This document shows positions 1 through 64,000 of a stretch of DNA of 64,000 nucleotides, piece by piece. Under the pieces are notes generated by a model, which made no database searches, was not told where the DNA came from, and worked only from the letters and a program-made list of their open reading frames with translations. The translations under genes were made by a program, and so were the position numbers. Location of the stretch: the IMG/VR virus record IMGVR_UViG_3300033146_003848, positions 82,141 to 146,140 of that record; one strand, given 5' to 3'. Position 1 is the first letter of the stretch, and each line of letters begins with the position of its first letter. Source of the stretch: a virus.

Positions 1-691
1 ATCGAAACGCTCTATGATATTCCAACATTTCAAGGTCAGTCCTATTTTGGAGCAATCAACTGAGGATGGAAATGATGAGAATTCAAGTTCATCATATTGG
101 CTAGAAATAAAAGATTTCGATTCTAGTGCGAATGAAGTTGGTATTTATTCTATCATGGATTTCCCAACATATTCTTTTGATATTGATTTTAGTAATCCAA
201 AACTTAGTGTGAATTCAATGATTCAATTAGTTGAAGAAATTATTGAGCCTAATTCACCAGTCGGGAAACAATTTGATATTGAGAATAATGTAGGTGAAGG
301 GATTGTTTGCACTTTTATGTGGGAAAACATTCTATATCGATTTAAAGTGAAAGGTGAAAAGCATTCTGCAACAAAAGTGAAGACTCTGACTCCTGTTGAT
401 GAAGAAAAGGAGCGAGTTAAAATCGAGTTTGCAAATCTAGTATGTAGTGCTTCACGATTAGAACAAGCCTGGGACGAATGTTTTCATGTGGGCCAAAGTG
501 AAGAAATAGAGAATAAGAATAGAAAACATACTGGTTCATTTATTCGTCTAGTTATGAATGATATTCTTGCTGAAGAAGTTGATATAATGATGGAGCGAAA
601 ACTTGAAGTGTCAGATATTAAAGAAAGTGTTGGAAACATTTCAAGGAAATGGTTTTTTGAACAAATCGATGCTAATGTTGGACTAATATAA
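1..691 (+). CDS. RNA ligase, C-terminal part (5' end outside window)
   Basis: The reading frame is open to the left edge (in frame from base 2), so the ATG at 14 is probably internal and the gene is cut by the window. The stretch EGIVCTF (around base 296), followed about 10 residues later by RFKVKGEKHS, matches nucleotidyltransferase motifs IV and V of Rnl2-type RNA ligases, whose lysines contact the adenylate. The remaining ~115 residues would be the ligase-specific helical tail. Such enzymes seal RNA breaks with ATP, in phages often to repair tRNAs cut by host defence nucleases. The adenylated KxDG motif must lie upstream and cannot be seen here. Family assignment is fairly sure; substrate is inference. 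Confidence 0.75.
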   Translation, partial: SKRSMIFQHFKVSPILEQSTEDGNDENSSSSYWLEIKDFDSSANEVGIYSIMDFPTYSFDIDFSNPKLSVNSMIQLVEEIIEPNSPVGKQFDIENNVGEGIVCTFMWENILYRFKVKGEKHSATKVKTLTPVDEEKERVKIEFANLVCSASRLEQAWDECFHVGQSEEIENKNRKHTGSFIRLVMNDILAEEVDIMMERKLEVSDIKESVGNISRKWFFEQIDANVGLI

Positions 692-692
692 T

Positions 693-721
693 TTGACTTA
701 GAGTGATATTTATGTTATATT
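693..721 (+). promoter_or_regulatory. Early sigma70-like promoter
   Basis: TTGACT at 693-698, 17-nt spacer, -10 TATATT at 716-721 preceded by TGT (extended -10). It lies just after the ligase stop and feeds the GHKL ATPase gene and the genes behind it. Confidence 0.8.
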
Positions 722-760
722 ATTATTGTGAAAACAATAACTTTTATAGAGGAAATCAAA

Positions 761-1909
761 ATGGCAAGAATTGAATTAACATTGTCCCCAGATTACGTTA
801 GTACGTGGGGAATTTCGGAAGCGTTGAGAGAATTGGAACAGAACATTATCGATAGAGCAAATGAGGATTATTACGCCAAAAAGATACATATATTTGAGCC
901 TGAAAATGAGAGACTGATTGTTGGTAATCAAAACACAACGATTCCAAAAAAGACATTGCTACTGGGACAAACAACAAAACGAAATGATAGCAATAGTATT
1001 GGTACTTTCGGTGAAGGATATAAATTAGCGTTGTTGATTTTAAATAGATTGGGATTAAAAACTAAGATATATAATGGTTCTGAATTGTGGGAGCCAAAAA
1101 TTATCGAATCGAGGAAATTTGGTGGTAAATTATTAGTGATCGACACTTCTTTGCCAAATTATGTGGATACTCCAAAAGACCTAATTTTTTACATTGAAGG
1201 TGTTACCAAAGAAATGTACGCGGACTTTAAAAATAAATGTCTATTTCATCAAGAGGTTGGATCAGTTATTGATGTTGCAGGAACAGGACAAATACTTCTA
1301 AATCCTAAATTTGGTGGTAAATTGTTCGTTGAAGGCTTATTCATTTGTGATTCTAAAACAAAGTATGGATATAATTTCAAGTCTCATAAAATTCAATTGA
1401 ATAGAGATAGAAGTCAAGTGGGAGATTTTGATCTTTCATATGAATCCTCTAGATTGTGGATGCATCATAACGTAACTGCTGAAGATGAACTTAATAAAAT
1501 TGATACTTTAGTTGTAGATATGATGAAGAGTGATAGTTTAGACATTCGATTTATTTCTTCATTTGGAGGTTCTAATTTTAGACGAGTCTGTGAGTTAAAA
1601 ATGAAAAAATTCAATGCCGATTTTAATCCAAATAGTGTTCCTGTGAAGACATCAGAAGAGGCCAAACATTTAAGAGAAATTTATGATAATGTTGATCCAA
1701 TAATCGTTACTAGTAGCGATTATGAATACTATTCTTGTACTCCAACATATAAAGAGAGATTGAAATCTTTGGGAGCCGATAATATGAAATTGGATAGTCC
1801 TCAATCGATATTAAAGACATTTAAATATAAATATCAAAATAATTTAGGATATAATGAACTTCAAGCATTAGATGAAATTATTGGTCAAGCATATTATTGG
1901 TCAAATTAA
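761..1909 (+). CDS. GHKL-type (Hsp90/histidine-kinase-like) ATPase domain protein
   Basis: The first 90 residues carry the two hallmarks of a Bergerat-fold ATPase: an N-box (E24 to D31, with N28) that would bind Mg-ATP, and a glycine lid G81-T-F-G-E-G86. No kinase phosphoacceptor, membrane segment or other known domain is visible in the remaining ~290 residues. I chose ATG 761 (382 aa) over the GTG at 728 because AGAGGAA at 748-754 is a proper ribosome binding site and 728 lies about at the transcription start. Role unknown; GHKL ATPases without a kinase part often act as switch or MORC/gyrase-like modules. Confidence 0.65.
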   Translation: MARIELTLSPDYVSTWGISEALRELEQNIIDRANEDYYAKKIHIFEPENERLIVGNQNTTIPKKTLLLGQTTKRNDSNSIGTFGEGYKLALLILNRLGLKTKIYNGSELWEPKIIESRKFGGKLLVIDTSLPNYVDTPKDLIFYIEGVTKEMYADFKNKCLFHQEVGSVIDVAGTGQILLNPKFGGKLFVEGLFICDSKTKYGYNFKSHKIQLNRDRSQVGDFDLSYESSRLWMHHNVTAEDELNKIDTLVVDMMKSDSLDIRFISSFGGSNFRRVCELKMKKFNADFNPNSVPVKTSEEAKHLREIYDNVDPIIVTSSDYEYYSCTPTYKERLKSLGADNMKLDSPQSILKTFKYKYQNNLGYNELQALDEIIGQAYYWSN

Positions 1910-2020
1910 ATATTTTAAAATGTCGATTGCATGCTCAAGTGAGCCTAGATTATCTCGAACGTTTGATGTGAGATTGAAAGAAAATTCGATTCCCGTCAAA
2001 ACAATGAAGCAAATAAACGA

Positions 2021-2045
2021 GTTCTGTCCGTTTTTAGGACAGAAC
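2021..2045 (+). terminator. Hairpin between GHKL ATPase and DUF5675 genes
   Basis: Perfect 9-bp stem (GTTCTGTCC / GGACAGAAC) with a 7-nt U-rich loop. There is no U-tract after it, so it may be an attenuator or mRNA-processing hairpin. Bases 1910-2067 hold no convincing gene. Confidence 0.5.
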
Positions 2046-2067
2046 GCAAACAAATAGAGGAGACAAA

Positions 2068-2541
2068 ATGGAGATAAAAGTTTTAAGAGTCAATGATAAT
2101 AGTGACTCAACTATCGGTCTATTTTATATAGATGATGTATTTCAATGTTTTACTATTGAAGATGAGGGTAGAACTGAGAAAGTGAGCGGTCAGACTAGAA
2201 TCTGGTCAGGTACATATGAAATAGGACTTCGAAGAGTTGGTGGGTTTCATGAGCGATACTTGAAAAAATTCCCTGATATGCACGAGGGAATGTTGGAAGT
2301 TTTAGATGTTGAGGGCTTTGAATATATTTTGATACATATAGGCAACGAAGAAGATGATACAGATGGTTGTTTATTAGTAGGAACAAGTTGCACGTCTAAT
2401 TTAGATAATAGAGGATTTATAGGTCATTCAACTAATGCATATAAACAGATTTATCCTCAAATACTTCAAGCATTAAAGAATGATGAAGAGGTAACAATCA
2501 CATATATTAATCCCAATTTCATAGAGAATATCAATGAGTGA
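2068..2541 (+). CDS. DUF5675 family protein
   Basis: 157 aa, the usual length for DUF5675 (PF18925). Family features seen: an N-terminal short-beta region, E31-D32 in the position of the family's LED motif, G-x-Y after a TxIxxG turn (residues 43-50), and the signature IHIGN followed by DTDGC (H90, C101) and LVG. The His/Cys arrangement recalls the L,D-transpeptidase fold, so a cell-wall role has been suspected for the family, but catalysis is not established. GAGGAG at 2057-2062 sets the start. The next gene overlaps its end by 8 nt. Confidence 0.8.
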   Translation: MEIKVLRVNDNSDSTIGLFYIDDVFQCFTIEDEGRTEKVSGQTRIWSGTYEIGLRRVGGFHERYLKKFPDMHEGMLEVLDVEGFEYILIHIGNEEDDTDGCLLVGTSCTSNLDNRGFIGHSTNAYKQIYPQILQALKNDEEVTITYINPNFIENINE

Positions 2542-3091
2542 TATATCAAAAGACATATCATTTCAAGGGAGATTCACTTTTGAATATGGTCTTATAGAAG
2601 TTAAAGATAATCGAACGTTATTACTGGTGTCTAATAATATTGAACCCTTCAAATATTTATTTTCGAGAAAGGAGTTGGCAGGTAAATTATATCAAAATGT
2701 TGGATTTATTCCAGGATCAACATTACATTTTGATGCAGATAAAATCATTTGGATGTTGTTATCGAAAGACGATAATATTGAGTTCAATATTAACGATAAA
2801 GATACCTTTAATTCGTTACATGCAATAGAGAAGCAATTGATACAATCAGGAGACACTGATGAGTTTCAACTGCGAACGTTTGTTCCACAAGTCAAGGGAA
2901 TATTTTCATCTAAAGACAAGAATGAGCCTGAGAAGAGTTTATTGGAACCTACTAAAAAGGAAGTGTTTCTGATGAGTAGTTTGTCCGTAAGAAGTGAAAA
3001 GTATATTACTGGTTCACATATGATAGAAATATTGGATGATGAATTTATGACAACATATTCATCATTTCCAAAGGAAATGATTTTAATTTAA
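2534..3091 (+). CDS. Hypothetical protein, 185 aa
   Basis: No family recognised. The protein is mixed alpha/beta by composition, with no membrane segment, cysteine cluster or obvious catalytic motif. It starts inside the end of the DUF5675 gene and is followed 10 nt later by the MazG-like gene, so it is cotranscribed with both. Confidence 0.75.
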   Translation: MSDISKDISFQGRFTFEYGLIEVKDNRTLLLVSNNIEPFKYLFSRKELAGKLYQNVGFIPGSTLHFDADKIIWMLLSKDDNIEFNINDKDTFNSLHAIEKQLIQSGDTDEFQLRTFVPQVKGIFSSKDKNEPEKSLLEPTKKEVFLMSSLSVRSEKYITGSHMIEILDDEFMTTYSSFPKEMILI

Positions 3092-3101
3092 GGAGGAAGA
3101 T

Positions 3102-3521
3102 ATGAAATGTAAAGTTTGCGGTATTGAAAATGGAACTAGAAGTGTTTGTGAGAGTTGTGGAGCCAAATTGGAAGAGTTTGTGCTTGAGGATGGAATTCGA
3201 AAGAATCATCTTCGTAAATTGGTTAGAGATAAGATGCCATTGGTATATAAACATCAGTTGAAGAAGTTTGATGGACATAAAGTTGAAGATCCTAAACAAT
3301 TGCGAATGTTAATAATGGAGAACATTCAAGAAGAGATAGATAAACTCAAAAAGGGAGAATCTGAAGTATTTGCTATGGTAGAGATTATTGACTTAGTGTT
3401 AGCGTTAGGAGGAACTTCTAAGTTAGCCTTTGAGGATATTTTCCAAAAGAGGAAGGAGACAATCGACAAGTATGGTTCGTTTGCTAATTCTTGTTATATT
3501 AAGTGGGTAGAAGAAAAGTAA
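3102..3521 (+). CDS. Zinc-ribbon plus MazG/PRA-PH-like nucleotide pyrophosphohydrolase
   Basis: 139 aa. N-terminal zinc ribbon with C3, C6, C16 and C19. From about residue 38 the sequence KLVRDKMP and the later EExDKLKKGE and EIIDLVLA helices match the all-alpha NTP pyrophosphohydrolase group related to phosphoribosyl-ATP pyrophosphohydrolase, in which acidic residues of such helices bind Mg. Members hydrolyse nucleotides to monophosphate plus pyrophosphate. The zinc ribbon is an unusual addition and might give nucleic-acid or protein contact (inference). AGGAGG at 3090-3097 gives a strong start. Confidence 0.65.
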   Translation: MKCKVCGIENGTRSVCESCGAKLEEFVLEDGIRKNHLRKLVRDKMPLVYKHQLKKFDGHKVEDPKQLRMLIMENIQEEIDKLKKGESEVFAMVEIIDLVLALGGTSKLAFEDIFQKRKETIDKYGSFANSCYIKWVEEK

Positions 3522-3527
3522 TTTAAG

Positions 3528-3556
3528 TTGACTTGGTTGATAAATTATGATATAGT
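3528..3556 (+). promoter_or_regulatory. Early sigma70-like promoter
   Basis: TTGACT at 3528-3533, 17-nt spacer, -10 TATAGT at 3551-3556 with TGA before it. It drives the phosphatase gene; the expected transcription start (~3563) rules out the upstream in-frame start at 3560. Confidence 0.8.
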
Positions 3557-3589
3557 GTATTGAAAGTTATTAATTATTTGAGAGATATT

Positions 3590-4120
3590 ATGAATATTCA
3601 AGTTTGGTCGAGAGCAAAAATGAATTTCTTGATTGATAGGAAAATTGCATTGCCATTTCATAAGAATGAACCATATGTGATTGTTTCAATATGTGGAGTT
3701 TATGATGCAGTATATGGATTAGATTCGTTGTCTGCAACAGGGATTCTAGAATTAAAATTTGCCGATATGACTCGTGAGTATTGGGAAAAACATCAATCAA
3801 CATTACATCCAGATAGCATGTTTAATGAAACTCATGCTATTAAATTGTTAGACTTTATTTATAAAAATAAAGATGTGGAAAATTGGATAATACATTGTGA
3901 TGCTGGACTTAGTCGTTCGGGAGCAGTTGCTAGTTGGATAGCCAATCATTTTGGAATATCATTCCAAGAGTTGCAAGATCAACAGGATCATAAAATTTAT
4001 CCGAATTCGATCGTCTTAGATGTTATGAATGAAGTTTCAGGTAAAACTAAAGATGCTCAAAAATTATATGATGATTTATTTAATAATTCCCAGAGCAGAA
4101 GAGGTATAAAATATGACTAA
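3590..4120 (+). CDS. Tyrosine / dual-specificity protein phosphatase
   Basis: 176 aa. The active-site loop is HC-x5-R-S: C103 (nucleophile) to R109, within IIHCDAGLSRSG. An aspartate-rich stretch upstream (FADMTREYW) may hold the general acid. The fold should be the cysteine-phosphatase fold, acting on phosphotyrosine, phosphoserine or RNA 5' phosphates (RNA 5'-triphosphatases share this motif). Ribosome site GAGAG at 3580-3584. The last 8 nt overlap the next gene. It lies with RNA ligase, Nudix and CYTH genes, so an RNA-end role is possible but unproven. Confidence 0.8.
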   Translation: MNIQVWSRAKMNFLIDRKIALPFHKNEPYVIVSICGVYDAVYGLDSLSATGILELKFADMTREYWEKHQSTLHPDSMFNETHAIKLLDFIYKNKDVENWIIHCDAGLSRSGAVASWIANHFGISFQELQDQQDHKIYPNSIVLDVMNEVSGKTKDAQKLYDDLFNNSQSRRGIKYD

Positions 4121-4697
4121 TATTAATAATTTAATTGAACAACAACGACACCAAGAATTAGAAAAATTTGAGGAAGAATATGTGTGGTTAAAGGAGGAAT
4201 ATAGTAGAGTTAGGGCTACTATGAATAATATGATAACTATTTCGATGAACAATTTAATTAATTCTACTATCCCATTTATTTTAGTGGGAGTATTATTAAT
4301 TGTTGCCATTTTTGCGATAGATTTTTCAAGCATAGTGTCTCATTCAAATCAAATCATTAAATGGAGTATGATTGGGGGATTAGGAGCCTTCATTATAGTA
4401 TTCTTAACTTCGGCTCACATTATTTATTTGAAATGGTCACTTATAGAAAAGACACTTGAGAGTATGTATTTATTAGATAATATATCTCTTCAAGAGGTTA
4501 TAGATAAAACTGAATTGTCAATTATAGAATCCCGAGGAGTTCTGTTAGAAACTTACAGGAATTGGCTTCAACATTGGGAACAAATTGGGAAGATTATCAT
4601 TATGACTCCAGTTTCAGATTCAGTTTTTGAACTTACATTTAAATTTGGATGGGTTAAAATATTATTATTAATGATTCAGCGAGAAAAAGTCAAATGA
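4113..4697 (+). CDS. Two-helix inner-membrane protein
   Basis: 194 aa. The N-terminal ~30 residues are rich in E/K/Q and look coiled-coil. Two hydrophobic segments follow (about residues 48-70 and 83-108) and then a soluble tail. No family recognised. The start is ATG 4113 with AGAGG upstream, and the gene overlaps both neighbours by 4-8 nt, so it is coupled to the phosphatase and Nudix genes. Confidence 0.7.
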   Translation: MTNINNLIEQQRHQELEKFEEEYVWLKEEYSRVRATMNNMITISMNNLINSTIPFILVGVLLIVAIFAIDFSSIVSHSNQIIKWSMIGGLGAFIIVFLTSAHIIYLKWSLIEKTLESMYLLDNISLQEVIDKTELSIIESRGVLLETYRNWLQHWEQIGKIIIMTPVSDSVFELTFKFGWVKILLLMIQREKVK

Positions 4698-5212
4698 AAG
4701 TAATTAGTCAAGAAACTTCATATGTGTGTCCGGTATTTTTGGTAGAACAACTCAAATATGATACTGGGCAAACAATGATGGTTCAAAAATGTCCATCTGT
4801 TGTACATATTGCTCCATATATTAAAGATAGTGACCGATATATATTAATCGAGGAATTTCGAGCAGGAGCAGAAGAGGTGTTATTAACATTTCCTGCCGGA
4901 AAAATAGATGCTGGAGAATCATCTTTAATTGCCGCATATCGAGAATGCATTGAGGAAACAGGATATGTCCCACTTGCATTAGAGTTAATACATGAGGGAT
5001 ATACTAATCCTGGAATTAGTGATGAGTACGCATTTTTCTATAAAGCCTCAGTTCGACCTGCTACAAACGCTGAGATGGAAACTCATTCGGCAGATGAGCA
5101 TGAGAATATTCAAATTCGCACCATGACAACAGTTGAATTGAGGAAAAAATTAGGAGATATCAAATCAATAAAAAGTTTCTTGCTTGCGAATTTGGTTTTG
5201 CAAAATAATTAA
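4694..5212 (+). CDS. Nudix hydrolase (ADP-ribose pyrophosphatase-like)
   Basis: 172 aa with a complete Nudix box at residues 69-91 (Gx5Ex7REUxEExGU: G69, E75, R83-E84, E87-E88, G90). The catalytic Mg ligands E84, E87 and E88 are present. The PAG immediately before the box and the length resemble ADP-ribose/NDP-sugar pyrophosphatases. In phages such enzymes can remove nucleotide signals or recycle NAD fragments after host defence. Start ATG overlaps the previous stop. Substrate not determinable from sequence. Confidence 0.85.
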   Translation: MKVISQETSYVCPVFLVEQLKYDTGQTMMVQKCPSVVHIAPYIKDSDRYILIEEFRAGAEEVLLTFPAGKIDAGESSLIAAYRECIEETGYVPLALELIHEGYTNPGISDEYAFFYKASVRPATNAEMETHSADEHENIQIRTMTTVELRKKLGDIKSIKSFLLANLVLQNN

Positions 5213-5226
5213 TTATATGCTATACT
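5198..5226 (+). promoter_or_regulatory. Early sigma70-like promoter, weak -35
   Basis: TTGCAA at 5198-5203 (inside the end of the Nudix gene), 17-nt spacer, -10 TATACT at 5221-5226 with TGC before it. It probably drives the next small genes. Confidence 0.6.
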
Positions 5227-5279
5227 ATTAATAGAGAGTGTGAGAAAACAATTTATTAATTTTTTTAGGGAGACTAAAT

Positions 5280-5558
5280 ATGAGTGATTTTTTATTATCA
5301 TTTTGGTCAGAAAAAGACTACACATTAGAGCAGGAGTTAAGAATTTTACAGAAAGTGATTGAATTTTATTTAGGTCAATTGCCAAACATGACAATTGAAT
5401 TTTTGAAAAAAAGAAGAACTAGAGAAGTGATAAAAGTTTTTCAAGTGAGATATAATCATTTGGGATTAGGAGCAGAGAATTTTGCTATATTGCAGGATAT
5501 ATATAAACTGGAGAAATTAAGAACGAGGTCGTTTAATATTAATTTATTTGTTGAATAG
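5280..5558 (+). CDS. Hypothetical protein, 92 aa
   Basis: No family recognised. The protein is helical, with a basic patch (KKRRTR around residue 44) that could touch nucleic acid. Ribosome site AGGGAG before ATG 5280. First gene after the promoter at 5198. Confidence 0.65.
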   Translation: MSDFLLSFWSEKDYTLEQELRILQKVIEFYLGQLPNMTIEFLKKRRTREVIKVFQVRYNHLGLGAENFAILQDIYKLEKLRTRSFNINLFVE

Positions 5559-5567
5559 GAGAAAGTT

Positions 5568-5720
5568 ATGCCAATGTATGATTATGTTTGTAAGAATTGT
5601 AAAGAGAAGTTTTCAAAGAATGTGCCAATGAAAGATTATAAAAAGCCACAGAAGTGTCCGAGTTGTAAATCGTTATGCGAAAAAAAGGTTTCCTGTGCGG
5701 CATTAAAGGATGTGCATTAG
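5568..5720 (+). CDS. FmdB-type zinc-ribbon microprotein, 50 aa
   Basis: Starts MPMYDYVCKNC and later has CPSC, giving the CxxC...CxxC layout and the MPxYxYxC opening of FmdB-family zinc ribbons (PF09723). Two further cysteines follow. Ribosome site AGGAGAAAG at 5558-5565. The family is often called regulatory, but its molecular role is unknown. Confidence 0.8.
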   Translation: MPMYDYVCKNCKEKFSKNVPMKDYKKPQKCPSCKSLCEKKVSCAALKDVH

Positions 5721-5729
5721 GAGTGAAAC

Positions 5730-6479
5730 ATGAAATATGAAGTTTTAATAAGTAAGCCTAAAGATTTAATAACCACTGGACTTCTATTAGATTTAGACAA
5801 ATCTTTGGTTTTAGTTTTGAATGATAACAATGTGACAATACTCCATTCAGACATAAGTCATAAAGAGTCAATGATAGTATGGAATTTCACACCTGAAGTC
5901 AATGATATAGATGATAAAAAAATCACGAATGCGATTAAAGAGTATATGGATTCTGTATATCATTGTTCATTTGATGTGAAATTGTTTGAAATAATAAAGC
6001 CGACATTTATTTCAATATCTCAATCGTCATTTGAGCAAGAATGTAAAGCCGAGGCTCAACGATTTTTTAAAAGTCTTAGAGAGAATACCTCTAAAGAGAG
6101 TATAAAAAGTTTTTGTAGAAAGGCTAAGTTTATTGATTCTATTCAAGAACAAATGGATCCCAAACAAAAGATTATCTTAGAGATAGTGGATGGAGAAATC
6201 ATTTGGAATTTTAGAGATTTTACCAAGAATTTCATGAATAGAGTGTATATTATTGTGAAAAATATTGCCACAGAAACTTTCATTTCTGTACCACAATATG
6301 CAAAATTTTTAGATGCTCTGTATTTCTTAAAATCATCTGAAGAACATTATGACCTTGCCATGTTAGATAAATACTCTCAGAATTCAGAAGGGGAGCGAGA
6401 TTCCATTAAGTCAGGTGATATATGTTTCGCTGAAGGATGGAATCTGTTGAGAGAGTCTGATGATATATCCATCACATGA
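5730..6479 (+). CDS. Hypothetical protein, 249 aa
   Basis: No family recognised. The N-terminal ~80 residues look like a beta-rich domain; a lysine-rich helical part follows. TAGGAG 7 nt before the ATG. It sits in one run with the FmdB and CYTH genes with very short gaps. Confidence 0.7.
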   Translation: MKYEVLISKPKDLITTGLLLDLDKSLVLVLNDNNVTILHSDISHKESMIVWNFTPEVNDIDDKKITNAIKEYMDSVYHCSFDVKLFEIIKPTFISISQSSFEQECKAEAQRFFKSLRENTSKESIKSFCRKAKFIDSIQEQMDPKQKIILEIVDGEIIWNFRDFTKNFMNRVYIIVKNIATETFISVPQYAKFLDALYFLKSSEEHYDLAMLDKYSQNSEGERDSIKSGDICFAEGWNLLRESDDISIT

Positions 6480-6492
6480 CTAGGAGAATTAA

Positions 6493-7110
6493 ATGTCAAC
6501 TGTAATAGAACTAGAGCGAAAATATCTTATGAGTGAAATTCCTATGGGAATAGTGAATTTTGGAATTCAACCTCCAAAAATCATTGAACAATTTTATGTG
6601 AAAAATGAGCAAGAAAGGTATAGACATGTTGAGTTTCAAGGGGAACATACTTTTTTTAAGCAATCAAAACGTTCATTGCCGATTGGATGTATTGAGAACT
6701 CCAATGTAATCAGCAAAGTTCGATATTGGTACAATAGAGTTTTTCACAAACAAGGGAATTTAATCCGAAAAGTTCGATATGAATTGCCAAGTGATATGTA
6801 TGATGAGATAATAATTGATTCCCAGTTTGTGAATAATATCATTATAGATAAATTTAAATTGACTGAAAATCGAAAGTTTTTTGTTATGGAAATAGAATTT
6901 GCTAATACTGAGGGATATCTAAATGGACAACATTTAACCGCAGAATTTGATGATTTAATGATTGATGTTACTGGCGATACACGGTTTTATAATCGAAGTA
7001 TATCTAAACCGAATAGTTTTATTGAATTATATCCTCTTCTAGATTCTCTTTATCGAAAAATTGACGTTAAAAGGATAACTCATATGAAGGAGAAAAAACG
7101 TGAAAAATAA
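6493..7110 (+). CDS. CYTH domain protein (triphosphate tunnel enzyme family)
   Basis: 205 aa. The N-terminal E6-L-E-R-K10 matches the ExExK signature of CYTH triphosphate-tunnel metalloenzymes. The later pattern of basic strands (IRKVRYEL, about residue 98) and acidic strands (VMEIEFA; LTAEFDDLM) is what the eight-strand tunnel needs to hold phosphate and metal. Known members hydrolyse inorganic triphosphate, thiamine triphosphate or RNA 5'-triphosphates, or make cAMP. Which one applies here is open. The gene overlaps the following lipoprotein gene by 11 nt. Confidence 0.75.
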   Translation: MSTVIELERKYLMSEIPMGIVNFGIQPPKIIEQFYVKNEQERYRHVEFQGEHTFFKQSKRSLPIGCIENSNVISKVRYWYNRVFHKQGNLIRKVRYELPSDMYDEIIIDSQFVNNIIIDKFKLTENRKFFVMEIEFANTEGYLNGQHLTAEFDDLMIDVTGDTRFYNRSISKPNSFIELYPLLDSLYRKIDVKRITHMKEKKREK

Positions 7111-7429
7111 AATATTATTATTATTCATAGGTCTGTTGTTCATATCATGTGCTCATGTTCCGATAGAGATTAATATCCCTGACTGTTCCCGAATCATAAA
7201 ATTTCAACGGAATATTCAAGAACGAGATATTTTAATAATCATGAATATACATAAGGAAATCATAGACTTACAATTAAATATTTTCGATAATGACATTTTG
7301 GTGTGTAATGAATTTAAATTAGAAGTGTCAAAGATAAAAGAATATTTACCATCATCAGAGAGTATTGTTAAGTTGGGTGTTGAGAATTGTAATCGGATAA
7401 ACTTGGATTCAAAAGAACCTTCAAAATGA
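7100..7429 (+). CDS. Small lipoprotein
   Basis: 109 aa, GTG start with AAGGAG upstream. N-terminus K-K then a hydrophobic stretch ending LLFISC, a lipobox with lipidation at C17. The rest is soluble with two more cysteines. Likely exported and anchored in the cell envelope during infection; phage lipoproteins of this kind may act in lysis or superinfection exclusion, but nothing specific is recognised. Confidence 0.65.
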   Translation: MKNKILLLFIGLLFISCAHVPIEINIPDCSRIIKFQRNIQERDILIIMNIHKEIIDLQLNIFDNDILVCNEFKLEVSKIKEYLPSSESIVKLGVENCNRINLDSKEPSK

Positions 7430-7447
7430 TAAGAGTAATATAATCAA

Positions 7448-8197
7448 ATGAATTTTTTAAATGAAACACGACGGTATTTAATATATGCGTTTATGGATCC
7501 CAAAGATCGTCCATATTACATTTACTATAGTGACTTGTCTTATGGTGAGATATGTCGAAAAGAAGGGCATAAATTGACTGTTACTGGATATTTTGATCCT
7601 GAATATATCAAGGCTAAGGAATTTCAAAATCAAGGGTTTCCATTCGTGATTAGTGTCCTTGAGGATGGAATAGTTGAAGAAAATGATGCTATCAAAAAAG
7701 TATTTTCTTGGATAAAACATTATCAGCGAAAGAATTTAATGTTAATGAATCGGTTTTATGATGCAGAAGGCAATGAAAGAGATGATTCTCCACATAAAAT
7801 ATATTTAGCATACGAAAAACATAAGAAGAAACTAAAAGATGATGCATTTAGTTGGCAACAATATTATGAAGATATCGAGAGATATTATTCACCTAAAGAT
7901 AAAAGTAAATTTAAAGGAGCAAAGAGTTATAGAGCAAAGATTTGGACATTTATAAGTCCAAGCGGAAAAAAATATGAGATATTTGGAGAGTTAAAGGAGT
8001 TTTGTAAGAAGCGAGGATTAAGATATAATTCAGTAAAGAATTATGTTCAAGGTAAATGGAAACATCCCACATATAAAGGATGGATCATTACTAAAAGAGA
8101 TCCTACAGATGAAGAAAGAAAAAAGTTGAAAATCATTGACACGGCTGATGTAATAGAGTATACTATAAGAGTAAAGACTTTAAATAATGAAGATTAA
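7448..8197 (+). CDS. NUMOD-containing protein, possibly a degenerate GIY-YIG endonuclease
   Basis: 249 aa. Residues ~165-215 match a NUMOD1-like DNA-reading module: a strand ending in SPSGKKYEI, a helix with ELKEFCKKRGL, then a lysine-rich turn and YKGWII. This module normally sits behind homing endonuclease domains. The N-terminus (YLIYAFMDPKDRPYYIYY) resembles the first strands of a GIY-YIG domain, but the glycine and catalytic arginine are not evident, so nuclease activity is probably lost. It may remain as a DNA-binding protein. Weak ribosome site. Confidence 0.6.
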   Translation: MNFLNETRRYLIYAFMDPKDRPYYIYYSDLSYGEICRKEGHKLTVTGYFDPEYIKAKEFQNQGFPFVISVLEDGIVEENDAIKKVFSWIKHYQRKNLMLMNRFYDAEGNERDDSPHKIYLAYEKHKKKLKDDAFSWQQYYEDIERYYSPKDKSKFKGAKSYRAKIWTFISPSGKKYEIFGELKEFCKKRGLRYNSVKNYVQGKWKHPTYKGWIITKRDPTDEERKKLKIIDTADVIEYTIRVKTLNNED

Positions 8198-8216
8198 TAA
8201 TTTTAGGAGATTTAGT

Positions 8217-8672
8217 ATGAGTAAATCAAAACAAAAAACATTAATGAAGTTAGAACAAAAATATTCTAATCTCAAGCACCAACGAGAAAAGGTTATTATG
8301 AAACTACAAAGCATTAATGAGCAGTTAAAAAAAAGTCGCGGTGAAGTAAGAGCATTTAAAGCAAAATGGTACAAAAGTAATGAGAGGAGTAATATTAATA
8401 TTACTGTTCATGCGGTGTTAAGATATGTGGAGAGAGTGTTGAATATTAATGTTGACCAATATCGCAATCAAGAGCCAAATGATAATAAATTGTTGCCATT
8501 ATTACTGCAACAAGAGAGTTTGGTTTTAACTGAATTATATGATGAGATGCTTCCCGAAGCATTAGCAAAAGCAATTCCACTTTGTGGAGATAATAGATAC
8601 AAAGTGAAGACTGAACGAGGAGAATTTGATTTAAAAGTAGCCAACGATACAATAATAACAGTACTAACGTAA
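8217..8672 (+). CDS. Conserved phage-type protein, 151 aa
   Basis: An N-terminal charged coiled coil (residues 1-50) is followed by a compact domain with VHAVLRYVERV and, at the end, a strand reading NDTIITVL. I have seen the HA-x2-R-x2-ER helix plus this ending in uncharacterised phage proteins but know no function. ATG 8217 is preferred to the upstream in-frame ATG because TAGGAGA at 8204-8210 precedes it. Confidence 0.65.
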   Translation: MSKSKQKTLMKLEQKYSNLKHQREKVIMKLQSINEQLKKSRGEVRAFKAKWYKSNERSNINITVHAVLRYVERVLNINVDQYRNQEPNDNKLLPLLLQQESLVLTELYDEMLPEALAKAIPLCGDNRYKVKTERGEFDLKVANDTIITVLT

Positions 8673-8682
8673 GGAGTAAAAA

Positions 8683-8898
8683 ATGAAAAATTTCATAAAA
8701 TTAAAAACTATTCGAGAGGATATGAATAAAAAATATTCATCTCAATCAGCATGGTTAGATGCTGATGTTTTAGATTTAGGGCGAATGATACGAGGAGTGT
8801 CCAAAGAAGATGATGATATTATCGTTGCAAATGTGATTCGTTGGGTTTATAAATGGGAAATAATATCTAAACGATATTTAGATTTAAGAAGAGGTTAA
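8683..8898 (+). CDS. Hypothetical protein, 71 aa
   Basis: No family recognised; small, helical, charged. AAGGAG 7 nt before the start; the next gene begins 3 nt after its stop, so the two are coupled. Confidence 0.6.
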   Translation: MKNFIKLKTIREDMNKKYSSQSAWLDADVLDLGRMIRGVSKEDDDIIVANVIRWVYKWEIISKRYLDLRRG

Positions 8899-8901
8899 AA
8901 T

Positions 8902-9330
8902 ATGGAAATTGTTAAATATGAGAAATTAATAGATGTATTAATGGTTAATGAAGCATTGGTTTTTTTAAATGTGGATGAACCAGCAGAATGGGAAACAGCG
9001 ATAGTAAGTCACATGATAGAATATGATATTGTGCCGGTAGATTTTCAATTTCAAAATGCGTTTATTACAAAGAGAGATGCTGATCATTGGGATTTAGTCT
9101 TCATGTTGCCTGAAAATAAGGATAATTTAGATTTATTGAAACTCAAGAAGTGGAAAGATTTAGTTAGTCCCGAAAATGAATTATCCGATGAGTATGTTGA
9201 TGCTATAATGTCAGGTGATGATGATTATCATGTGGAGAGTAATGATTTAAATCGTATCGAATGGCTTTCAGATTACGTTGAAAAATATGCTCAGGATCAT
9301 AATCAATTAATAATGTCTAGTGAGGCATAA
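8902..9330 (+). CDS. Hypothetical acidic protein, 142 aa
   Basis: Acidic throughout (many D/E, particularly the last 50 residues), no cysteines, no membrane segment. No family recognised. Acidic phage early proteins are sometimes DNA mimics, but only the charge supports that here. Confidence 0.65.
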   Translation: MEIVKYEKLIDVLMVNEALVFLNVDEPAEWETAIVSHMIEYDIVPVDFQFQNAFITKRDADHWDLVFMLPENKDNLDLLKLKKWKDLVSPENELSDEYVDAIMSGDDDYHVESNDLNRIEWLSDYVEKYAQDHNQLIMSSEA

Positions 9331-9399
9331 ATTAATTTAAAGTTTTTGTTTCTTTTGATATATTATATTGTATTTATAACCAATATTAGGAGAAATTAA

Positions 9400-9594
9400 A
9401 TGAACGCTTTTGATGTATTAGATGGTAAAGAAGAATTTATCATGATTGATGAGAAAGCCTTGACGAAAACGAAATGTGTTTTCATAGAATGGTCACATAA
9501 TAATAAACGAGCAATTGTGAAAAACTTGGACTTAAATAAAAATATGTCCATTGATGGTGAAGAATTTTTAGAGTTTATTGGTTGGCAGCAATAA
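9400..9594 (+). CDS. Hypothetical protein, 64 aa
   Basis: TAGGAG precedes the ATG. No family recognised. A possible -10 (TATATT, 9364-9369) lies upstream but no good -35, so its promoter is uncertain. Confidence 0.6.
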   Translation: MNAFDVLDGKEEFIMIDEKALTKTKCVFIEWSHNNKRAIVKNLDLNKNMSIDGEEFLEFIGWQQ

Positions 9595-9608
9595 ATTTTA
9601 GATTATTA

Positions 9609-9637
9609 TTGACAGGGCTCAAAATTAATGATATAAT
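9609..9637 (+). promoter_or_regulatory. Early sigma70-like promoter with 5' hairpin
   Basis: TTGACA at 9609-9614, 17-nt spacer, consensus -10 TATAAT at 9632-9637 with TGA before it. The predicted transcript then folds at 9648-9668 (ACAATTGA / TCAATTGT). Confidence 0.85.
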
Positions 9638-9698
9638 ATGATTATAAACAATTGAAAATGTCAATTGTAGTTTTTATTATTCATTGATGGAGAGACTT

Positions 9699-10205
9699 AT
9701 GAAATTTGTACTAATTCAAAACACAAACAACGAATTGTATTGCATCGAATCGGACAAACTCAATGACGTTGAATATCCATTCAACGTCATTGTTCCTGAG
9801 TTTGAGGGCGAACTCAGTACTAGAACCACATCACATGCGGCAGAAGACTTCAGTGTAAATGTAAATGATACTATTTATTGCGATTCATTAGGTAAACACA
9901 TTCAAGTTACCAAAATAGATTCCACCAAAGTAAATTTTGATAATATGTATCAAAATTATTTTTTAATTGAAGAAAATGAAAAAATTGATGAGGATGAAAA
10001 ATCAGAAGCGGATCAAATGATAGTTCCTAGTTCATATATGATAGCGACATATCAGACAGTTAAGGATGTGTTCGTGGGAGTTCGTATTCCAACCTCAGAA
10101 TATAAATGCATTAAAGAAACTAGGGTTTCGGTGAACGATATTGTTTATTGTGGAGCCAATAGAAGTTGGATCAAAGTAATAGCAGTGTATTCTATAGGAG
10201 AGTAA
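9699..10205 (+). CDS. Hypothetical protein with an internal duplication, 168 aa
   Basis: Two halves share a pattern: NVNDTIYCDSLGKHIQV near residue 55 and SVNDIVYCGANRSWIKV near residue 150, suggesting two SH3-like beta barrels. Function unknown. ATG 9699 is chosen over the upstream in-frame starts because GGAGAG at 9689-9694 fits it. Confidence 0.65.
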   Translation: MKFVLIQNTNNELYCIESDKLNDVEYPFNVIVPEFEGELSTRTTSHAAEDFSVNVNDTIYCDSLGKHIQVTKIDSTKVNFDNMYQNYFLIEENEKIDEDEKSEADQMIVPSSYMIATYQTVKDVFVGVRIPTSEYKCIKETRVSVNDIVYCGANRSWIKVIAVYSIGE

Positions 10206-10206
10206 T

Positions 10207-10641
10207 GTGAAATATACAGACGAACAAATAATTTTATTGGCGATTTCTCAAAAGAAATATCCTGAAATTTCAAGTTCCAATGCCATTCAATCTACTATAT
10301 CAGGGCTTTCTCGAATATATATTTACCAAGATGACATTCAAATGCTTACTTTGGCTTGCGATATAGGTATAGAAATTATAATTCGAGAATACTCTAATCG
10401 TCCTGATATATTAGTTAGTAAAATGAAGGATATCATGAGACAAAAGTTATCGTTAATGCCCGATGCTCATAGTTTTATATCGAAGAAGTTTAAAAGGACG
10501 CATCATGTGAAGATATTGGATGTTATATATAAACATTTATCCGATATTCCGTTTTCTGTTGGAGAAAGTAATATTTTATCGATCATTAAACAAGAGGCTG
10601 ATGATACTTTAAAAAATCAGATAATTAATGTTTTTAATTGA
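10207..10641 (+). CDS. Hypothetical protein, 144 aa
   Basis: Predicted all-helical. GTG start with AGGAGAG upstream, one base after the previous stop. No family recognised. Confidence 0.65.
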   Translation: MKYTDEQIILLAISQKKYPEISSSNAIQSTISGLSRIYIYQDDIQMLTLACDIGIEIIIREYSNRPDILVSKMKDIMRQKLSLMPDAHSFISKKFKRTHHVKILDVIYKHLSDIPFSVGESNILSIIKQEADDTLKNQIINVFN

Positions 10642-10666
10642 CACGGATAAAAAATAATGCTATAAT
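10638..10666 (+). promoter_or_regulatory. Early sigma70-like promoter with 5' hairpin (copy 1)
   Basis: TTGACA at 10638-10643, 17 nt, TATAAT at 10661-10666 with TGC before it. Hairpin ATGAAAC / GTTTCAT at 10673-10696. The whole ~95-bp unit up to the start codon is nearly identical to the one at 12656-12750. Confidence 0.85.
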
Positions 10667-10729
10667 ATTTATATGAAACAATCGTTTTTGTTTCATGAGT
10701 TTTAAAAATTTAAATGATGGAGATTCATT

Positions 10730-11566
10730 ATGACATTTGGTAATGCAGAACTTAAAGACATTTTATTTGATGTGAAAGAGATGCCAGTACTTTATCCAAA
10801 CCCTGAAGAGTATGATAGTGCAAGTGGAGAATTCGAAAGTATTTCTCAATTTTCTCATAGGAAAGTCCTTTTGAGAGCCGACAATAATCGAGAATTAGGT
10901 ATTGTTGGGAGTGACTGGCAACCCATTCTCAATCAAACTGCTTTGGACAGATTTGATGAAATTTGTAAAGAAAGTAAAATCAAGTATGAACTCGGAGAAG
11001 TTCTTATGAAAGATGGAGGAGCAAAAACTTCTGTGGAAATTAAATTCCCAGAGAAAACTATTCAAACTGGAAAAGGTGATGTCATAGAACTAAGAGGATA
11101 TCTTCATAATGGATTTAATGGAAGTACATCAGTAGGCTTAGAATTAGGGTTCTTCAGATACTGGTGTTCCAATGGAGCAATAATTGGAAGCAAAGAGCAC
11201 CAATTAAAATTTAAACATACATTAAGTGCTGAAGATAAAATGGCGAATGCATTTAAAATGTATATCGAAACACGATTTAATGAGACGGAGCAATTTATTC
11301 AGAAATTGACAGCCACAAATATAACTGATGCACAAATCAAAACCGAATTCGAGGAGCAAGAAATTATTGCTAAAAAATACGAAAGTAATTATTTTGAATC
11401 ATTGAATAAAGAGAGTGCTGATATGAACGGAGCACAAACACTTTGGTTAATGTATAATATTTATACTAGAGTGATAACTCATGGACTTGAAGTGAATAAC
11501 TATCGAAAACTTCAATTGTTGGCTCAAGTATCGAATAGAGCAAAGAATGTGTGGTTAGCAAAGTAA
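10730..11566 (+). CDS. DUF932 family phage/plasmid protein
   Basis: 278 aa. Family features: an opening SRK-like segment (SHRKVLLRADNNRELGIVG), a central strand-rich part with YLHNGFNGSTS, and RYWCSNGA near residue 145, all characteristic of DUF932 proteins carried by phages and plasmids. Function unknown for the family; some members have been linked to DNA or anti-restriction functions without proof. A clear hairpin follows the gene. It is one of the longer genes of the early region. Confidence 0.8.
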   Translation: MTFGNAELKDILFDVKEMPVLYPNPEEYDSASGEFESISQFSHRKVLLRADNNRELGIVGSDWQPILNQTALDRFDEICKESKIKYELGEVLMKDGGAKTSVEIKFPEKTIQTGKGDVIELRGYLHNGFNGSTSVGLELGFFRYWCSNGAIIGSKEHQLKFKHTLSAEDKMANAFKMYIETRFNETEQFIQKLTATNITDAQIKTEFEEQEIIAKKYESNYFESLNKESADMNGAQTLWLMYNIYTRVITHGLEVNNYRKLQLLAQVSNRAKNVWLAK

Positions 11567-11578
11567 ATATTATATCAA

Positions 11579-11603
11579 GAGGAGATAGTCGAACTATCTC
11601 CTC
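11579..11603 (+). terminator. Hairpin after the DUF932 gene
   Basis: Perfect 11-bp stem (GAGGAGATAGT / ACTATCTCCTC) with a 3-nt loop, followed by an AT-rich tail without a clean U-run. It is probably a partial terminator; the next gene follows 20 nt later and has no promoter of its own. Confidence 0.6.
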
Positions 11604-11622
11604 ATTATTATAGGAGAATAAA

Positions 11623-11976
11623 ATGAAAATTGATTTTAATTTTGAACGAGTTGATATATATAAGACGGCAGAAATTGATATGCGACCAATATATTCGATG
11701 AGAGTTGGAGATTATATGTTCATCCTCGTTAATAAATATTACTATTGGAAAAAGGTCGAGAAACGAGTTTCTCATGAAAGATCCGCAACAATTTATGTTA
11801 TAGATAATAATAATCGAGGACTTTATGTGACTGGAACTCATGATTCGGGGATGAATGCATTCATTGATTTGATTGAACGTTATCCTAAAAAACATTTCCC
11901 AAAGAAGTTCGATGAAGCATTTAATGAGGAGGCACAACTCTCTAAAATTAAGGCGAGAGATAATGAAATAAAATGA
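11623..11976 (+). CDS. Hypothetical protein, 117 aa
   Basis: TAGGAG site. The start is beta-rich and the C-terminus lysine-rich. No family recognised. Ends with ATGA overlap into the next gene. Confidence 0.65.
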   Translation: MKIDFNFERVDIYKTAEIDMRPIYSMRVGDYMFILVNKYYYWKKVEKRVSHERSATIYVIDNNNRGLYVTGTHDSGMNAFIDLIERYPKKHFPKKFDEAFNEEAQLSKIKARDNEIK

Positions 11977-12272
11977 GTATTCTAGGTAGATTAGTGAGAC
12001 GAGCCATTTATGATGAGTTAGATAATAACCAGATTCGGAATTATAAAATAACCTCTCAACATGGAAAAAGTTTTGTTTATCATATTTATAATGTCCACGA
12101 TCACGATAGTCATATATGTACCATTACAATTAATGACTCATTAGATGTTATAGTCAAGGATACTATTAGTTGTAAAGATATTGAAAGACTACAGATTTTT
12201 AACACGTTGGATAAGATGTATGATAATACCATATACAAAGTTAAATATCATCCTCGAAATTTTTGGAGATAG
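11973..12272 (+). CDS. Hypothetical protein, 99 aa
   Basis: Translationally coupled (ATGA) to the preceding gene. Several histidines in the middle (HIYNVHDHDSH). No family recognised. Confidence 0.6.
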   Translation: MSILGRLVRRAIYDELDNNQIRNYKITSQHGKSFVYHIYNVHDHDSHICTITINDSLDVIVKDTISCKDIERLQIFNTLDKMYDNTIYKVKYHPRNFWR

Positions 12273-12281
12273 GAGAAAAAA

Positions 12282-12509
12282 ATGAAAAAAATAAAGATTT
12301 ATGATGTAGAATATTGGGAAGATGATAATTATAATAGATGGTCTAATTGCACTAAACAACAGGCTCAAGATATGTCCGACTCTTTATTGAATTGTTATAA
12401 TTGCGAAAATTGTCAAATATGTACCAATTGTTCTTCTTGTGTATTTTGTTATAATTGTTTAAACTGCAATAACGCAATAAATGAAGTGAATGGCAGAGAT
12501 ATTGGATAA
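12282..12509 (+). CDS. CxxC-repeat protein, shortest of four paralogues
   Basis: 75 aa. Same architecture as the proteins at 25096, 26576 and 33748(-): an N-terminal module reading ...VEYWEDDNYNRWSNCT, then a run of cysteines every third residue (ten in all). The regular C-x-x spacing could bind several metal ions or build a narrow solenoid held by disulfides; neither is shown. TAGGAG site. Confidence 0.75.
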   Translation: MKKIKIYDVEYWEDDNYNRWSNCTKQQAQDMSDSLLNCYNCENCQICTNCSSCVFCYNCLNCNNAINEVNGRDIG

Positions 12510-12675
12510 CACACTAAATAAAATAAAAAAACTTGCAGATTTAATATCCAAGAATAAGTTTCAATCATTCAAATCATATAGGTTGCCATTTATCAAAACA
12601 CCTAATAGTTCATGTGTGATTTATAACATGAAAGAATATAAACAATTGATATTAATTGACACGGATAAAAAATAA
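12490..12675 (+). CDS. Hypothetical small protein, 61 aa
   Basis: Overlaps the CxxC gene by 20 nt and runs into the next promoter. The ribosome site is poor (only GAAGTGA). Basic, no family recognised. Could be a chance frame. Confidence 0.35.
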   Translation: MAEILDNTLNKIKKLADLISKNKFQSFKSYRLPFIKTPNSSCVIYNMKEYKQLILIDTDKK

Positions 12676-12684
12676 TGCTATAAT
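12656..12684 (+). promoter_or_regulatory. Early sigma70-like promoter with 5' hairpin (copy 2)
   Basis: TTGACA at 12656-12661, 17 nt, TATAAT at 12679-12684; hairpin at 12691-12714. Nearly identical to the unit at 10638 from -35 to start codon, although the genes behind them are unrelated. Confidence 0.85.
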
Positions 12685-12747
12685 ACTTATATGAAACAAT
12701 CGTTTTTGTTTCATGAGTTTTAAAAATTTAAATGATGGAGATTTATT

Positions 12748-13371
12748 ATGAAGAAATTCACACAAAAATTACTAGATAATTTTGATAGTTCAAAGGAGAA
12801 CTATCACCAACAAATTTTAGATGTTGCATATGATGCTTGGACAACAGATATGGAGTGGACATATGCCGACATGATAGATAATACTATTGAGCAATTTGGT
12901 CAACTTACTGCTCTATTAGTGTTAGTTGGCAAATTTAATCAACAAGTTACAAATGGGGGTCATATTCAATATATAATGAATGATTTTGCATCAAGAGGAT
13001 CTAAGTATGATTTAGATATTCATAATAAAATGATATCATTGATGAGTAGCACTTATTTGAAGCCTTGTGACAACTATGATATGATATTAAAAATTATGCG
13101 GTCATTAGATGTGGTTTATTATCCATCTGAGTATGAAACTGAAACTTGTTCTTCGTGTGGTGGAAGTGGAATGAGTGATTATGGAGAAGAGGATGAGGAG
13201 TGCGATGATTGTTGTGGGACAGGAGAAATAGAATTTCTTAATGATGAGGAGTTCGTACATAACGGAGAACATTTAGATGAACAATATTATGAGGTGTATG
13301 AAGATTGGCTTCAATCAATCGAAAAGTTATTGCATCATATGCCTGAATTAAATGGAGAGAATCATGAGTGA
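12748..13371 (+). CDS. DMP19/DUF4375-like protein with DnaJ-type zinc knuckles
   Basis: 207 aa. Residues ~60-80 (FNQQVTNGGHIQYIMND) fit the VxNGGxxQYxxN signature of DMP19-like proteins; a baculoviral-type DNA mimic is the name-giving member, but most relatives are uncharacterised. From base 13146 there are two DnaJ-style knuckles, CSSCGGSG and CDDCCGTG, which would bind one zinc. The combination is unusual. The C-terminal part is very acidic. Good GGAG site. Confidence 0.6.
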   Translation: MKKFTQKLLDNFDSSKENYHQQILDVAYDAWTTDMEWTYADMIDNTIEQFGQLTALLVLVGKFNQQVTNGGHIQYIMNDFASRGSKYDLDIHNKMISLMSSTYLKPCDNYDMILKIMRSLDVVYYPSEYETETCSSCGGSGMSDYGEEDEECDDCCGTGEIEFLNDEEFVHNGEHLDEQYYEVYEDWLQSIEKLLHHMPELNGENHE

Positions 13372-13801
13372 TATATCCGTGTATCAAATGGCAATTAATA
13401 ATGCCTCAAATTATATCGTAGCCTTAAATAACCGAATGAGTGCTGATGATCCAAGACGAGATGCTGAAATTGGAATTTTTGATATTACATCGGTTTTAGA
13501 AATCATCTTTTGTAAGGCAAAAGAAGAGATTGCATCCGATATTATTAAAACTGTGAATGATATTAGTCCTCAATCGACAATAGAAACTAGAAGTCCTAAG
13601 CAAGAGGTACGAATATTATTCCATAACATTGAGATTGATTGGGAAAAAGGGAATTATGAGGTGTATGATATTGGAGAAGATGATAAAAAACAAATAATAG
13701 ATAAAATGATTGATGGTGAGTGTGCGGGAATCATACGAATTGCCGAAAATGATTCCAGTGAAGTTTTAATTGGACATTGGACTATTAAAGGAGATAAATG
13801 A
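13364..13801 (+). CDS. Hypothetical protein, 145 aa, paralogue of the gene at 13985
   Basis: Shares with the gene two positions downstream an N-terminal helical part, a central LFH(N/D)IEI-x-WE segment and an end reading (V)GxWxI+. Start ATG 13364 uses GGAGAG and overlaps the DMP19-like gene by 8 nt. Family unknown; a local tandem duplication is clear. Confidence 0.65.
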   Translation: MSDISVYQMAINNASNYIVALNNRMSADDPRRDAEIGIFDITSVLEIIFCKAKEEIASDIIKTVNDISPQSTIETRSPKQEVRILFHNIEIDWEKGNYEVYDIGEDDKKQIIDKMIDGECAGIIRIAENDSSEVLIGHWTIKGDK

Positions 13802-13995
13802 TGAATCAAATTGATAGAGACCTTCATATGAAAGTATACCGTTTAATTGAGAAAAATTATACTCCTCTAGATACTGCTCATATGGTTTGGGAAAAAATAA
13901 AGAGTCACTTCACTGAGGATAGAGAGACTCGAATTATAATGACTAGTCGGATCGGAAGATGGATTGAATGGGAGGAATGTAATTATGATGAATGA
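13798..13995 (+). CDS. Hypothetical protein, 65 aa
   Basis: Lies between the two paralogues, overlapping both. AAGGAG site. Helical, tryptophan-rich. No family recognised. Confidence 0.6.
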   Translation: MMNQIDRDLHMKVYRLIEKNYTPLDTAHMVWEKIKSHFTEDRETRIIMTSRIGRWIEWEECNYDE

Positions 13996-14419
13996 AATTT
14001 CAACAAAGGATTATATTAATGCGATTACAGCCATAGCGAATCACATTATGAGTCCTGAGTTTGTACATGAAAATAAAGAGAATCGACTTGATGTGGAGAA
14101 TGTTACCGAAGTATTGTCAATTATATATCATAAATCGAAAATGCATATATCCAATGATATTGTAAAAAAGATATCAGAATTTTGTTTATTGGACAAGGAA
14201 TCAAGTGAATTTACTCAGGTCATTGAAGTATTATTTCATGATATTGAGATCTGTTGGGAAGGTCATGTGACTTCAGTAGACCTTCATCCGTTAGATTATA
14301 AACTTATTGAAACTCTCATTATAAAGGCTTCTAATAAAGGACCCATCACAGTTCCTTATATTGATATTCAGGGCGAACAACGCTATTATGTTGGAGAATG
14401 GAGAATCAGAAAATGTTAA
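13985..14419 (+). CDS. Hypothetical protein, 144 aa, paralogue of the gene at 13364
   Basis: Central VLFHDIEICWEG and terminal YVGEWRIRK line up with the paralogue. ATG 13985 is set by GGGAGG at 13970-13975. The N-terminal halves have diverged strongly, so the duplication is old. Confidence 0.65.
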   Translation: MMNEISTKDYINAITAIANHIMSPEFVHENKENRLDVENVTEVLSIIYHKSKMHISNDIVKKISEFCLLDKESSEFTQVIEVLFHDIEICWEGHVTSVDLHPLDYKLIETLIIKASNKGPITVPYIDIQGEQRYYVGEWRIRKC

Positions 14420-14604
14420 TTTGTCCTATATGTAAATCTAGTGTTGAAATGAAACGATCCGATGAAAATGATTTTTTATTTACTTGTACCAATCAATGCT
14501 TTAAAAATATTTCTATTTTCGCACATTCGGATTTAGAAGCAAAAGGCTTTTGGTTAGGGAGAAGTGCTGAAATAGTTTCTAGTGAGTTGAGAAACAATCA
14601 ATAG
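14413..14604 (+). CDS. Lar-like zinc-ribbon protein, 63 aa
   Basis: MLICPICKSS at the start and FTCTNQC about 20 residues later give a CxxC...CxxxC ribbon; the length and a final aromatic segment (GFWLGRSAE) in place of the usual AIxxWNxR resemble Lar-type restriction-alleviation zinc ribbons. Lar proteins modulate type I restriction. Similarity is weak, so the role is speculative. The start uses the GGAGA inside the end of the previous gene. Confidence 0.45.
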   Translation: MLICPICKSSVEMKRSDENDFLFTCTNQCFKNISIFAHSDLEAKGFWLGRSAEIVSSELRNNQ

Positions 14605-14710
14605 TAACATATCACTTTTGTTGTTTTTGTTGTTATACGAGTAACCTAGAGTATGAGAATTGAGCCTAATTAATCAATAAAATATATTATATTCATTATT
14701 TCAATATTAT

Positions 14711-14739
14711 TTGATTTGAGTGATTATTTATGTTATAAT
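14711..14739 (+). promoter_or_regulatory. Early sigma70-like promoter
   Basis: TTGATT at 14711-14716, 17 nt, TATAAT at 14734-14739 with TGT before it. Bases 14605-14710 hold nothing else recognised. Confidence 0.7.
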
Positions 14740-14787
14740 TAATGAATGAAAAAGTTTTTCATTATTATTAATTTATTTGAGGGAAAA

Positions 14788-15105
14788 ATGAATATAAAAT
14801 CTATTATTCAATCGGGAAAAATTATTCGAACAAATGAAGGATTGTATACAACTGATGAGGAGTTATGGTTAGAATGTGAAATAGAAATTTTAATAGAGAC
14901 TCCAATTCAAGAGACAGACTTGGAGTCTATATTTGATACCTCTCCTGAAATATTTTATAAATTCATAGAGTTTGATGTTTATGATAAGGTTCAAGTCGAA
15001 TTGCATTCTAATCATATAGAAATTCTTATTATTTTTGAAGCATATGAACCTTTTCAAACTGATCCTGAATATGATTCGTTAGAATTGGATTATTGGAAAC
15101 ATTAA
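14788..15105 (+). CDS. Hypothetical acidic protein, 105 aa
   Basis: ATG 14788 with GAGGGA upstream; the in-frame ATG at 14746 coincides with the expected transcription start. Rich in E/I/Y, low in basic residues. No family recognised. Confidence 0.65.
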   Translation: MNIKSIIQSGKIIRTNEGLYTTDEELWLECEIEILIETPIQETDLESIFDTSPEIFYKFIEFDVYDKVQVELHSNHIEILIIFEAYEPFQTDPEYDSLELDYWKH

Positions 15106-15107
15106 AT

Positions 15108-15136
15108 TTGACTTGGTGTTAAAATTGTGATATACT
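15108..15136 (+). promoter_or_regulatory. Early sigma70-like promoter
   Basis: TTGACT at 15108-15113, 17 nt, TATACT at 15131-15136 with TGA before it. Confidence 0.8.
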
Positions 15137-15173
15137 ATATATGTAATTATGATTAATTATTATTATGGAGTAA

Positions 15174-15611
15174 ATGATGAAAAAAGAAGACATTGTTATT
15201 GATTTAGAATCCTCAAGAACATTTAAAGTGGAATGTATTTGGGAAGAAAATGAATTCGTTTGTGTGGTCGGATACGAAGACCGAGAAAACTTTTGGCGAG
15301 TAGGATATATATTGTTGCCTTCGAGTAACACTTTCTATGAGAGAGATTATGATGACGACCGAGTTAAAAATTTGGAAGTGTATGGAGGAATAACATATGC
15401 GAATCATTTAAGTAAATCTATATTTAAAGACCTCATATCAGTCAAAGATGATCTTTGGCTACTAGGGTTTGATGCAGGACACGGAGAAGATGGGTTATCC
15501 TTAGAGTTCATGAAAGATGAAATGAAATCTTTAGCGAGTCAAATATTTACCAAAGAATCTGAACACGCCTTCGATGTGTTAAATGACATAATATTTTCAA
15601 AAAAGAATTGA
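15174..15611 (+). CDS. Hypothetical protein, 145 aa
   Basis: ATG 15174 or 15177 behind TGGAG. The first 60 residues look like a beta-barrel with many aromatic and acidic residues. No family recognised. Single-gene transcription unit between two promoters. Confidence 0.65.
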   Translation: MMKKEDIVIDLESSRTFKVECIWEENEFVCVVGYEDRENFWRVGYILLPSSNTFYERDYDDDRVKNLEVYGGITYANHLSKSIFKDLISVKDDLWLLGFDAGHGEDGLSLEFMKDEMKSLASQIFTKESEHAFDVLNDIIFSKKN

Positions 15612-15636
15612 CTCGGTTGACTTTATATGTTATACT
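15608..15636 (+). promoter_or_regulatory. Early sigma70-like promoter with 5' hairpin
   Basis: TTGACT at 15608-15613, 17 nt, TATACT at 15631-15636 with TGT before it; imperfect hairpin at about 15647-15669. The -35 overlaps the stop of the preceding gene. Confidence 0.85.
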
Positions 15637-15687
15637 ATTAATATAAACACTTGATAAAGTATTGAGTGTAACTTAATGGAGAATATC

Positions 15688-15960
15688 ATGATTTTAAGTA
15701 CCGAAATGCAAGATACTATCGAAGAGTTAACTGGAGTTTCTGTGCAAGCCTTACATTATAATGATGAGGAGATTTCGTTTAAACAAAATGGAATCTGGCG
15801 AGACATGGAAATGAAAACCTTTTCTGACATCAATCGTCGGTTTAAAATATCAAAACAACCTGACAAAAAACAGAACTTTTATTATATAAGTCGGGGATCT
15901 GAAGCGTTTGACCTGATGATTTTGATTAATGATTTTAGCAATGCGATAATTGAGATTTAA
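15688..15960 (+). CDS. Hypothetical protein, 90 aa
   Basis: ATG 15688 behind TGGAGA. No family recognised. Confidence 0.6.
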   Translation: MILSTEMQDTIEELTGVSVQALHYNDEEISFKQNGIWRDMEMKTFSDINRRFKISKQPDKKQNFYYISRGSEAFDLMILINDFSNAIIEI

Positions 15961-15961
15961 C

Positions 15962-16132
15962 ATGGTGAGTTCATGTAATATGTTTAAGTTCTCAACAGTC
16001 CATCAACAACATAACACTTCGGGCTGTGAGTATTCTATCACTGAAAATCATGTGACACCATCTATAGAATGGGCAAAATATAACGATTATAAAAAATTTA
16101 AAAAAAGTGAATTAAAGTTTGACACGGATTAA
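15962..16132 (+). CDS. Hypothetical small protein, 56 aa
   Basis: Begins one base after the previous stop; weak GAG as ribosome site. Its last codons lie under the -35 of the next promoter. No family recognised; may be coupled or may be a chance frame. Confidence 0.4.
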   Translation: MVSSCNMFKFSTVHQQHNTSGCEYSITENHVTPSIEWAKYNDYKKFKKSELKFDTD

Positions 16133-16147
16133 ATAATATGTTATACT
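16119..16147 (+). promoter_or_regulatory. Early promoter with hairpin and AGTC/GACT leader
   Basis: TTGACA at 16119-16124, 17 nt, TATACT at 16142-16147 with TGT. The transcript has a first hairpin (AAACA / TGTTT) from about 16156 and, before the ribosome site, the leader GAGTCAGACAAGAC...ATCGGAGAG (16192-16220) that recurs at 24160 and 28236. Confidence 0.85.
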
Positions 16148-16225
16148 ATTATTATAAACAATTGATTTTGTTTGTATGTTTATTAATTTTTTGAGTCAGA
16201 CAAGACGTTAAAATCGGAGAGTATT

Positions 16226-16522
16226 ATGGGATTTATAGTTAAACTTATCGATAAAGACAATTCGATTCGAGAGGATGAATTTGCGACTGCGATTAAAGAA
16301 CTGAAGCCTGAATTTAATAGTGATATTAAAGAAAAATCAGGAGTGTTCATTCATTTGGACTCAAATGAAATTGAACTCAAGAATGGAGTAGTTAAAATAT
16401 TTGGGTCATTTACTACTATGGGAGATGAGATTGAAGGACTAATTTTAAATTTACTTTTAAATTTACAAAAGTTCGGATATAAAATAGAAGTTATTTGCCC
16501 AGAATTAGGGTATGAGAGTTAG
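16226..16522 (+). CDS. Hypothetical protein, 98 aa
   Basis: Strong ATCGGAGAG leader site. Alternating helix/strand composition, no family recognised. Followed by a strong hairpin. Confidence 0.65.
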   Translation: MGFIVKLIDKDNSIREDEFATAIKELKPEFNSDIKEKSGVFIHLDSNEIELKNGVVKIFGSFTTMGDEIEGLILNLLLNLQKFGYKIEVICPELGYES

Positions 16523-16532
16523 ATTATTAAAC

Positions 16533-16558
16533 TGAGGACTTCAATAATGAAGTCCTCA
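16533..16558 (+). terminator. Hairpin (10-bp perfect stem)
   Basis: TGAGGACTTC / GAAGTCCTCA with a 6-nt loop, no U-run. The next gene follows without a promoter, so it is likely an attenuator or processing signal. The stem core resembles the terminator at 28936. Confidence 0.55.
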
Positions 16559-16577
16559 ACAACGTAAGGAGATTATT

Positions 16578-17204
16578 ATGAGTATGAGTGACACAAAACA
16601 AAAATTAAATTTTTTATTAGACAATTTAGAGTTGGCAGATTATTTTGGTTCAAGAGATGTGGATAGAGTGTATGGTGCGGTATATAAAAAACTAATTCAA
16701 AATGGAGTATTAGTTAATAATTTAAGATTTACTCAAGGGAAAAATGTTTTACCTTTTGAAATTGATAAAACTGAAAGTATAAAGGACAATATTACTAGAA
16801 TTAAAACATATCTTCTTAGTAAGGTTGATAATTCAGAAAGGAGACTACGAGAGTGGACAGCATTCCATACAATCTATAGTTGGAGATACATTAAAGTGTC
16901 CAATCTTTCTCGTCTCAAAAATGGAAAAGTGAAAATCAAAGGTAACTTTGATGCGGCAAATGATTTAATTGAGATTTTAGGCTATATCCAAAGTGATGAG
17001 ATACCAAAAGACTTAGGGTTTTCATATGGTGTATTAGACTATGCTAGAAAGCAAAATGTCCCTTTAGATACTCATGCGGTAGATGTTATTCATTTTACAG
17101 TATCATATAAAAGAGGCTCATTTGAAATAACAGGAATGGATGATGCTCAAGTTCAACAATTAAAGGATATTCTTTCTAATAATGAGATACAAATGATGAG
17201 GTAA
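16578..17204 (+). CDS. Hypothetical protein, 208 aa
   Basis: AAGGAG site. Helical N-terminal half, mixed C-terminal half. No family recognised. Heads a run of six tightly packed genes to 18602. Confidence 0.7.
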   Translation: MSMSDTKQKLNFLLDNLELADYFGSRDVDRVYGAVYKKLIQNGVLVNNLRFTQGKNVLPFEIDKTESIKDNITRIKTYLLSKVDNSERRLREWTAFHTIYSWRYIKVSNLSRLKNGKVKIKGNFDAANDLIEILGYIQSDEIPKDLGFSYGVLDYARKQNVPLDTHAVDVIHFTVSYKRGSFEITGMDDAQVQQLKDILSNNEIQMMR

Positions 17205-17209
17205 TTATC

Positions 17210-17449
17210 ATGAAAGAGTATTATGAATTGGTTGACAATCAAACTATTTCTTCGAATAAGAGGTTTATTAAATGTATTTGTTCTGAATGGCATCCAATCG
17301 TTCGGAATAATATGAGACGACTTACAGTCACTTGCCCGTTCTTTGGAATAATTGGAACGGGCAAAACAAATGGAGATTTAAAACGATCTTGGAGAAAAAA
17401 TAGTGAGTTGTGGATAAAAAATGAACTTTTAGTTGAGGAGGGATTGTGA
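17210..17449 (+). CDS. Hypothetical protein, 79 aa
   Basis: Basic, with three cysteines and a GTGKT stretch too short and isolated to be a P-loop. The stop overlaps the next start (GTGA). Confidence 0.6.
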   Translation: MKEYYELVDNQTISSNKRFIKCICSEWHPIVRNNMRRLTVTCPFFGIIGTGKTNGDLKRSWRKNSELWIKNELLVEEGL

Positions 17450-17736
17450 TTATGAAAAAACAATGTTTAATGAATAAAGAAGAGGTTGTTCATTTTGAAA
17501 GTGAAGGACGAGATCATATTTATTTCAATTTGGAATCTTGGGAAGTTTTAAGTCAATTGACAAAGTATCATTGGCAACATAAGATGTTAGAAGAACCATT
17601 AAGAGAATTTTGTAAACAATTGTTCCCACATTTGGAAATATTTCAAGTAAAGGTTCAAGAAACATATTTTGTTAAAATGAATCAATTAGGGCGAGGTACA
17701 TTATTTATAACAATAAATCCACAAGATGAGGATTAA
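17446..17736 (+). CDS. Hypothetical protein, 96 aa
   Basis: GAGGAGG at 17434-17440 fits GTG 17446 (spacing 5) better than ATG 17452. No family recognised. Confidence 0.6.
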   Translation: MIMKKQCLMNKEEVVHFESEGRDHIYFNLESWEVLSQLTKYHWQHKMLEEPLREFCKQLFPHLEIFQVKVQETYFVKMNQLGRGTLFITINPQDED

Positions 17737-18037
17737 TACATTGAGATATACAACAAATGAAATTATTGGTAATTGTAGAATTTTAATACCTAATAAAATT
17801 AATAGTCCTTGTACGTTGCAATTTATTTTAAATTGGATCGGAAAGACTGCCTGTTCAGAAGATGTATCTTTGATTAATTTGAATCAACAATCTAATGGTT
17901 ATCAAATTGAGGTTTTAAATAGAAATACAAGTGAAATAACTATTTTAGGTCAAATTATAACAAAAACTCAAATTTCTGAAAATGATTTTATTTCAGAAAT
18001 AGGATGTAAAATATCAATTAACAAATGCGGAGAATAA
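17726..18037 (+). CDS. Hypothetical protein, 103 aa
   Basis: Starts inside the preceding gene; TTG 17741 behind GAGG is an alternative start. Rich in N/I/S with two cysteine pairs far apart. No family recognised. Confidence 0.55.
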   Translation: MRINTLRYTTNEIIGNCRILIPNKINSPCTLQFILNWIGKTACSEDVSLINLNQQSNGYQIEVLNRNTSEITILGQIITKTQISENDFISEIGCKISINKCGE

Positions 18038-18038
18038 T

Positions 18039-18308
18039 ATGAAAAGTTTAAAGAGTCTGGAAAAATGCAAACCTTATACTAGAAATAGACCACTAAAAGA
18101 TATAGGAATGAAAGTTAATGTGAAAGGACAAATTGTTCAGTTCTTACAAGAAGATGATGGACTCGATTTAAGTCCCATTCTCGCCAAATATAACGATTGT
18201 ATTGTATATAGTGGTCGTAATGAAATCGAGGATCTATTGAATATGGAAGATTATGTGCCTGTGTTTTTTGAAACTGAGGCGTATAGTTCATTCAACTTCA
18301 TGAATTAG
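18039..18308 (+). CDS. Hypothetical protein, 89 aa
   Basis: GCGGAG site one base after the previous gene. Basic start, acidic end. No family recognised. Confidence 0.6.
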   Translation: MKSLKSLEKCKPYTRNRPLKDIGMKVNVKGQIVQFLQEDDGLDLSPILAKYNDCIVYSGRNEIEDLLNMEDYVPVFFETEAYSSFNFMN

Positions 18309-18317
18309 GAGAAGATT

Positions 18318-18602
18318 ATGAAAAATTTAGAGCAAGAGTACTATCTAACTTTTGAGGACACGATTAGAGAACGAGTTGTTATTCTGGTTGTAGATAAAAA
18401 TTCATTAAGCGGGAGTTATATGTTTGCCTTTAGTGAGAATGCTAATTCGAATAGTGATTTATGGAGACATTGTAATTATGCCACGAAAAGTGCAATAAAA
18501 CAAAAAATTAAGAATATTAAAAATGATAAGTCCTTAATTATCATTTCTGAAGAATTCCCCACAAACAATAAAGTTATGGAAATACTTGACGTGGTATCAT
18601 AA
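18318..18602 (+). CDS. Hypothetical protein, 94 aa
   Basis: TAGGAG site. No family recognised. Its 3' end contains the -35 of the next promoter. Confidence 0.6.
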   Translation: MKNLEQEYYLTFEDTIRERVVILVVDKNSLSGSYMFAFSENANSNSDLWRHCNYATKSAIKQKIKNIKNDKSLIIISEEFPTNNKVMEILDVVS

Positions 18603-18614
18603 ATGTATTATACT
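18586..18614 (+). promoter_or_regulatory. Early sigma70-like promoter
   Basis: TTGACG at 18586-18591, 17 nt, TATACT at 18609-18614; here without the extended TGn. Confidence 0.75.
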
Positions 18615-18667
18615 ATATAAGACATTGAAAAAAATATCATTGATTAATTATAAAAAAGGAGAATACT

Positions 18668-19087
18668 ATGGGCTACACACATTATTGGGAACTAAAGCGT
18701 AAGTTGTCGGATGAAAAATGGAATGAAATTGTATCGGATTGTAAGACATTATCTGAATTATTACCTAAACATTCAACATCTAGTGGTGGATTGTTTAAAG
18801 ATGAGCCGTTGCAATTAGATGATAATTCATATTTTGGTAAATTTATTCAATTCAATGGGATTGAAAACTTAGGACATGAAGATTTCTTTTTTACTAATAC
18901 TCCAACTGCTGGGTTTTGTAAGACTAATCGAAAACCATATGATTTAATGGTTCAAATTTGCATTTTAACTTTTGTTCATCATTTAGGTGATGATTTGATA
19001 AAAACATCTAGTGATGGAGAAAGCGATGATTGGGAAGAATCTCGTAAAATAGTAACGAATTATTTTAAGAAAAAGGAGAGTCAGTAA
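18668..19087 (+). CDS. Conserved phage protein of the MGYTHYW type
   Basis: 139 aa. Opens MGYTHYWE, then a central IQFNG and a FCKTNRKPYD segment followed by a helix, and an SDGESDDW end. This pattern recurs in uncharacterised proteins of many phages of Gram-negative hosts; no function is known to me. AAAGGAG site. Confidence 0.75.
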   Translation: MGYTHYWELKRKLSDEKWNEIVSDCKTLSELLPKHSTSSGGLFKDEPLQLDDNSYFGKFIQFNGIENLGHEDFFFTNTPTAGFCKTNRKPYDLMVQICILTFVHHLGDDLIKTSSDGESDDWEESRKIVTNYFKKKESQ

Positions 19088-19088
19088 A

Positions 19089-19496
19089 ATGAAAGTAACT
19101 CGAACCAACGATTTATGGATATATATGAACGATGAGGATCAAGAGGTCGCAACAGTAAGTTTACATGAAGGTGATCAAAATGATGTGCAATATCTGCATC
19201 CATGCACTGAAAGGATTATTGATTTTTTATCAGAGAATCCTCCACCATGTTCTGCGGGGTCACAAGCAATTGTGAGCAGAGAAATAGTAGCAACTCACCA
19301 TCATCACTTGACTCCAAAGTATCACGCTAAGTCAGGTCACATCACGCAAGTTAAAATGGAGACAAAGGTTGCCATTAAAAATCGGAATCGTGATAGATAT
19401 GTTCCCTATTTTTATCCTATTTTTCTTTGTGAATTTGACGATTCTAATTTAGATGCACTTTGGTTACCCTTAGAAATGATTGCATTATTAGATTAA
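19089..19496 (+). CDS. Hypothetical protein, 135 aa
   Basis: Has a HHHH cluster near residue 75 and several further histidines, which could bind metal. AGGAG site 9 nt upstream. No family recognised. Same transcription unit as the preceding gene. Confidence 0.65.
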   Translation: MKVTRTNDLWIYMNDEDQEVATVSLHEGDQNDVQYLHPCTERIIDFLSENPPPCSAGSQAIVSREIVATHHHHLTPKYHAKSGHITQVKMETKVAIKNRNRDRYVPYFYPIFLCEFDDSNLDALWLPLEMIALLD

Positions 19497-19503
19497 AAAA
19501 TAT

Positions 19504-19532
19504 TTGACGTGGTGTCATAAATGTGTTATACT
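19504..19532 (+). promoter_or_regulatory. Early sigma70-like promoter with short 5' hairpin
   Basis: TTGACG at 19504-19509, 17 nt, TATACT at 19527-19532 with TGT; AACAT / ATGTT hairpin right at the start of the transcript. Confidence 0.8.
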
Positions 19533-19588
19533 ATACTTATGAAACATGAAAAATGTTATTATTAATTAATTGACTTTAGGAGGTCATT

Positions 19589-19792
19589 ATGTTAAAATTT
19601 ATCAAAAAAATATTATCTGAGGGTTCAGATGATGAGAAGCAAGTGGTTCTTTTTCTATTAAGTAAAATGGAGTATACATCAAAGGTTAAATTCCATGCGA
19701 AAAAATACATGACGATAATGAACGAAGCGGGAATTACGATTCCACGAGGGTTTAATCCAACTTTAGATGATGAGGATAATAATGAAAAATAG
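19589..19792 (+). CDS. Hypothetical protein, 67 aa
   Basis: TAGGAGG site. Basic helical start, acidic end. No family recognised. Confidence 0.6.
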   Translation: MLKFIKKILSEGSDDEKQVVLFLLSKMEYTSKVKFHAKKYMTIMNEAGITIPRGFNPTLDDEDNNEK

Positions 19793-20288
19793 ATATCAAG
19801 TGGAGATTATAGAAACCTTGGGACGAATTCTGTATGTGAATGCTTTAGATGAGGAGACAGCATATCAAGAAGTATTTCGGCAGCATAAAGATGGAGAGAT
19901 AGTATTAGATTCAAATGACTACCGAGATGTTTACATTGAGGTTGTGGAAATTGATAGTGCAACCTGTATTTTATGTAAATTTTCTGCGGACTGTGATGAT
20001 GAGTTTGATATAACAGGGCAAAAAATATTCTCGCAATCAGAATGGTTGGAATTTCAACGTCAAAGTAAGGTGTACTTTGAAAAATATGGTAATTTAGAGA
20101 TACACTTTGGTTCAAATCAAAGTTTATACTTTAAAAATATAAGCGAGTTGTTCGAGTGTTTTTTCACCATGCAAATATCTGAAGATGCATATAACGAACT
20201 CTCCAAAGTATATCACAAAAATAAATTTGGCTTGTTTATCGATTGGGATGATATTTTTCAACGAAAGAGTGAAGAAGAGGAGATATAA
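19782..20288 (+). CDS. Hypothetical protein, 168 aa
   Basis: ATG 19782 behind GAGGA, overlapping the preceding stop. Four cysteines (CILCKFSADC in the middle). No family recognised. Confidence 0.65.
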   Translation: MKNRYQVEIIETLGRILYVNALDEETAYQEVFRQHKDGEIVLDSNDYRDVYIEVVEIDSATCILCKFSADCDDEFDITGQKIFSQSEWLEFQRQSKVYFEKYGNLEIHFGSNQSLYFKNISELFECFFTMQISEDAYNELSKVYHKNKFGLFIDWDDIFQRKSEEEEI

Positions 20289-20291
20289 ATT

Positions 20292-20645
20292 ATGACTATT
20301 GATTATTGGCAAAAAAATAAAGATGTGAAATTTATTGAAAGTGAGTCTGGAGACATTGAAACCATTAATCTTCTATATAATTATAGAGGAGTTAATATCA
20401 CGGAAGTTGTAATTTCTCCACGTCATTGGGGAAAACAGACTTGGTCTTATGCAGTTGTTGCCTTAGATTTAGAAAAAACGAAATCTAAGGCATTATGTGA
20501 AAAATATCCAATGAGATTGGAAACCTATTATTCCGAAAAAACTCATGGATATCCAACGTTTCGCCAATACGATGATGAGGAGTATTGTTATGAAGAGGAT
20601 GTTATAAAATTAATAGATGAATGTTTAGCCAACAATTTAAACTAA
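20292..20645 (+). CDS. Hypothetical protein, 117 aa
   Basis: AGAGGAG upstream. Has an HWGKQTW turn and an acidic, tyrosine-rich end. No family recognised. Bases 20646-20745 after it hold only a weak imperfect hairpin (AGTGAGC...CGTCACT). Confidence 0.65.
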   Translation: MTIDYWQKNKDVKFIESESGDIETINLLYNYRGVNITEVVISPRHWGKQTWSYAVVALDLEKTKSKALCEKYPMRLETYYSEKTHGYPTFRQYDDEEYCYEEDVIKLIDECLANNLN

Positions 20646-20745
20646 TATTTCAGTGAGCCTTTTGCTCGTCACTCAACGAAAATAAAAAATTAATACTTTA
20701 CTATTTAGAAGTAAAAAAACTATTTAAAATTAATTAAAATTATCA

Positions 20746-20774
20746 TTGACTTGGTTAAAATTATATGTTATACT
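20746..20774 (+). promoter_or_regulatory. Early sigma70-like promoter with 5' hairpin
   Basis: TTGACT at 20746-20751, 17 nt, TATACT at 20769-20774 with TGT. Hairpin TTGAAAA / TTTTCAA just after the start. Confidence 0.85.
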
Positions 20775-20824
20775 TATATTATAAATGATTGAAAACTTTT
20801 CAATTATAATTGATGGAGATAATC

Positions 20825-20953
20825 ATGTTTGATGATATTGCGATATTTATACCATACAACGATGAAGTTAAAATATCAGAAGGATATTATTCATTGCGAG
20901 AGTATAAGAATTCACCTGAAGCAATTCAATATATTGCAGATATGTTAGAATAA
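20825..20953 (+). CDS. Small protein, 42 aa
   Basis: Own promoter and a TGGAGA site before the ATG, which supports a real gene despite its length. Hydrophobic start (DDIAIFIPY), helical acidic end. No family recognised. Confidence 0.6.
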   Translation: MFDDIAIFIPYNDEVKISEGYYSLREYKNSPEAIQYIADMLE

Positions 20954-20956
20954 ATG

Positions 20957-20985
20957 TTGACTTGGTTAAAATTAAATGTTATACT
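20957..20985 (+). promoter_or_regulatory. Early sigma70-like promoter with 5' hairpin
   Basis: TTGACT at 20957-20962, 17 nt, TATACT at 20980-20985 with TGT. Perfect 8-bp hairpin AACACTTA / TAAGTGTT at 20996-21016. Confidence 0.9.
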
Positions 20986-21040
20986 ATTATTATAAAACAC
21001 TTAGATGTTAAGTGTTACAAACAATTTATGGAGAGTTATT

Positions 21041-21283
21041 ATGTGGGTAAACAGAAAAGATTGTAGAAAAGAAGGACTTAAACAACGATTTGAAGCGTAT
21101 GATTTATTAGATGGTGTAAGATATCTTAAGCCCGATTCAGATAAAGACTTCTTGGGATCAGTAAGTGCAATAGACACAACTAGAGGTCTTATTGAATTAA
21201 CATCAGTGGAGAATAATGAGAAACTCAATGTCCCTGCTGAATTGTGTAGAATTTTATTAATAAGAGGAGAGATTCCTGTTTAA
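21041..21283 (+). CDS. Hypothetical protein, 80 aa
   Basis: ATG 21041 behind GGAGAG. Looks like a small beta-barrel (KYLKPDSDKDF..VSAIDTTRG). No family recognised. Confidence 0.6.
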   Translation: MWVNRKDCRKEGLKQRFEAYDLLDGVRYLKPDSDKDFLGSVSAIDTTRGLIELTSVENNEKLNVPAELCRILLIRGEIPV

Positions 21284-21297
21284 ATGAAAGTGTAAAT

Positions 21298-21326
21298 TTG
21301 ACACGGCTCAATTTATATGTTATAAT
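21298..21326 (+). promoter_or_regulatory. Early sigma70-like promoter with 5' hairpin
   Basis: TTGACA at 21298-21303, 17 nt, TATAAT at 21321-21326 with TGT. Perfect 9-bp hairpin ACAATGTTA / TAACATTGT at 21337-21358. Confidence 0.9.
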
Positions 21327-21388
21327 ATACTTATAAACAATGTTAATAGTAACATTGTAGAATGAATATTAATTTAATTGCGGAGATT

Positions 21389-21703
21389 ATGATGGAAATA
21401 AAAACACACTTTAGCCCTCAAGAAGTATTGAATAACCCAGAACTTACTCAAGATGCAATGAATCATTGTGGAGAATTGACTTATGAGATGACAGACGGAG
21501 AAATTGATTGGGTCAATTTCATTAAAGGTAAATATAGCATTGCTGATTATATTTTAAAGAGAATGGTAGATAATGTTGTTACAATTGACATGGACTTCTC
21601 TAAGAGTCTTGATGATGATTGTGAAGGAGCAGGAAAGGCAGTTATGCTAAGTGATGATAGTGCCCTTCAATCGATTTTCTTTTATAATTATATGGAGAGT
21701 TAA
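21389..21703 (+). CDS. Hypothetical protein, 104 aa
   Basis: ATG 21389 behind GCGGAG; the upstream in-frame ATG at 21362 lies at the end of the leader hairpin and has no ribosome site. Acidic. No family recognised. Confidence 0.65.
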   Translation: MMEIKTHFSPQEVLNNPELTQDAMNHCGELTYEMTDGEIDWVNFIKGKYSIADYILKRMVDNVVTIDMDFSKSLDDDCEGAGKAVMLSDDSALQSIFFYNYMES

Positions 21704-21886
21704 ATGAGTAGCATTAAAATAAAAGATTTGGTCATCTCTCAAGAAGGTCAAGAAAAAATACTTCGTCGTCATTATGAAAAGATGACCAAATCGCAAGTTA
21801 TAGATGCTCTTATTATGGAGTTATTTGTAAATAATAAAGATAGTGTTCCCAGACGAATTGAAAATATTAGTTATGGAGAAAATTAA
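21704..21886 (+). CDS. Hypothetical protein, 60 aa
   Basis: Starts directly after the previous stop, with GGAGAG upstream; ends overlapping the next ATG by one base. No family recognised. Confidence 0.6.
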   Translation: MSSIKIKDLVISQEGQEKILRRHYEKMTKSQVIDALIMELFVNNKDSVPRRIENISYGEN

Positions 21887-22134
21887 TGATGAATAGGTTT
21901 GATTTTGGTATGACTGGAATTATTAAAAAATTTATTGAAGGATTAAAAATTGAATTTGATGAAAAAGGACAATATTGGCTTGTTGACTGTTGGGATAATT
22001 GTCAGTATATTGCCAAATATAATAAACAGAGCAAGGTTTTTGCCATGTATGATGAATTAGAATGGTGTAAAACTCTAACAGAAGGTCAAAAGATAGTGAA
22101 AAACCATTTCCCTCACTTGAAAATTAAGGTTTGA
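21886..22134 (+). CDS. Hypothetical protein, 82 aa
   Basis: Tightly coupled to the preceding gene; TGGAG site. Tryptophan and cysteine rich middle (WLVDCWDNCQY). No family recognised. Confidence 0.6.
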   Translation: MMNRFDFGMTGIIKKFIEGLKIEFDEKGQYWLVDCWDNCQYIAKYNKQSKVFAMYDELEWCKTLTEGQKIVKNHFPHLKIKV

Positions 22135-22159
22135 TATAAATTTTTAGATGGAGAAAATT

Positions 22160-22426
22160 ATGAGTGATGTAGCAAAAATAAGAGCGGATATTAATAAGAG
22201 AGGACTCAAGACAGTCATGAAAGAACACTTGAATATTCCCGATGAAGACTTTGATTCCCATTGTTCGGATTTATATGTTATTTGTACTTCGGAGCGACAA
22301 GAGTGGCTAAAGAAGAATTATGAATTTTATACTAATATTGTCCTCTCATATTCAAATGTTGATGGTCAATCTTGGTTGGGAAAATCATTCTTCGATATCC
22401 CATTTGCACACATTGAATATTATTAA
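22160..22426 (+). CDS. Hypothetical protein, 88 aa
   Basis: ATG 22160 behind TGGAGA. No family recognised. Confidence 0.6.
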   Translation: MSDVAKIRADINKRGLKTVMKEHLNIPDEDFDSHCSDLYVICTSERQEWLKKNYEFYTNIVLSYSNVDGQSWLGKSFFDIPFAHIEYY

Positions 22427-22441
22427 AAGAGAGGTATAATT

Positions 22442-22486
22442 ATGAGTAGTGTTAACCACTATGAAGTTGATACTGAATATACATAA
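22442..22486 (+). CDS. Possible 14-aa micro-ORF
   Basis: GAGAGG lies 8 nt before the ATG, and the frame stops after 14 codons. It could be a decayed gene start or a leader peptide. Very uncertain. Confidence 0.2.
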   Translation: MSSVNHYEVDTEYT

Positions 22487-22521
22487 AACATTAAAAAAAG
22501 TGTAATTAATAGTATAATGAT

Positions 22522-22550
22522 TTGACACGGTCAATATTATATGTTAGAAT
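22522..22550 (+). promoter_or_regulatory. Early sigma70-like promoter with 5' hairpin
   Basis: TTGACA at 22522-22527, 17 nt, TAGAAT at 22545-22550 with TGT; GAAAC / GTTTC pairing in the first 30 nt of RNA. Confidence 0.8.
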
Positions 22551-22616
22551 ATACTTATGAAACAATTTAAAAAAGTTAGTTTCTAAGTGTTATTAATGAA
22601 TTTTGAGGAGAGTAAA

Positions 22617-22820
22617 ATGAAAAAAACAGAAGCGACTGCGAGATTCGGCAAGAAAATTGTCGAACGAGTGAAGTATCGTAAATATGGCGGAGACGATTGT
22701 TATTCTTGGGCAATCTTCATCGATAGACGATTGTACAAAGGAGGTTACTCCAGATCAGAAGTTATGTATGAAGTAGGGTTAATTTATAAACATTTATCTG
22801 ATGAAAGTAGAGGAGAGTAA
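22617..22820 (+). CDS. Hypothetical basic protein, 67 aa
   Basis: ATG 22617 behind GAGGAGAG. Basic with many K/R/Y. No family recognised; could bind nucleic acid. Confidence 0.6.
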   Translation: MKKTEATARFGKKIVERVKYRKYGGDDCYSWAIFIDRRLYKGGYSRSEVMYEVGLIYKHLSDESRGE

Positions 22821-22821
22821 A

Positions 22822-23442
22822 ATGGAAACTATACAAAAAATAAATTATAAGGATCATACGATTGAAATTTCATATGATGATTATTTTGAAAGTCCAAGAT
22901 GTTGGGATCAAAACTCAACAATGTTAATATTTCATCGAGAATATGATTTTGGTGATAAAAATGAATTGGGTATTGATAAAAATGATTTTAATGATTGGGA
23001 TGAAATGGAAGAATTCCTACAAAAGGAGATGAATATAGTAGTAATTTTACCAATTTACATGATGGAACATAGTGGGATAAGTATTCAAACAACTCCATTT
23101 AGTTGCTCATGGGATTCAGGAAGAGTGGGATTTATATATATTACTCGGGATCAGATGAAGGATGCATATGGGTATAAACTATTAAATGCCAGACGAGAAA
23201 AAGAAATCATAAGATACTTAACCAACGAAGTCAAATTAATGAATAACTATGTCACAGGAGATGTTTATGCATATTGTATTCGCAATGAGGACGACGAAGT
23301 ACTCGATTCATGTTCAGGGTTTTATGGTGATGATTGTATTCCCGAAATAATAGATGAATGTAAACGAATCATTGATACTTATCCTTCTTCTCAACAAATG
23401 ACTATTGCTGATTTTATACAGGAGAAAAAAGATGACCAATAA
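22822..23442 (+). CDS. Conserved mobile-element protein, 206 aa (SGISxxTxPFSCxWDSG type)
   Basis: The central run MMEHSGISIQTTPFSC, then WDSGRVGFIY, and the later DSCSGFYGDD match a family of uncharacterised proteins I recall from phages and Firmicutes plasmids. No catalytic assignment is known to me. ATG 22822 behind GAGGAGAG, directly after the previous gene; the 3' end overlaps the HTH gene by 11 nt. Confidence 0.65.
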   Translation: METIQKINYKDHTIEISYDDYFESPRCWDQNSTMLIFHREYDFGDKNELGIDKNDFNDWDEMEEFLQKEMNIVVILPIYMMEHSGISIQTTPFSCSWDSGRVGFIYITRDQMKDAYGYKLLNARREKEIIRYLTNEVKLMNNYVTGDVYAYCIRNEDDEVLDSCSGFYGDDCIPEIIDECKRIIDTYPSSQQMTIADFIQEKKDDQ

Positions 23443-24094
23443 AGAACTGATGGAACTGATGGGAGTCTCAAGAGAGACCGTTAGATTCTGGATCACAAAG
23501 GGAATTCCACATGTGGGAGAAACTCCCACAACAATGACTTTCCCCGAAAAAGAATGTCAACAATGGTTTATTGACAATAAAATAATAGGATACTTAAATG
23601 TGAAGGAGATAAAAGAAAAATATAACCTCTCACAAAAACAATTAACAGTTTGGCGAAATAATGGATTGCCCGAAGAGTGGAGTCCAATTCGTAAAAAGAA
23701 GGCAATATATAACATTGTAAAATTAGAAACTTGGGTTGAAGAAACAAATGCCCTTTCTATGTTTGATGAAGATCCTCGAATGAGCACTGCGGATATTTGT
23801 GAAATGTATAATGTAACTAGAGCGACAGTTTCTCTTTGGGTAAAAAATGGACTTCGAGGAGAAGATACTATTCATGGGTTTAGATTTGAACATAGTGAGG
23901 TTAGACGTTGGATAGAAAGTCACAAAAAATCCCAGAATAAATTAATTCTCATACAAGGTCAAGTATTCATTAGTAAACATAAAGATGTCGACCTTGTTGA
24001 ACGATATTACTCCATAAGTGAATTGGGAAAAATACTATCTGAAAATAAAAATGATCCTAAAACCATTCAACATATTTCTAATATGTTAATTTGA
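23432..24094 (+). CDS. Protein with three tandem MerR/excisionase-like HTH units (copy 1)
   Basis: 220 aa. Three ~50-residue units follow one another: ELMELMGVSRETVRFWITKG (residues 4-23), EIKEKYNLSQKQLTVWRNNG (~54-73) and DICEMYNVTRATVSLWVKNG (~119-138). Each is followed by a short wing and an aromatic-rich helix ending in WF, WV or WI. This is the winged-helix layout of excisionases and Nu1-type small terminases. Three in one chain suggest binding to a long or repeated DNA site. ATG behind AGGAG. A close-architecture paralogue lies at 25794. Confidence 0.7.
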   Translation: MTNKELMELMGVSRETVRFWITKGIPHVGETPTTMTFPEKECQQWFIDNKIIGYLNVKEIKEKYNLSQKQLTVWRNNGLPEEWSPIRKKKAIYNIVKLETWVEETNALSMFDEDPRMSTADICEMYNVTRATVSLWVKNGLRGEDTIHGFRFEHSEVRRWIESHKKSQNKLILIQGQVFISKHKDVDLVERYYSISELGKILSENKNDPKTIQHISNMLI

Positions 24095-24119
24095 CTTGGT
24101 CATTTTTATGTGTTATACT
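24091..24119 (+). promoter_or_regulatory. Early promoter with hairpin and AGTC/GACT leader
   Basis: TTGACT at 24091-24096, 17 nt, TATACT at 24114-24119 with TGT. Hairpin AAACAAT / ATTGTTT at 24128-24149, then the conserved leader GAGTCAGAAAAGACT and ATCGGAGACT up to the start codon. Confidence 0.9.
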
Positions 24120-24199
24120 ATATATATAAACAATTAATTTTGATTGTTTGTTTTTAATAATTTTTTGAGTCAGAAAAGACTATAACATCGGAGACTATT

Positions 24200-24445
24200 A
24201 TGAATTTACAAGTGAATGGTGAATTACATTTGAGAATTTCCAACATGGAAGGTGTAGAAATTCAAAAAGATGAAGAAAAAATGGTTAGGTCGAAATTAAA
24301 GAGTGGAGATTATTTACTTAGCCTCAATAATAAATTTATTGTTGAATTAAAGAATTTTCAAACTCCAATATATACTTTTGATTTCGATGTCGATTCAATT
24401 ACCGAATATGATTTCATTGAAGATGCGGAGGAAAATGATGAGTGA
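24200..24445 (+). CDS. Hypothetical protein, 81 aa
   Basis: ATCGGAGA leader site. Beta-rich with acidic end. No family recognised. Overlaps the next gene by 8 nt. Confidence 0.6.
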   Translation: MNLQVNGELHLRISNMEGVEIQKDEEKMVRSKLKSGDYLLSLNNKFIVELKNFQTPIYTFDFDVDSITEYDFIEDAEENDE

Positions 24446-24707
24446 TAAAAATACAAAAAAAGCCCTGTTGAAAGAACAATTGGACAAATTAATGAGCCAA
24501 TTCTCAGATACAATTGATGAGAAGGTCAATCATGTGTTCGCATCGGGAACACTAGACGTGGACAATTTAGATGTCAGTGATGATAATTATACATTGGCTA
24601 AATTCTTCATGTGTGCATTAGGGAAAGAAATGTCGCACCAATATAAACATCCCAATTCTTCACGAAAACAAACCAAAACAATTGAGAGTATATATGGAGC
24701 AATGTGA
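24438..24707 (+). CDS. Hypothetical protein, 89 aa
   Basis: ATG 24438 (or 24435) behind GGAGGAAA. No family recognised. Confidence 0.6.
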   Translation: MSDKNTKKALLKEQLDKLMSQFSDTIDEKVNHVFASGTLDVDNLDVSDDNYTLAKFFMCALGKEMSHQYKHPNSSRKQTKTIESIYGAM

Positions 24708-24781
24708 TGAAATATTTTGTAGCAATGTATTATGGCGAACGATATTTGACCACCATTAAGACTATTAATGAGGAGAATTAA
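24707..24781 (+). CDS. Microprotein, 24 aa
   Basis: TGATGA coupling with the preceding gene; its final codons form the ribosome site (GAGGAG) of the next gene. Position between coupled genes supports translation, length limits confidence. Confidence 0.4.
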   Translation: MKYFVAMYYGERYLTTIKTINEEN

Positions 24782-24782
24782 A

Positions 24783-25085
24783 ATGAATATATTGCCAAAA
24801 ACAATGTCGAGTAGTAACGAAGCCACAATGAGAATTAAAAAATTCCATCATCCCTTTATTCACGTCCAATTACATGAGGTAAAGGATAACAAAACAAATA
24901 AAAAGTATTCAATATTACAGTGGCAATATTGGACACATGGTGATAATATTAATGTGACTAGAGTCGCAATTAAGGATATCACTAGTGACGAGGCCATTTT
25001 ACTTTGCGATGAATTGCCTGTTTTGACCGAGACCCTTCATGATGAAATTGCGGAGAAATTTACAATATTAAGTGTTCAATCATAG
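24783..25085 (+). CDS. Hypothetical protein, 100 aa
   Basis: ATG 24783 behind GAGGAG. No family recognised. Confidence 0.6.
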   Translation: MNILPKTMSSSNEATMRIKKFHHPFIHVQLHEVKDNKTNKKYSILQWQYWTHGDNINVTRVAIKDITSDEAILLCDELPVLTETLHDEIAEKFTILSVQS

Positions 25086-25095
25086 GAGAATTAAA

Positions 25096-25422
25096 ATGAG
25101 AAAAATAGTAACATGGGTTGACGATAATGGAAATTCTTGGTCAGACTGTACTGAGAGAGAGGCAATCAAGAAGTCTAAGACCCTTAGAAATTGCACTAAT
25201 TGCAAAGATTGCACCTATTGTGTGAATTGCACAAATTGCACTAATTGTACTGAATGTGGGAATTTAGACGGTTGTGAACATTGTCACCAATGTGTGAATT
25301 GTAATAATTGTTTTCACTGTGATTATTGCACTGATTGCACCGACTGCAAAAATTGCACTAAATGTTTAGAGATTCGTGTTTCTAATGGTTCTAATTACGT
25401 TAACGTGAAACGAGGAGAATAA
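25096..25422 (+). CDS. CxxC-repeat protein, 108 aa
   Basis: N-terminal module (VTWVDDNGNSWSDCTEREA, then an IKKSKTL helix) followed by about twenty cysteines spaced every third residue through residue 95, broken once by GNLDG. Filling residues are mainly N, D, T and K. ATG 25096 behind TAGGAG. Second of four paralogues. Possible multi-metal binder or disulfide-stapled solenoid; no known family matched. Confidence 0.8.
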   Translation: MRKIVTWVDDNGNSWSDCTEREAIKKSKTLRNCTNCKDCTYCVNCTNCTNCTECGNLDGCEHCHQCVNCNNCFHCDYCTDCTDCKNCTKCLEIRVSNGSNYVNVKRGE

Positions 25423-25423
25423 A

Positions 25424-25702
25424 ATGATAGAAAAGAAAATTGCCCAATTTAGAGAAGAATTGAAATTCGACACTAAAGGGTTAAAAATGTTTAATGATAT
25501 CATCGAACACTCAAAGACCGATTCCAAATGTAATGCCTTATTTGAATTATACTTGACTTCACCTGTTCATAAGACTTTAACCCTCTTTAAAATCCTCAGA
25601 CTGACATTTCCAAATGAGGCAAAAGAAGACTCCTTGGAATTTACAAATAAATGGACATCAATAGACTCCGCATCAAATGAAATTTCCATCAGAAATAATT
25701 GA
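25424..25702 (+). CDS. Hypothetical protein, 92 aa
   Basis: CGAGGAG site immediately after the CxxC gene. Helical. No family recognised. Its stop lies in the next -35. Confidence 0.6.
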   Translation: MIEKKIAQFREELKFDTKGLKMFNDIIEHSKTDSKCNALFELYLTSPVHKTLTLFKILRLTFPNEAKEDSLEFTNKWTSIDSASNEISIRNN

Positions 25703-25727
25703 CATGGTCTAAAATAAATGTTATACT
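25699..25727 (+). promoter_or_regulatory. Early sigma70-like promoter with 5' hairpin
   Basis: TTGACA at 25699-25704, 17 nt, TATACT at 25722-25727 with TGT. Hairpin TGATAGT / ACTATCA at 25735-25760. Confidence 0.9.
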
Positions 25728-25793
25728 AGTATTATGATAGTATCAATAGTGACACTATCAATTGATTATTAATTTAACACTATGGAGATCAAG

Positions 25794-26483
25794 ATGAATG
25801 GAAAGGAATTAATGCGAGGATATCATTGCACAAAGGCAACAGTCTTGATGTGGGTCTCACACGGTCTTCCACACGAAGGAGAAATATTCTCTAAAATGTC
25901 ATTCGATGCCAATGAAGTAGAAAAATGGTTAATAGAGAATAAAGTCATGAATCATTGGACAACCCAGGAATTAAAACAAAATTATAACCTCAAAAAAAGA
26001 CAGTACGACGTTTGGAGAAGTCACGGACTCCCTGAACAAAAAAGTCCCCTGTTCCCAAAAAGTATGAGAGTATATAATATCCTCGAAGTAGAACAATGGG
26101 TGTTAGAGAATGATGCCCTAAATTTCCACGAATCAAAGTCGACAACCAACGATATATGTGCCCGATATAATATCACTAGAGCCGCAGTCTCACTATTCAT
26201 CAAACAAGGACTCCCAAATGAAAAGACAATATATGGCCTCCGTTACGATATGAATGAAGTACACAAATGGATGATTAAGAATAATAAAGTCAACGGGAAA
26301 AAGAATCGCAAAAAGAAAAGGCAATCAGAAACAAAAGAAGACCTCATCATCACACTAAAAGGCCTCAATAAGTGGAAAAGTGATTGGCAAAAAAGAGGTG
26401 TTGATGACTCCAATAAAATTCAATCGTTGAATAATTTAATTGAAGGTGTGAAAAAAGACTTAGAAAAATTCGATAAATGTTGA
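25794..26483 (+). CDS. Protein with three tandem HTH units (copy 2)
   Basis: 229 aa, paralogue of 23432: units around LMRGYHCTKATVLMWVSHG, ELKQNYNLKKRQYDVWRSHG and DICARYNITRAAVSLFIKQG, each with the aromatic closing helix. A lysine/arginine stretch (KKNRKKKRQ, ~residue 170) and a helical tail follow. ATG 25794 is chosen because GGAG at 25784-25787 precedes it. Likely a DNA-binding regulator or partition/packaging-type factor; each copy sits next to CxxC genes. Confidence 0.7.
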   Translation: MNGKELMRGYHCTKATVLMWVSHGLPHEGEIFSKMSFDANEVEKWLIENKVMNHWTTQELKQNYNLKKRQYDVWRSHGLPEQKSPLFPKSMRVYNILEVEQWVLENDALNFHESKSTTNDICARYNITRAAVSLFIKQGLPNEKTIYGLRYDMNEVHKWMIKNNKVNGKKNRKKKRQSETKEDLIITLKGLNKWKSDWQKRGVDDSNKIQSLNNLIEGVKKDLEKFDKC

Positions 26484-26508
26484 CTCGGTTGATATTATAT
26501 GTTATAGT
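26480..26508 (+). promoter_or_regulatory. Early sigma70-like promoter with 5' hairpin
   Basis: TTGACT at 26480-26485, 17 nt, TATAGT at 26503-26508 with TGT. Hairpin AAGTCA / TGACTT at 26524-26539. Confidence 0.85.
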
Positions 26509-26575
26509 ACTATTATAAAGTAAAAGTCAATAGTGACTTGTTAGAGTGATTAATTCATACAAAGGAGAGACAACA

Positions 26576-26929
26576 ATGCAAAAAATTGTAACACAAAAAA
26601 TGATATACTGGCAAGACGACAACGACAACAAGTGGTCAGACTGCACTGAAGAAGAAGCCATTGAGAAGTCTAAGACCCTCAAAAATTGTACTAATTGTAC
26701 CGACTGCGAACGATGTGAAGACTGCCATGATTGTGAGAATTGCACAGACTGCAGATGGTGTGTAGATAGTGCCAATGCGTCCTTTTGCGAAGACTGCACC
26801 GATTGCAACCATTGTTCAGGATGCGAATCTTGTATAAAGTGTAACAATTGCGAAGACTGCATTGGTTGCGATGAATGTGAACAAAGTGAAGGTCTTGCGA
26901 ATGAATATCAAAGTGTCGGAAAAGAATAA
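26576..26929 (+). CDS. CxxC-repeat protein, 117 aa
   Basis: Same module order as at 25096 (IYWQDDNDNKWSDCTEEEA, SKTL helix, then the cysteine run). About 21 cysteines, mostly every third residue, with one interruption (DSANAS). Fillers are more acidic than in copy 25096. ATG behind AAAGGAGAG and its own promoter, so it is expressed separately. Confidence 0.8.
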   Translation: MQKIVTQKMIYWQDDNDNKWSDCTEEEAIEKSKTLKNCTNCTDCERCEDCHDCENCTDCRWCVDSANASFCEDCTDCNHCSGCESCIKCNNCEDCIGCDECEQSEGLANEYQSVGKE

Positions 26930-27120
26930 TGAAGAAACCAAAACAACGATGTCGAATGTTGAGTAGACAAAACCAAATAAATCCATATGCAACCCTTCAA
27001 CGAAATGAAAGTGTGAGTAGTAAGTCACTCCCCCTCTATTATATCGTCAGCCCTCAAATGAAACCAATTAGTCGACGAAAACCCAACACCCCCGGTGTTA
27101 AACAAAGGAGAATATTATGA
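26929..27120 (+). CDS. Hypothetical basic protein, 63 aa
   Basis: Starts inside TAATGA at the end of the CxxC gene; no strong ribosome site. Strongly basic and proline-rich. No family recognised. Confidence 0.4.
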   Translation: MKKPKQRCRMLSRQNQINPYATLQRNESVSSKSLPLYYIVSPQMKPISRRKPNTPGVKQRRIL

Positions 27121-27539
27121 ACGCCCAAATAACCAATATAAAATTCTTCATACAAGGGAATGCAATATTTACAGTATCAAACCCACAAAATGAACACTAC
27201 ACCTTTAAAGTGTCAAAAAAACCCAATGATGAAGACTCCCCACTATTCGTAGGATTATTAACAGGACCCAATAATGAATATAATTACCAGTATATAGGAA
27301 TACTAGACAAGTACCAATTAAAATTAACAAAAAAGTCCAATATAACACCATCATCAAAAGTCCTTAAAGTGTTCAATTGGACTTTAAAACAAGTGTACTT
27401 CAATAAAAGGCCTCCAAAAGGATACTCAATACAACATGTAGGTAAGTGTTGTAAGTGTGGAAGAACCCTAACAACACCAGAATCAATCGCCCTAGGAATA
27501 GGCCCTTCATGTAGAAAACAATCAAAGTCCTGGTCATAA
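27117..27539 (+). CDS. DUF6011-type zinc-binding protein
   Basis: 140 aa. The C-terminal KCCKCGRTLTTPESIALGIG followed by PSCR is the DUF6011 signature (CxxCGRxLxxPxSxxxGxGPxC), a small metal-binding domain common in phage proteins. The N-terminal ~95 residues form an unassigned beta-rich part. AAAGGAG site. Function unknown. Last + strand gene before the non-coding stretch. Confidence 0.8.
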   Translation: MNAQITNIKFFIQGNAIFTVSNPQNEHYTFKVSKKPNDEDSPLFVGLLTGPNNEYNYQYIGILDKYQLKLTKKSNITPSSKVLKVFNWTLKQVYFNKRPPKGYSIQHVGKCCKCGRTLTTPESIALGIGPSCRKQSKSWS

Positions 27540-27918
27540 AATTTACTGCATCCTATTCCCTCTTCATATTAGTCCATCCAAATAACCGCAACCCATCCAA
27601 TGAAAATCACCATTTTTTGTCCGTCCAATGTCGAACCAATACGTGTGTTGTTGCGTGTAGACAAATTAAACCGTCCGACCATTACCAACCAATACCAACC
27701 AACCAATACCAACCAACCAATACCAACCAATACCAAATTATCCATTGTCGACTTATAAAATATAGGGATCCTCAATTAATCATTTTCAATACTATTAATT
27801 GGTCCTCATTTTTTACCATAAGGACCTCCAATTTCTTATAATTTATAGGCGACTTTTGTTTGTTTTTTTGGTCTTCATCCTTTTTCCTTATATAAGGCGA
27901 ATTACTTATATGGAATAT
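27540..27918. other. Non-coding stretch with CCAA-type repeats
   Basis: No gene with a ribosome site. Contains the tandem repeat listed separately and several dispersed CCATCCAA-like words. Cytosine-rich on the + strand, unlike its neighbours. Confidence 0.6.
27683..27736 (+). repeat. Tandem TACCAACCAA-type repeat
   Basis: About five imperfect 10-14 bp units made of ACCAACCAAT and TACCAACCAA. Translations of this stretch in any frame are low-complexity and lack ribosome sites. Confidence 0.8.
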
Positions 27919-27947
27919 TTGACAGGGTCATTTAATTATGATATACT
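27919..27947 (+). promoter_or_regulatory. Early-type promoter without a gene behind it
   Basis: TTGACA at 27919-27924, 17 nt, TATACT at 27942-27947 with TGA. The next 200 nt hold no ribosome-site-bearing gene but several stems, so it probably makes a small RNA. Confidence 0.8.
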
Positions 27948-27953
27948 ATTAAA

Positions 27954-28136
27954 GTGAGTGAGACTTTTTGTTTTTTCAACACTCACCCTGGTTTCCCTTA
28001 ACCGATAAAATTAAGGGACCCTGCGTACTTGTGATGATGGATCCTATTAGTGATTGCCTTGGGCGTGACGCGTTGAAGGTGACTTCGACTTTTAGGATCC
28101 TCACTTTAATGACAATTGTAAGGGCCAGTGCGAATA
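27954..28136 (+). ncRNA. Candidate structured small RNA
   Basis: Begins at the expected start of the promoter at 27919. Stems visible: GTGAGTG (27954-27960) with CACTCAC (27980-27986); TCCCTTAA (27994-28001) with TTAAGGGA (28011-28018); GGATCCTA (28039-28046) with TAGGATCC (28093-28100), enclosing GAAG/CTTC at about 28076-28087. GC is higher than the surroundings. No terminator is clear; the 3' end is set by the next promoter. Confidence 0.5.
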
Positions 28137-28155
28137 AAAATAAAAGTCATTTTAT

Positions 28156-28184
28156 TTGACTTGGTTGTTTTATTGTGTTATAAT
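28156..28184 (+). promoter_or_regulatory. Early promoter with hairpin and AGTC/GACT leader
   Basis: TTGACT at 28156-28161, 17 nt, TATAAT at 28179-28184 with TGT. Hairpin AAACAAT / ATTGTTT at 28193-28214, then the GAGTCAGAAAAGACT leader and ATCGGAGA. Confidence 0.9.
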
Positions 28185-28266
28185 ATGTATATAAACAATT
28201 GAAATTGATTGTTTGTGTTTTTAATACTTTTTTGAGTCAGAAAAGACTATAACATCGGAGACTATT

Positions 28267-28917
28267 ATGAGTGAAGTAAAAAAAGAAATCGTTAATGGCA
28301 ATGAGGCTCCAATTGTACACGGCATTGATTCATTAGAGGCTGAAATGAATGCGATGAACGGTATTCCTGTTGAGGTGTCTAAGAAGTCTATCAAATTAAA
28401 AGGGACTGCAAGGGTCGAGAGGCCTGTTCCTAGAGAGCCGAAGAAGAAATTGAAGATGGCTGCACATGCAAAATTTTTTAAGGCGAATGGTGGAAAGAAG
28501 AATGCGGATCAATTGAAAGTGAATTACAAAATGGTTGCAGAGTGGGTTCGTAGTATCATTGAAATTTACAACGTGAAGGATCACTTTGAAGTACATTGTA
28601 AGAGGAGTAAAAAGGACGTAAAGAACGTGGACTTCAATAAGGACGTTGCAGTGAGTAAAGAGAACCCTCGTACAGTGAAGAAAGAAGTGTATGCGGTTGT
28701 TTTTAATCGTAAAGAGGGTGATGAAGTGATTGAAGTACGCAAGGATCAATACAAGTCAGAAGAAATGTTGGTTAGGTCTCTCGCAAATATGGTGTACTTT
28801 GCGACTGCGAAAGTAAAAGAGTACGCGGCTGACCATAAAATTGAGCCACAATACGAGAAAAAAGTGGCTACTGAGGCTAAAACAGTGAAAGAGACTGTGT
28901 CCAACGAAAAGAAGTAA
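28267..28917 (+). CDS. Lysine-rich basic protein, 216 aa, probably highly expressed
   Basis: Lys makes up a large share of residues, with a proline/lysine linker (RPVPREPKKKLK) near residue 55. Codon choice differs from the neighbours (many GCG, CGT, GTG, AAG), the gene has a consensus promoter and an intrinsic terminator, all of which suggest strong expression. No family recognised; a nucleic-acid-binding protein is the simplest guess. Confidence 0.7.
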   Translation: MSEVKKEIVNGNEAPIVHGIDSLEAEMNAMNGIPVEVSKKSIKLKGTARVERPVPREPKKKLKMAAHAKFFKANGGKKNADQLKVNYKMVAEWVRSIIEIYNVKDHFEVHCKRSKKDVKNVDFNKDVAVSKENPRTVKKEVYAVVFNRKEGDEVIEVRKDQYKSEEMLVRSLANMVYFATAKVKEYAADHKIEPQYEKKVATEAKTVKETVSNEKK

Positions 28918-28935
28918 TCATTAGGACTATTATGA

Positions 28936-28971
28936 AGTGAGGACTTATTCAGTCCTCACTTTGGCTTTTTT
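28936..28971 (+). terminator. Intrinsic terminator
   Basis: 10-bp stem AGTGAGGACT / AGTCCTCACT, 5-nt loop TATTC, then TTGGCTTTTTT. Confidence 0.85.
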
Positions 28972-29639
28972 CGTATTGATTCCCTATTAGGACGGACTCC
29001 ACTTAGGGAGGTAGGGTGTGGGACGAAGGCTCTCAATTAATATAGTGGAAATAGTGTATGCCCTTTTCATTAATGGGTATTAGTGGTTGACTTGTATGCA
29101 ACGATAAAAAATTCTTAATAGTAAAGTGCAAGTGAAGTAATTTTTGTTCTTAAAGTCACACTATCATATATTGTTGGTCATTATATTGATTCGCCGGTTC
29201 GTCTGTGTCGCGAAAGGGCACGTACTTAGTAGTATAGTATTGATGAATCCTGTGTTTTTATGGGAACGAGTGCCGGTTTCCCTTAACCATCGAGGATCCT
29301 GGACTTATGGTCAATGGATATGCGTGTTTGCGAGGATTGGATCCATTTAGGACGGACTCCACTTAGGACGGTCGAATTCGGGATAAAATTGGAAACCGGC
29401 ACGGTTGAAATCATTAGAGAAAATCGTCACTAGGACTTGTTTATATTGGACTGATAGGATTTGAGTGGACTTTTTCGTTTTCGCCTCGAGGTGATCCTAT
29501 TTCTTGGGTTGGATGGTTGAATGGTTATGAGTACTTAGTGGTAACCGACTTTTTATTGATTTGAGTCGGATTTGTATGGTGTTGCCGGTTGAAATCATTG
29601 ACGGATTTCGTCACTACACAATTGGTTGGAATTTTCACT
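28972..29639. other. Non-coding stretch with dispersed repeats
   Basis: No gene with a ribosome site. Contains two copies of TTAGGACGGACTCCACTTAG (about 28988 and 29348), two of GGTTGAAATCATT...TCGTCAC (about 29402 and 29588), and GGTTTCCCTTAACC at 29268-29281, also present at 27991 inside the candidate RNA. Higher GC than elsewhere. Confidence 0.6.
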
Positions 29640-29921
29640 TTATTTGATGATTCCCATTCGTTCGAATTCGAAGTCTACGGCTTCGTTGAAGGATGACTTG
29701 TACAATTCATCAATTTGTTCTTGTAATATTGTCATTCTCAAGTGGGACCTTCCGATATCACGGAGTTGCATGGTTCGTTCTTCATAGAACAATTCTTTTG
29801 TTTCGAAGTCTTCGGGTTGCATAATCCTTACTACTTCTGTGAGTACTTTTGCGGCCCTTTGGTTTCCGAAGTACTCTCTTTGGAGGTCTTCCATTTTTGT
29901 TTTGTCGTGGTGATTCATCAT
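29640..29921 (-). CDS. Hypothetical helical protein, 93 aa
   Basis: GAGGGA site before ATGATG. Charged, predicted all-helical, likely coiled coil. No family recognised. First - strand gene, facing back into the non-coding stretch. Confidence 0.65.
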   Translation of the reverse strand: MMNHHDKTKMEDLQREYFGNQRAAKVLTEVVRIMQPEDFETKELFYEERTMQLRDIGRSHLRMTILQEQIDELYKSSFNEAVDFEFERMGIIK

Positions 29922-29989
29922 TTTACTTCCCTCATCATACTAAATTAATAATCAATTGAAAGTAACACTATTGATACTTTCATAATAAT

Positions 29990-30018
29990 AGTATAACATA
30001 TAATATCAACCGAGTCAA
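29990..30018 (-). promoter_or_regulatory. Early sigma70-like promoter with 5' hairpin
   Basis: On the - strand TTGACT (30013-30018), 17 nt, TATACT (29990-29995). Hairpin GAAAGTA / TACTTTC at 29958-29981. Divergent from the promoter at 30052; the unit is shared with 31894 and 32327. Confidence 0.9.
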
Positions 30019-30051
30019 CGTTATAATGAATTATTTTAAATTATTATTTTA

Positions 30052-30080
30052 TTGACACGGTTGATATTATATGTTATTAT
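30052..30080 (+). promoter_or_regulatory. Early sigma70-like promoter
   Basis: TTGACA at 30052-30057, 17 nt, TATTAT at 30075-30080 with TGT. Confidence 0.75.
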
Positions 30081-30137
30081 TGACTCGTATTATTAATATT
30101 GATATTACAAACGATAACAACAAAAAGGAGACTTATT

Positions 30138-30362
30138 ATGACTAATGCAGAAATTAAACAAGTACTTAATGAAAAAATGGAATTGATGGAACGCCACTAC
30201 AAGAACAGACTTATTACCGAGGAAGTGTGGAAAGAAGTACTAATCATGGACAATTACTATAAGAAAATTGTAAAGAATTACGCCTTCGCACTTCGTCAAC
30301 GCCAAAAACAAATTGAAGAAACGTATGATCCTAGAAGTCGTAAGAAAAGTAATGAAATATAG
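30138..30362 (+). CDS. Hypothetical basic protein, 74 aa
   Basis: ATG 30138 behind AAGGAG. Helical, basic, ends in RSRKKSNEI. The only + strand gene between 29 and 41 kb; converges on the - strand operon. Confidence 0.65.
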   Translation: MTNAEIKQVLNEKMELMERHYKNRLITEEVWKEVLIMDNYYKKIVKNYAFALRQRQKQIEETYDPRSRKKSNEI

Positions 30363-30366
30363 TAAA

Positions 30367-30564
30367 TTATATAACGATTAATTCTAAAAGTCCACACTTA
30401 ATTATCCCAGAAGTCAACGTCATATTTGGTATATTCATTTGACTATTAATTGTTTGATCGATGGCTTCACTTAAGTCCTTTGTGTTTATGTTAATTGTTT
30501 TGTTTGATACCATCACTTTATCATTGACTTGGAAAGTCCTTTTGACTAATAGGCTAAATTGCAT
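30367..30564 (-). CDS. Hypothetical protein, 65 aa
   Basis: ATG at 30564 behind GGGAGA, overlapping the preceding gene by 11 nt. Resembles 33217 in the segment DLSEAIDQTIN / DLHEAIEKVLQ, so the two may be distant paralogues. Last gene of a five-gene operon. Confidence 0.6.
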   Translation of the reverse strand: MQFSLLVKRTFQVNDKVMVSNKTININTKDLSEAIDQTINSQMNIPNMTLTSGIIKCGLLELIVI

Positions 30565-30739
30565 CCTTGATTCTCCCTGTTTCCTTGAATTGTAAGTACT
30601 TTTTAATATCATTGATGGTGATATGGTCAAGTATACCATAGGCATTCTTTGTATTCATTGTTCCGGACCCTTCAATTAACGTTGTTGTTGCCAACATTAT
30701 TTGATTTAATTGGGTATCATTCATTTTATTTTGTTGCAT
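30554..30739 (-). CDS. Hypothetical protein, 61 aa
   Basis: AGGAGG site. No family recognised. Fourth gene of the operon from promoter 31568. Confidence 0.6.
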   Translation of the reverse strand: MQQNKMNDTQLNQIMLATTTLIEGSGTMNTKNAYGILDHITINDIKKYLQFKETGRIKDAI

Positions 30740-30752
30740 AATTTCCTCCTTT

Positions 30753-31004
30753 TTAATATATTAAGTGACCATTTTTAAGGCGATGAATAAATTCTTTCAT
30801 TGCATTAGTGATGGTTTTTACTTCAATTTTTTCTGTCTCAGTCCATTCATCAGTAATATCCTTGATTAACAAGTCTACGTTTCCCTCTTCATCACTCAAT
30901 TGGTGATAATATGCAAACAAGAATGACTTGGCATCATATGAGAATTTTGTGTCCCTTAATTTCTTCAAGAAAGTCCTTTTAGTCGTTGTTGTTTTAAATA
31001 ACAT
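30753..31004 (-). CDS. Hypothetical protein, 83 aa
   Basis: ATG at 31004 behind TGGAGG. Starts MLFKTTTTKRTF, helical. No family recognised. Confidence 0.6.
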   Translation of the reverse strand: MLFKTTTTKRTFLKKLRDTKFSYDAKSFLFAYYHQLSDEEGNVDLLIKDITDEWTETEKIEVKTITNAMKEFIHRLKNGHLIY

Positions 31005-31017
31005 AATGACCTCCATT

Positions 31018-31263
31018 TTAAATTGTTCCCTTCACGTACTCAGTGAAGGAGAATGCAAATATTTCTGATTCATTGGCATCATCCAATGAATATACTTCTA
31101 GGCTTTCCAAGAAGTCAATCACTTCTTCTTCCCCATACTTTTCACCATACACTTCACAAATGGAATCGGCAATACTTTCCAATTCATAAACCTCATTGAC
31201 TTCCACACAGTGACAGTAATGTCCATTCCTTTCCTCAAGTACTTCTTCGAAAATCATATTCAT
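31018..31263 (-). CDS. Hypothetical acidic protein, 81 aa
   Basis: ATG at 31263 behind AAGGAG. Very acidic (EVYGEKYGEEEVIDFLESLE). No family recognised. Confidence 0.6.
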   Translation of the reverse strand: MNMIFEEVLEERNGHYCHCVEVNEVYELESIADSICEVYGEKYGEEEVIDFLESLEVYSLDDANESEIFAFSFTEYVKGTI

Positions 31264-31342
31264 TTTATTCTCCTTCAAATTGTTATTCTCATCATAATGC
31301 AAGGATCATTCCACTATTGAAATGACCCTTCGTTGTTGTACC

Positions 31343-31501
31343 CTAATTATACTTTCTGACCATTTCTTCGATGATCATTTTAATCGTCCTTGTTTCCTCT
31401 TCAGACTCCTTTGTCTTGGTGATGATTGCAAAGTGGCTTAATTTATCATACTCGTCTAATGAGTATGCGACTTTGTGGTTTTGAATCGTTGTTGTTAACA
31501 T
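31343..31501 (-). CDS. Small protein, 52 aa
   Basis: First gene behind promoter 31568; CGGAGG before the ATG at 31501. Opens MLTTTIQNHKVAYS and ends in a charged helix with MVRKYN. No family recognised. Confidence 0.6.
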   Translation of the reverse strand: MLTTTIQNHKVAYSLDEYDKLSHFAIITKTKESEEETRTIKMIIEEMVRKYN

Positions 31502-31567
31502 GATAGCCTCCGTTTTAAGTAATCAATAATCAATTGATAGTAACACTATTGTTACTATCATAATACT

Positions 31568-31596
31568 AGTATAACATATAATATCAACCAAGTCAA
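31568..31596 (-). promoter_or_regulatory. Early sigma70-like promoter with 5' hairpin
   Basis: - strand TTGACT (31591-31596), 17 nt, TATACT (31568-31573). A strong hairpin TGATAGTAAC / GTTACTATCA (about 31535-31560) begins the RNA. Confidence 0.9.
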
Positions 31597-31829
31597 TTAC
31601 TTTTGTTGATATACTCTAAAAAATTAATTGACACTTGCCCATATTGAATGTCGCAGACTCCGTCTCCTATTAACGCCTCTCTGTGATACTTGTCGACTAC
31701 TTCACCATCATGCCTCACTATTTGGTTAATAAATTCATTTTCTGCGGCATCCCTATCGTGAAAGTCAAACACGAATTGGTCATTCACTTGATTTTTATAC
31801 GTTACGGTTACAACAATTACTTTCATCAT
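31593..31829 (-). CDS. Hypothetical protein, 78 aa
   Basis: ATGATG behind AAGGAGA. Beta-rich start (KVIVVTVTYKN). Ends within the -35 of the next promoter. No family recognised. Confidence 0.6.
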   Translation of the reverse strand: MMKVIVVTVTYKNQVNDQFVFDFHDRDAAENEFINQIVRHDGEVVDKYHREALIGDGVCDIQYGQVSINFLEYINKSN

Positions 31830-31893
31830 AAGTCTCCTTTCTTCTAAATTAATAATCAATTGAAAGTAACACTATTGATACTTTCATAATACT

Positions 31894-31922
31894 AGTATAA
31901 CATATAATATTAGCCAAGTCAA
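31894..31922 (-). promoter_or_regulatory. Early sigma70-like promoter (duplicated unit, copy A)
   Basis: - strand TTGACT (31917-31922), 17 nt, TATACT (31894-31899). From here to the start codon ~95 bp are essentially identical to the unit at 32327-32355. Confidence 0.9.
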
Positions 31923-32031
31923 TTAATTTATGTTTGAAGTAAAAAAATTCAAATAAGTGTTACTTTTCTTTGATTGTTTTTGATTGTCTGGGACTTGATT
32001 TTTGAGTAATATTGAAGTACTTTACTTTATG

Positions 32032-32262
32032 TTATTGATACTTTTCGAAAATAGGAAGTGAGACTTCATTACCGTGTATTACACTATCATCATAATTCAA
32101 GGAGTCCGAATACACTTTGTTATTAATAAGGGCCATTCTTCGTCGTCGGTTCTTTTCCATATTAATGATGAAATTATTTCCCCTCACTTTCCATTCATCA
32201 TTGGTTAACCTCATTTGATTCACCAATATCATCAAGTCTTTTCTTTTAGGCATTACCATCAT
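32032..32262 (-). CDS. Hypothetical basic protein, 76 aa
   Basis: ATG at 32262 (or 32259/32253) behind AAGGAGA. Basic (MPKRKD, KNRRRR). No family recognised. Confidence 0.6.
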   Translation of the reverse strand: MMVMPKRKDLMILVNQMRLTNDEWKVRGNNFIINMEKNRRRRMALINNKVYSDSLNYDDSVIHGNEVSLPIFEKYQ

Positions 32263-32326
32263 AAGTCTCCTTTCTTCTAAATTAATAATCAATTGAAAGT
32301 AACACTATTGATACTTTCATAATACT

Positions 32327-32355
32327 AGTATAACATATAATATTAGCCAAGTCAA
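32327..32355 (-). promoter_or_regulatory. Early sigma70-like promoter (duplicated unit, copy B)
   Basis: - strand TTGACT (32350-32355), 17 nt, TATACT (32327-32332), hairpin GAAAGTA / TACTTTC following. Confidence 0.9.
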
Positions 32356-32439
32356 CGTTATATGAAAGTATTTTTTGATGATCGGTTAGGTACCTAACCA
32401 ATGGAGAGGGCCCAAGTAGGACGGTTGAAAGTCACCTCA

Positions 32440-32471
32440 GAAACCGGCACTCTGTGACGAGTGCCGGTTTC
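32440..32471 (-). terminator. Strong hairpin at end of - strand operon
   Basis: 12-bp perfect stem GAAACCGGCACT / AGTGCCGGTTTC with an 8-nt loop, two bases beyond the stop at 32473. No U-run, but very stable. Confidence 0.65.
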
Positions 32472-32472
32472 C

Positions 32473-32754
32473 CTATCCCGTTATATACTCAATTCCATGG
32501 CTCTCACAATGACACTTTTGACTAGAGTCGTTCGCCTCATATATGTCATCACCACTCACTTCTACTGAGTCAGTGGACTTATAATAGTATATGTAATTAG
32601 CCTTCATTGTCGCACTCTCCCAATTCCACTTATTAATAATGGTCAGGAAGTCTTCTACTTTAAAACACCACACTTTTTGTTCTAACCCTCGATTATAGTA
32701 AGTGAATTCCCTATAATTACATAAGTACATTGCATCTGCCTTTGATATTAACAT
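32473..32754 (-). CDS. Hypothetical protein, 93 aa
   Basis: GGGAG site; start overlaps the previous stop (TAATG). Four cysteines, ends CHCESHGIEYITG. No family recognised. Confidence 0.6.
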   Translation of the reverse strand: MLISKADAMYLCNYREFTYYNRGLEQKVWCFKVEDFLTIINKWNWESATMKANYIYYYKSTDSVEVSGDDIYEANDSSQKCHCESHGIEYITG

Positions 32755-33143
32755 TAGTGTCTCCCATGTCGTCTGTTATCAAGCCTCATTTGTTCCGTTT
32801 TTAATATTACTTTATTCATTAACCATACAGGAATTGTTAGTATTCCACCCAATATCACGTTGAAGGTTGACGTAAACAAAAACAAATTGAACCAAGGAAT
32901 TTCAAAGAAAGGAGTATGATAGTGTGTTCCAACAATTAAAACGCCAAAGTATGCCGCAGAAAACGTTCCTGAAATAATATAGGGCAATGGTCCTGCAATA
33001 AGTATTATTATCATTGCCCAAAGTCCCATATATATATTCCAATCGTCTAATGGAATACCACTAAATGCACCTGTTGATAAGTACACGTATGGTCCCAAAA
33101 TTATTAATATTGCAATTAGTCGCCATTTGATAAAGTCCCACAT
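32754..33143 (-). CDS. Polytopic membrane protein, 129 aa
   Basis: Three to four hydrophobic segments (about residues 7-27, 37-58, 61-78, 88-112). ATG at 33143 lies in TGATG with the preceding mini-gene's stop; GGAGA upstream. No family recognised. Coupled on both sides, so part of the operon from promoter 33723. Confidence 0.65.
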   Translation of the reverse strand: MWDFIKWRLIAILIILGPYVYLSTGAFSGIPLDDWNIYMGLWAMIIILIAGPLPYIISGTFSAAYFGVLIVGTHYHTPFFEIPWFNLFLFTSTFNVILGGILTIPVWLMNKVILKTEQMRLDNRRHGRH

Positions 33144-33220
33144 CACTTTCTCCGTTTTCTAATTGGAGGTCGTTTTTTGAATAAGTCTAGTAAAGTCTTT
33201 TTGCGTGGCCTATTTCTCAT
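33143..33220 (-). CDS. Basic microprotein, 25 aa
   Basis: GGAGA site before ATG at 33220 and TGATG coupling to the membrane protein gene support translation. Twelve of 25 residues are K or R (opens MRNRPRKK, ends RKRRK). It could bind RNA/DNA or act as an internal leader. Confidence 0.55.
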   Translation of the reverse strand: MRNRPRKKTLLDLFKKRPPIRKRRK

Positions 33221-33447
33221 AATATTCTCCTTTTATGTAAGTCGTCCTTATTGAATTTAATAATTCTACCTCCGACTTTCTGATGTCGGTAGTGAATTTC
33301 TTCATTAAGGAGAACCAAGTCTTCCATAGTGTGATTTTTTGCCTGTAATACTTTTTCGATTGCCTCGTGCAAGTCGTCTGTATTGACTTGCACTATTTCA
33401 CAGGTTTCCAATAAGTCGTATTGTTTTTTAATTTCCAATTCAATCAT
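33217..33447 (-). CDS. Hypothetical protein, 76 aa
   Basis: ATGA overlaps on both ends. Contains NTDDLHEAIEKVLQ, similar to a segment of 30367. No family recognised. Confidence 0.6.
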   Translation of the reverse strand: MIELEIKKQYDLLETCEIVQVNTDDLHEAIEKVLQAKNHTMEDLVLLNEEIHYRHQKVGGRIIKFNKDDLHKRRIL

Positions 33448-33644
33448 AATATTCCCATGCCTTTTAATTCACACTTGATTTTCGCAGGTACTTCAGAGAG
33501 TGATACTTTGGTTTCCATCACTTTCCAATAAGTGCAACGACCATACTCATACATTTCTCTCATAGTCTCGTCTGCCTCTTCTTGATTGTTGTAATAGCCG
33601 ATTCCAATGATTCCAATTAAGGCGATAAGTAATACTTTCTTCAT
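33444..33644 (-). CDS. Small protein with N-terminal membrane anchor, 66 aa
   Basis: KK then a hydrophobic stretch (residues 4-18), then a soluble charged part with two cysteines. ATG at 33644 behind ATCGGAGA leader. First gene of the operon. Confidence 0.6.
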   Translation of the reverse strand: MKKVLLIALIGIIGIGYYNNQEEADETMREMYEYGRCTYWKVMETKVSLSEVPAKIKCELKGMGIL

Positions 33645-33722
33645 AATAGTCTCCGATTTTAAAGTCTTCTCTGACTTAAAAATTAATAAAACAAACAATC
33701 AATATCGATTGTTTATATATAT

Positions 33723-33751
33723 AGTATAACATATAAAAGTAGCCAAGTCAA
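33723..33751 (-). promoter_or_regulatory. Early promoter with hairpin and AGTC/GACT leader
   Basis: - strand TTGACT (33746-33751), 17 nt, TATACT (33723-33728); hairpin AAACAATC / GATTGTTT; then a leader with GTCAGAGAAGAC and ATCGGAGACT, the same type as at 24160. Confidence 0.9.
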
Positions 33752-34101
33752 TTAATTATTGAGAATTGTGATGATGGTGTCGCATTATCAATACCATTCT
33801 CATTCAAACAATTTGAACAATCAGAACACTCTTGGCAATTATCACAATTTAAACACCATTGACAATACGAAAGGCTCGTGCAATCGGTACAGTCATATGA
33901 ATATGATACATTTTTACAATTGATGAGCCTTGTCGAGTAATAACAATGGTGACTTCTTGTGCAGTCAGTGCAATTGGTGCAATCAGTACAATTGTCTAAT
34001 GAAGAAGACTTCTTAATTGCCTCTTCTTCAGTGCAGTCTGACCATTTGTTGTTGTTCTCGTCTTGCCAATATTCCACGTGGTTCAATATTACTTTTTTCA
34101 T
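33748..34101 (-). CDS. CxxC-repeat protein, 117 aa, - strand member
   Basis: N-terminal module VEYWQDENNNKWSDCTEEEA nearly the same as at 26576, then about 16 cysteines, several positions replaced by H, Y or S. Equal length to the 26576 protein. ATG at 34101 behind AAAGGAG. Shares a transcript with the HicB-like gene upstream. Confidence 0.8.
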   Translation of the reverse strand: MKKVILNHVEYWQDENNNKWSDCTEEEAIKKSSSLDNCTDCTNCTDCTRSHHCYYSTRLINCKNVSYSYDCTDCTSLSYCQWCLNCDNCQECSDCSNCLNENGIDNATPSSQFSIIN

Positions 34102-34102
34102 T

Positions 34103-34318
34103 TTATTCTCCTTTTGTTGTTCGTACTTCATACTTCCCATTTGATGAGAAGTGATTGGCAATACTTTCCACCACTTCGTCTTCTGTGTTACCAATTGCCC
34201 AAGAGTCTAAGTCCTTCACGTATGCCCAATATTCACCGTCTCTAAAAACAGTATCGACACTGAATCTTTCAAACACATACTTCGCATTTTTCACAAGGAC
34301 TTCAAAATTAATTCTCAT
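34103..34318 (-). CDS. HicB-like small protein, 71 aa
   Basis: The order strand (EYWAYVKDLD), short turn, then NTEDEVVESIANHF helix resembles the partial RNase-H-like fold of HicB/UPF0150 proteins (GxTxxEAxxxxxE). No HicA partner or DNA-binding tail is present, so it would be an orphan. ATG at 34318 behind ATCGGAGA. Confidence 0.45.
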   Translation of the reverse strand: MRINFEVLVKNAKYVFERFSVDTVFRDGEYWAYVKDLDSWAIGNTEDEVVESIANHFSSNGKYEVRTTKGE

Positions 34319-34396
34319 AATAGTCTCCGATTTTAAAGTCTTTACTGACTTAACAATTAATAAAACAAACAATCAATATCGATTGTTTATAATACT

Positions 34397-34425
34397 ACTA
34401 TAACATTTAAATGAAACCATGTCAA
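34397..34425 (-). promoter_or_regulatory. Early promoter with hairpin and AGTC/GACT leader
   Basis: - strand TTGACA (34420-34425), 17 nt, TATAGT (34397-34402); hairpin AAACAATC / GATTGTTT and the AGTC/GACT leader follow. Confidence 0.85.
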
Positions 34426-34947
34426 GACTTTTTAATATCATTTTATCATTATTTTACCCTCATTGAAACCATTGCAATTTCATTTCAAGTCAATATGGAA
34501 CCTTGTATCAATAAACAAGTGAGGACTTCAGTAATAATGAAATGAATTGAACCGGTGTTGATTCTGAGTCAAAATGATATCACTAATACTTTACTATTCA
34601 AAAATTGTTTTCGTTGCAAATATCATAAAAGGATCACTTGAAAATGAAATAGGATGAAATGAATTGAAAGTGAAACAAAATGAAGTAGGGTTAATTAAAG
34701 TGAGACTGAAGTGGAGGGAATTTGTATTTGATACTGATTGACTTCGGTTGGTAATATTTCAATTGCAACCTCGTTAGGGTTTAACCGTCCCGATTGATAT
34801 GATACCTCAATATTGAATTTAATTAGGTGGAATCCAAGTATGAACCCTAAATGAGGATGGTTACCAAAAAGGACGGTACAGTGTAAATTGAAAATAAACC
34901 CTTAATTTTTTTAAGTGTCCATCGTTGATATTATTATTACTACTTCC
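34426..34947. other. Non-coding stretch
   Basis: No gene with a ribosome site on either strand. Has one AGGACGGT word at 34870-34877 and a CCGTCC at about 34788; otherwise nothing recognised. Confidence 0.6.
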
Positions 34948-35220
34948 TTAAATTGTTTCTAAGTCAAATTTAAGTGAAGTAGTGTTTTTTATATATTCAT
35001 AAAATTTATACGACCCTGTTGATAGTAGAGACGATATTAATGATGATGATATTTCAATATTACTTGTATCAATTAAAAACATGAATAATTGATACTCTTC
35101 TGTCTCGGTCAAATCAGTATCAGACTGAGCCAAAATCATGAGGGTTTGGGTAAGTGTGGAATTGATAAAAAGTGATCTGAAGTCTTTTTCTGATACTTTA
35201 CAATCGTTTATAATAATCAT
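34948..35220 (-). CDS. Cassette-array protein A, 90 aa
   Basis: Paralogue of the protein at 37044: both have an SxxLxxTLMxLAxSxTxLxExxEYxLF middle and an end reading SYKFYEYxKxxxxLKFDxxTI. All-helical, no known domain. AGGAAAA serves as ribosome site, as in all array genes. Left-most cassette and the shortest of the pair. Confidence 0.65.
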   Translation of the reverse strand: MIIINDCKVSEKDFRSLFINSTLTQTLMILAQSDTDLTETEEYQLFMFLIDTSNIEISSSLISSLLSTGSYKFYEYIKNTTSLKFDLETI

Positions 35221-35302
35221 TTTCTTTTCCTGTTTTTAAAGTCTCTACTGACTAAAAAATTAATAAGAACACAAACAATTAATATCAATTGTTTATAATA
35301 CT

Positions 35303-35331
35303 AGTATAACACTTAAATGAGACCTTGTCAA
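35303..35331 (-). promoter_or_regulatory. Cassette promoter A
   Basis: - strand TTGACA (35326-35331), 17 nt, TATACT (35303-35308), then the AAACAATT hairpin and AGTCAGTAGAGACT leader before AGGAAAA. Confidence 0.85.
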
Positions 35332-35734
35332 TTCCATTTCAAATTAATTTTATAAAAAAAAAGAAATATACTTACTTCAAATAGTCTCATATTCAATCGA
35401 GATCAAACGATATGGAAAAATGAATAGTAAAGTATATACTTGAAATAAAAAATGATTATTATCAAAACACAATAGGTCTCAATGTTATTTTATTCAATCA
35501 ATACCTTCCCTAATTTATATCGTCCATTTAGGACGGTTCCCAACCATAATAGGTCGTCACTAAAGTAAAATTGAACCTCGATGAGAATTAATGATTCCCA
35601 AATAGGACGGTACAGAGACATTGACCTCGATAGGTCGTCACTAAAGTAAAATTGAACCTCGATGAGAATTAATGATTCCCAAATAGGACGGTACAGAGAC
35701 GATTCGACCTCGATAGGGAATAGTATTATATAAA
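35332..35734. repeat. Cassette spacer with AGGACGGT repeats
   Basis: Contains a block with ATTCAATCGAGATCAAACG (about 35392) also found at 36452, 37687 and 38817, then AGGACGGT at 35530, 35604 and 35685; the last two lie in an 81-bp direct repeat. The long open frame across it is an artefact of the repeat. Confidence 0.75.
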
Positions 35735-35765
35735 AAAAAGTAGTTGCTATTCGCAACTACTTTTT
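35735..35765. terminator. Bidirectional terminator, cassette B
   Basis: AAAAAGTAGTTGC, loop TATTC, GCAACTACTTTTT. Same sequence after the genes of cassettes C, D and E. Confidence 0.9.
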
Positions 35766-35774
35766 ATCAAATAT

Positions 35775-36233
35775 CTAACGCTTCACAAGTTCTGCAATAT
35801 TTTCTAGTTTTGAAAAATGTGACATCTCATCAAAATGTATATTCAATAGTGAGTTTGTGATTAATAAAGCAATCTCTAAAGCATTTTGTTCCAGATCATC
35901 AAAATGATTTAGAATAAAATTTAAATCATCAAAACTTTCATATTCCAATGCTAGTTTTAATTCTTGAATTCGAAATTTAAAATCTCTTTTTCCCAGTTCC
36001 TCTGCTTCGTCGGCAATTCCCGCAACATCAATTATATGAAAAAGAAATATTGCTTTTTCTTCAATTGAATATTCATGTTTTCTTGAGTCAATAAAAGCAA
36101 GCGTAAAATCAAAATCTTTTGTATACTCATCTATAGCATACAGTCTCTCTAATTCAGTATCAAATTGTTTTTCAAAAGCAATGTGAAACAATTCATGATC
36201 AATTTCTTTTCCGAACACATTAATTTTTTTCAT
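35775..36233 (-). CDS. Cassette-array protein B, 152 aa
   Basis: Paralogue of protein E (39343): shared opening N-(V/I)-F-x-x-(D/E)-I-x-x-x-L-F-H, a middle with LFH-x2-D-x2-GI, and an ExAxEY segment about 25 residues later. Helical, acidic, no known domain. ATG at 36233; an upstream in-frame start lies in the leader and is unlikely. Confidence 0.65.
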   Translation of the reverse strand: MKKINVFGKEIDHELFHIAFEKQFDTELERLYAIDEYTKDFDFTLAFIDSRKHEYSIEEKAIFLFHIIDVAGIADEAEELGKRDFKFRIQELKLALEYESFDDLNFILNHFDDLEQNALEIALLITNSLLNIHFDEMSHFSKLENIAELVKR

Positions 36234-36313
36234 GATAATTTTCCTGTTTTTAAAGTCTGTACTGACTAAAAAGTTTAAAAACACAAACAAGCAATATCGA
36301 TTGTTTATAAGTA

Positions 36314-36342
36314 ACTATAACATAAAATAATTCCCGTGTCAA
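36314..36342 (-). promoter_or_regulatory. Cassette promoter B
   Basis: - strand TTGACA (36337-36342), 17 nt, TATAGT (36314-36319); same hairpin and AGTC/GACT leader as in the other cassettes. Confidence 0.85.
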
Positions 36343-36996
36343 TTCTATTTCAAATTATTTTAAATTAAAATTATTTTAAAGTAAAAATATTTTAAAAATA
36401 ATAAAATGATATAATAATAAACAAAATAAACTTACTTCAAATAGTTCCATATTCAATCGAGATCAAACGATATGGAAAAATGAATAGTAAACTATATACT
36501 TAAAAAAAATCAATTATCATAACGAAAAAATAAAATAAAATTTGTCAATTTTATTCATTAAAATTAAAAAAAATAATTATAAATAATTATAAAATCACAA
36601 TAGGCTTCTATATTATTTTATTAGATCGATACCTTCCCTAAATTTATAATTGAATTAAAAAAATGATTCATTTTGTTTCAATAATTATTTAAATCAATTC
36701 ACTAAAGGGAATTTCCATCTTGCATTCGACCGTCCTATTCGGGAATTATATGTTCATATAGGTTTAAATCCATTTAGGACGGTTCCCAACCACGATAGGT
36801 CGTCATTTAAGTAAAATTGAACCTCGATGAGAATTAATGATTCCCAAATAGGACGGTACAGAGACATTGACCTCGATGAGAAATAATGATTCCCAAATAG
36901 GACGGTACAGAGACATTGACCTCGATGAGAAATAATGATTCCCAAATAGGACGGTACAGAGACATTGACCTCGATAGGGAATAATATTATATAAAA
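36343..36996. repeat. Cassette spacer with 49-bp tandem repeat
   Basis: AGGACGGT at 36850, 36899 and 36948 sits in an exact 49-bp tandem repeat; another at 36776 and an inverted ACCGTCCT at 36729. The ATTCAATCGAGATCAAACG block is at about 36452. The stretch 36530-36620 is extremely A/T-rich. No gene. Confidence 0.8.
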
Positions 36997-37025
36997 AAAA
37001 GTAGTTGCTATTCGCAACTACTTTT
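36997..37025. terminator. Bidirectional terminator, cassette C
   Basis: GTAGTTGC / GCAACTAC stem, loop TATTC, with A- and U-runs on both sides. Confidence 0.9.
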
Positions 37026-37043
37026 ATCAAATATCTTTCAAAT

Positions 37044-37445
37044 TTATGAAAATTGCAAGATTTCTTCTTTTGTTAAATCACTATTATTTAACATTTCAAC
37101 TAAAATATTTTTATTTAATGTTTTTTTATCAAAATGAATTTGAATAGTTTTTTTATCAAATTTCAAACAACTAATTTTTTTCATATACTCATAAAATTTA
37201 TATGAAGTTTGTAGTAAATTCGCTAGAAGTTCCATTGCAATTTTTTTATTTTCAATATCAATATTAGTATCATTATTAAGTTCCTCAAACGCTCTTTTAT
37301 GCATATCAATTAATGATTTAAATAAATCATACTCTTGATCTTCATTTAATCTAGTTTTTGATTTTGCTAAAAAAAGTACACTATCACTTAAAGTTGCATC
37401 AAAAATTTGTTCAAATTCATACGATGTTAATTTAATTTTTTTCAT
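37044..37445 (-). CDS. Cassette-array protein C, 133 aa
   Basis: Paralogue of protein A with about 20 extra residues in the middle and a 25-residue extension at the end. Helical, no known domain. ATG at 37445 behind AGGAAAA. Confidence 0.65.
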   Translation of the reverse strand: MKKIKLTSYEFEQIFDATLSDSVLFLAKSKTRLNEDQEYDLFKSLIDMHKRAFEELNNDTNIDIENKKIAMELLANLLQTSYKFYEYMKKISCLKFDKKTIQIHFDKKTLNKNILVEMLNNSDLTKEEILQFS

Positions 37446-37524
37446 GATAATTTTCCTGTTTTTAAAGTCTGTACTGACAAAATTAATAAAAAAACAAACA
37501 ATCAATATCGATTGTTTATAAGTA

Positions 37525-37553
37525 ACTATAACACATAAATTTTCCCGTGTCAA
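37525..37553 (-). promoter_or_regulatory. Cassette promoter C
   Basis: - strand TTGACA (37548-37553), 17 nt, TATAGT (37525-37530); standard hairpin and leader. Confidence 0.85.
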
Positions 37554-38200
37554 TTCTATTTTAAATTAATTTAAATTAAAACTATTTTAATTCTATTCTA
37601 TTATATTATATTATATTCTATTTTAAAACAATTAAAATGGAAATTGTTTTACTTTCATTTTAATGATACTTCAAATAGTTCCATATTCAATCGAGATCAA
37701 ACGATATTCAAAAACTAATAGTAAAGGAAAGACTTGAAAAAATCAATTGACATAACGAAAAAATAAAATAAAATTTGTCAATTTTATTCCTTAAAATTAA
37801 AAAAAAATAACTATAAAATAATTTTAAAATCACAATAGGCTTCTATATTATTTTATTAGATCGATACCTTCCCTAATTTAAACTCACTTAAAAAATGATT
37901 CATCTTGTTTCAATAAGTATCAACATAAATCAGTCGAGGGAATTTCCATCTTGCATTCGACCGTCCTATTCGGGAATTATATGTTCATATAGGTTTGACT
38001 CCATCTAGGACGGCTCCCAACCACGATAGGTCGTCACTAAAGTAAAATCAAACCGTGATGATAAATATAATTCCCAAATAGGACGGTTCCCAACCACGAT
38101 AGGTCGTCACTAAAGTAAAATCAAACCATGATGATAAATATAATTCCCAAATAGGACGGTACAGAGACATTGACCTCGATAGGGAATAGTATTATATAAA
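37554..38200. repeat. Cassette spacer
   Basis: Same order of blocks as in 36343-36996: A/T-rich part, ATTCAATCGAGATCAAACG (37687), inverted ACCGTCCT (37960), AGGACGGC (38007), AGGACGGT (38080, 38153) in a 73-bp direct repeat. No gene. Confidence 0.8.
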
Positions 38201-38231
38201 AAAAAGTAGTTGCTATTCGCAACTACTTTTT
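38201..38231. terminator. Bidirectional terminator, cassette D
   Basis: AAAAAGTAGTTGC, loop TATTC, GCAACTACTTTTT. Confidence 0.9.
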
Positions 38232-38246
38232 GTCAAAATCTTGAAA

Positions 38247-38585
38247 TTAAAAATCAAAATTCTCTTTGATTATAAGTTTAAATTCGTCAATGTTTCTATC
38301 ATCATCATATGAAAATTGAAACTTTACTTTTGTAAGATCAAAATCATCATCATTAACTATTATTTCATATGATTCTACTTTCAAAGAATCTAAAGTTATC
38401 ATATGAAAATTTTTGAGACACTGAAAATAAATAAAATTTCTGATAATTTCTGAATTTAGATCAATTTCAGAAATTATCATTTCCTCAATATCATTTTTAT
38501 GATAATCTCTGCAAGCGTTATTTTCTGATAACGCGAATTGGGAAATGAAATTGAAATACATTGTAACAGTTGTTGATTTTTTCAT
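38247..38585 (-). CDS. Cassette-array protein D, 112 aa
   Basis: Opens MKKSTTVT like protein E but is otherwise unrelated to A, B, C or E as far as I can see. Acidic, mixed alpha/beta. No family recognised. Confidence 0.6.
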   Translation of the reverse strand: MKKSTTVTMYFNFISQFALSENNACRDYHKNDIEEMIISEIDLNSEIIRNFIYFQCLKNFHMITLDSLKVESYEIIVNDDDFDLTKVKFQFSYDDDRNIDEFKLIIKENFDF

Positions 38586-38666
38586 GATAATTTTCCTGTT
38601 TTTAAAGTCTCTACTGACTAAAAAGTTTAAAAAAAACAAACAATCAATATCGATTGTTTATAAGTA

Positions 38667-38695
38667 ACTATAACACATAAATTTTCCCGTGTCAA
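38667..38695 (-). promoter_or_regulatory. Cassette promoter D
   Basis: - strand TTGACA (38690-38695), 17 nt, TATAGT (38667-38672); standard hairpin and leader. Confidence 0.85.
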
Positions 38696-39291
38696 TTCTA
38701 TTTTAAATTAATTTAAATTAAAACTGTTTTAATTCTATTTTATTTTATTCCATTTTAAAACAATTAAAATGGAAACTGTTTTACTTTCATTTTAATGATA
38801 CTTAAATAGTTCCATATTCAATCGAGATCAAACGATATAGAAAAATGAATAGTAAACTATATACTTAAAAAAATCAATTATCATAACAAAAAAATAAAAA
38901 TAAAATTGTCAATTTTATTTTAATATTTGATATTTAAAATCAAAAAAATCTATTATATATACTATCGGGAATATATATATATTCAAAAAAAAAATCAAAA
39001 ATTAAGTGAGATAAAATCAAAAAAAATCAAAACAAAAATACTTCTAAGTTTTCAAAAACAATGTAGACATATCGGGAATTTCTTTGCGAAATGATACCCG
39101 CCCTCATTTCAATTAATGAAAATCAACCCTATCCTATTTCAAAAAAATATGAAACAAAATCGGGAAGGTACCTGCCCTATAATATCTAAATACTCCCGAA
39201 TAGGACGGTACAAAGTGAAAGTGAAAGAGAAAGCCAGATTTTCATTTTGAAGTCAATTCCGTTGTCAAAAAATTGACACTAGGAATACGAT
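38696..39291. repeat. Cassette spacer
   Basis: ATTCAATCGAGATCAAACG at 38817, long A/T-rich part, one AGGACGGT at 39202. Less regular than the other spacers. No gene. Confidence 0.7.
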
Positions 39292-39322
39292 AAAAAGTAG
39301 TTGCTATTCGCAACTACTTTTT
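39292..39322. terminator. Bidirectional terminator, cassette E
   Basis: AAAAAGTAGTTGC, loop TATTC, GCAACTACTTTTT. Confidence 0.9.
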
Positions 39323-39342
39323 GTCAAAATCTTGGAATTATA

Positions 39343-39813
<471 letters not shown>

Positions 39814-39900
39814 GATAATTTTCCTGTTTTTAAAGTCTATACTGACTATTAGTTTTAAAAAGAAACTGTTTTAAACTATTTTAAAACAGTTTAAAAAACA

Positions 39901-39928
39901 ACTTGCAAGACTTTGAAGTCTTGCAAGT
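39901..39928 (-). terminator. Terminator of cassette F
   Basis: Perfect 12-bp stem ACTTGCAAGACT / AGTCTTGCAAGT with a 4-nt loop; on the - strand it is followed by TGTTTTTT. Confidence 0.8.
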
Positions 39929-39935
39929 TTCAAGT

Positions 39936-39960
39936 AATTCTATAGTTGCACTATAGAATT
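39936..39960 (-). terminator. Second hairpin overlapping the stop of gene F
   Basis: AATTCTATAG / CTATAGAATT, 5-nt loop, directly upstream of the terminator in the - strand transcript. Confidence 0.5.
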
Positions 39961-40659
39961 ACTTCGATTAAGCAAGATCATTATGTCGTTTACTCTTGAT
40001 GTTGCATTTTTTCCTTTTCTTATCTTAGTGTATAAGACATTTTTAAGAGTTCGGAACGCAAAAGAATTTGCATTATTTTTCTGATTTTTAGCAAAGTTAT
40101 GAATTATAACAATACTATTTTTCGATAAATTTGCAACTGAAAAAATTCCAGATTCAGAAAGTGTAAATTTCAGATTCATATTGTTTGTTTTTATAATGTC
40201 TTGACTTTCTGCTAAAATTTCACTTTTCATAACTGAAGCAATAAGTATAGTACTTGCATAAACATAATTTAAGCACTTTTCTTTATAATTCAATAAATTT
40301 GCAGTTTTTTCGACTTTAAACTTTTTTCCATTTTGCATCGTGATAACTAATTTTCCAGTGATAAAATCTGAATTATTTTTTATATCATGTTTTGTGCAAA
40401 ATTTTTCCGACATAAAGTACTTTTCAAAATTCTTTACTGCATACAGTGACTTGAAACTTAAATTTTCTAAAAGTTTATATCGTTTTGTAGAATTCAAATT
40501 ATCAAAAAATTGAGAAACTTTTTTCTTTTCAAGTTCAACTTCTTTGATTTTTTCGTCATTTTTTTTTTCAGTTTCTAAATTTGCAAGATAACTTGTTCTT
40601 TCTTTATCTGACAAATTAAGATTAAAATTGTTGTTTGATTTTTCTGTTAAATTTTTCAT
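39940..40659 (-). CDS. Cassette-array protein F, 239 aa
   Basis: Largest protein of the array. N-terminal charged coiled coil (residues 15-55), then a mixed part. The C-terminal third is basic. No family recognised. Codon choice is extremely A/T-rich. Ribosome site AGGAAAA as in the other cassettes. Confidence 0.65.
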   Translation of the reverse strand: MKNLTEKSNNNFNLNLSDKERTSYLANLETEKKNDEKIKEVELEKKKVSQFFDNLNSTKRYKLLENLSFKSLYAVKNFEKYFMSEKFCTKHDIKNNSDFITGKLVITMQNGKKFKVEKTANLLNYKEKCLNYVYASTILIASVMKSEILAESQDIIKTNNMNLKFTLSESGIFSVANLSKNSIVIIHNFAKNQKNNANSFAFRTLKNVLYTKIRKGKNATSRVNDIMILLNRSNSIVQL

Positions 40660-40709
40660 AAAATTTTCCTAATTTTTAAGTCTTATTTTGACTAAAATGT
40701 TTAAAAAAA

Positions 40710-40735
40710 ACTGTATAACGATATTGTTATACAGT
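40710..40735 (-). promoter_or_regulatory. 5' hairpin of cassette F transcript
   Basis: ACTGTATAAC / GTTATACAGT, 10-bp perfect stem near the expected start of the RNA; its sequence differs from the other cassette hairpins. Confidence 0.6.
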
Positions 40736-40767
40736 CAAGTAATTAAAAGAGCGTTGTTTCTTATAAA

Positions 40768-40796
40768 ATAATAGCATATAATTTCCATTTAGTCAA
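40768..40796 (-). promoter_or_regulatory. Cassette promoter F
   Basis: - strand TTGACT (40791-40796), 17 nt, TATTAT (40768-40773). Confidence 0.7.
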
Positions 40797-41337
40797 TTAT
40801 TTTTTGCAATTTTTTTAAACTGTTTTGTAAGTAATTAAAATTACTACAAAATAAAATCACTTTTATTTTTAATAAAATCAATTAAAAATAAATAAAAATG
40901 TCTTTTTTTAAAAAAAAACTAAATTTTAAATTTTAAAATAGAGAAAAAAATACTCTTTTTATTTTTCTCACGACTAGAACTTGCAATATGAAACTATTGC
41001 TATTCGCAAGTATTCTGAAAAATTAAAAAATCTATTTCTGAAAAAAATCAATAAATAAATTTTTCTGTAAAATTGCAACGCAAGCAAGTCAAATTTTAAT
41101 TTTCTGAAAAAAGTAATATAAAACTATTAAAAAATGAAAAAGTTTCTTAAAATCAAATTTTGTTCGTTTTTGGAAAAGACAAAAAAAGACAAAAAAATTC
41201 ATTTTTTCAAAAATTAAAACATCTTGTTTTTTTTCAAATTTCTTGAATTGTTTCAAAATTGATACAAAACTGTATTTTTTCGCTTTTTATATATAGACGA
41301 ACTATTGACTTAATTTTTTTGAACGGTTACCAGGCGA
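40797..41337. other. Very A/T-rich spacer between divergent gene blocks
   Basis: No gene. Long A and T runs throughout. TTGC-TATTC-GCAA at 40997-41009 is the core of the cassette terminator without its full stem, probably a remnant. Confidence 0.6.
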
Positions 41338-41522
41338 CTGATGGATCTCATCCAGGATCCAGGGAATATTTTGGCTGATGGATCTCATCCAGGATCCAGG
41401 GAATATTTTGGCTGATGGATCTCATCCAGGATCCAGGGAATATTTTAACTGATGGATCTCATCCAGGATCCAGGGAATATTTTAACTGATGGATCTCATC
41501 CAGGATCCAGGGAATATTTTGG
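41338..41522. repeat. Five 37-bp tandem repeats
   Basis: Exact period 37: units start at 41338, 41375, 41412, 41449 and 41486. Each has TGGATC...GATCCA inverted ends (8-nt gap) followed by GGGAATATTTT. Units 3 and 4 differ by AA for GG at the end. GC-rich islands in an A/T-rich spacer at the point where transcription diverges. Confidence 0.9.
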
Positions 41523-41633
41523 CTCAGGATGTCGGAATATTTCGGAGGTGTTCGGAACGTGATGGAACTTCGTGGATTTTAATGGGAACCTGGGAAATTT
41601 TTTTAGGAAGGAGACTTTTTATTGAAATAATAA

Positions 41634-41662
41634 TTGACTTTTGAATAATTAAGTGTTATATT
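41634..41662 (+). promoter_or_regulatory. Early sigma70-like promoter
   Basis: TTGACT at 41634-41639, 17 nt, TATATT at 41657-41662 with TGT. Drives the cysteine-motif genes. Confidence 0.8.
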
Positions 41663-41702
41663 GATTTTGTAAGCGAGATAAAAATTAAACGAGAGAAGTG
41701 AA

Positions 41703-41801
41703 ATGATGAGATTAAATGAAACTGGAGGAGTTGTATTAGACACGTCTGGCATGAAAATCTCAATCAGCGAAGATGGTCGAGGATATACTATTAATGCTTG
41801 A
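41703..41801 (+). CDS. Small protein, 32 aa
   Basis: AGAGAAG upstream of ATGATG. The sequence VVLDTSGMK recurs as VQLDTSGMK inside the next protein, so this looks like a fragment or short relative of it. Stop overlaps the next gene. Confidence 0.45.
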   Translation: MMRLNETGGVVLDTSGMKISISEDGRGYTINA

Positions 41802-42216
41802 GTTATTATTATGGAAAAAATTAAAGGACATTGCTTCTGATTTTCTACAAGTTAGGGTGAAGGTTGGAGAGTTACAACGGAGAATTGAGCAATTGGAGCA
41901 GAATATTGAGGTTGAATCATTAGGGTCGGATGTTCAGTTGGACACATCTGGGATGAAAGAAATTGGAGTTGAGAAGTTTTATGGTTCTTGTTTAAGGATC
42001 ATAATTGAGAATGGTAAATGTGAGTCTGTGGACTGCAAAGATTGTCCATTTTCTTATAAGAATTCAGTACTAAATATTGGTTGCTCTGAGAGTAAATTAA
42101 GTGGAGTAAGTGATAAAGCAAGTGAGGATGGAGTTTTATTACAGAATGCGAAAAAATTCATTATCACATATGATTCTAAGTTTTCTGATCAGAAAGAATT
42201 ATCATATCGGACTTAG
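41794..42216 (+). CDS. Cysteine-motif protein (one CPF domain), 140 aa
   Basis: Opens MLELLLWKKLK plus a coiled coil, then one domain of the form F-x3-C-L-x-I-x3-NG-x-C-x4-C-x2-CPFS-x2-N-x(4-5)-C, a likely zinc site. Start chosen at 41794 because it overlaps the preceding stop and gives the same opening as the paralogue at 42375. Confidence 0.6.
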   Translation: MLELLLWKKLKDIASDFLQVRVKVGELQRRIEQLEQNIEVESLGSDVQLDTSGMKEIGVEKFYGSCLRIIIENGKCESVDCKDCPFSYKNSVLNIGCSESKLSGVSDKASEDGVLLQNAKKFIITYDSKFSDQKELSYRT

Positions 42217-42227
42217 GAGATTGCAAG

Positions 42228-42344
42228 ATGATTAATTGTGTTAGGTATTCTTTCTCTAGTATGAATTCTAAAACTCACACTTCGGGTCTAAAATTTGGGA
42301 AGTGGAGGATCAAAGTCACAATCAACTATATTGAATTATGCTAA
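42228..42344 (+). CDS. Small protein, 38 aa
   Basis: TTAGGAGA 8 nt before the ATG. Basic, no family recognised. Confidence 0.35.
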   Translation: MINCVRYSFSSMNSKTHTSGLKFGKWRIKVTINYIELC

Positions 42345-42374
42345 GAAGTTTAAGGAAAGGATGGAGAAATTATC

Positions 42375-43034
42375 ATGATAGAATTATTATTTTTAAGGAA
42401 GTTGAAACGGGCTACTTCAGAATTGGCTCAAATGAAACAGAAGGTTCAACAATTGGAGTTTGAAAAGGAGACATGGGAGAAGAATAAATATTCATCGACG
42501 GACATTTCTCATAACTGGAAGGTTGACTTTAATGTGGATTTTTATGAGACATGTGTTATATTAATTAACGAGAATGGTATTTGTGTAAAGGCTGATTGTT
42601 CAAAGTGTCCATTTTCCAAATCTAATCATAAGAAATATATTTATTGTTATGATGGATTGAAATGTGATAATGAAGTTGAGGATTGTTCAATTACTATTCA
42701 ACGGGAGGCTATGAAATATTTAAATCGTCATAGTCAGCAATATCATAAATTGAAAGGTGATAGAGAAGTTGATGGGACTCAACCGAATGTTTTTTCCGAT
42801 ATGATTGATACTGAGAAGAAAGAATTTCATGAAACGTGTTTGGAAATTACGAAAAACAATGGTCGATGTGATGGTATCAAATGCGATATGTGTCCGTTCT
42901 CTAGTGGAAATTCTAAAGTATCTTGTATTTGCGAAGATAGTTCATATAGCAATAATTTTGAACCAGATGAAGTCGATTTAAAGTTATATCAGTCAGCACA
43001 CACATTCTTATATTGGAATTGGAGATCAAAATGA
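42375..43034 (+). CDS. Cysteine-motif protein (two CPF domains), 219 aa
   Basis: Opens MIELLFLRKLK and a coiled coil like the gene at 41794, followed by two copies of the cysteine domain (around residues 56-95 and 152-195), each with NGxC, CxxCPFS and a closing cysteine. Internal duplication is clear. The domain probably binds zinc; its role is unknown. Stop overlaps the next ATG (ATGA). Confidence 0.7.
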   Translation: MIELLFLRKLKRATSELAQMKQKVQQLEFEKETWEKNKYSSTDISHNWKVDFNVDFYETCVILINENGICVKADCSKCPFSKSNHKKYIYCYDGLKCDNEVEDCSITIQREAMKYLNRHSQQYHKLKGDREVDGTQPNVFSDMIDTEKKEFHETCLEITKNNGRCDGIKCDMCPFSSGNSKVSCICEDSSYSNNFEPDEVDLKLYQSAHTFLYWNWRSK

Positions 43035-43069
43035 TAGAATTATTATTATGGAAACATAATTGCGAATAA
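43031..43069 (+). pseudogene. 12-codon remnant of a third cysteine-motif gene
   Basis: Begins MIELLLWK exactly like the two paralogues, coupled by ATGA to the gene before, but stops after 12 codons (...HNCE). The rest of the gene is gone. Confidence 0.6.
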
Positions 43070-43116
43070 CGCCAAATTATTTTTAAAATTAATGAAACAA
43101 CAAATGGAGAAAAATT

Positions 43117-43542
43117 ATGATTAAAGAATTTATTACATTATGGGACAAAAGGAAGGATGAGTTGGAACGAGTTTTCCGAGAAACTGACATTAAAGAGTTT
43201 TATAATTATGAGGACATAGTTCGAACTATATTTGAGGTTTGCTTTAATGAAGAAGCGATAGATCAATATATTCATTATGATTGTGAGTTTGAAAGTTTCG
43301 ATATCACTAAAATGACGAAAATTGATGATGGACATTATCAAGGAACAATTATATTCATTATTCCTAGAGATACTTATCAACCAGAAACAAGTGATTATGT
43401 TATGACATCAGTTGACTATGGCTCTTGTTCGGCTTGCGACACATTAGAAAGAATATTGCTTGAAGATTTGGTGGAAGTTCGAGTGAATGATTTGCTAACA
43501 CTTTCTCTTCATATCGTTCAACGACTTAAATACTTAGATTAG
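43117..43542 (+). CDS. Conserved phage protein with DYGSCSACDTL motif, 141 aa
   Basis: The late segment TSVDYGSCSACDTLERIL and the closing LHIVQRLKYL match a family of uncharacterised phage/bacterial proteins. The CxxC may bind metal. TGGAG site. The last 17 nt overlap the convergent gene on the - strand. Confidence 0.7.
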   Translation: MIKEFITLWDKRKDELERVFRETDIKEFYNYEDIVRTIFEVCFNEEAIDQYIHYDCEFESFDITKMTKIDDGHYQGTIIFIIPRDTYQPETSDYVMTSVDYGSCSACDTLERILLEDLVEVRVNDLLTLSLHIVQRLKYLD

Positions 43543-44095
43543 AATCGGTAAAGTATGTTTTAGGGATGATATTTCCCTTTTCATCATAAAATTCTAGATA
43601 TTTTATATTATATTGTCCTATAAAAGAGTCAATTGATGATCTATAGAATTTTCCTTCATTTAAAATTATTCGTCTTCCTGCAACAATTACGATACCTAAT
43701 GATTGAAATTTAATCACTTCACCTAATGCGTTAATATGAACCACATGAATAATTCGATGTAATTTTATTCCCATCACCACTTCCAATAACTCACTAATAT
43801 TCTTAGCGAAATCTAACGAATTCCCTTTAAAACCTAAACAAATCATATTTTTTAGGGATGGAGTCCAATTTGGATAACCCATTTCTTTTTCAAAAATAAA
43901 TTTATTTTGGATATATTGTCTTAAATTTTCATATAATTTTATTCGACTAAGAATGCCAAATTGTAAATGGTATCTTTCTTGTAAATGCTTATGCTTCCAA
44001 ATATAAAAATTACTTAATGTGTTTCCGACTTTAGAAATGAATGGCAAATAATATCGAATATATAATTTAACTGACCACTTTCGAGGTAAAAACAT
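43526..44095 (-). CDS. Hypothetical protein, 189 aa
   Basis: TAGGAG before ATG at 44095. Basic N-terminal half with many aromatic residues, then a beta-rich half. No family recognised. Downstream partner of the terminase-like gene; bases 44096-44153 are non-coding. Confidence 0.6.
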   Translation of the reverse strand: MFLPRKWSVKLYIRYYLPFISKVGNTLSNFYIWKHKHLQERYHLQFGILSRIKLYENLRQYIQNKFIFEKEMGYPNWTPSLKNMICLGFKGNSLDFAKNISELLEVVMGIKLHRIIHVVHINALGEVIKFQSLGIVIVAGRRIILNEGKFYRSSIDSFIGQYNIKYLEFYDEKGNIIPKTYFTDSNLSI

Positions 44096-44153
44096 TTTAT
44101 AAACTCCTAATTAACAGTTAGTCATCAGGAGTTATTTATTGATTTTGAATTGA

Positions 44154-44930
44154 TTATTTGAGACTAAGTACATTATCAATGATATGACAATTGGAAGTGA
44201 CATTTTTCTCTGTAAACTCATACAATTGATTAAATTCATAGTTATATGTTGAGAAGGGTTCTTTAGTAGATAATGCTACTAGAGATTCCACATTACATTT
44301 ATATATAAAATCTTTCGATAAAACAGTTTTAAATGCCATATTCATGTTAGAATATTCATCAATGAATATTTTCAATTTCGTTTTTGGATTAATTTGACCA
44401 CGCAATGATTCGATAGAGGTGAAAAATATCATTTTTCGATTTGGCATATTTGAACGGATATGTTTCATTTTTTTTGATAATTGTTTTATATTATATCTAC
44501 TAGTAAAGTATAATACTGTGATATCATCATTCACATCTTTTCTTGTAACTTCTCTTATTGCTAATGCGAATTGAATTGTGGATTTACCAAATTGTCTAGG
44601 TAAATTTCCTAATTTAATTTTAAAGGTTGATCGAAGGATTTCATTTAAAATACGGGTTTGATTGTCATTAAATGAGTTGCATTCTAACACATTAAATGGA
44701 TATTCACGTAAATTAATTGAAGGTAACGGATGAAGTAGATCATCATAAGTTCTTCCATTTAAGTTTGGAATATGACAACTCTCATCTATAACTTCATTTA
44801 AATATAATTTTTTTGATTGAGACTTAATTTCCTCTTTTAAATTTAAAATCTCTCGGTGTAATTCATAATTCTCCTTTCGCAATGATTTATTTTTCATAAT
44901 TAACGCCAATTCAAACACTTTTTTCTCCAT
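44154..44930 (-). CDS. Stand-alone terminase-like ATPase domain, 258 aa
   Basis: After a coiled coil (residues 15-45) comes a P-loop of the terminase type, LPRQFGKST (110-118), a strand with FTS, an adenine-side helix, Walker B KIFIDEY (187-193) and a motif-III-like VALSTKEP (~218-225). Spacing follows T4 gp17's ATPase domain (RQxGKT, then IYIED, then TTTP). The chain ends there: no RNase-H nuclease domain. Either a truncated duplicate of the packaging motor or an accessory ATPase. Directly follows a zinc-ribbon gene on the same transcript. Confidence 0.6.
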   Translation of the reverse strand: MEKKVFELALIMKNKSLRKENYELHREILNLKEEIKSQSKKLYLNEVIDESCHIPNLNGRTYDDLLHPLPSINLREYPFNVLECNSFNDNQTRILNEILRSTFKIKLGNLPRQFGKSTIQFALAIREVTRKDVNDDITVLYFTSRYNIKQLSKKMKHIRSNMPNRKMIFFTSIESLRGQINPKTKLKIFIDEYSNMNMAFKTVLSKDFIYKCNVESLVALSTKEPFSTYNYEFNQLYEFTEKNVTSNCHIIDNVLSLK

Positions 44931-45221
44931 TTATATAATTAATTTCGGACTAGTTATTTTCTTTTCATACTCAATATTTATGAATGATTGAAAACCACAT
45001 TTTGGACAAATATGAGTAAATGATTCATACTCATATTCACAAATAATGATATTCTTACAATTAGGACATCTTGCTAAATTATTATCTTTAAATTCTTCAG
45101 TATCATTCTTATTAAAACAGGTTTTACAAATAGTTTCATCATTAAAGTAAGAAATAAATTTCTCATTACACTCTAAACAATTATTATATTCTATTCGAAT
45201 TTCCTTTATTACTTTTTTCAT
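44931..45221 (-). CDS. Double zinc-ribbon protein, 96 aa
   Basis: Four CxxC knuckles: CLEC, CKTC, CPNC and CPKC, enough for two zinc ribbons. Ends immediately before the ATPase gene start. No specific family; nucleic-acid or protein binding is likely. Confidence 0.65.
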   Translation of the reverse strand: MKKVIKEIRIEYNNCLECNEKFISYFNDETICKTCFNKNDTEEFKDNNLARCPNCKNIIICEYEYESFTHICPKCGFQSFINIEYEKKITSPKLII

Positions 45222-45378
45222 AAATTTCTCAATAAAACATTATTATTAATATAATTTATCAAAAATCATTAAATTTAAAATATTTTATTTCTCCATATAA
45301 TATGCGAAATAAAAAATTAAAAAAATATGAGTTTCTTGATATATTATAATATCTTATTAATATATATCGGAGAATATT

Positions 45379-45555
45379 ATGTTTAAATGTCGATTTTGTT
45401 CAATAGAATTTGAACGACCTACTTATATGAAATTAAATGAACATGAGACTATTATGGTCTGTCCATCATGTGAAAGAAGTACTATTTATAAAGTTGAAGA
45501 GAATACTAAGAAACTTCAACAAGGTGATTGGAAAATGATTAATGAATCCAAGTAA
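45379..45555 (+). CDS. Zinc-ribbon microprotein, 58 aa
   Basis: MFKCRFC and later VCPSC form one CxxC...CxxC ribbon. CGGAGA before the ATG. A stem-loop overlaps its stop codon. Confidence 0.65.
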   Translation: MFKCRFCSIEFERPTYMKLNEHETIMVCPSCERSTIYKVEENTKKLQQGDWKMINESK

Positions 45556-45572
45556 TTGTATACTTGGATTCA
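45542..45572 (+). terminator. Hairpin after zinc-ribbon gene
   Basis: GAATCCAAGTA / TACTTGGATTC, 11-bp stem, without U-run. Confidence 0.5.
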
Positions 45573-45614
45573 GTAACGTGTGATTTACACAACTATTAGT
45601 ATTAGGAGAGAATT

Positions 45615-45959
45615 ATGGAAAAAATGTATTCACGAATTAAGTTAATTTTAGAAGAAGATTTTAAAGAAACTTACGATGCACAAAATGCTAATCTAGAATT
45701 TAAACAACCAGATGAAGAGAATGAACAATTAATGATTATAAATTATCATCAATTATCAGTTTGGCTTTTTTTTAATGAATCTCAGCGAGAATGTAGAATG
45801 AAAATTATTTCTAGTATCAATGTATCAGAATCTTTAAATGGGAAGAATAAATTGGAAGAGTATAAAAATGAAATAAAATTTATATCACAAGACGTTGATC
45901 TTATAAATGGAATATTTTCTGATGATATTACTGATAGATGGACACTTCATATTATATAA
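45615..45959 (+). CDS. Hypothetical protein, 114 aa
   Basis: TAGGAGAG site. No family recognised. Sits between the zinc-ribbon gene and the virion-type M23 gene. Confidence 0.6.
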   Translation: MEKMYSRIKLILEEDFKETYDAQNANLEFKQPDEENEQLMIINYHQLSVWLFFNESQRECRMKIISSINVSESLNGKNKLEEYKNEIKFISQDVDLINGIFSDDITDRWTLHII

Positions 45960-45961
45960 TT

Positions 45962-45969
45962 CATAAATA
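45962..45969 (+). promoter_or_regulatory. Possible late promoter box
   Basis: CATAAATA, one mismatch to the T4 late box TATAAATA, 27 nt before the M23 gene start. Confidence 0.35.
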
Positions 45970-45995
45970 AGATAGAACTTATTGTGGAGAAATAA

Positions 45996-48362
45996 ATGAA
46001 TAATCAGCAGATGAATCTATCAAACTTGGAGCAAGTATACTCTAGTATTCGTCAAACAGAATCAGAAGTAGTAAAGACTCTATCATCATTCTATAGTCAC
46101 ATTAATGATATGACTAAAACTATGAATGCAGATGTTCAACATAATATGAAAATGATTTCTAACTCTTCATCAACAAAAAATAAGAGTGAATCAAAAACTG
46201 GTCAAAAAGAAGTTTCTAAAGAAGATGGTAATGGAGTATTTATTGAGGCTGAGAAAAAGGATTTATTTAAAACATTATCTGGAATTCATGCCTCTAATAA
46301 AAAATTTATAACAACATCTAACGAAAATGGTAAAAAATTAAGAACTACTATAAGTGATGGTTGGATGAAAATGAAAGATGCTAGTTCTACAATGTGGGAT
46401 ATTGCGAAGTGGGGAGCAATATTGACTGGAGCAATTGCATTATATCCTACAATGAAAAAGGTTTGGGAGAACGTTGCTCAACCAGTTTTAAGTGAAGCCT
46501 GGAAAAAAATGGAACCAATATTAATGACGTTTTGGAAAGATCATTTACAACCAGGACTTAATACTTTTTGGAAAGATCATTTGAAACCTGGACTTGAAGA
46601 ATTAGGTAATATGCTTATTGGAGTTATAACTAGTCCAACAACTTGGAAAATAATTGGATTAGCCATTGCTGGAGTAGCAGCCGTTATGATGGCAAAATCT
46701 GCGGCAAAATATCTTGGTAAAAAAATGATAGATATTGCTCTTAATTCATTGGTTGGACTTTCTGGTCCAATGTTGTTGAAATTAGGAGGAGTTGGTCTCG
46801 CTTTAGGAGCATTAACATTTGCCACATATAAGGCTGTAGATGCTTACAATAAAAATAAAGATTTCAAAGAAGAGAAAACTAACAAAAAAAATAAAGAATA
46901 TTTACAGGCTCAAGATGAAGTTTTAATTCTTCAATTAAAGAAAAATAAAAGTGAAGATGATTTAAACCAATTAGCAAATCTTAAAGAAAGGGCTAAATTA
47001 TTAAAAAAAGAGCGAGATATTTTAAAATACGGAGAAGGCTTTTTCGGAGGAATGTTTAATTCCTTAGTTGGAGATGAAGAAATTTATGCTAAAAAGAGAT
47101 CTGCTATTGAAGATAAATTAAATCAAGATGATTTAAAACGAAGAATGGCGGATAAACAATCATTGGGAAAAGATAAGTATGATGAATTTAAATTGATTTT
47201 TCGACAATTGGCTCATGATAAGAAACTAGAAGGTCAAGCCAGTGCTAGATTTGTTCAACAGATGTTTGACTTATCTATTCGACAAGGTAAAAGTATAGAT
47301 GAAATTAAACAATATGCCAATAATAATTCATTTAAATTTGGAGGAGCAAGTCGTTCACAATTAGAAGATACACATGCTGATGGTCCCAGTAGTTCTTCGA
47401 GTTCAGGTTCAGCATCAGTATCATCAATGGATACTGATAGTAGTTTAATGAGTTCTAATATGGAAGATATGATGAGGTTTATTATTAAACAACGACAAGA
47501 GAATGAATCATATTCGGATTATACTAATGTTGATAATTTACAAACAAAAGCCGCAAAATTAAAAACTCAAGGTGAATTAAATTCATATTTGAATAGGTTA
47601 GATGCAATAAAAACTGGAGCACATCAAGTGGTCGGAAGATCATTAGGATTATCATCAGATGAATCGAGGATGAGTTCTGGATTTGGAGATAGATTTTTAG
47701 AGAGAAATGGTAAAAAAGTTACTAGACATAAAGGATATGATTTTTTAACTCCAAATAACACTCAATTAAATGCTCCATTTGATTTAGAATTATTGCGGTC
47801 TAATTCAAATAAAGGTTCAATGTATTTACGATCTATGCAGAATAATCAAATACTTGCTTTACATCATTTAAATCAAGTGTTACCTAATAAAAAAGGACTC
47901 AAATTGAAGGCAGGCGATGAGATGGGAAAAACAGGAGACACTAATACAAACGCCGCACCACATTTACATATGGAACTTCAAACTGCTAGAGGAAAAGCCT
48001 TTAATTATATGGAAGATGGAGCATCAAATTGGAGGTCTATGGTTGGGAATCCAGATTCTCCATTAGTATCTAGTATTATGCCTGAGAAAACATCTTCTCC
48101 TAAACTTGAAAAAAAGAAAAGTCCAGTGAAAGAAAAAGATCCATTGAAAGCATTGATCGACAAATATACTGGGATGTTTGCTTCATTTGAATCATTGACA
48201 ACTGGATTTGATATGATGAAGTCTTTAGGATTAGGAAAAACTATTACAAATATCATGAATGATGCTCCTGCTGACGGATCTCAATCTAATAATTCAATGA
48301 GTAATGAATATTTGGAGCAAGTTGCTAGAAACACAAGACCGAAAACTGAAAGTTTTATTTAA
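45996..48362 (+). CDS. Virion-associated M23 (lysostaphin-type) peptidase, 788 aa
   Basis: C-terminal peptidase domain, about residues 555-690: H578-K-G-Y-D582 and H656-L-H658 supply the M23 zinc ligands and catalytic histidine; these enzymes cut peptidoglycan cross-bridges. Residues 130-275 are amphipathic/hydrophobic and include a near-duplicate pair (LQPGLNTFWKDHLKPG), typical of tape-measure or tail-tip proteins. A low-complexity serine run lies near 470. The size and position beside tail genes suggest a tail-tip enzyme that opens the cell wall during entry. GTGGAG site. Confidence 0.8.
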   Translation: MNNQQMNLSNLEQVYSSIRQTESEVVKTLSSFYSHINDMTKTMNADVQHNMKMISNSSSTKNKSESKTGQKEVSKEDGNGVFIEAEKKDLFKTLSGIHASNKKFITTSNENGKKLRTTISDGWMKMKDASSTMWDIAKWGAILTGAIALYPTMKKVWENVAQPVLSEAWKKMEPILMTFWKDHLQPGLNTFWKDHLKPGLEELGNMLIGVITSPTTWKIIGLAIAGVAAVMMAKSAAKYLGKKMIDIALNSLVGLSGPMLLKLGGVGLALGALTFATYKAVDAYNKNKDFKEEKTNKKNKEYLQAQDEVLILQLKKNKSEDDLNQLANLKERAKLLKKERDILKYGEGFFGGMFNSLVGDEEIYAKKRSAIEDKLNQDDLKRRMADKQSLGKDKYDEFKLIFRQLAHDKKLEGQASARFVQQMFDLSIRQGKSIDEIKQYANNNSFKFGGASRSQLEDTHADGPSSSSSSGSASVSSMDTDSSLMSSNMEDMMRFIIKQRQENESYSDYTNVDNLQTKAAKLKTQGELNSYLNRLDAIKTGAHQVVGRSLGLSSDESRMSSGFGDRFLERNGKKVTRHKGYDFLTPNNTQLNAPFDLELLRSNSNKGSMYLRSMQNNQILALHHLNQVLPNKKGLKLKAGDEMGKTGDTNTNAAPHLHMELQTARGKAFNYMEDGASNWRSMVGNPDSPLVSSIMPEKTSSPKLEKKKSPVKEKDPLKALIDKYTGMFASFESLTTGFDMMKSLGLGKTITNIMNDAPADGSQSNNSMSNEYLEQVARNTRPKTESFI

Positions 48363-48381
48363 CAATATAAAGGAGAGAATG

Positions 48382-48720
48382 ATGGATGTTATTGAAATGC
48401 TATTAAAACCTGAATTTTTAATATTAGCCTTAATATTAAATTTCGTAATTGCATATTTTAGAAATTTAACAGAGAAATTTTTTGATTTAAAGAAAGTCCC
48501 AATGATTAGACAACTATTCCAGGGTTTGTTATTTTTTACATCATTTGGCATAACTGTTTTAGCGATCGTCACTGGTCAATTACCATTATTAATTGCTAAT
48601 AGTATTTGGATCACTGCAAGTTGGATAGCCATTGTATCTATGATTATTTATGACATTGGGATTAAAGATATTATGCGTGGAATTCGAGCCGCTATTATTA
48701 AGAAGTTGAGGGTGAAATAA
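48382..48720 (+). CDS. Small membrane protein, holin candidate, 112 aa
   Basis: Three hydrophobic segments (about residues 7-27, 41-63, 66-86) and a basic C-terminus (RAAIIKKLRVK), the class I holin layout. ATG 48382 behind AAAGGAG is preferred to earlier in-frame starts inside the M23 gene. One base overlap with the next gene. Holin role is inferred from topology and neighbours. Confidence 0.5.
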   Translation: MDVIEMLLKPEFLILALILNFVIAYFRNLTEKFFDLKKVPMIRQLFQGLLFFTSFGITVLAIVTGQLPLLIANSIWITASWIAIVSMIIYDIGIKDIMRGIRAAIIKKLRVK

Positions 48721-49067
48721 TGATAAAACAAATTAAATCATTAGGTATCACATTATATAAATTGCTTTTAGGAGTTATTGCATTTATAGTTTCATTATTT
48801 GGAATATTCGCATTATTCAAAATATTCAAAAAGAATGAAAAGTTTATTGTTCCTACAAATGATAATTCAGAACCGATTAAAAATGATGTCATTGAAGATA
48901 TTCAAGATGAAGCGATTAAAATTGCTAATGAAGTTGTAACTGATAGTGTAACAAATTCTATTCAAGATGAAGCGAATAATATAGCAGAGTCGAAGAATTC
49001 TGACGATGAAAAAGATATAGATAAAGTATTAAATAAATTAGATAAGGAGTTAGATGATGCTTGGTAA
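48720..49067 (+). CDS. Single-pass membrane protein with acidic tail, 115 aa
   Basis: One N-terminal hydrophobic segment (residues ~14-38), then a long acidic, repeat-like helix (two IQDEAxxIA copies). An inner-membrane spanin or antiholin would look like this, but no family matches. Overlaps both neighbours. Confidence 0.55.
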   Translation: MIKQIKSLGITLYKLLLGVIAFIVSLFGIFALFKIFKKNEKFIVPTNDNSEPIKNDVIEDIQDEAIKIANEVVTDSVTNSIQDEANNIAESKNSDDEKDIDKVLNKLDKELDDAW

Positions 49068-49620
49068 ATTATTAAAGGGAATATATATAGTATTAATTGC
49101 GATTAGACGAAAACTTTCGCCCATAATATATTACATGTTACGATATACATTATATCTTAATATGAAAATGCCAAATGTTTGGGAATTAACTCGTGAAATG
49201 CCTATTGAAGAATTCGAAACAGTTATTAATAGTTATAATTATCGTCCAGATATGCTTTTTGGAGCAATAGATAGTGATTTTCAAGAGCCTGATTTTTTCT
49301 TCGCTAAACGGAAATATTTTAGAGATTGTGGAGATTTCGCTAAACTTTGGATGGAATGGGCAACACATAATCACATAAATGCATGGGAATTTGTAATTAT
49401 GGATGGAATACAGTTTTGGAAAGGACATATGTTTACTATATTGCAAGATCCGAAAACTGAAAAGTTCATACTTTGTAATTATAAAGTAGAAGGTCATTAT
49501 GACTCATTAGAAGAGGCTTGTGAACAATTTAAACATAAAGAATTGGTAAGTTTTGGGAAATATAAATTCCCATTAGTCATGGAATATAAAAGCAATTTTA
49601 AATCATCGGAGAACACATGA
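49057..49620 (+). CDS. Putative transglutaminase-like cysteine protease, 187 aa
   Basis: N-terminal hydrophobic anchor (residues ~5-20). The later order RDCGDFAKLW (Cys at a helix start), GHMFTI (His on a strand) and DPKTEKFILCNY (possible Asp/Asn) is that of papain-like/transglutaminase-core enzymes. Could process a structural protein or peptidoglycan peptides. ATG 49057 sits 7 nt after AAGGAG. Confidence 0.45.
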   Translation: MLGKLLKGIYIVLIAIRRKLSPIIYYMLRYTLYLNMKMPNVWELTREMPIEEFETVINSYNYRPDMLFGAIDSDFQEPDFFFAKRKYFRDCGDFAKLWMEWATHNHINAWEFVIMDGIQFWKGHMFTILQDPKTEKFILCNYKVEGHYDSLEEACEQFKHKELVSFGKYKFPLVMEYKSNFKSSENT

Positions 49621-50024
49621 AAGTGATAATATTATTAATTCTAATTAGTGTGATAGGATGTGTTCCTAAATATAAAGAAACCTTAGCGACTCAAAATTTA
49701 AAAGTTGACTATCCAATAATAGAAAAACCTAATAGTACCAGAATAAGTAATACTGAATGTTCTATCGTTCCTAAAGAAACATTGCTCACTTGTTTTTCTC
49801 CTAGCAATTATCATAAAATCATTCAAAAATTAAAATTAAATCAATTAAAAGATAAGCAAATTATTGAGTTATTAACGCAATATAACTTGACGGTGAATGA
49901 AGCCAATGTAATTATCAATGATTATAATCGACGAGAGAATGAAAATGTTAATCTCATCAATCTATCAATATCATCAGTTTCACTAAATATAGTTCTTATA
50001 TTATTTCTAGTAATCGCTTTATAA
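49617..50024 (+). CDS. Unimolecular spanin (u-spanin) candidate, 135 aa
   Basis: N-terminal signal with lipobox VIGC (lipidated C15), a ~95-residue periplasmic-type stretch with helical segments, and a C-terminal hydrophobic helix from about residue 113 to the end. This outer-membrane-lipoprotein plus inner-membrane-helix layout, and the length, are those of T1 gp11-type u-spanins, which fuse the two membranes at lysis. Follows holin-like and membrane genes. ATGA overlap at the start. Confidence 0.65.
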   Translation: MKVIILLILISVIGCVPKYKETLATQNLKVDYPIIEKPNSTRISNTECSIVPKETLLTCFSPSNYHKIIQKLKLNQLKDKQIIELLTQYNLTVNEANVIINDYNRRENENVNLINLSISSVSLNIVLILFLVIAL

Positions 50025-50122
50025 TAAATAACATATATCCTTCAAAATAATAAATAATCTAAGATTATAGTCATATGGTAAAAAGTATTTTTTTATTATA
50101 AAACATCATTTAGGAGGAAAAT

Positions 50123-53100
50123 ATGGCAAGCGTAAAACAATCTCCAGGGATTTTTGTCAGAGAAATCGATAATACCATCTCAATTCAACGACCAGGTGCT
50201 GGTGGAATTGGGATTAGTGTTCGATTAAACAAAGGACCTATTGGAAAGCCAATTTATGTTAATAGTGAGAGAGAATTACTTGACAAAGGTGGGAGACCTA
50301 TACCAGGATTCAATTTAGTTTCTTGGCATTCAGTTGATAATATTCTTCTATATACTGGCAACGTAATGATGTCTCGTGTAGAGCATCTTGAAAGTGAATC
50401 AAGTCATACTAATTCAAACAGAATTTTTACTGTGAAAGTAAATAATGCTCAAATAGGACTTTGTTTGTCTGGTGATTCAGTAAAATTTAACTACAAAAAC
50501 GAATCTAGAGGTATGATTAACAATCGTACAGATTTTGCATCAGTAAATTCAACTAATGCGAATGATATTATTGGAGATGAAGAACTTGATTTCTCAACTC
50601 TTGATAATTCAATGTTTGTTGATAATGATGATACTGTAGATATGCTTACAGAAGATTCAGCATTCAATCTAAAGGCAAGAAATTTGAAAATTATCGAAAC
50701 TTTAAGTCCAAAACAGGTAGAATACTCAACGCTCGCAAATATAACCTCTGCTCCAAAATTAGAAAGAGGAGATGTTTACAATAGTCATGGAAAAATCAAT
50801 GCGATTGGTCATGATATATATGATGACTTTGTGATGATTGACTTTGCTCATGATGATGATAGAGATTTTTCAGCATTAAGTGGATTTGTTGTAAATCCTG
50901 TTGTGAATCCATATTTAGTTACTGTTACTTCTGCTGACTTTGGAGCAAACGGAACTATTTTAGAGTCTGGAAATGTTGTAAAAATCGTTCAAGATGATGC
51001 AGGAACAATAACAACTTTCTTTAGAGAAATTGAATATGCTTCAGGTAATACTTTCGTTGTTACTGAACCATTCCTCGAAGAATTTGTTGGTACTATAGTT
51101 ATGACTTTTGTGAAAAATGCTCTCACTCAACCTCTTGCTGATGCAACAATCTTAACAGGATCATATGATTTAACGTTTAGAGATTTCTCTCCTGCTCAAT
51201 TGTCTATAGGAACAAAACTATTCGTTGGGAATCATTCACCATTAACTGTAACTGCAATTAACGGAAACACTTCTGTAACTGTAGATATTGCTCCAACTGC
51301 TGATCTCACTCAAGTTGAATTTGCTTATTCTTTTGGTGAAATTGAATATGCTTCAGTTGCTGAAGGTGATATTCTTTATACTCCAGATGGAACAGTTGAA
51401 GTGATTTCTAAACATGCTGATACTACTCATACATCTAAACAAAGATTAATCGTGAAAGATATCGATGCTAGAGTGTCTGGTGGAGATCTTATTGCTCCTA
51501 TTCCAGTGAGTGATTGGAAAAATTTTAAATCAAGAATCGTAACATCCAATACTATAAATAAATCCAACAATGAATATTTCGTCAAAGTGAATGCGTTTGA
51601 TGGTATTATGAACGAAGAACGATTAATAAGTGGTAAAGCGATAGTTTCGAATGGTCAAATTGTTGTTCCATCAAATGCAATTTCTTCTGCATTAGTTGTA
51701 GGAGATACAATTTGTTTAGTTCAAGATGAAACACAATACTATAGAGAAGTTTTACTAGCAACTGATGATGGGACTAATGTAACTATTGACCTTATTGCTA
51801 ATGGTGAAATTGTTGGCAATACTACTAACGAGTTTCTACTTTATAAAACTAAAAATGCGGCTACTCCTATCGAAATAGATATTGTAAATGTTGCAACTGA
51901 TGGACTAAGTGCGACGTTCGTTGATACCGGTGCTGTTGAAAGTCTAATTACTGGGGGAAGTCGAGTATTAGTTAGAATTGTTGGAGCAACAGATGTAAAC
52001 ATCAGAGAAGTAGTATCTTACAATGCACCAGTTCTATTTTTTAATAAGCCTCTATCTAATGATATTATTTCTTCAGATTTTTCTACTATTCCGATAACAA
52101 TGTCATATTTTGCAACAGAAGAAACTCCATCTCAAGATTTAGTATTAGGTTCTCTAATTACTATGAGAGGATATACATTTGAGGATAGTCCTCAAGCCAT
52201 CGGAACAGCAAATCTCGAGTCATTCACTTGGGCAGGTGAAGCGAAAGTTTTATTCAAAGGTCTTTATAATAATGAAAGATATCTCCTTATTGAATTAACT
52301 GAGAATACTTGTGAAAGTATTGATACAAGTATATTATGTGTTGGTGAAGATAGTGCAGGTGAGAATTTTGGTGATTTTAAATCGAAATTAGGAACAAGTA
52401 ATTGGGCAAATCCTGCAGGACAAATATCTGAAATAATTAATTATGAAGATGTTCTTGTTTATGAATTCAATACTCTTATTAATTATGAAACTATTCTTAT
52501 TGTTAACGAAGATGTTAGTGAACTTAGAAAAGGAATAGAATTTAGATATACATATATCCCATCAACTTATGAGGATTACTCTAAAGTTAATGATGTGACT
52601 GGTCAACTTCATCTTTCTTCTGAATTCCTTAGAGTTGTTGCTGTAACTCCTGGAGCATGGTTTAACACTGATGGATATAAAATTGCAGTTTGTGATATGA
52701 GTCACTTAGATGATGAACTTGGTATCCCAAGCAACACAACTTCATTTAGAGATATGTTCGATTATATTGATGAGTCTGATAAATCACAATTAGCAATCGT
52801 TATTTTAGATAAAGATAATTATGTCGCTGAAAAATATATTGTATCTATTCATCCCGAATCTCAAGATGACGATGGTCTTTCTGCTTATTTACCAGAAGTT
52901 ATTAATAAAAAATCAACATTGGTTAGAATGTTTATTAATACTGCTACTTTCGAGACTGAAGGTCCTACCGCTTATGATATGAACTTTAATACTATTCAAC
53001 TTGTAGATATCGATGGTGGATACTCTTCTCTTAAATATGAAATCCCTAGATATGCATATAATAAAGAAAGAGGATCTAATTTCACTATTGTAACAACCAA

Positions 53101-54007
53101 TAATTATATAACCGATGAAGATGTTATTGTAGCCTATGATATATTTAGAGAAAAAGATGATATCGATCTCACATATCTTGTAGATGGCGAATGGGCTGGT
53201 AATAAATCAATTCAACATAGAATGATTGATATTTGTTATACTAGACATGATTCTATTGCAATATTAGGTCCTAATAAGAATGATGTTATTGGATATAGAA
53301 ATAAAGAAAGTGTGGAAAATAACCTAGTTGAATATGCGATGACTAATAATCCACTAACTACTGCCAACCAAGCATCTCAGTTTGGTGCATTCTTTGGTAA
53401 CTATAAACAAATCAAAGATCCATTTAATAACGTAGATGTGTGGATTCCTATATCAATCGATGTAGTCGGTCTAAATGCTTACGTAGATAACTATTATGAC
53501 CCATGGCATTCTACCGCAGGACTCAAAAGAGGAGTTCTAAAAAATGTGGTAAAATTGGCTTGGAATCCTAATGAGGGTAATAGAGATGGTATATATAAAG
53601 CCAAGATTAATCCTGTTGTAAACTTCAAGGGAGAAGGCAACTTGATTTGGGGTGTTCGTAGTTGCTATGCTCTTAAATCTGATTTGGGTGATATTTACAA
53701 TAGAAAGACTCTAAATTATATCGAAAAGAATCTTCAAGCGATGTTGAGAGTTGCTCTATTTGAAATGAATGATGCTGTAACAAGAAATCAGGTTGTTGCT
53801 ATTATAGAACCATTTTTGAAATCGATTCAAGCAAGAAGAGGACTTATTGATTACAAAATAGTTTGTGATACTTCAAATAATCCACCAAGTGTTGTTGAAG
53901 AAAACACATTAGTCGCTGACATTTTCTTAAAGATGGCACATGTTGTTGAATATATTGAATTAAATTTCATTATGACAAAAGCAAGTGCTGAATTCACTGA
54001 ATCTTAA
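50123..54007 (+). CDS. Contractile tail sheath protein, extra-long (1294 aa)
   Basis: N-terminus (SPGIFVREIDNTIS, then a GPIG turn) and C-terminus are those of myovirus sheaths: NPVVNFKGEGNLIWGVRS, then a helix with IEKNLQAMLRVALFEMND, and a final part with VVCDTSNNPP-like strand (IVCDTSNNPPS) followed by IELNFIM. T4 gp18 is 659 aa, so about 600 residues between (roughly 130-800) are inserted beta-rich domains that would decorate the tail surface. AGGAGG site, strong terminator behind. Codon use richer in preferred codons. Confidence 0.9.
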   Translation: MASVKQSPGIFVREIDNTISIQRPGAGGIGISVRLNKGPIGKPIYVNSERELLDKGGRPIPGFNLVSWHSVDNILLYTGNVMMSRVEHLESESSHTNSNRIFTVKVNNAQIGLCLSGDSVKFNYKNESRGMINNRTDFASVNSTNANDIIGDEELDFSTLDNSMFVDNDDTVDMLTEDSAFNLKARNLKIIETLSPKQVEYSTLANITSAPKLERGDVYNSHGKINAIGHDIYDDFVMIDFAHDDDRDFSALSGFVVNPVVNPYLVTVTSADFGANGTILESGNVVKIVQDDAGTITTFFREIEYASGNTFVVTEPFLEEFVGTIVMTFVKNALTQPLADATILTGSYDLTFRDFSPAQLSIGTKLFVGNHSPLTVTAINGNTSVTVDIAPTADLTQVEFAYSFGEIEYASVAEGDILYTPDGTVEVISKHADTTHTSKQRLIVKDIDARVSGGDLIAPIPVSDWKNFKSRIVTSNTINKSNNEYFVKVNAFDGIMNEERLISGKAIVSNGQIVVPSNAISSALVVGDTICLVQDETQYYREVLLATDDGTNVTIDLIANGEIVGNTTNEFLLYKTKNAATPIEIDIVNVATDGLSATFVDTGAVESLITGGSRVLVRIVGATDVNIREVVSYNAPVLFFNKPLSNDIISSDFSTIPITMSYFATEETPSQDLVLGSLITMRGYTFEDSPQAIGTANLESFTWAGEAKVLFKGLYNNERYLLIELTENTCESIDTSILCVGEDSAGENFGDFKSKLGTSNWANPAGQISEIINYEDVLVYEFNTLINYETILIVNEDVSELRKGIEFRYTYIPSTYEDYSKVNDVTGQLHLSSEFLRVVAVTPGAWFNTDGYKIAVCDMSHLDDELGIPSNTTSFRDMFDYIDESDKSQLAIVILDKDNYVAEKYIVSIHPESQDDDGLSAYLPEVINKKSTLVRMFINTATFETEGPTAYDMNFNTIQLVDIDGGYSSLKYEIPRYAYNKERGSNFTIVTTNNYITDEDVIVAYDIFREKDDIDLTYLVDGEWAGNKSIQHRMIDICYTRHDSIAILGPNKNDVIGYRNKESVENNLVEYAMTNNPLTTANQASQFGAFFGNYKQIKDPFNNVDVWIPISIDVVGLNAYVDNYYDPWHSTAGLKRGVLKNVVKLAWNPNEGNRDGIYKAKINPVVNFKGEGNLIWGVRSCYALKSDLGDIYNRKTLNYIEKNLQAMLRVALFEMNDAVTRNQVVAIIEPFLKSIQARRGLIDYKIVCDTSNNPPSVVEENTLVADIFLKMAHVVEYIELNFIMTKASAEFTES

Positions 54008-54021
54008 TCCAACATTCTAAT

Positions 54022-54051
54022 AAAAGAGGTCGAATTAACGACCTCTTTTTT
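54022..54051 (+). terminator. Intrinsic terminator after sheath gene
   Basis: AAAAGAGGTCG / CGACCTCTTTT stem, 6-nt loop, U-run to 54051. Confidence 0.9.
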
Positions 54052-54084
54052 ATATTAATTTCTTTTTTTATGATATATTATAAA

Positions 54085-55704
54085 ATGAACAAGAAAGAAT
54101 TGCAAAAATACGTTAAAAATAAACGAGGATTTGGACAGACACAATGGAAGAAGTTCCTAAGTAAGTCTGAATATGATAAAATCATAAAACATACTTCTTT
54201 TTTACCAAAAAATACTGATTGGACAACAATATTATTTTATTTTCAAGAAAATCTTAAATTAGAATTAAGATGTGATATTTGCAATAATGTTCTTGAAATA
54301 CGCAATCGAAATAAACCGGCTCCTATTTATTGTTCTATTGCTTGTAAAAATTCAAAAAAAGCAAAGGCAATAGAGAGTGAGAAAATTAAAAAAACAAAAT
54401 TGAAACGATATGGGTCCTCCACATATACTAATCCAGAAAAAGCAAAACAAACTAATTTAGAAAGATATGGAGTTGAAAACGTGGCTCAATCTGAAATAAT
54501 TAAAGCCCGAATGAAACAAACTAATTTAGAAAGGTATGGAGTTGAAAATCCTTGGCAATCCGAAGAGGTCAAGATGAAAATTAAGCAGACTAACATTGAA
54601 CTATATAATAAATCTTGTTATTTACATTCTCAAGACTATTTGAATAAAATGAAGAATATATATAACGAACAATATGGAGTTGATTGGTATAGTAGTAGTG
54701 ACGACTTTAAAAATAAATATCACAAAACTATACAAACAAAGTATGACTGTTCTCATTATTTTCAAAGTAATGAATTTTTAATTAAACAGAGAACTAATAA
54801 ATGGGAATCATTTCTTCAAGGATTAATTAGTGTGAATTTAATTCCATTATTCACAGAAGATGAATATTTAGAAATCAAATCTGAATATCAATATCAATGC
54901 ATATTGTGTAATGAAATTATAACAAGTGCTTCGGTAAATAAATATAAAATAAAATGTCCAAATCATAATAGAACTAGAACTCAATCAAAATATGAAACTG
55001 AAATAGAATTTTGGCTCACATCTCTGGGAATTTCATCAATAATGAACGAGCGATTTACATTTAATAAGAAAAATCTAGAATTAGATGTTTGGATTCCAGA
55101 TTTTCGAATCGGAATAGAATTTCATGGTCTATATTGGCACTCTAACACATATAAACATTCAAATTATCATTTAAATAAATATGAACATTTTAAAAATCTA
55201 GATATAAATGTTATTCAAATTTTTGAAAGTGATTGGATTCATAATAGAAACTGGGTCAAATCGTTCATTAGAGGACTATTAAATTTAAATGAAAATGTAT
55301 TAGGGACCTCTATCGAAAAAATTAGTTTTAACGTCGCTCAAGATTTCATTAATGATAATTATCAACATATGTTGGCTGATAATAATTATACTGGTATTTT
55401 TTTAAATACCGAATTAGTGTCAATTCATCATTTAAATGAAAATATTGTGGATTTATCCATAGATAAGTTAAATGTTCATGTTACAAATAGTTATAAATTA
55501 ATTTGTCAAGAATCGAACTGTTTTTTAAAAATAGACAATCGATTTGTAGATAAACAACAGTTAGAACCACTCACTGAGATATTAGATGTAAATCCAGTTC
55601 CATATTTAATCGATATGAAAGAAAAAACAATCACTAAGAGCGAAACATTAACTGACGATGATATGTTTATTTTCGATGCAGGACACAAAATATATAAAAT
55701 TTGA
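54085..55704 (+). CDS. Vsr/EDxHD-type homing endonuclease 1
   Basis: ~539 aa. Order: zinc-knuckle region (CDIC...CSIAC), four to five helical repeats of the form TNLERYGVEN-x-x-QS (residues ~110-235), second cysteine knuckle (CILC...CPNH), then the nuclease core: YETEIEFWL, LELDVWIP, GIEFHGLYWHS and QIFESDWIHN. The acidic, D and H residues resemble I-Bth0305I and Vsr nucleases. The C-terminal domain is shortened but keeps an end like IFDAGHKIYK. No clear ribosome site; ATG 54070 is an alternative. Sits just after the sheath terminator. Confidence 0.75.
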   Translation: MNKKELQKYVKNKRGFGQTQWKKFLSKSEYDKIIKHTSFLPKNTDWTTILFYFQENLKLELRCDICNNVLEIRNRNKPAPIYCSIACKNSKKAKAIESEKIKKTKLKRYGSSTYTNPEKAKQTNLERYGVENVAQSEIIKARMKQTNLERYGVENPWQSEEVKMKIKQTNIELYNKSCYLHSQDYLNKMKNIYNEQYGVDWYSSSDDFKNKYHKTIQTKYDCSHYFQSNEFLIKQRTNKWESFLQGLISVNLIPLFTEDEYLEIKSEYQYQCILCNEIITSASVNKYKIKCPNHNRTRTQSKYETEIEFWLTSLGISSIMNERFTFNKKNLELDVWIPDFRIGIEFHGLYWHSNTYKHSNYHLNKYEHFKNLDINVIQIFESDWIHNRNWVKSFIRGLLNLNENVLGTSIEKISFNVAQDFINDNYQHMLADNNYTGIFLNTELVSIHHLNENIVDLSIDKLNVHVTNSYKLICQESNCFLKIDNRFVDKQQLEPLTEILDVNPVPYLIDMKEKTITKSETLTDDDMFIFDAGHKIYKI

Positions 55705-55729
55705 CATTTATTGAAAAATATGATATACT
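55701..55729 (+). promoter_or_regulatory. Early sigma70-like promoter inside the late region
   Basis: TTGACA at 55701-55706, 17 nt, TATACT at 55724-55729 with TGA. Placed for the YdjM-like gene. Confidence 0.85.
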
Positions 55730-55763
55730 ATATTTGTGAGACATTTAATAATGGAGATGAGTT

Positions 55764-56294
55764 ATGGCAAATTTTAATATACATTTAATTTCAGGTGTAA
55801 TTGTGGGATCAGTAGTTGGAATGTTTCATGGTTTCCCAATATTCATACCGTTAATCGTAATAGGGAGTATATTGCCTGACATAGACTTGAAAACTTCAAT
55901 TCCGTCTAAACTATTCCAAGTCTCGTTAATTGGAGGAATGATTTTCGGTTGCTTTCATTATTGGACTAATTGGCAATATCAAGCATTGATTATAGGACTA
56001 GGACTAATTTCCATATTCATTCAATATGTACTATTAACTCATCGAGGAATTTTCCATAGTATACCTATGACTATACTATTAGGATTACTATTAGATCATA
56101 TCACTGGAAATTACTGGATGGGAATTTATTTATCATTAGGATATTTAACTCATTTGATAATAGATGAGAGTTGGGCTTTTGGGAAAACATCATTCGGCTC
56201 AGCAATGTCTGTATTTAAAAGACGATATTGGATTGAAAGTATTATTACTTACATTTTCATTATAGGATTAATATATGTGCGACTTCAAAGATAG
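55764..56294 (+). CDS. YdjM/DUF457-like membrane metal-dependent hydrolase
   Basis: 176 aa with about five hydrophobic helices. Motifs of the family: SILPDIDL (residues 36-43), HRGIFHS (92-98) and YLTHLIIDES (~126-135), which supply His and Asp metal ligands in the membrane. TGGAGATGAG site and its own early promoter, unlike the late genes around it. Family function in phages unknown; possible envelope change or superinfection exclusion (inference). Confidence 0.75.
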   Translation: MANFNIHLISGVIVGSVVGMFHGFPIFIPLIVIGSILPDIDLKTSIPSKLFQVSLIGGMIFGCFHYWTNWQYQALIIGLGLISIFIQYVLLTHRGIFHSIPMTILLGLLLDHITGNYWMGIYLSLGYLTHLIIDESWAFGKTSFGSAMSVFKRRYWIESIITYIFIIGLIYVRLQR

Positions 56295-57660
56295 AATAAA
56301 AAAATGTAGACGAGAAAATTATCTAACTGCGAATGAACGAACTCAATTATGGGAAGCAACTTCTTTTTTACCATCGAGTGCGAATTTTTTAGATCGCAAG
56401 TATCATATTATTAATGATTTTACCGATATTCAAACTAAATGTGCGGTTTGTCAATCGTGGATATCACTAGTGACTATTTCTCGAATTCCAACATTCTGTT
56501 CATCTCAATGTGAAACATCTAGTCTCGGACAAAATATAGCATTGAGTAAACGTAAGAAAACTAATATGAAACTATTTAATGCTGATTTTGCTCAACAAAC
56601 AATTGAAATTAAAGAAAAACAAAAGCAATCTTGTATCGAAAAGTATGGAGTTGCTCATCCATTACAAAACTCCGAAATTTTAGAAAAAATGAAACGCACT
56701 AATATACAACGATACGGGAAAGAAAATGTTTTTCAACTAGATAGTGTTAAAGAAAGTATAGTTAAAACTAACATCGAACGATTAGGAGTAAAACATTATA
56801 AACTTCACGATATCAAAAAGAAAGAATCTATAGAAAAGAAGCGTGTTAATTATTGGCAAACATTTCAAATTAACTTAAAAAAGAAAAAAATAATTCCAAC
56901 TTTCACAAAAAATGAGTATATCAAATATCAACATAATGATAATCTTGCAAAATCATTTAAATGTTTAATATGCAATCAAATCTTCCATACATACGCTCTA
57001 AATATTTACAACATTCATTGTCCTAGACATACAAATAAATCATCATACGAAAGAGAAATTCAAGAATGGATTATCAATGAATTAAAAATGTATCCTGAAA
57101 TGAATAAACGATTTGTTTTTAATGGAGTTAGACGAGAATTAGATTTTTATTTCCCACAACATTCATTTGGAATAGAATTTAATGGGATATATTGGCATTC
57201 TGAAAAATTTAAAGAAGAAGAATATCATTTAGAAAAATATTTATTGTTTAAAACGCAAAATATTAATATTATTCAAATTTTCGAAAGTGATTGGATTCAT
57301 AATTCCGAAAAAATGAAACTCATCATTGCATCATATTTAAATTTCAAAGTACTCAAAAATAATATAAAATTCATTCACTTAAATAATCATCATTGGAAAT
57401 TGTTATATTCTCCTCCATATAATAATTCCGATATTATATTATTTTTCATGCATCAATATTTACCGAAAAGTATTGAATGTGATATTAATTTACAATTTCC
57501 AATAGAACAATTATTATCCTTTTCTCCAATAAATATTATTTCTCCAAAAGCATTTTATTTTAATTATCGAGATGTGACATTAAATGAATGTCCAATTGAC
57601 GGTCAAGATTTAAAAGTGTATAATGTGGGATATCAAAAATGGAAATGGATTAGCCCATAA
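56275..57660 (+). CDS. Vsr/EDxHD-type homing endonuclease 2
   Basis: 461 aa. Knuckle CAVC...CSSQC, repeats of the KYGVAHPLQNS and RYGKENVFQ type, second knuckle, then YEREIQEWI, RELDFYFP, GIEFNGIYWHS and QIFESDWIHN. In the GIEF-H-G motif the H is N here. The C-terminal domain is much reduced but ends KVYNVGYQKW like the others. Starts 20 nt inside the YdjM-like gene with AGGA upstream; its 3' end overlaps the neck gene on the other strand. Confidence 0.75.
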   Translation: MCDFKDRIKKCRRENYLTANERTQLWEATSFLPSSANFLDRKYHIINDFTDIQTKCAVCQSWISLVTISRIPTFCSSQCETSSLGQNIALSKRKKTNMKLFNADFAQQTIEIKEKQKQSCIEKYGVAHPLQNSEILEKMKRTNIQRYGKENVFQLDSVKESIVKTNIERLGVKHYKLHDIKKKESIEKKRVNYWQTFQINLKKKKIIPTFTKNEYIKYQHNDNLAKSFKCLICNQIFHTYALNIYNIHCPRHTNKSSYEREIQEWIINELKMYPEMNKRFVFNGVRRELDFYFPQHSFGIEFNGIYWHSEKFKEEEYHLEKYLLFKTQNINIIQIFESDWIHNSEKMKLIIASYLNFKVLKNNIKFIHLNNHHWKLLYSPPYNNSDIILFFMHQYLPKSIECDINLQFPIEQLLSFSPINIISPKAFYFNYRDVTLNECPIDGQDLKVYNVGYQKWKWISP

Positions 57661-58396
57661 AAAATTTAACTGGCTTTGACCATTTAGTTAAAAGATCTTC
57701 TTCTAGTTTTTCTTTCTCTTGTATTGCTTCTTCGTAAATGGATTTACCGCTCAATTGAATTCCACCTGGCAAAGTCACATTATCGAATTTTTTCAAATTA
57801 TATCCCCATTGAAGTTTAATTAATGTGAATGTATAGTCTCTTAGCCAAATATCGTCCCATAAATCTGGAGTTACTTCAGGGTCAATAGCAATATGTCCAA
57901 CTACACCAATTACTCTATCTTTTTCGGGCATATTGTTGAGAGTCAATGTATGAGATAGTTGATTAAATGAAAACGAAATCTTTTCTCCAATTTGCATATT
58001 TAGTTGCTTTAAATACTGATATGCTAATTGAATTGTAACAATATCGAATTGCGATAATCGCATTCCGATGGACTGTTTCATTTGGTAATCCATTGAAAAC
58101 ATACTAGTATGATCATCAATTTCAAGGTAATATGTGACTCCTAGAACTTCTGGAGGAAGAACATATTCAGTTTGACCCTGTTTGGTATCCACTCTAATTA
58201 CCATTTCTTTATAGCCGAACATGTGTATTTGTCTAAATTCTTTGAGGGCTTCAGTAACACGATCTATACATTGAATCGGAGTAATATCAATTTCGATCAT
58301 TCCTCCTACTGGAGGTTGAAATATGTTATCTCCTCCTAATTTTCGTAATGACCAATCGATCAATTCAAACATATTTTCAGGTCTATGTAGTGACAT
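57650..58396 (-). CDS. T4 gp13-like neck protein
   Basis: 248 aa. N-terminal helix LIDWSLRKLGGDN followed by IEIDITPIQCIDRVTEAL fits the gp13 opening (RRLGAP, then IEINVxxxQxxDRIxEA). The end LIKLQWGYNLKKFDNVTLPG plus GIQLSGKSIYEEA matches the highly conserved gp13 C-terminal signature, including the final PxxFxxG. gp13 sits at the head-tail junction after packaging. ATG at 58396 behind GGAG; an imperfect late box TCTAAATA lies ~40 nt upstream. On the strand opposite to the sheath gene. Confidence 0.85.
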   Translation of the reverse strand: MSLHRPENMFELIDWSLRKLGGDNIFQPPVGGMIEIDITPIQCIDRVTEALKEFRQIHMFGYKEMVIRVDTKQGQTEYVLPPEVLGVTYYLEIDDHTSMFSMDYQMKQSIGMRLSQFDIVTIQLAYQYLKQLNMQIGEKISFSFNQLSHTLTLNNMPEKDRVIGVVGHIAIDPEVTPDLWDDIWLRDYTFTLIKLQWGYNLKKFDNVTLPGGIQLSGKSIYEEAIQEKEKLEEDLLTKWSKPVKFFMG

Positions 58397-58442
58397 TTTT
58401 TTCTCCAAATATTAATTAATATTACATGTGATTATTTAGAGG

Positions 58443-60002
58443 TTATTGTGAGTTTGTCCATCCTAGAACTTTATTGCCCGAATCATATATTCGGAGATAA
58501 TTATTATTCAACATATTTTGATATTCACTTAAGTCAGCATCGAAAATTTCTAATTTATCTTTTAATTTATGTTTTTGATATTTATTTCTGGATTCTAAGA
58601 ACAGGGTTCCAGTTTTGAAATAGAAATAATTAGGATCACTAACTCTCAATTCTACAAATCCATTCTTTATATATCCACTACCATCAAAGTATCGTAAGTC
58701 TACAAAACTAATGATATTTTTAGGATTCCAATTTCGTTTAAAATATTTTAATAATTTAGAGAATCCTCCTGTAACATGATGTCCTATTTTCGTACATGAT
58801 CTAATGTTCTCCCACTCAAAGGATTTATTAAATCTTGACATCCCAAAACTCATGAGTTGAACTAACATATCTTCGTAATACAATCCAAGTTTAACTTTTG
58901 CTCCACAAGAACCTTGCATGTGATTAACATCTAAGAATTTTCGATACTCATCATTCGGTATTTCTTTGATCACACACTTCCTTGCATATATGGATTTATT
59001 AAATCCCAATTTCGCAGTAATAATACTTTTTACAATATCAGGAGTATTAATCCACTCATTCTCAAACACTTGAATTAATGTTATTCCCAATTCTGTAAAA
59101 TGTCTCCATTTATCCATATGATACTTTTTTGGTTTCTTTTCATTATTATGCCAATATAAACCATGAAATTCTATTCCAATATTCTTAGATGGAATATATA
59201 CATCGAGTTCTAATGACTTACCATTATGAGAGAATCGATTATTCATTTCGATATCTAAATTAGAGTCTAATGTGAGAAGCCAATCTCTTATCTCCAATTC
59301 ATATTTCGATTTTACAATTTGACAAGAACAATTTATTAAATCGATGGAGATCCCTCGTTCTTCTTTTATTTTTAATGATACTTCATTATTACATTCTAGA
59401 CAATGGAAATTAATAATATCATTTGAATTATATTTAACATAATCTTCTTTTCTGAATTTTGGAATCAATGATTTTTCCGATAGTCTAGTCACAAATGATT
59501 CCCAATTATTCTCTCTAGAGGTTATTTTATTCTGTGAGGGATTATTATACGTTTCAGATTCATATTTCATTAAACATGTTTGTTTGGCTTTTTCAGAATT
59601 CCTATAATGGGGATCAGCATACTTCTTCTGCTTACTTTCTGATATTAAATCCGCGTGATCATTTTTCATTTCTTGTGTCTTTGCATTCCAAGATTTTAAC
59701 TGTTGCTCTCGTTGATATTGTTTACCAATACTTGATTGAAAACATTTAGTGGAGCAAAATACTGAAACCGCATTATTGCGATTTTTAATTTTTATTTCAT
59801 TATTACAATTTAAACATATAATTGGCTCTGAAATGTTTTTTTGAAAATATCCCACTCGTTGAGCAAATGATACATCATCATCTAAAAATTTAGTGAATGA
59901 TAATACTATTTCATACTCTTCATCACTAAGAACTTTGCTCCAACCAAATTGATTTTTTACTTTGAGATCTTTAATAATTGTTTGTAAATTTGATATACTC
60001 AT
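58443..60002 (-). CDS. Vsr/EDxHD-type homing endonuclease 3 (complete)
   Basis: 519 aa. Knuckle CLNC...CSTKC, fewer KxxxxxYNNPSQN-type repeats, second knuckle CLEC, nuclease core YELEIRDWL, LELDVYIP, GIEFHGLYWH, QVFENEWIN. It keeps the full C-terminal domain: CVIKEI, NHMQGSCGA, GLYYEDMLVQLMSFG, VTGGFSKLL, SFVDLRYFDGSGY, and ends RIYDSGNKVLGW. Most complete of the four. The ATG at 60002 follows GGAAA; 60014 is an alternative. Lies between neck and tube genes, all on the - strand. Confidence 0.8.
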   Translation of the reverse strand: MSISNLQTIIKDLKVKNQFGWSKVLSDEEYEIVLSFTKFLDDDVSFAQRVGYFQKNISEPIICLNCNNEIKIKNRNNAVSVFCSTKCFQSSIGKQYQREQQLKSWNAKTQEMKNDHADLISESKQKKYADPHYRNSEKAKQTCLMKYESETYNNPSQNKITSRENNWESFVTRLSEKSLIPKFRKEDYVKYNSNDIINFHCLECNNEVSLKIKEERGISIDLINCSCQIVKSKYELEIRDWLLTLDSNLDIEMNNRFSHNGKSLELDVYIPSKNIGIEFHGLYWHNNEKKPKKYHMDKWRHFTELGITLIQVFENEWINTPDIVKSIITAKLGFNKSIYARKCVIKEIPNDEYRKFLDVNHMQGSCGAKVKLGLYYEDMLVQLMSFGMSRFNKSFEWENIRSCTKIGHHVTGGFSKLLKYFKRNWNPKNIISFVDLRYFDGSGYIKNGFVELRVSDPNYFYFKTGTLFLESRNKYQKHKLKDKLEIFDADLSEYQNMLNNNYLRIYDSGNKVLGWTNSQ

Positions 60003-60074
60003 TATATTTTCCATTAAAAAATATTATTCAATATAATATATCACGAAAATGGAATTTTTAAATTGTTTTTATCC

Positions 60075-60647
60075 TTATTCAGGAATTACAGAGTCTGGGA
60101 GACCGGCAATATCTAAGGGTGCCATATCGAGTCTTGACCAGGCATCCATTGCAAAAGTAACATCATATGTGACAACAGTATCATCATTGGCTTGATCGAG
60201 AGCAATGTCTGTCAATTCAAATGGAAACACATTAATTAATTTATAAATTCCTATTGGAACATCAACTCCAGGAGCCAACATGAAAATCTCCAAATCCTTA
60301 TTAATAGCCGGAGTAATCATACCGAAACCAGTGAGATTGTCCGCAAGAACTCCCATCCAGGCTTCAATAGCAGTTCTAGTTGAATATGTGATATCTTCTT
60401 GCATGGTTACTTTCCAATCGTCAAATTTTGGTATAGTTCCATTATAATATAACTCTCTCCCACGAAATTTAATCGGAATCTTACTTACTTTTTTCCCTGG
60501 TATACTAGAGGTCTTACAATTAACCATCTTTACATTTGGAATTCCTGTGATCCAGAAGTTATATGCAAGTAGTGGATGCACGAACTGAGCCTTAACGTTG
60601 GCTATTCCCATACGATATGGATTGGCAGTATTTGGATTAAAAGCCAT
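60075..60647 (-). CDS. T4 gp19-like tail tube protein
   Basis: 190 aa (T4 gp19 is 163). Opens with NPYRMGIAN; HPLLAYNFWITGIPNV and then KTSSIPGKKVSKIPIKFRG and YNGTIPKFDDWKVTMQED match the tube fold (entry strand, GxxxxV kink, tail-tube loop WxVTxxxD), ending in a beta sandwich with YDVTFAMDAWS. Ring subunits stack inside the sheath. ATG at 60647 behind AAGGAGA; late promoter box upstream. Confidence 0.9.
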   Translation of the reverse strand: MAFNPNTANPYRMGIANVKAQFVHPLLAYNFWITGIPNVKMVNCKTSSIPGKKVSKIPIKFRGRELYYNGTIPKFDDWKVTMQEDITYSTRTAIEAWMGVLADNLTGFGMITPAINKDLEIFMLAPGVDVPIGIYKLINVFPFELTDIALDQANDDTVVTYDVTFAMDAWSRLDMAPLDIAGLPDSVIPE

Positions 60648-60691
60648 AATATTTTCTCCTTGTCTCAAAAATTAAAAAGGTTATACAGTAT

Positions 60692-60699
60692 TATTTATA
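60692..60699 (-). promoter_or_regulatory. T4-type late promoter box for tail tube
   Basis: Exact TATAAATA on the - strand, 45 nt upstream of the tube ATG, no -35. Matches the T4 late consensus used with gp55-type sigma. Confidence 0.65.
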
Positions 60700-60705
60700 A
60701 TTTTA

Positions 60706-60713
60706 TATAAATA
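60706..60713 (+). promoter_or_regulatory. Possible late promoter box for endonuclease 4
   Basis: Exact TATAAATA on the + strand, but only 16 nt before the ATG at 60729, so the leader would be very short. It is back to back with the box at 60692. Confidence 0.4.
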
Positions 60714-60728
60714 TGATTAGGAGGAACA

Positions 60729-62255
60729 ATGAAGAATAAACTAAAACGAATTACATACAAGCGAGAGTTATCAAAAAAAGAAATGTTGATACTAGATGAA
60801 TATAGTAAATTTTTAGGACAATGCACATTCATCGAACAGAAATATTGTTATTTACATGATATTCATGAGAGAGAATTGTGTCCAATATGTGGGAATAAAT
60901 TACGAATTAAGGATGTTAATAAAGGATTTCAGACATTTTGTTCAAGGGACTGCATGCGTGATCCAAAGGCTAAAATAATATTAAATATCAAAACGAAAAT
61001 TACTTGTCGAGAAAAGTATGGAGTGGATTATCCACAACAGAGTGTTGATATCAAAAATAAAAGTCAACAAAGTTGCATTGAAAAATACGGAGTGGATAAT
61101 TTTGCAAAATCGAAAGAATTCAAAAGTGAAATGAGAAATTGGTGGTCCACATTAAGTGAGACTGATAGACGTAATATTCAACAATCGAAAGAACAAACTT
61201 GGCAGACTACTAGAGGAGTTAATCATGTTTGGCAAAAAGAATCAAAAAGTCGAGAAAAAGGACTTCAAACAATCAAAGAGAACTACGATGACGGAGAAAT
61301 ATCAAATCGAACTCAAATTACAAACAGAACTAATTTTTGGGACAAATATCTTTTATTATTGCGAGAGAAATTAATAGAGCCTAAATTCACAAAAGAGGAG
61401 TACGTATTAAATACTCACACTAATGAGTATATTTGTTTAAAGTGCAACAGAACATTTATAAGTGAGAAGATTCATCCTCAGGGCATCACTTGTTCATATT
61501 GTAAGAAGTCTGTTTCTAATTATGAAATTGAAATTAGAGACTGGCTTTCCGAATTGGGAATATCAAATGTCAAATATAATTATCGACGTAAATATGAATT
61601 AGACTTTTACTTAGAAGGATATAATTTGGGAATCGAATTTCATGGTCTATATTGGCATTCTGAATTACATAAAGATAAATTTTATCATCAAAAGAAATGG
61701 GCATACTTTAATGAAATGGGAATAGAAGTCATTCAAATATTTGAAAATGAATGGGTTCATATGTCTCATATCATCAAGTCTATCATAAAGAAAAAATTGA
61801 ATATTACAAATTATGTGTCTAATTTTATCATCAAAGAGGTTGATTCGAGTGAATACTTAAAATTTGCAAAATCCAATTCTTTATATTTTGTTGAGGCTGG
61901 ATCAATTACTTTAGGAATATATGCATCTGATGGATTGATGGAAATCATATCAATGAATCCAAAAGAGGATGAATGCTGGGAAGTGATTTCTCATATAAGT
62001 AGAGTGAACTATCACGTGAATGATTCGATGTCTCATTTGATTAAATTTATTAAAAGTGAATATTCATGTGTAGGGATTCAAATGAAAGTGGATCTTCGGT
62101 TTGGAGATGATAATATGAATTTATCTGAGATAGAATTATTGGATCCAAATTGTTATTGGTGGGAAAAGAACTCAACTCAATTAACTAGAAAGTGCAATAA
62201 TGATTTTTTTAAAATATATGATGCTGGTGAGAAATTATTAACTGAACTATTTTAA
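60729..62255 (+). CDS. Vsr/EDxHD-type homing endonuclease 4
   Basis: 508 aa. Knuckle CPIC...CSRDC, repeats of the form EKYGVDYPQQS and EKYGVDNFAKS, second knuckle CLKC...CSYC, nuclease core YEIEIRDWL, YELDFYLE, GIEFHGLYWHS, QIFENEWVH. The C-terminal domain is present in diverged form (KVDLRFGDD in place of SFVDLRYFDG) and ends KIYDAGEK. Excellent TAGGAGGA site. Opposite orientation to endonuclease 3. Stop overlaps the convergent gene by 4 nt. Confidence 0.8.
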   Translation: MKNKLKRITYKRELSKKEMLILDEYSKFLGQCTFIEQKYCYLHDIHERELCPICGNKLRIKDVNKGFQTFCSRDCMRDPKAKIILNIKTKITCREKYGVDYPQQSVDIKNKSQQSCIEKYGVDNFAKSKEFKSEMRNWWSTLSETDRRNIQQSKEQTWQTTRGVNHVWQKESKSREKGLQTIKENYDDGEISNRTQITNRTNFWDKYLLLLREKLIEPKFTKEEYVLNTHTNEYICLKCNRTFISEKIHPQGITCSYCKKSVSNYEIEIRDWLSELGISNVKYNYRRKYELDFYLEGYNLGIEFHGLYWHSELHKDKFYHQKKWAYFNEMGIEVIQIFENEWVHMSHIIKSIIKKKLNITNYVSNFIIKEVDSSEYLKFAKSNSLYFVEAGSITLGIYASDGLMEIISMNPKEDECWEVISHISRVNYHVNDSMSHLIKFIKSEYSCVGIQMKVDLRFGDDNMNLSEIELLDPNCYWWEKNSTQLTRKCNNDFFKIYDAGEKLLTELF

Positions 62256-64000
62256 TGATTATTAGAACTATTAAGTTTTTTTTGAACTTTATTTATTAAA
62301 TCGTCATCCTTAGTTTGTTTGATGTGAATAAGTGTCAGTTCATTCCAACTTTTCATTTTATCAAGAACGGTATTACTTAATTTTGAATTTTTAAGTGGAG
62401 AAATCATCATTAATGTATTATTGTCGCAAGTTTCCATTTTATCTAGAACTTTGCTTATTAATGATGAACTCTTAGATTTCTTAATAGAATGTATGATTTC
62501 ATTATCAACAGTTTCAATTTTATCTAGAACTTTAAAAATTAAATCATCATCATGATTCTCTATAATATCTTCTAATGCGTATTGATCAATTGACTCAATC
62601 TTCTCAACTTGATCTAGAACTTTATTGATGATTTTTGGACTTTTAGAACTTGAAATAGCATCTATCGTTTCGCTATCTATATTACTCATTTTATCTATAA
62701 CTGTATCAACTAATTCGAAATCATCAATTGAAGAAATAGCATATAATAAGTTATTATCCCAGGTTTCTATTTTATCTATAACTTTTTTAATTAAATCGGA
62801 GTCATAAGAACGAACAATCGCAGATAATGTTTTTTCATCCCAAGTCTCTATTTTATCTATAACTTTTTCAATCAAATTCGAATTGTGAGATTCAACAATT
62901 GTATCTATTGAATCTTCATCCCAAGTTTCTATTTTATCTATAGTCATATTAAGTATTCGGTTGTCATCATAATGAACGATAGAATGAAGGATATCATTAG
63001 ATATAGTGTCAAGTTTATTGAGAACTTTATAAACCAAATCTACATTATTCGATGATGTTATATAACGTAATGTTTCATCATTCCATGTCTCGATTTTATC
63101 AAGAACTTTATTAATCAAATTCTCATTCTTAATTCTTGTGATATAATATAATGTGTCATTATCGTATTTCTCGATTTTATCAAGAACTTTATTAATCAAA
63201 TCTACATTATTAGTTTTTATGATATAATTCAATGTGCCATTATTCCAGGTATCTACTTTCTCAAAAACTTTATTAATTAATTCTGAATTAGTCTCTGAAG
63301 TGATATTGTTTAATGATTTAGTCGAGAACGTTGCATTTAATTTTTCAGCCACATTAAATATCTCCAGATCATTATGTCGAAGAGCGTATCCAAATAACGA
63401 ATATTTATCTGATTTTTTATATTCAGATAAGTCTAAATTATTTTGGACTGCAATTTTCAACCATGGTTTTAATTTTTCAGGACTAATATTTTTTCTAATA
63501 GAAGCGATTAACGCTTCGATAGATGGATTTAATTTAAATCGGTTAAACATTTTTTCGAGTGCATAATTAGAATCATTCTGTTGCTTATTCATTTCGGCAT
63601 GGATTTGATCGAATACTGGTTTCAGGACTGAATTTTCACTTTGAAATGAATTTAATTTATTCATTTCATTTTGGTTTTGGAAAGTGGAGAACTCCTCTTC
63701 CATAGGAGCGTAGTAGTGAGACTTTTTATAATCCTCTAAATTCAAAAAGAATATTAAGTCTCCTTTAGATAGGTATGACTCGAAATAACTTGACGTTTCT
63801 CTTGATGAGGTACACCAGGGCCCGCCTTTACAAATTTCTCTACCATAAACAACGGATGCCTTATGAGTAAATATATATGACACTAACCATTCTTCATTTT
63901 GAAATAATATTTCATGATCTATTCCAGTCCGCAATTTGTCCAATTCCTTGATACCACTTGTAGTCTTGTCCTTGGCATTCTTAATATTAAATGAATTAAT
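62252..64000 (-). CDS. Large helical-repeat protein with WCTS domain (5' end outside window)
   Basis: Frame stays open to the window edge; TTG 63943 is an in-frame codon, not a convincing start. N-terminal part: THKASVVYG, then GPWCTSSRE-x-SSYF-x3-Y-x3-GDLIFFL, a domain seen in uncharacterised phage proteins. Then ~150 residues of linker and about 13 copies of a 27-residue unit (consensus DLIxKVxDKIETWDxxTLxxIxxS) up to the C-terminus, which should form an alpha solenoid for protein binding. Adjacent to tail genes, possibly virion or assembly related; not recognised as a T4 counterpart. Confidence 0.7.
   Translation of the reverse strand: MNSFNIKNAKDKTTSGIKELDKLRTGIDHEILFQNEEWLVSYIFTHKASVVYGREICKGGPWCTSSRETSSYFESYLSKGDLIFFLNLEDYKKSHYYAPMEEEFSTFQNQNEMNKLNSFQSENSVLKPVFDQIHAEMNKQQNDSNYALEKMFNRFKLNPSIEALIASIRKNISPEKLKPWLKIAVQNNLDLSEYKKSDKYSLFGYALRHNDLEIFNVAEKLNATFSTKSLNNITSETNSELINKVFEKVDTWNNGTLNYIIKTNNVDLINKVLDKIEKYDNDTLYYITRIKNENLINKVLDKIETWNDETLRYITSSNNVDLVYKVLNKLDTISNDILHSIVHYDDNRILNMTIDKIETWDEDSIDTIVESHNSNLIEKVIDKIETWDEKTLSAIVRSYDSDLIKKVIDKIETWDNNLLYAISSIDDFELVDTVIDKMSNIDSETIDAISSSKSPKIINKVLDQVEKIESIDQYALEDIIENHDDDLIFKVLDKIETVDNEIIHSIKKSKSSSLISKVLDKMETCDNNTLMMISPLKNSKLSNTVLDKMKSWNELTLIHIKQTKDDDLINKVQKKLNSSNNH

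Follow-up and report, generated by a model that had tools for sequence, protein, structure and literature searches.

The beetle antifreeze protein TmAFP (PF02420; PDB 1EZG) is a solved right-handed beta-helix with coils of 12 residues, of which residues 2, 5, 8 and 11 face inward, and C2 and C8 are joined by a disulfide in each coil (PMC8038014). In the pentapeptide repeat proteins (PF00805; e.g. MfpA and Qnr) each coil is formed from four repeats, according to the review PMC8145042, and further beta-solenoids are represented by the YdcK/hexapeptide proteins (PF18836, PF00132). Here, a set of four viral proteins is described in which cysteine recurs at every third residue (Cys-x-x) behind a conserved N-terminal module (N-module). 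The likeness to TmAFP would lie in having one residue in three directed inward, half of these being Cys in the antifreeze protein; TmAFP differs in being secreted and disulfide-bonded, in its ice-binding TxT face, in having only two Cys per coil and in being devoid of the N-module. The 12-residue TCTxSxxCxxAx repeat of insect antifreeze proteins does not occur in the family, the predicted inward-every-third register being the only common feature. Pentapeptide arrays form solenoids ahead of the same C-terminal domain (domain A) in phage proteins, but are composed of five-residue A(D/N)LxX units with other core residues. Similarly, the YdcK/hexapeptide proteins have a second C-terminal domain (domain B) in common with Cys-array proteins, but differ in having GNAxVxGDA repeats, no Cys array and a different N-terminal domain. 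Both the N-module and the Cys-x-x array are present in PHROG 15341, which comprises proteins of the Campylobacter phages CP220, CPt10, CP21 and IBB_35 and their relatives; the four proteins described here are 33–43% identical to its members and shorter than some of them.

Four cysteine-array genes and their setting

The window, meaning the whole 64,000-nucleotide stretch of DNA that was analysed, closes a virus record of 146,140 bases, of which it makes up the final 64 kb. The record is that of a T4-like myovirus, and the C-terminal part of its tail sheath shows 33% identity to the Campylobacter phage counterpart. A preliminary description had listed four open reading frames (ORFs) sharing an N-module and then a strict Cys-x-x register, and these were confirmed, with between 9 and 22 register positions (slots) in each (Table 1). 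No fifth family match was found in the whole 146-kb record. Residues W12, D14, N16, N18, W20, S21, C23, T24, A28, S32 and L35 of the N-module are invariant in the four copies, and one extra Cys, inside the module, also falls in the array register. An AGGAG-type ribosome-binding site lies directly 5' of the ATG in all four copies, and copies 1–3 sit amid tightly packed small ORFs on the plus strand. Promoter-like sites in the region number 21, against 9.4 expected.

Table 1. Cysteine-array genes of the window and an associated promoter-like site
Feature	Position	Strand	Length (aa)	Cys	Layout	PHROG 15341 (E)	N-module profile (bits)	Remark
Copy 1	12282..12509	+	75	10	N-module ~residues 1–37; 9 Cys-x-x slots (C38–C62, all Cys); short tail	4e-9	31.4	
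Copy 2	25096..25422	+	108	20	N-module ~residues 1–32; 20 slots (19 Cys, L57); tail	2.8e-10	37.3	
Copy 3	26576..26929	+	117	21	N-module ~residues 1–37; 22 slots (20 Cys, S65, A68); acidic tail	4.9e-14	39.0	modelled with AlphaFold2
Copy 4	33748..34101	-	117	16	21 slots (15 Cys, S50, S56, L59, V65, S68, L77)	2.5e-11	35.8	most degenerate copy
Promoter-like TTGACT-17-TATAGT	26480..26508	+						5' of copy 3; based on consensus alone

Extent of the family and authenticity of the register

Sequence comparison places the window genes in a large and essentially undescribed family that extends beyond one phage. All four proteins were matched by PHROG 15341 (E 4e-9 to 5e-14), which is annotated as of unknown function, whereas Pfam and NCBIfam returned no credible match for them and the anti-phage defence models of PADLOC no match. 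There was likewise no Pfam match to PF00805, with its tandem series of at least eight A(D/N)LxX repeats. The earlier statement that no described family has this layout is thus supported as far as curated families are concerned. A description of the family was not found in the literature, subscription journals lying outside the coverage.

Relatives were found in Campylobacter phages of the genus Firehammervirus, in IMG/VR (more than 100 stretches, with at least 120 viral stretches in one scan) and in assemblies from bacteria of several phyla. Up to 15 copies occur per phage, this being the number of matches in the 127-kb record IMGVR_UViG_3300028572_000010 (L175, L189; G011); many of the 15 are located in one cluster, which constitutes a natural system in which to study array turnover. 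Two family copies are present on a single contig of Helicobacter sp. 10-6591 (NZ_NHYK01000009.1; L315, L325), together with ORFs that are relaxase-, recombinase-, ParA-, ArdC- and primase-like as read from their translations, and these copies are probably carried by a mobile element, which the neighbouring ORFs suggest to be integrative or conjugative. When relatives were sought with the N-module only, 78 of 80 had at least six register Cys, and the remaining two had four or five before the sequence or frame ended, indicating that the N-module and the array travel together. At 22 of the 80 loci (L486–L565) the frame exits the fetched sequence within or just past the array. Arrays seem to break assemblies, and the family is probably under-counted.

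The productive search pattern consisted of the end of the N-module plus seven Cys. A pattern that had the N-module as its anchor gave no matches, a search for relatives with protein P0003 alone found none, and tblastn of P0002 against phages and of P0004 against plasmids found nothing. Matches of phrog_15341 to Campylobacterales genomes were mostly low-complexity and out of frame, while phrog_14105 matched other proteins, two with Ala-rich repeats, in genomes of the phylum of locus L312. A match in Flavobacterium phage FL-1 (KY421186, L011:3734-4438) resembled an artefact, the annotated frame reading VAPIAP, but proved to be a true Cys array in another frame. This frame holds an ORF of 234 aa in which the Cys-x-x array has a different N terminus before it and the start of domain A after it, and domain A runs on in a different frame; the deposited VAPIAP-repeat protein is likely to be a wrong-frame annotation.

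That the array itself stems from a DNA repeat of 9 bases or from out-of-frame reading, and is thus an artefact, is barely conceivable for the window genes, even though many matches to a bare Cys-run pattern, and most of the weak Campylobacterales matches that were read, proved to be out-of-frame repeats. All of the Cys in each window protein fall in a single three-residue register, which was matched by none of 20,000 shuffles of each protein. The profile search with the N-terminal module that had been proposed in the preliminary description was run without help from the array, employing a profile of 96 other sequences from which the window was left out and the arrays removed; the window modules scored 31–39 bits, compared with at most 11 for 2,000 shuffles, which confirms homology. 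Tandem repetition at the DNA level is weak (about 68–88% matches over short stretches) and usage of TGT and TGC is mixed (37:30), indicating that the register is maintained at the protein level. Codons were then compared between relatives at least 75% identical, excluding the seven slots that the search pattern itself dictates: Cys codons were identical in 719 cases, with 33 silent and 2 non-silent differences, as opposed to 808, 216 and 374, respectively, for spacer codons, the pairs in both counts not being independent. These counts indicate that selection preserves the Cys while the spacers vary freely, which at the family level contradicts the relaxed selection suggested earlier. Collectively, homology of the N-module with arrays removed, the ribosome-binding sites, codon-level selection and the weak DNA repetition exclude an artefact for the Cys-array family.

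Predicted fold and the role of the cysteines

Many relatives have a C-terminal domain downstream of the Cys array. Most fetched loci have domain A (motif WHTCxTTHCRAGW...) behind a Cys array, but at loci L478–L480 it follows pentapeptide repeats (PF00805, E down to 2e-44) in proteins with a different N-terminal domain, the pentapeptide and Cys-array versions of domain A being 56% identical over 96 aa. Domain B (motif IGSRN...CGCFxG...) lies behind Cys arrays and, in Chryseobacterium phage MA9V-1 and Bacteroides phage BF766P1, behind solenoids of the YdcK/hexapeptide type. The same PHROGs (31265; 7964 and 20532) span the Cys-array and other-array kinds. The shared domains thus indicate that three types of array, two of them known beta-solenoids, fill the same place in related proteins, and by analogy the swap with pentapeptide and hexapeptide rods would permit the fold of the Cys array to be predicted. 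Neither domain A nor domain B is present in the window proteins, to which the swap argument therefore extends only via the common N-module and array.

The reading preferred here, to which a probability of about 0.6 is assigned, is that the proteins form a thin, cytoplasmic beta-solenoid rod with a core of cysteines, the role of the Cys being mainly structural. The N-module, comprising strands and a helix, would cap the first coil, and each Cys-x-x triplet would supply one side of a narrow coil, the Cys being directed inward and the polar x-x pair outward. The likeliest geometry would be a coil of about 12 residues, or four triplets, like that of TmAFP. With 87 relatives, AlphaFold2 predicted the N-module confidently (block means 89–96) and, at low confidence, placed one beta-bridge per three residues throughout the array, with values dropping from 81 to 35–57; a single-sequence prediction of P0003 had a pLDDT of 43, and Foldseek gave no PDB match. 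In the autocorrelation of the spacers, even lags and four triplets were slightly preferred, too weakly to be decisive for coil length. The solenoid suggested in the preliminary description is thus favoured by the AlphaFold2 model and by array exchange, but its three residues per turn are not, since there are probably about 12 per coil. If this three-residue repeat does place Cys in almost all of its inward positions, no beta-solenoid known to us would be shorter or more thiol-dense.

The best PDB match of the family profile was TmAFP (E 2.6e-4, with 44 bits of composition bias). Since this match is composition-biased it is regarded as analogy rather than homology; PF02420 gave no match at E 0.1 among 93 members scanned, and the depositors of CPt10 recorded insignificant insect-antifreeze Pfam matches on the family relative in that phage. 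The match, together with the C2–C8 pairing of TmAFP in the same register, could feasibly denote a disulfide-stapled rod that is exported or built into the virion, in the manner of the beetle protein. This seems quite improbable, given that no secretion signal was seen in the translations, that copies 1–3 lie among packed small ORFs as opposed to beside tail genes, and that the family is also present on non-phage mobile elements. A cytoplasmic location is instead suggested by the model, in which the N-module begins at the start Met and leaves no space for a secretion signal. In the presumably reducing cytoplasm, the Cys of the cored rod would serve mainly as a small core residue and be mostly reduced.

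The main rival to a structural core is that metal ions or Fe-S clusters are bound in a row via Cys-x-x-Cys pairs, with the array acting during infection as a store, electron path or trap. The spacing Cys-x-x-Cys-x-x-Cys is that of the ligands of [4Fe-4S] ferredoxins and of many zinc sites, and the Cys are under strong purifying selection, both of which count in favour of this rival. The preliminary description had also invoked replacements by H, Y and S in copy 4; S does occupy slots in that copy, but H and Y are located in spacers, the replaced slots holding S, L and V, and the argument for metal ligands is not supported. Among 54 replaced slots in diverse arrays, S was found in 22, L in 15, F in 4, G in 3, D in 1 and H in none. 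A Leu codon is at least two mutations from TGY. Additionally, array lengths are evenly spread over remainders of 2, 3 and 4. The replacements and the length spread fit inward core positions better than metal ligands, and domains A and B appear to function behind arrays free of Cys; metal binding is accordingly unlikely, and is not the favoured reading. A particular form of it, in which stacked Cys columns within the rod hold a continuous line of metal ions or Fe-S units in the reducing cytoplasm, as a genetically encoded metal-thiolate wire or metal trap of tunable length, is a slender prospect. The extreme Cys content, and the low AlphaFold2 confidence over most of the array, might alternatively reflect a disordered thiol-rich peptide, either metallothionein-like or a redox-buffering thiol sink. 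Such a sink would not need the strict register, which extends over up to 76 slots, some slots are occupied by Leu, and the arrays are exchanged with solenoids, all of which render this explanation very unlikely.

If the cysteine-cored rod is correct, its most likely function, by analogy with pentapeptide rods (review PMC8145042), would be that of a protein-binding or decoy surface, or else of a spacer, the rod being made inside the host. It would act like pentapeptide and YdcK-type rods, its polar surface, long and quick to change, serving to bind or decoy a host component. Rapid change in the spacer residues and the presence of multiple copies would fit such a surface if its partner were variable and the two were in conflict. 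DNA mimicry was considered but is not proposed: although 77% of members have a net negative array, the charge is mild (median -0.13 per triplet), and copy 2 has a pI of 6.3. The family is common, and its recognition places unannotated mobile-element proteins beside the pentapeptide and hexapeptide rods, such that the function of the rods and of their common C-terminal domains becomes testable together. If the thiols are reduced, they would represent an unusual way of building a protein core; if they carry metal, the family would be a new kind of metal protein.

Other features of the window

Four related ORFs of 461–544 aa are located amid tail genes between positions 54070 and 62255 (54070, 56275 and 60729 on the plus strand; 58443 on the minus strand). 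The ORF at 54070 matches the homing endonuclease family phrog_3339 (E 6e-53), and the other three are similar by eye. A 100-base stretch is duplicated with 98% identity at 10634-10733 and 12652-12751, directly 5' of the ORFs at 10730 and 12748, and is possibly a shared early promoter or leader; copies at 16091-16173 and 35276-35297 are weaker. The second of these ORFs (12748-13371), two genes past copy 1, encodes a DnaJ-like CxxCxGxG pair and matches phrog_9961, annotated as of unknown function. Between 35000 and 40000 the G+C content falls to 25%, and several minus-strand ORFs in this interval have a common repeated leader, DFKNRKIIMKK, in the extended frame.

Follow-up and report, generated by a model that had tools for sequence, protein, structure and literature searches.

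A candidate replication origin at a strand-composition switch near an isolated early promoter in a distant T4-like phage

The window analysed here is a 64,000-nt stretch comprising bases 82141-146140 of the 146,140-base IMG/VR virus record IMGVR_UViG_3300033146_003848, and all positions are counted from its first base. GC content is 30% overall, and the phage genome contains no tRNA genes. Judged by its predicted tail sheath, topoisomerase II subunits and SbcC/SbcD-like proteins, the phage is a distant T4-like myovirus. Relatives of the tail sheath are at 33% identity, and scans via the tail sheath or the DNA polymerase found no close relative. The sole close relative that we found, the 10-kb contig IMGVR_UViG_3300009504_000112, was reached at another gene; its tail tube is 83% identical. 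The locus of interest is a gap without a called gene (27540-28266), near which a block of rightward genes ends and the transcribed strand switches.

Within this gap, on the + strand, lies an early promoter, P1 (27919-27947), with the sequence TTGACA-17-TATACT, an extended TG and a GG after the -35 box. A consensus early promoter at 27919 had been proposed in a sequence-only reading of the window, and this assignment is well founded: apart from the extended TG, P1 matches the consensus at 11 of 12 positions, and with a weight matrix built without P1 itself it scored 21.3 bits, ranking 35 among all positions of the 146-kb genome. It belongs to a class of early promoters of the form TTGACW-n-GG...TATnnT that has 28 exact members in the 146-kb record, P1 included, and the GG after the -35 box is common to P1 and the 27 others. 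We infer that transcription would start at about 27953-27955.

We defined a clear ribosome site as a Shine-Dalgarno (S-D) sequence GGAG, GAGG or AGGA, and sought a start bearing such a site within 900 nt of each promoter. For 45 of 49 strong promoter matches an S-D-bearing start was found within this distance, at a median of 58 nt; the other 4 look intragenic or have a nearby start with a weak site. Only 2 of the 45 lie >180 nt from an S-D-bearing start. One is P1, at 313 nt, and the other is listed at 352 nt, although its sequence suggests that a start with a weaker site probably lies closer. We conclude that P1 stands out by its distance from the next gene start; the RNA region thus has a promoter of its own and no nearby gene, as would be expected for a stand-alone phage small RNA.

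The ~200 nt that follow P1 correspond to a structured, probably untranslated RNA region (27953-28150, +) that is single-copy within the phage genome. Three stems of 7, 8 and 8 bp had been noted here, and all three are exact. Hairpin H1 (27954-27986; GTGAGTG at 27954 with CACTCAC at 27980, 7 bp) would stand at the 5′ end of the transcript. Hairpin H2 (27994-28018) is formed by the 8-bp arms TCCCTTAA/TTAAGGGA at 27994 and 28011, with pair probabilities of 0.74-1.0 within 27953-28150, and the long hairpin H3 (28039-28100) has an 8-bp base, GGATCCTA/TAGGATCC, with arms at 28039 and 28093 and a pair probability of ~1.0. At least two stems of 8 bp occurred in 2.1% of shuffled sequences, and the number of 7-bp stems was reached in 0.1%. 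The predicted fold of 27953-28150 has an energy of -60.9 kcal/mol (z -3.95 relative to shuffles), and the best 160-nt segment (27951-28110) gave z -5.07 on the + strand and -3.64 on the - strand, favouring the + strand. Since z was below -3 in 8% of segments at 22-42 kb, with comparable folding in many spacers of this phage, we conclude that the fold is real but not rare in this phage. The locally high GC content noted earlier also holds, at 42% for 28000-28149 compared with 30% overall.

Consistent with the earlier failure to see a frame with a ribosome site, we found no convincing S-D-borne reading frame in the ~200 nt between P1 and the next promoter. A 41-codon ATG frame has a poorer score than any of 61 S-D-borne small open reading frames. 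A 63-codon TTG frame has a codon score that is not clearly non-coding; it has no ribosome site, and mainly for this reason we rejected it, and with it a small protein from the RNA region. A terminator scan found no terminator-like site between P1 and 28933, and at 28137-28171 there is a weak AAGTCA/TGACTT hairpin whose U tract is poor. The sequence thus supports an arrangement in which P1 is followed by structured RNA that is probably untranslated.

Immediately downstream is a second early promoter, P2 (28156-28184, +; TTGACT-17-TATAAT), which serves the next gene. P2 and its 5′ leader form an A+T-rich block (28151-28266, +), which has about nine further copies elsewhere in the genome, similar in sequence and mostly partial; GC content is 25% at 28150-28299, but this is a generic repeated leader. 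The promoter-plus-leader block (28176-28269, with copies at 16.1, 24.1, 33.7, 34.4, 35.3, 36.3, 37.5 and 38.6 kb) is conserved, includes two small hairpins and precedes several early genes on both strands. Given that the block has copies elsewhere, the P1 RNA appears to be an addition ahead of a standard gene start. The gene itself (28267-28917, +) encodes a lysine-rich orphan protein of 216 aa for which searches found no family or relative, the only match being a sub-threshold one to DUF2659. Its structural model is a weak alpha-beta-beta-beta-alpha arrangement with a pLDDT of 55.7; dsRNA-binding, HPF-like and T7 gp1.2-like folds were considered and set aside, since the matches were weak and the model was of low confidence. 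An intrinsic terminator follows the gene (28933-28963, +; a 13-pair stem and then a T run, -17.8 kcal/mol).

Upstream of P1, by ~190 nt, are perfect 14-nt direct repeats: Tandem Repeats Finder reported 3.4 copies of the iteron-like unit ACCAACCAATACCA at 27684-27730 (+), with a 100% match. The sequence GGATCC is clustered at 27.5-29.6 kb, with 5 sites observed and 0.25 expected. A separate tandem array at 41.3-41.5 kb, with 5.1 copies of the 37-nt unit CTGATGGATCTCATCCAGGATCCAGGGAATATTTTGG (41338-41524) in an interval where no gene is called, holds 5 of the 21 GGATCC sites in the genome. The 14-mer GGTTTCCCTTAACC does recur, as had been noted, with its second copy starting at 29275 rather than 29268; this recurrence could be due to chance.

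The strongest signal at the locus is a switch in strand composition, and it points to replication, a possibility absent from the sequence-only reading. We measured skew at fourfold-degenerate third positions and subtracted the coding-strand bias. Silent sites on the + strand flip from C/A-rich to G/T-rich at ~27.7-28.4 kb: G relative to C declines between 20 and 27.5 kb, then rises abruptly. The G/C step has a z of 6.0-7.1 (2, 3 and 5 kb windows) and is the largest in the genome; elsewhere, upward steps do not exceed 3.0-3.8, and downward ones extend to -3.4 to -4.3. The largest A/T step of the genome coincides with it, in the opposite sense. The skew test was chosen after the raw skew table had been seen; when whole genes were permuted, covering all positions, an equal step arose in 1 of 2000 trials (P = 0.0005), and the maximum lies between the genes at 27117 and 28267, placing the switch in the gap at 27540-28266. 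In the raw skew, too, the gap is the largest upward switch. Silent sites in the + strand genes to the left of the gap are C-rich (-0.5 to -0.67 at 25.4-27.5 kb). To its right, the closest two - strand genes are G-rich on the + strand; hence, gene direction is not the cause of the switch. Leading strands are usually enriched in G and T, and the pattern therefore fits two replication forks diverging from ~28 kb. The bias is local, fading within ~8 kb on the left side and ~4 kb on the right. This limited reach may be due to multiple origins or to early forks that move slowly, or could weaken the case for an origin. A second silent-site step, near 40.8 kb, has a z of 2.6 and is not significant by itself.

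We looked for relatives of the RNA region in several ways. Rfam covariance models (6S, GOLLD, ROOL, riboswitches and others) gave no match at the gathering score; a weak partial match to the cobalamin riboswitch, seen with one cut of the sequence, was gone with another cut, and we rejected it. No relative was found by blastn against phages, nor was the pattern of the RNA core found in a collection of viral contigs, and its one match in a collection of genome contigs was archaeal and was taken as chance. A 14-mer scan matched 102 stretches, approximately the number estimated by chance, and 30 viral records that share a widespread protein had only chance-level matches to the RNA region. Searches with neighbouring proteins found no relative covering the locus. 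Hence, none of the collections searched supplied an RNA homologue for covariation analysis. We also compared the RNA with 204 ribosome-site regions of the phage. The best and top-five duplex energies showed no enrichment over shuffled RNA, and the mean over all ribosome sites was marginally lower than in shuffles (2 of 120). Complementarity is thus not clearly enriched, and targeting of phage ribosome sites by the RNA was rejected.

We propose, with a probability of about 0.45, that the locus is a bidirectional replication origin of a T4-like phage, centred in 27540-28266 and transcribed from P1. RNA polymerase would start at P1 and produce a structured untranslated RNA running through the gap, and transcription would probably continue through the A+T-rich leader of P2 into the gene for the 216-aa protein. 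On the model of T4 origins, some of this RNA might stay annealed to the template as an R-loop, or hold the duplex open, with the A+T-rich block as a possible unwinding zone; the 3′ end of the RNA would then start rightward leading-strand synthesis. The upstream iteron-like repeats could bind an initiator, although we identified no initiator protein for the candidate origin. Several observations argue against an origin. No relative showing conservation of the region was found; unwinding within the RNA part is disfavoured by its G+C content, which exceeds that of the genome; the A+T-rich leader that follows belongs to a promoter block of a generic kind; and the skew is local rather than genome-wide.

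The folds may have a more specific role. In ColE1, the RNA II pre-primer is a promoter-driven RNA whose 5′ stem-loops lie ahead of the priming zone. The P1 RNA resembles it in being promoter-driven, as predicted, and in having 5′ stem-loops that precede a possible priming zone, but the locus lacks a strong promoter in the opposite direction that could give an RNA I-like antisense RNA, and there is no homology. It is in our estimate quite unlikely that, together with iterons, the replication primer depends for its formation or positioning on 5′ hairpins of an early non-coding transcript, as for RNA II.

A possible but less probable explanation is that the P1 RNA forms a long, structured leader at the 5′ end of the mRNA for the 216-aa protein and tunes the translation or stability of that mRNA. 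P1 would be a distal promoter additional to the proximal P2, perhaps with feedback from the basic 216-aa protein. The RNA and the gene are on the same strand with no convincing terminator between them, and one predicted fold of the long transcript places the ribosome-site stretch GGAGACT in a helix with GGTTTCC (27990-27996). P2 gives a short leader, as in other genes. Nonetheless, P2 alone would be enough for the gene, and no relatives were found that would show a conserved alternative pairing. A leader would also leave the skew switch unaccounted for, although an origin can coexist with it; the two explanations do not exclude each other.

The sequence-only reading had favoured a small RNA, decoy or regulator, and this is unsupported. 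A free-standing RNA of ~200 nt between P1 and P2, acting in trans on RNAs or proteins of the host or the phage, would account for a good promoter so far upstream of the next start with a clear ribosome site and for a fold with z of -4 to -5, and intergenic small RNAs are known to be abundant in some phages (PMC4933390). A closing helix (27962/28148) may also form and would stop just short of the P2 -35 box, but this hinges on the assumed 3′ end of the RNA. The weakness or absence of a terminator, the unclear target enrichment, and the failure to find an Rfam match or any conservation in the collections searched all weigh against such an RNA, which we consider unlikely. We conclude that the site more likely serves as a replication start, or as a leader for the gene downstream, than as a decoy RNA that stands alone. 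It is very improbable that the locus has no function, being a relic or duplicate of a promoter beside a spacer that folds by chance, with a skew switch of other cause. The frequency of strongly folding segments nearby (~8% with z below -3), the many palindromic spacers in the phage and the restriction to a single lineage fit that explanation, but the P1 score is far above background and the skew step was matched by only 1 of 2000 permutations.

If the locus is an origin, it resembles oriE, oriF and oriG of T4, which adjoin switches of transcription and base composition (PMC3016281): here, too, a predicted promoter, strong by its sequence, lies at the candidate origin of a T4-like phage, with a switch of transcribed strand and of nucleotide bias nearby. 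The shift in nucleotide bias seen at some T4 origins is present at the gap, as are iterons, which in T4 belong to oriE only. T4 oriE has 12-nt iterons, without a shown role as of a 2010 review, and seems to require an early promoter (PMC3016281); the direct repeats here have 14-nt units, and their binding is only putative. The locus differs from the T4 origins in that gene blocks converge on it rather than diverge, the transcript would begin with G+C-rich hairpins, no sequence homology was found, and the origin is a predicted one. If correct, our proposal would locate an origin of a divergent phage from sequence alone, via a silent-site strand bias corrected for gene direction, would delimit a 700-bp candidate segment, and would add another case of iterons plus an early promoter to set beside T4 oriE.

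As a short gene-free RNA in a lytic phage, the predicted P1 RNA is also comparable to the intergenic band C and D RNAs of T4 and sRNA1/2 of PAK_P3 (PMC4933390), but those are observed transcripts, whereas the P1 RNA is predicted and has no clear terminator. The large phage RNAs GOLLD and ROOL (PMC12286853, PMC7567579) are likewise structured and gene-free, but the P1 RNA is much shorter and matches neither in Rfam, and its genome is without tRNA genes. A nearby second region without a called gene (28964-29639; GC ~40%, G/T-rich on the + strand) is comparable to GOLLD and ROOL in length. It contains TTAGGACGGACTCCACTTAGG twice, CGGTTGAAATCATT twice and the arms GTGCCGGTTTCC/GGAAACCGGCAC, and pieces of it recur at 32457 and at 35.5, 36.8 and 38.0 kb. 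Further along, at 29993-30077, an inverted repeat with 41-nt arms, 83% complementary, joins two divergent early promoters. Finally, at 40796-40690 on the - strand, a promoter (TTGACT-17-TATTAT) is followed by a terminator, a clean hairpin plus T8, at ~35 nt past the expected start, and no gene is evident in the interval; this is arguably a better small-RNA candidate than the P1 RNA.
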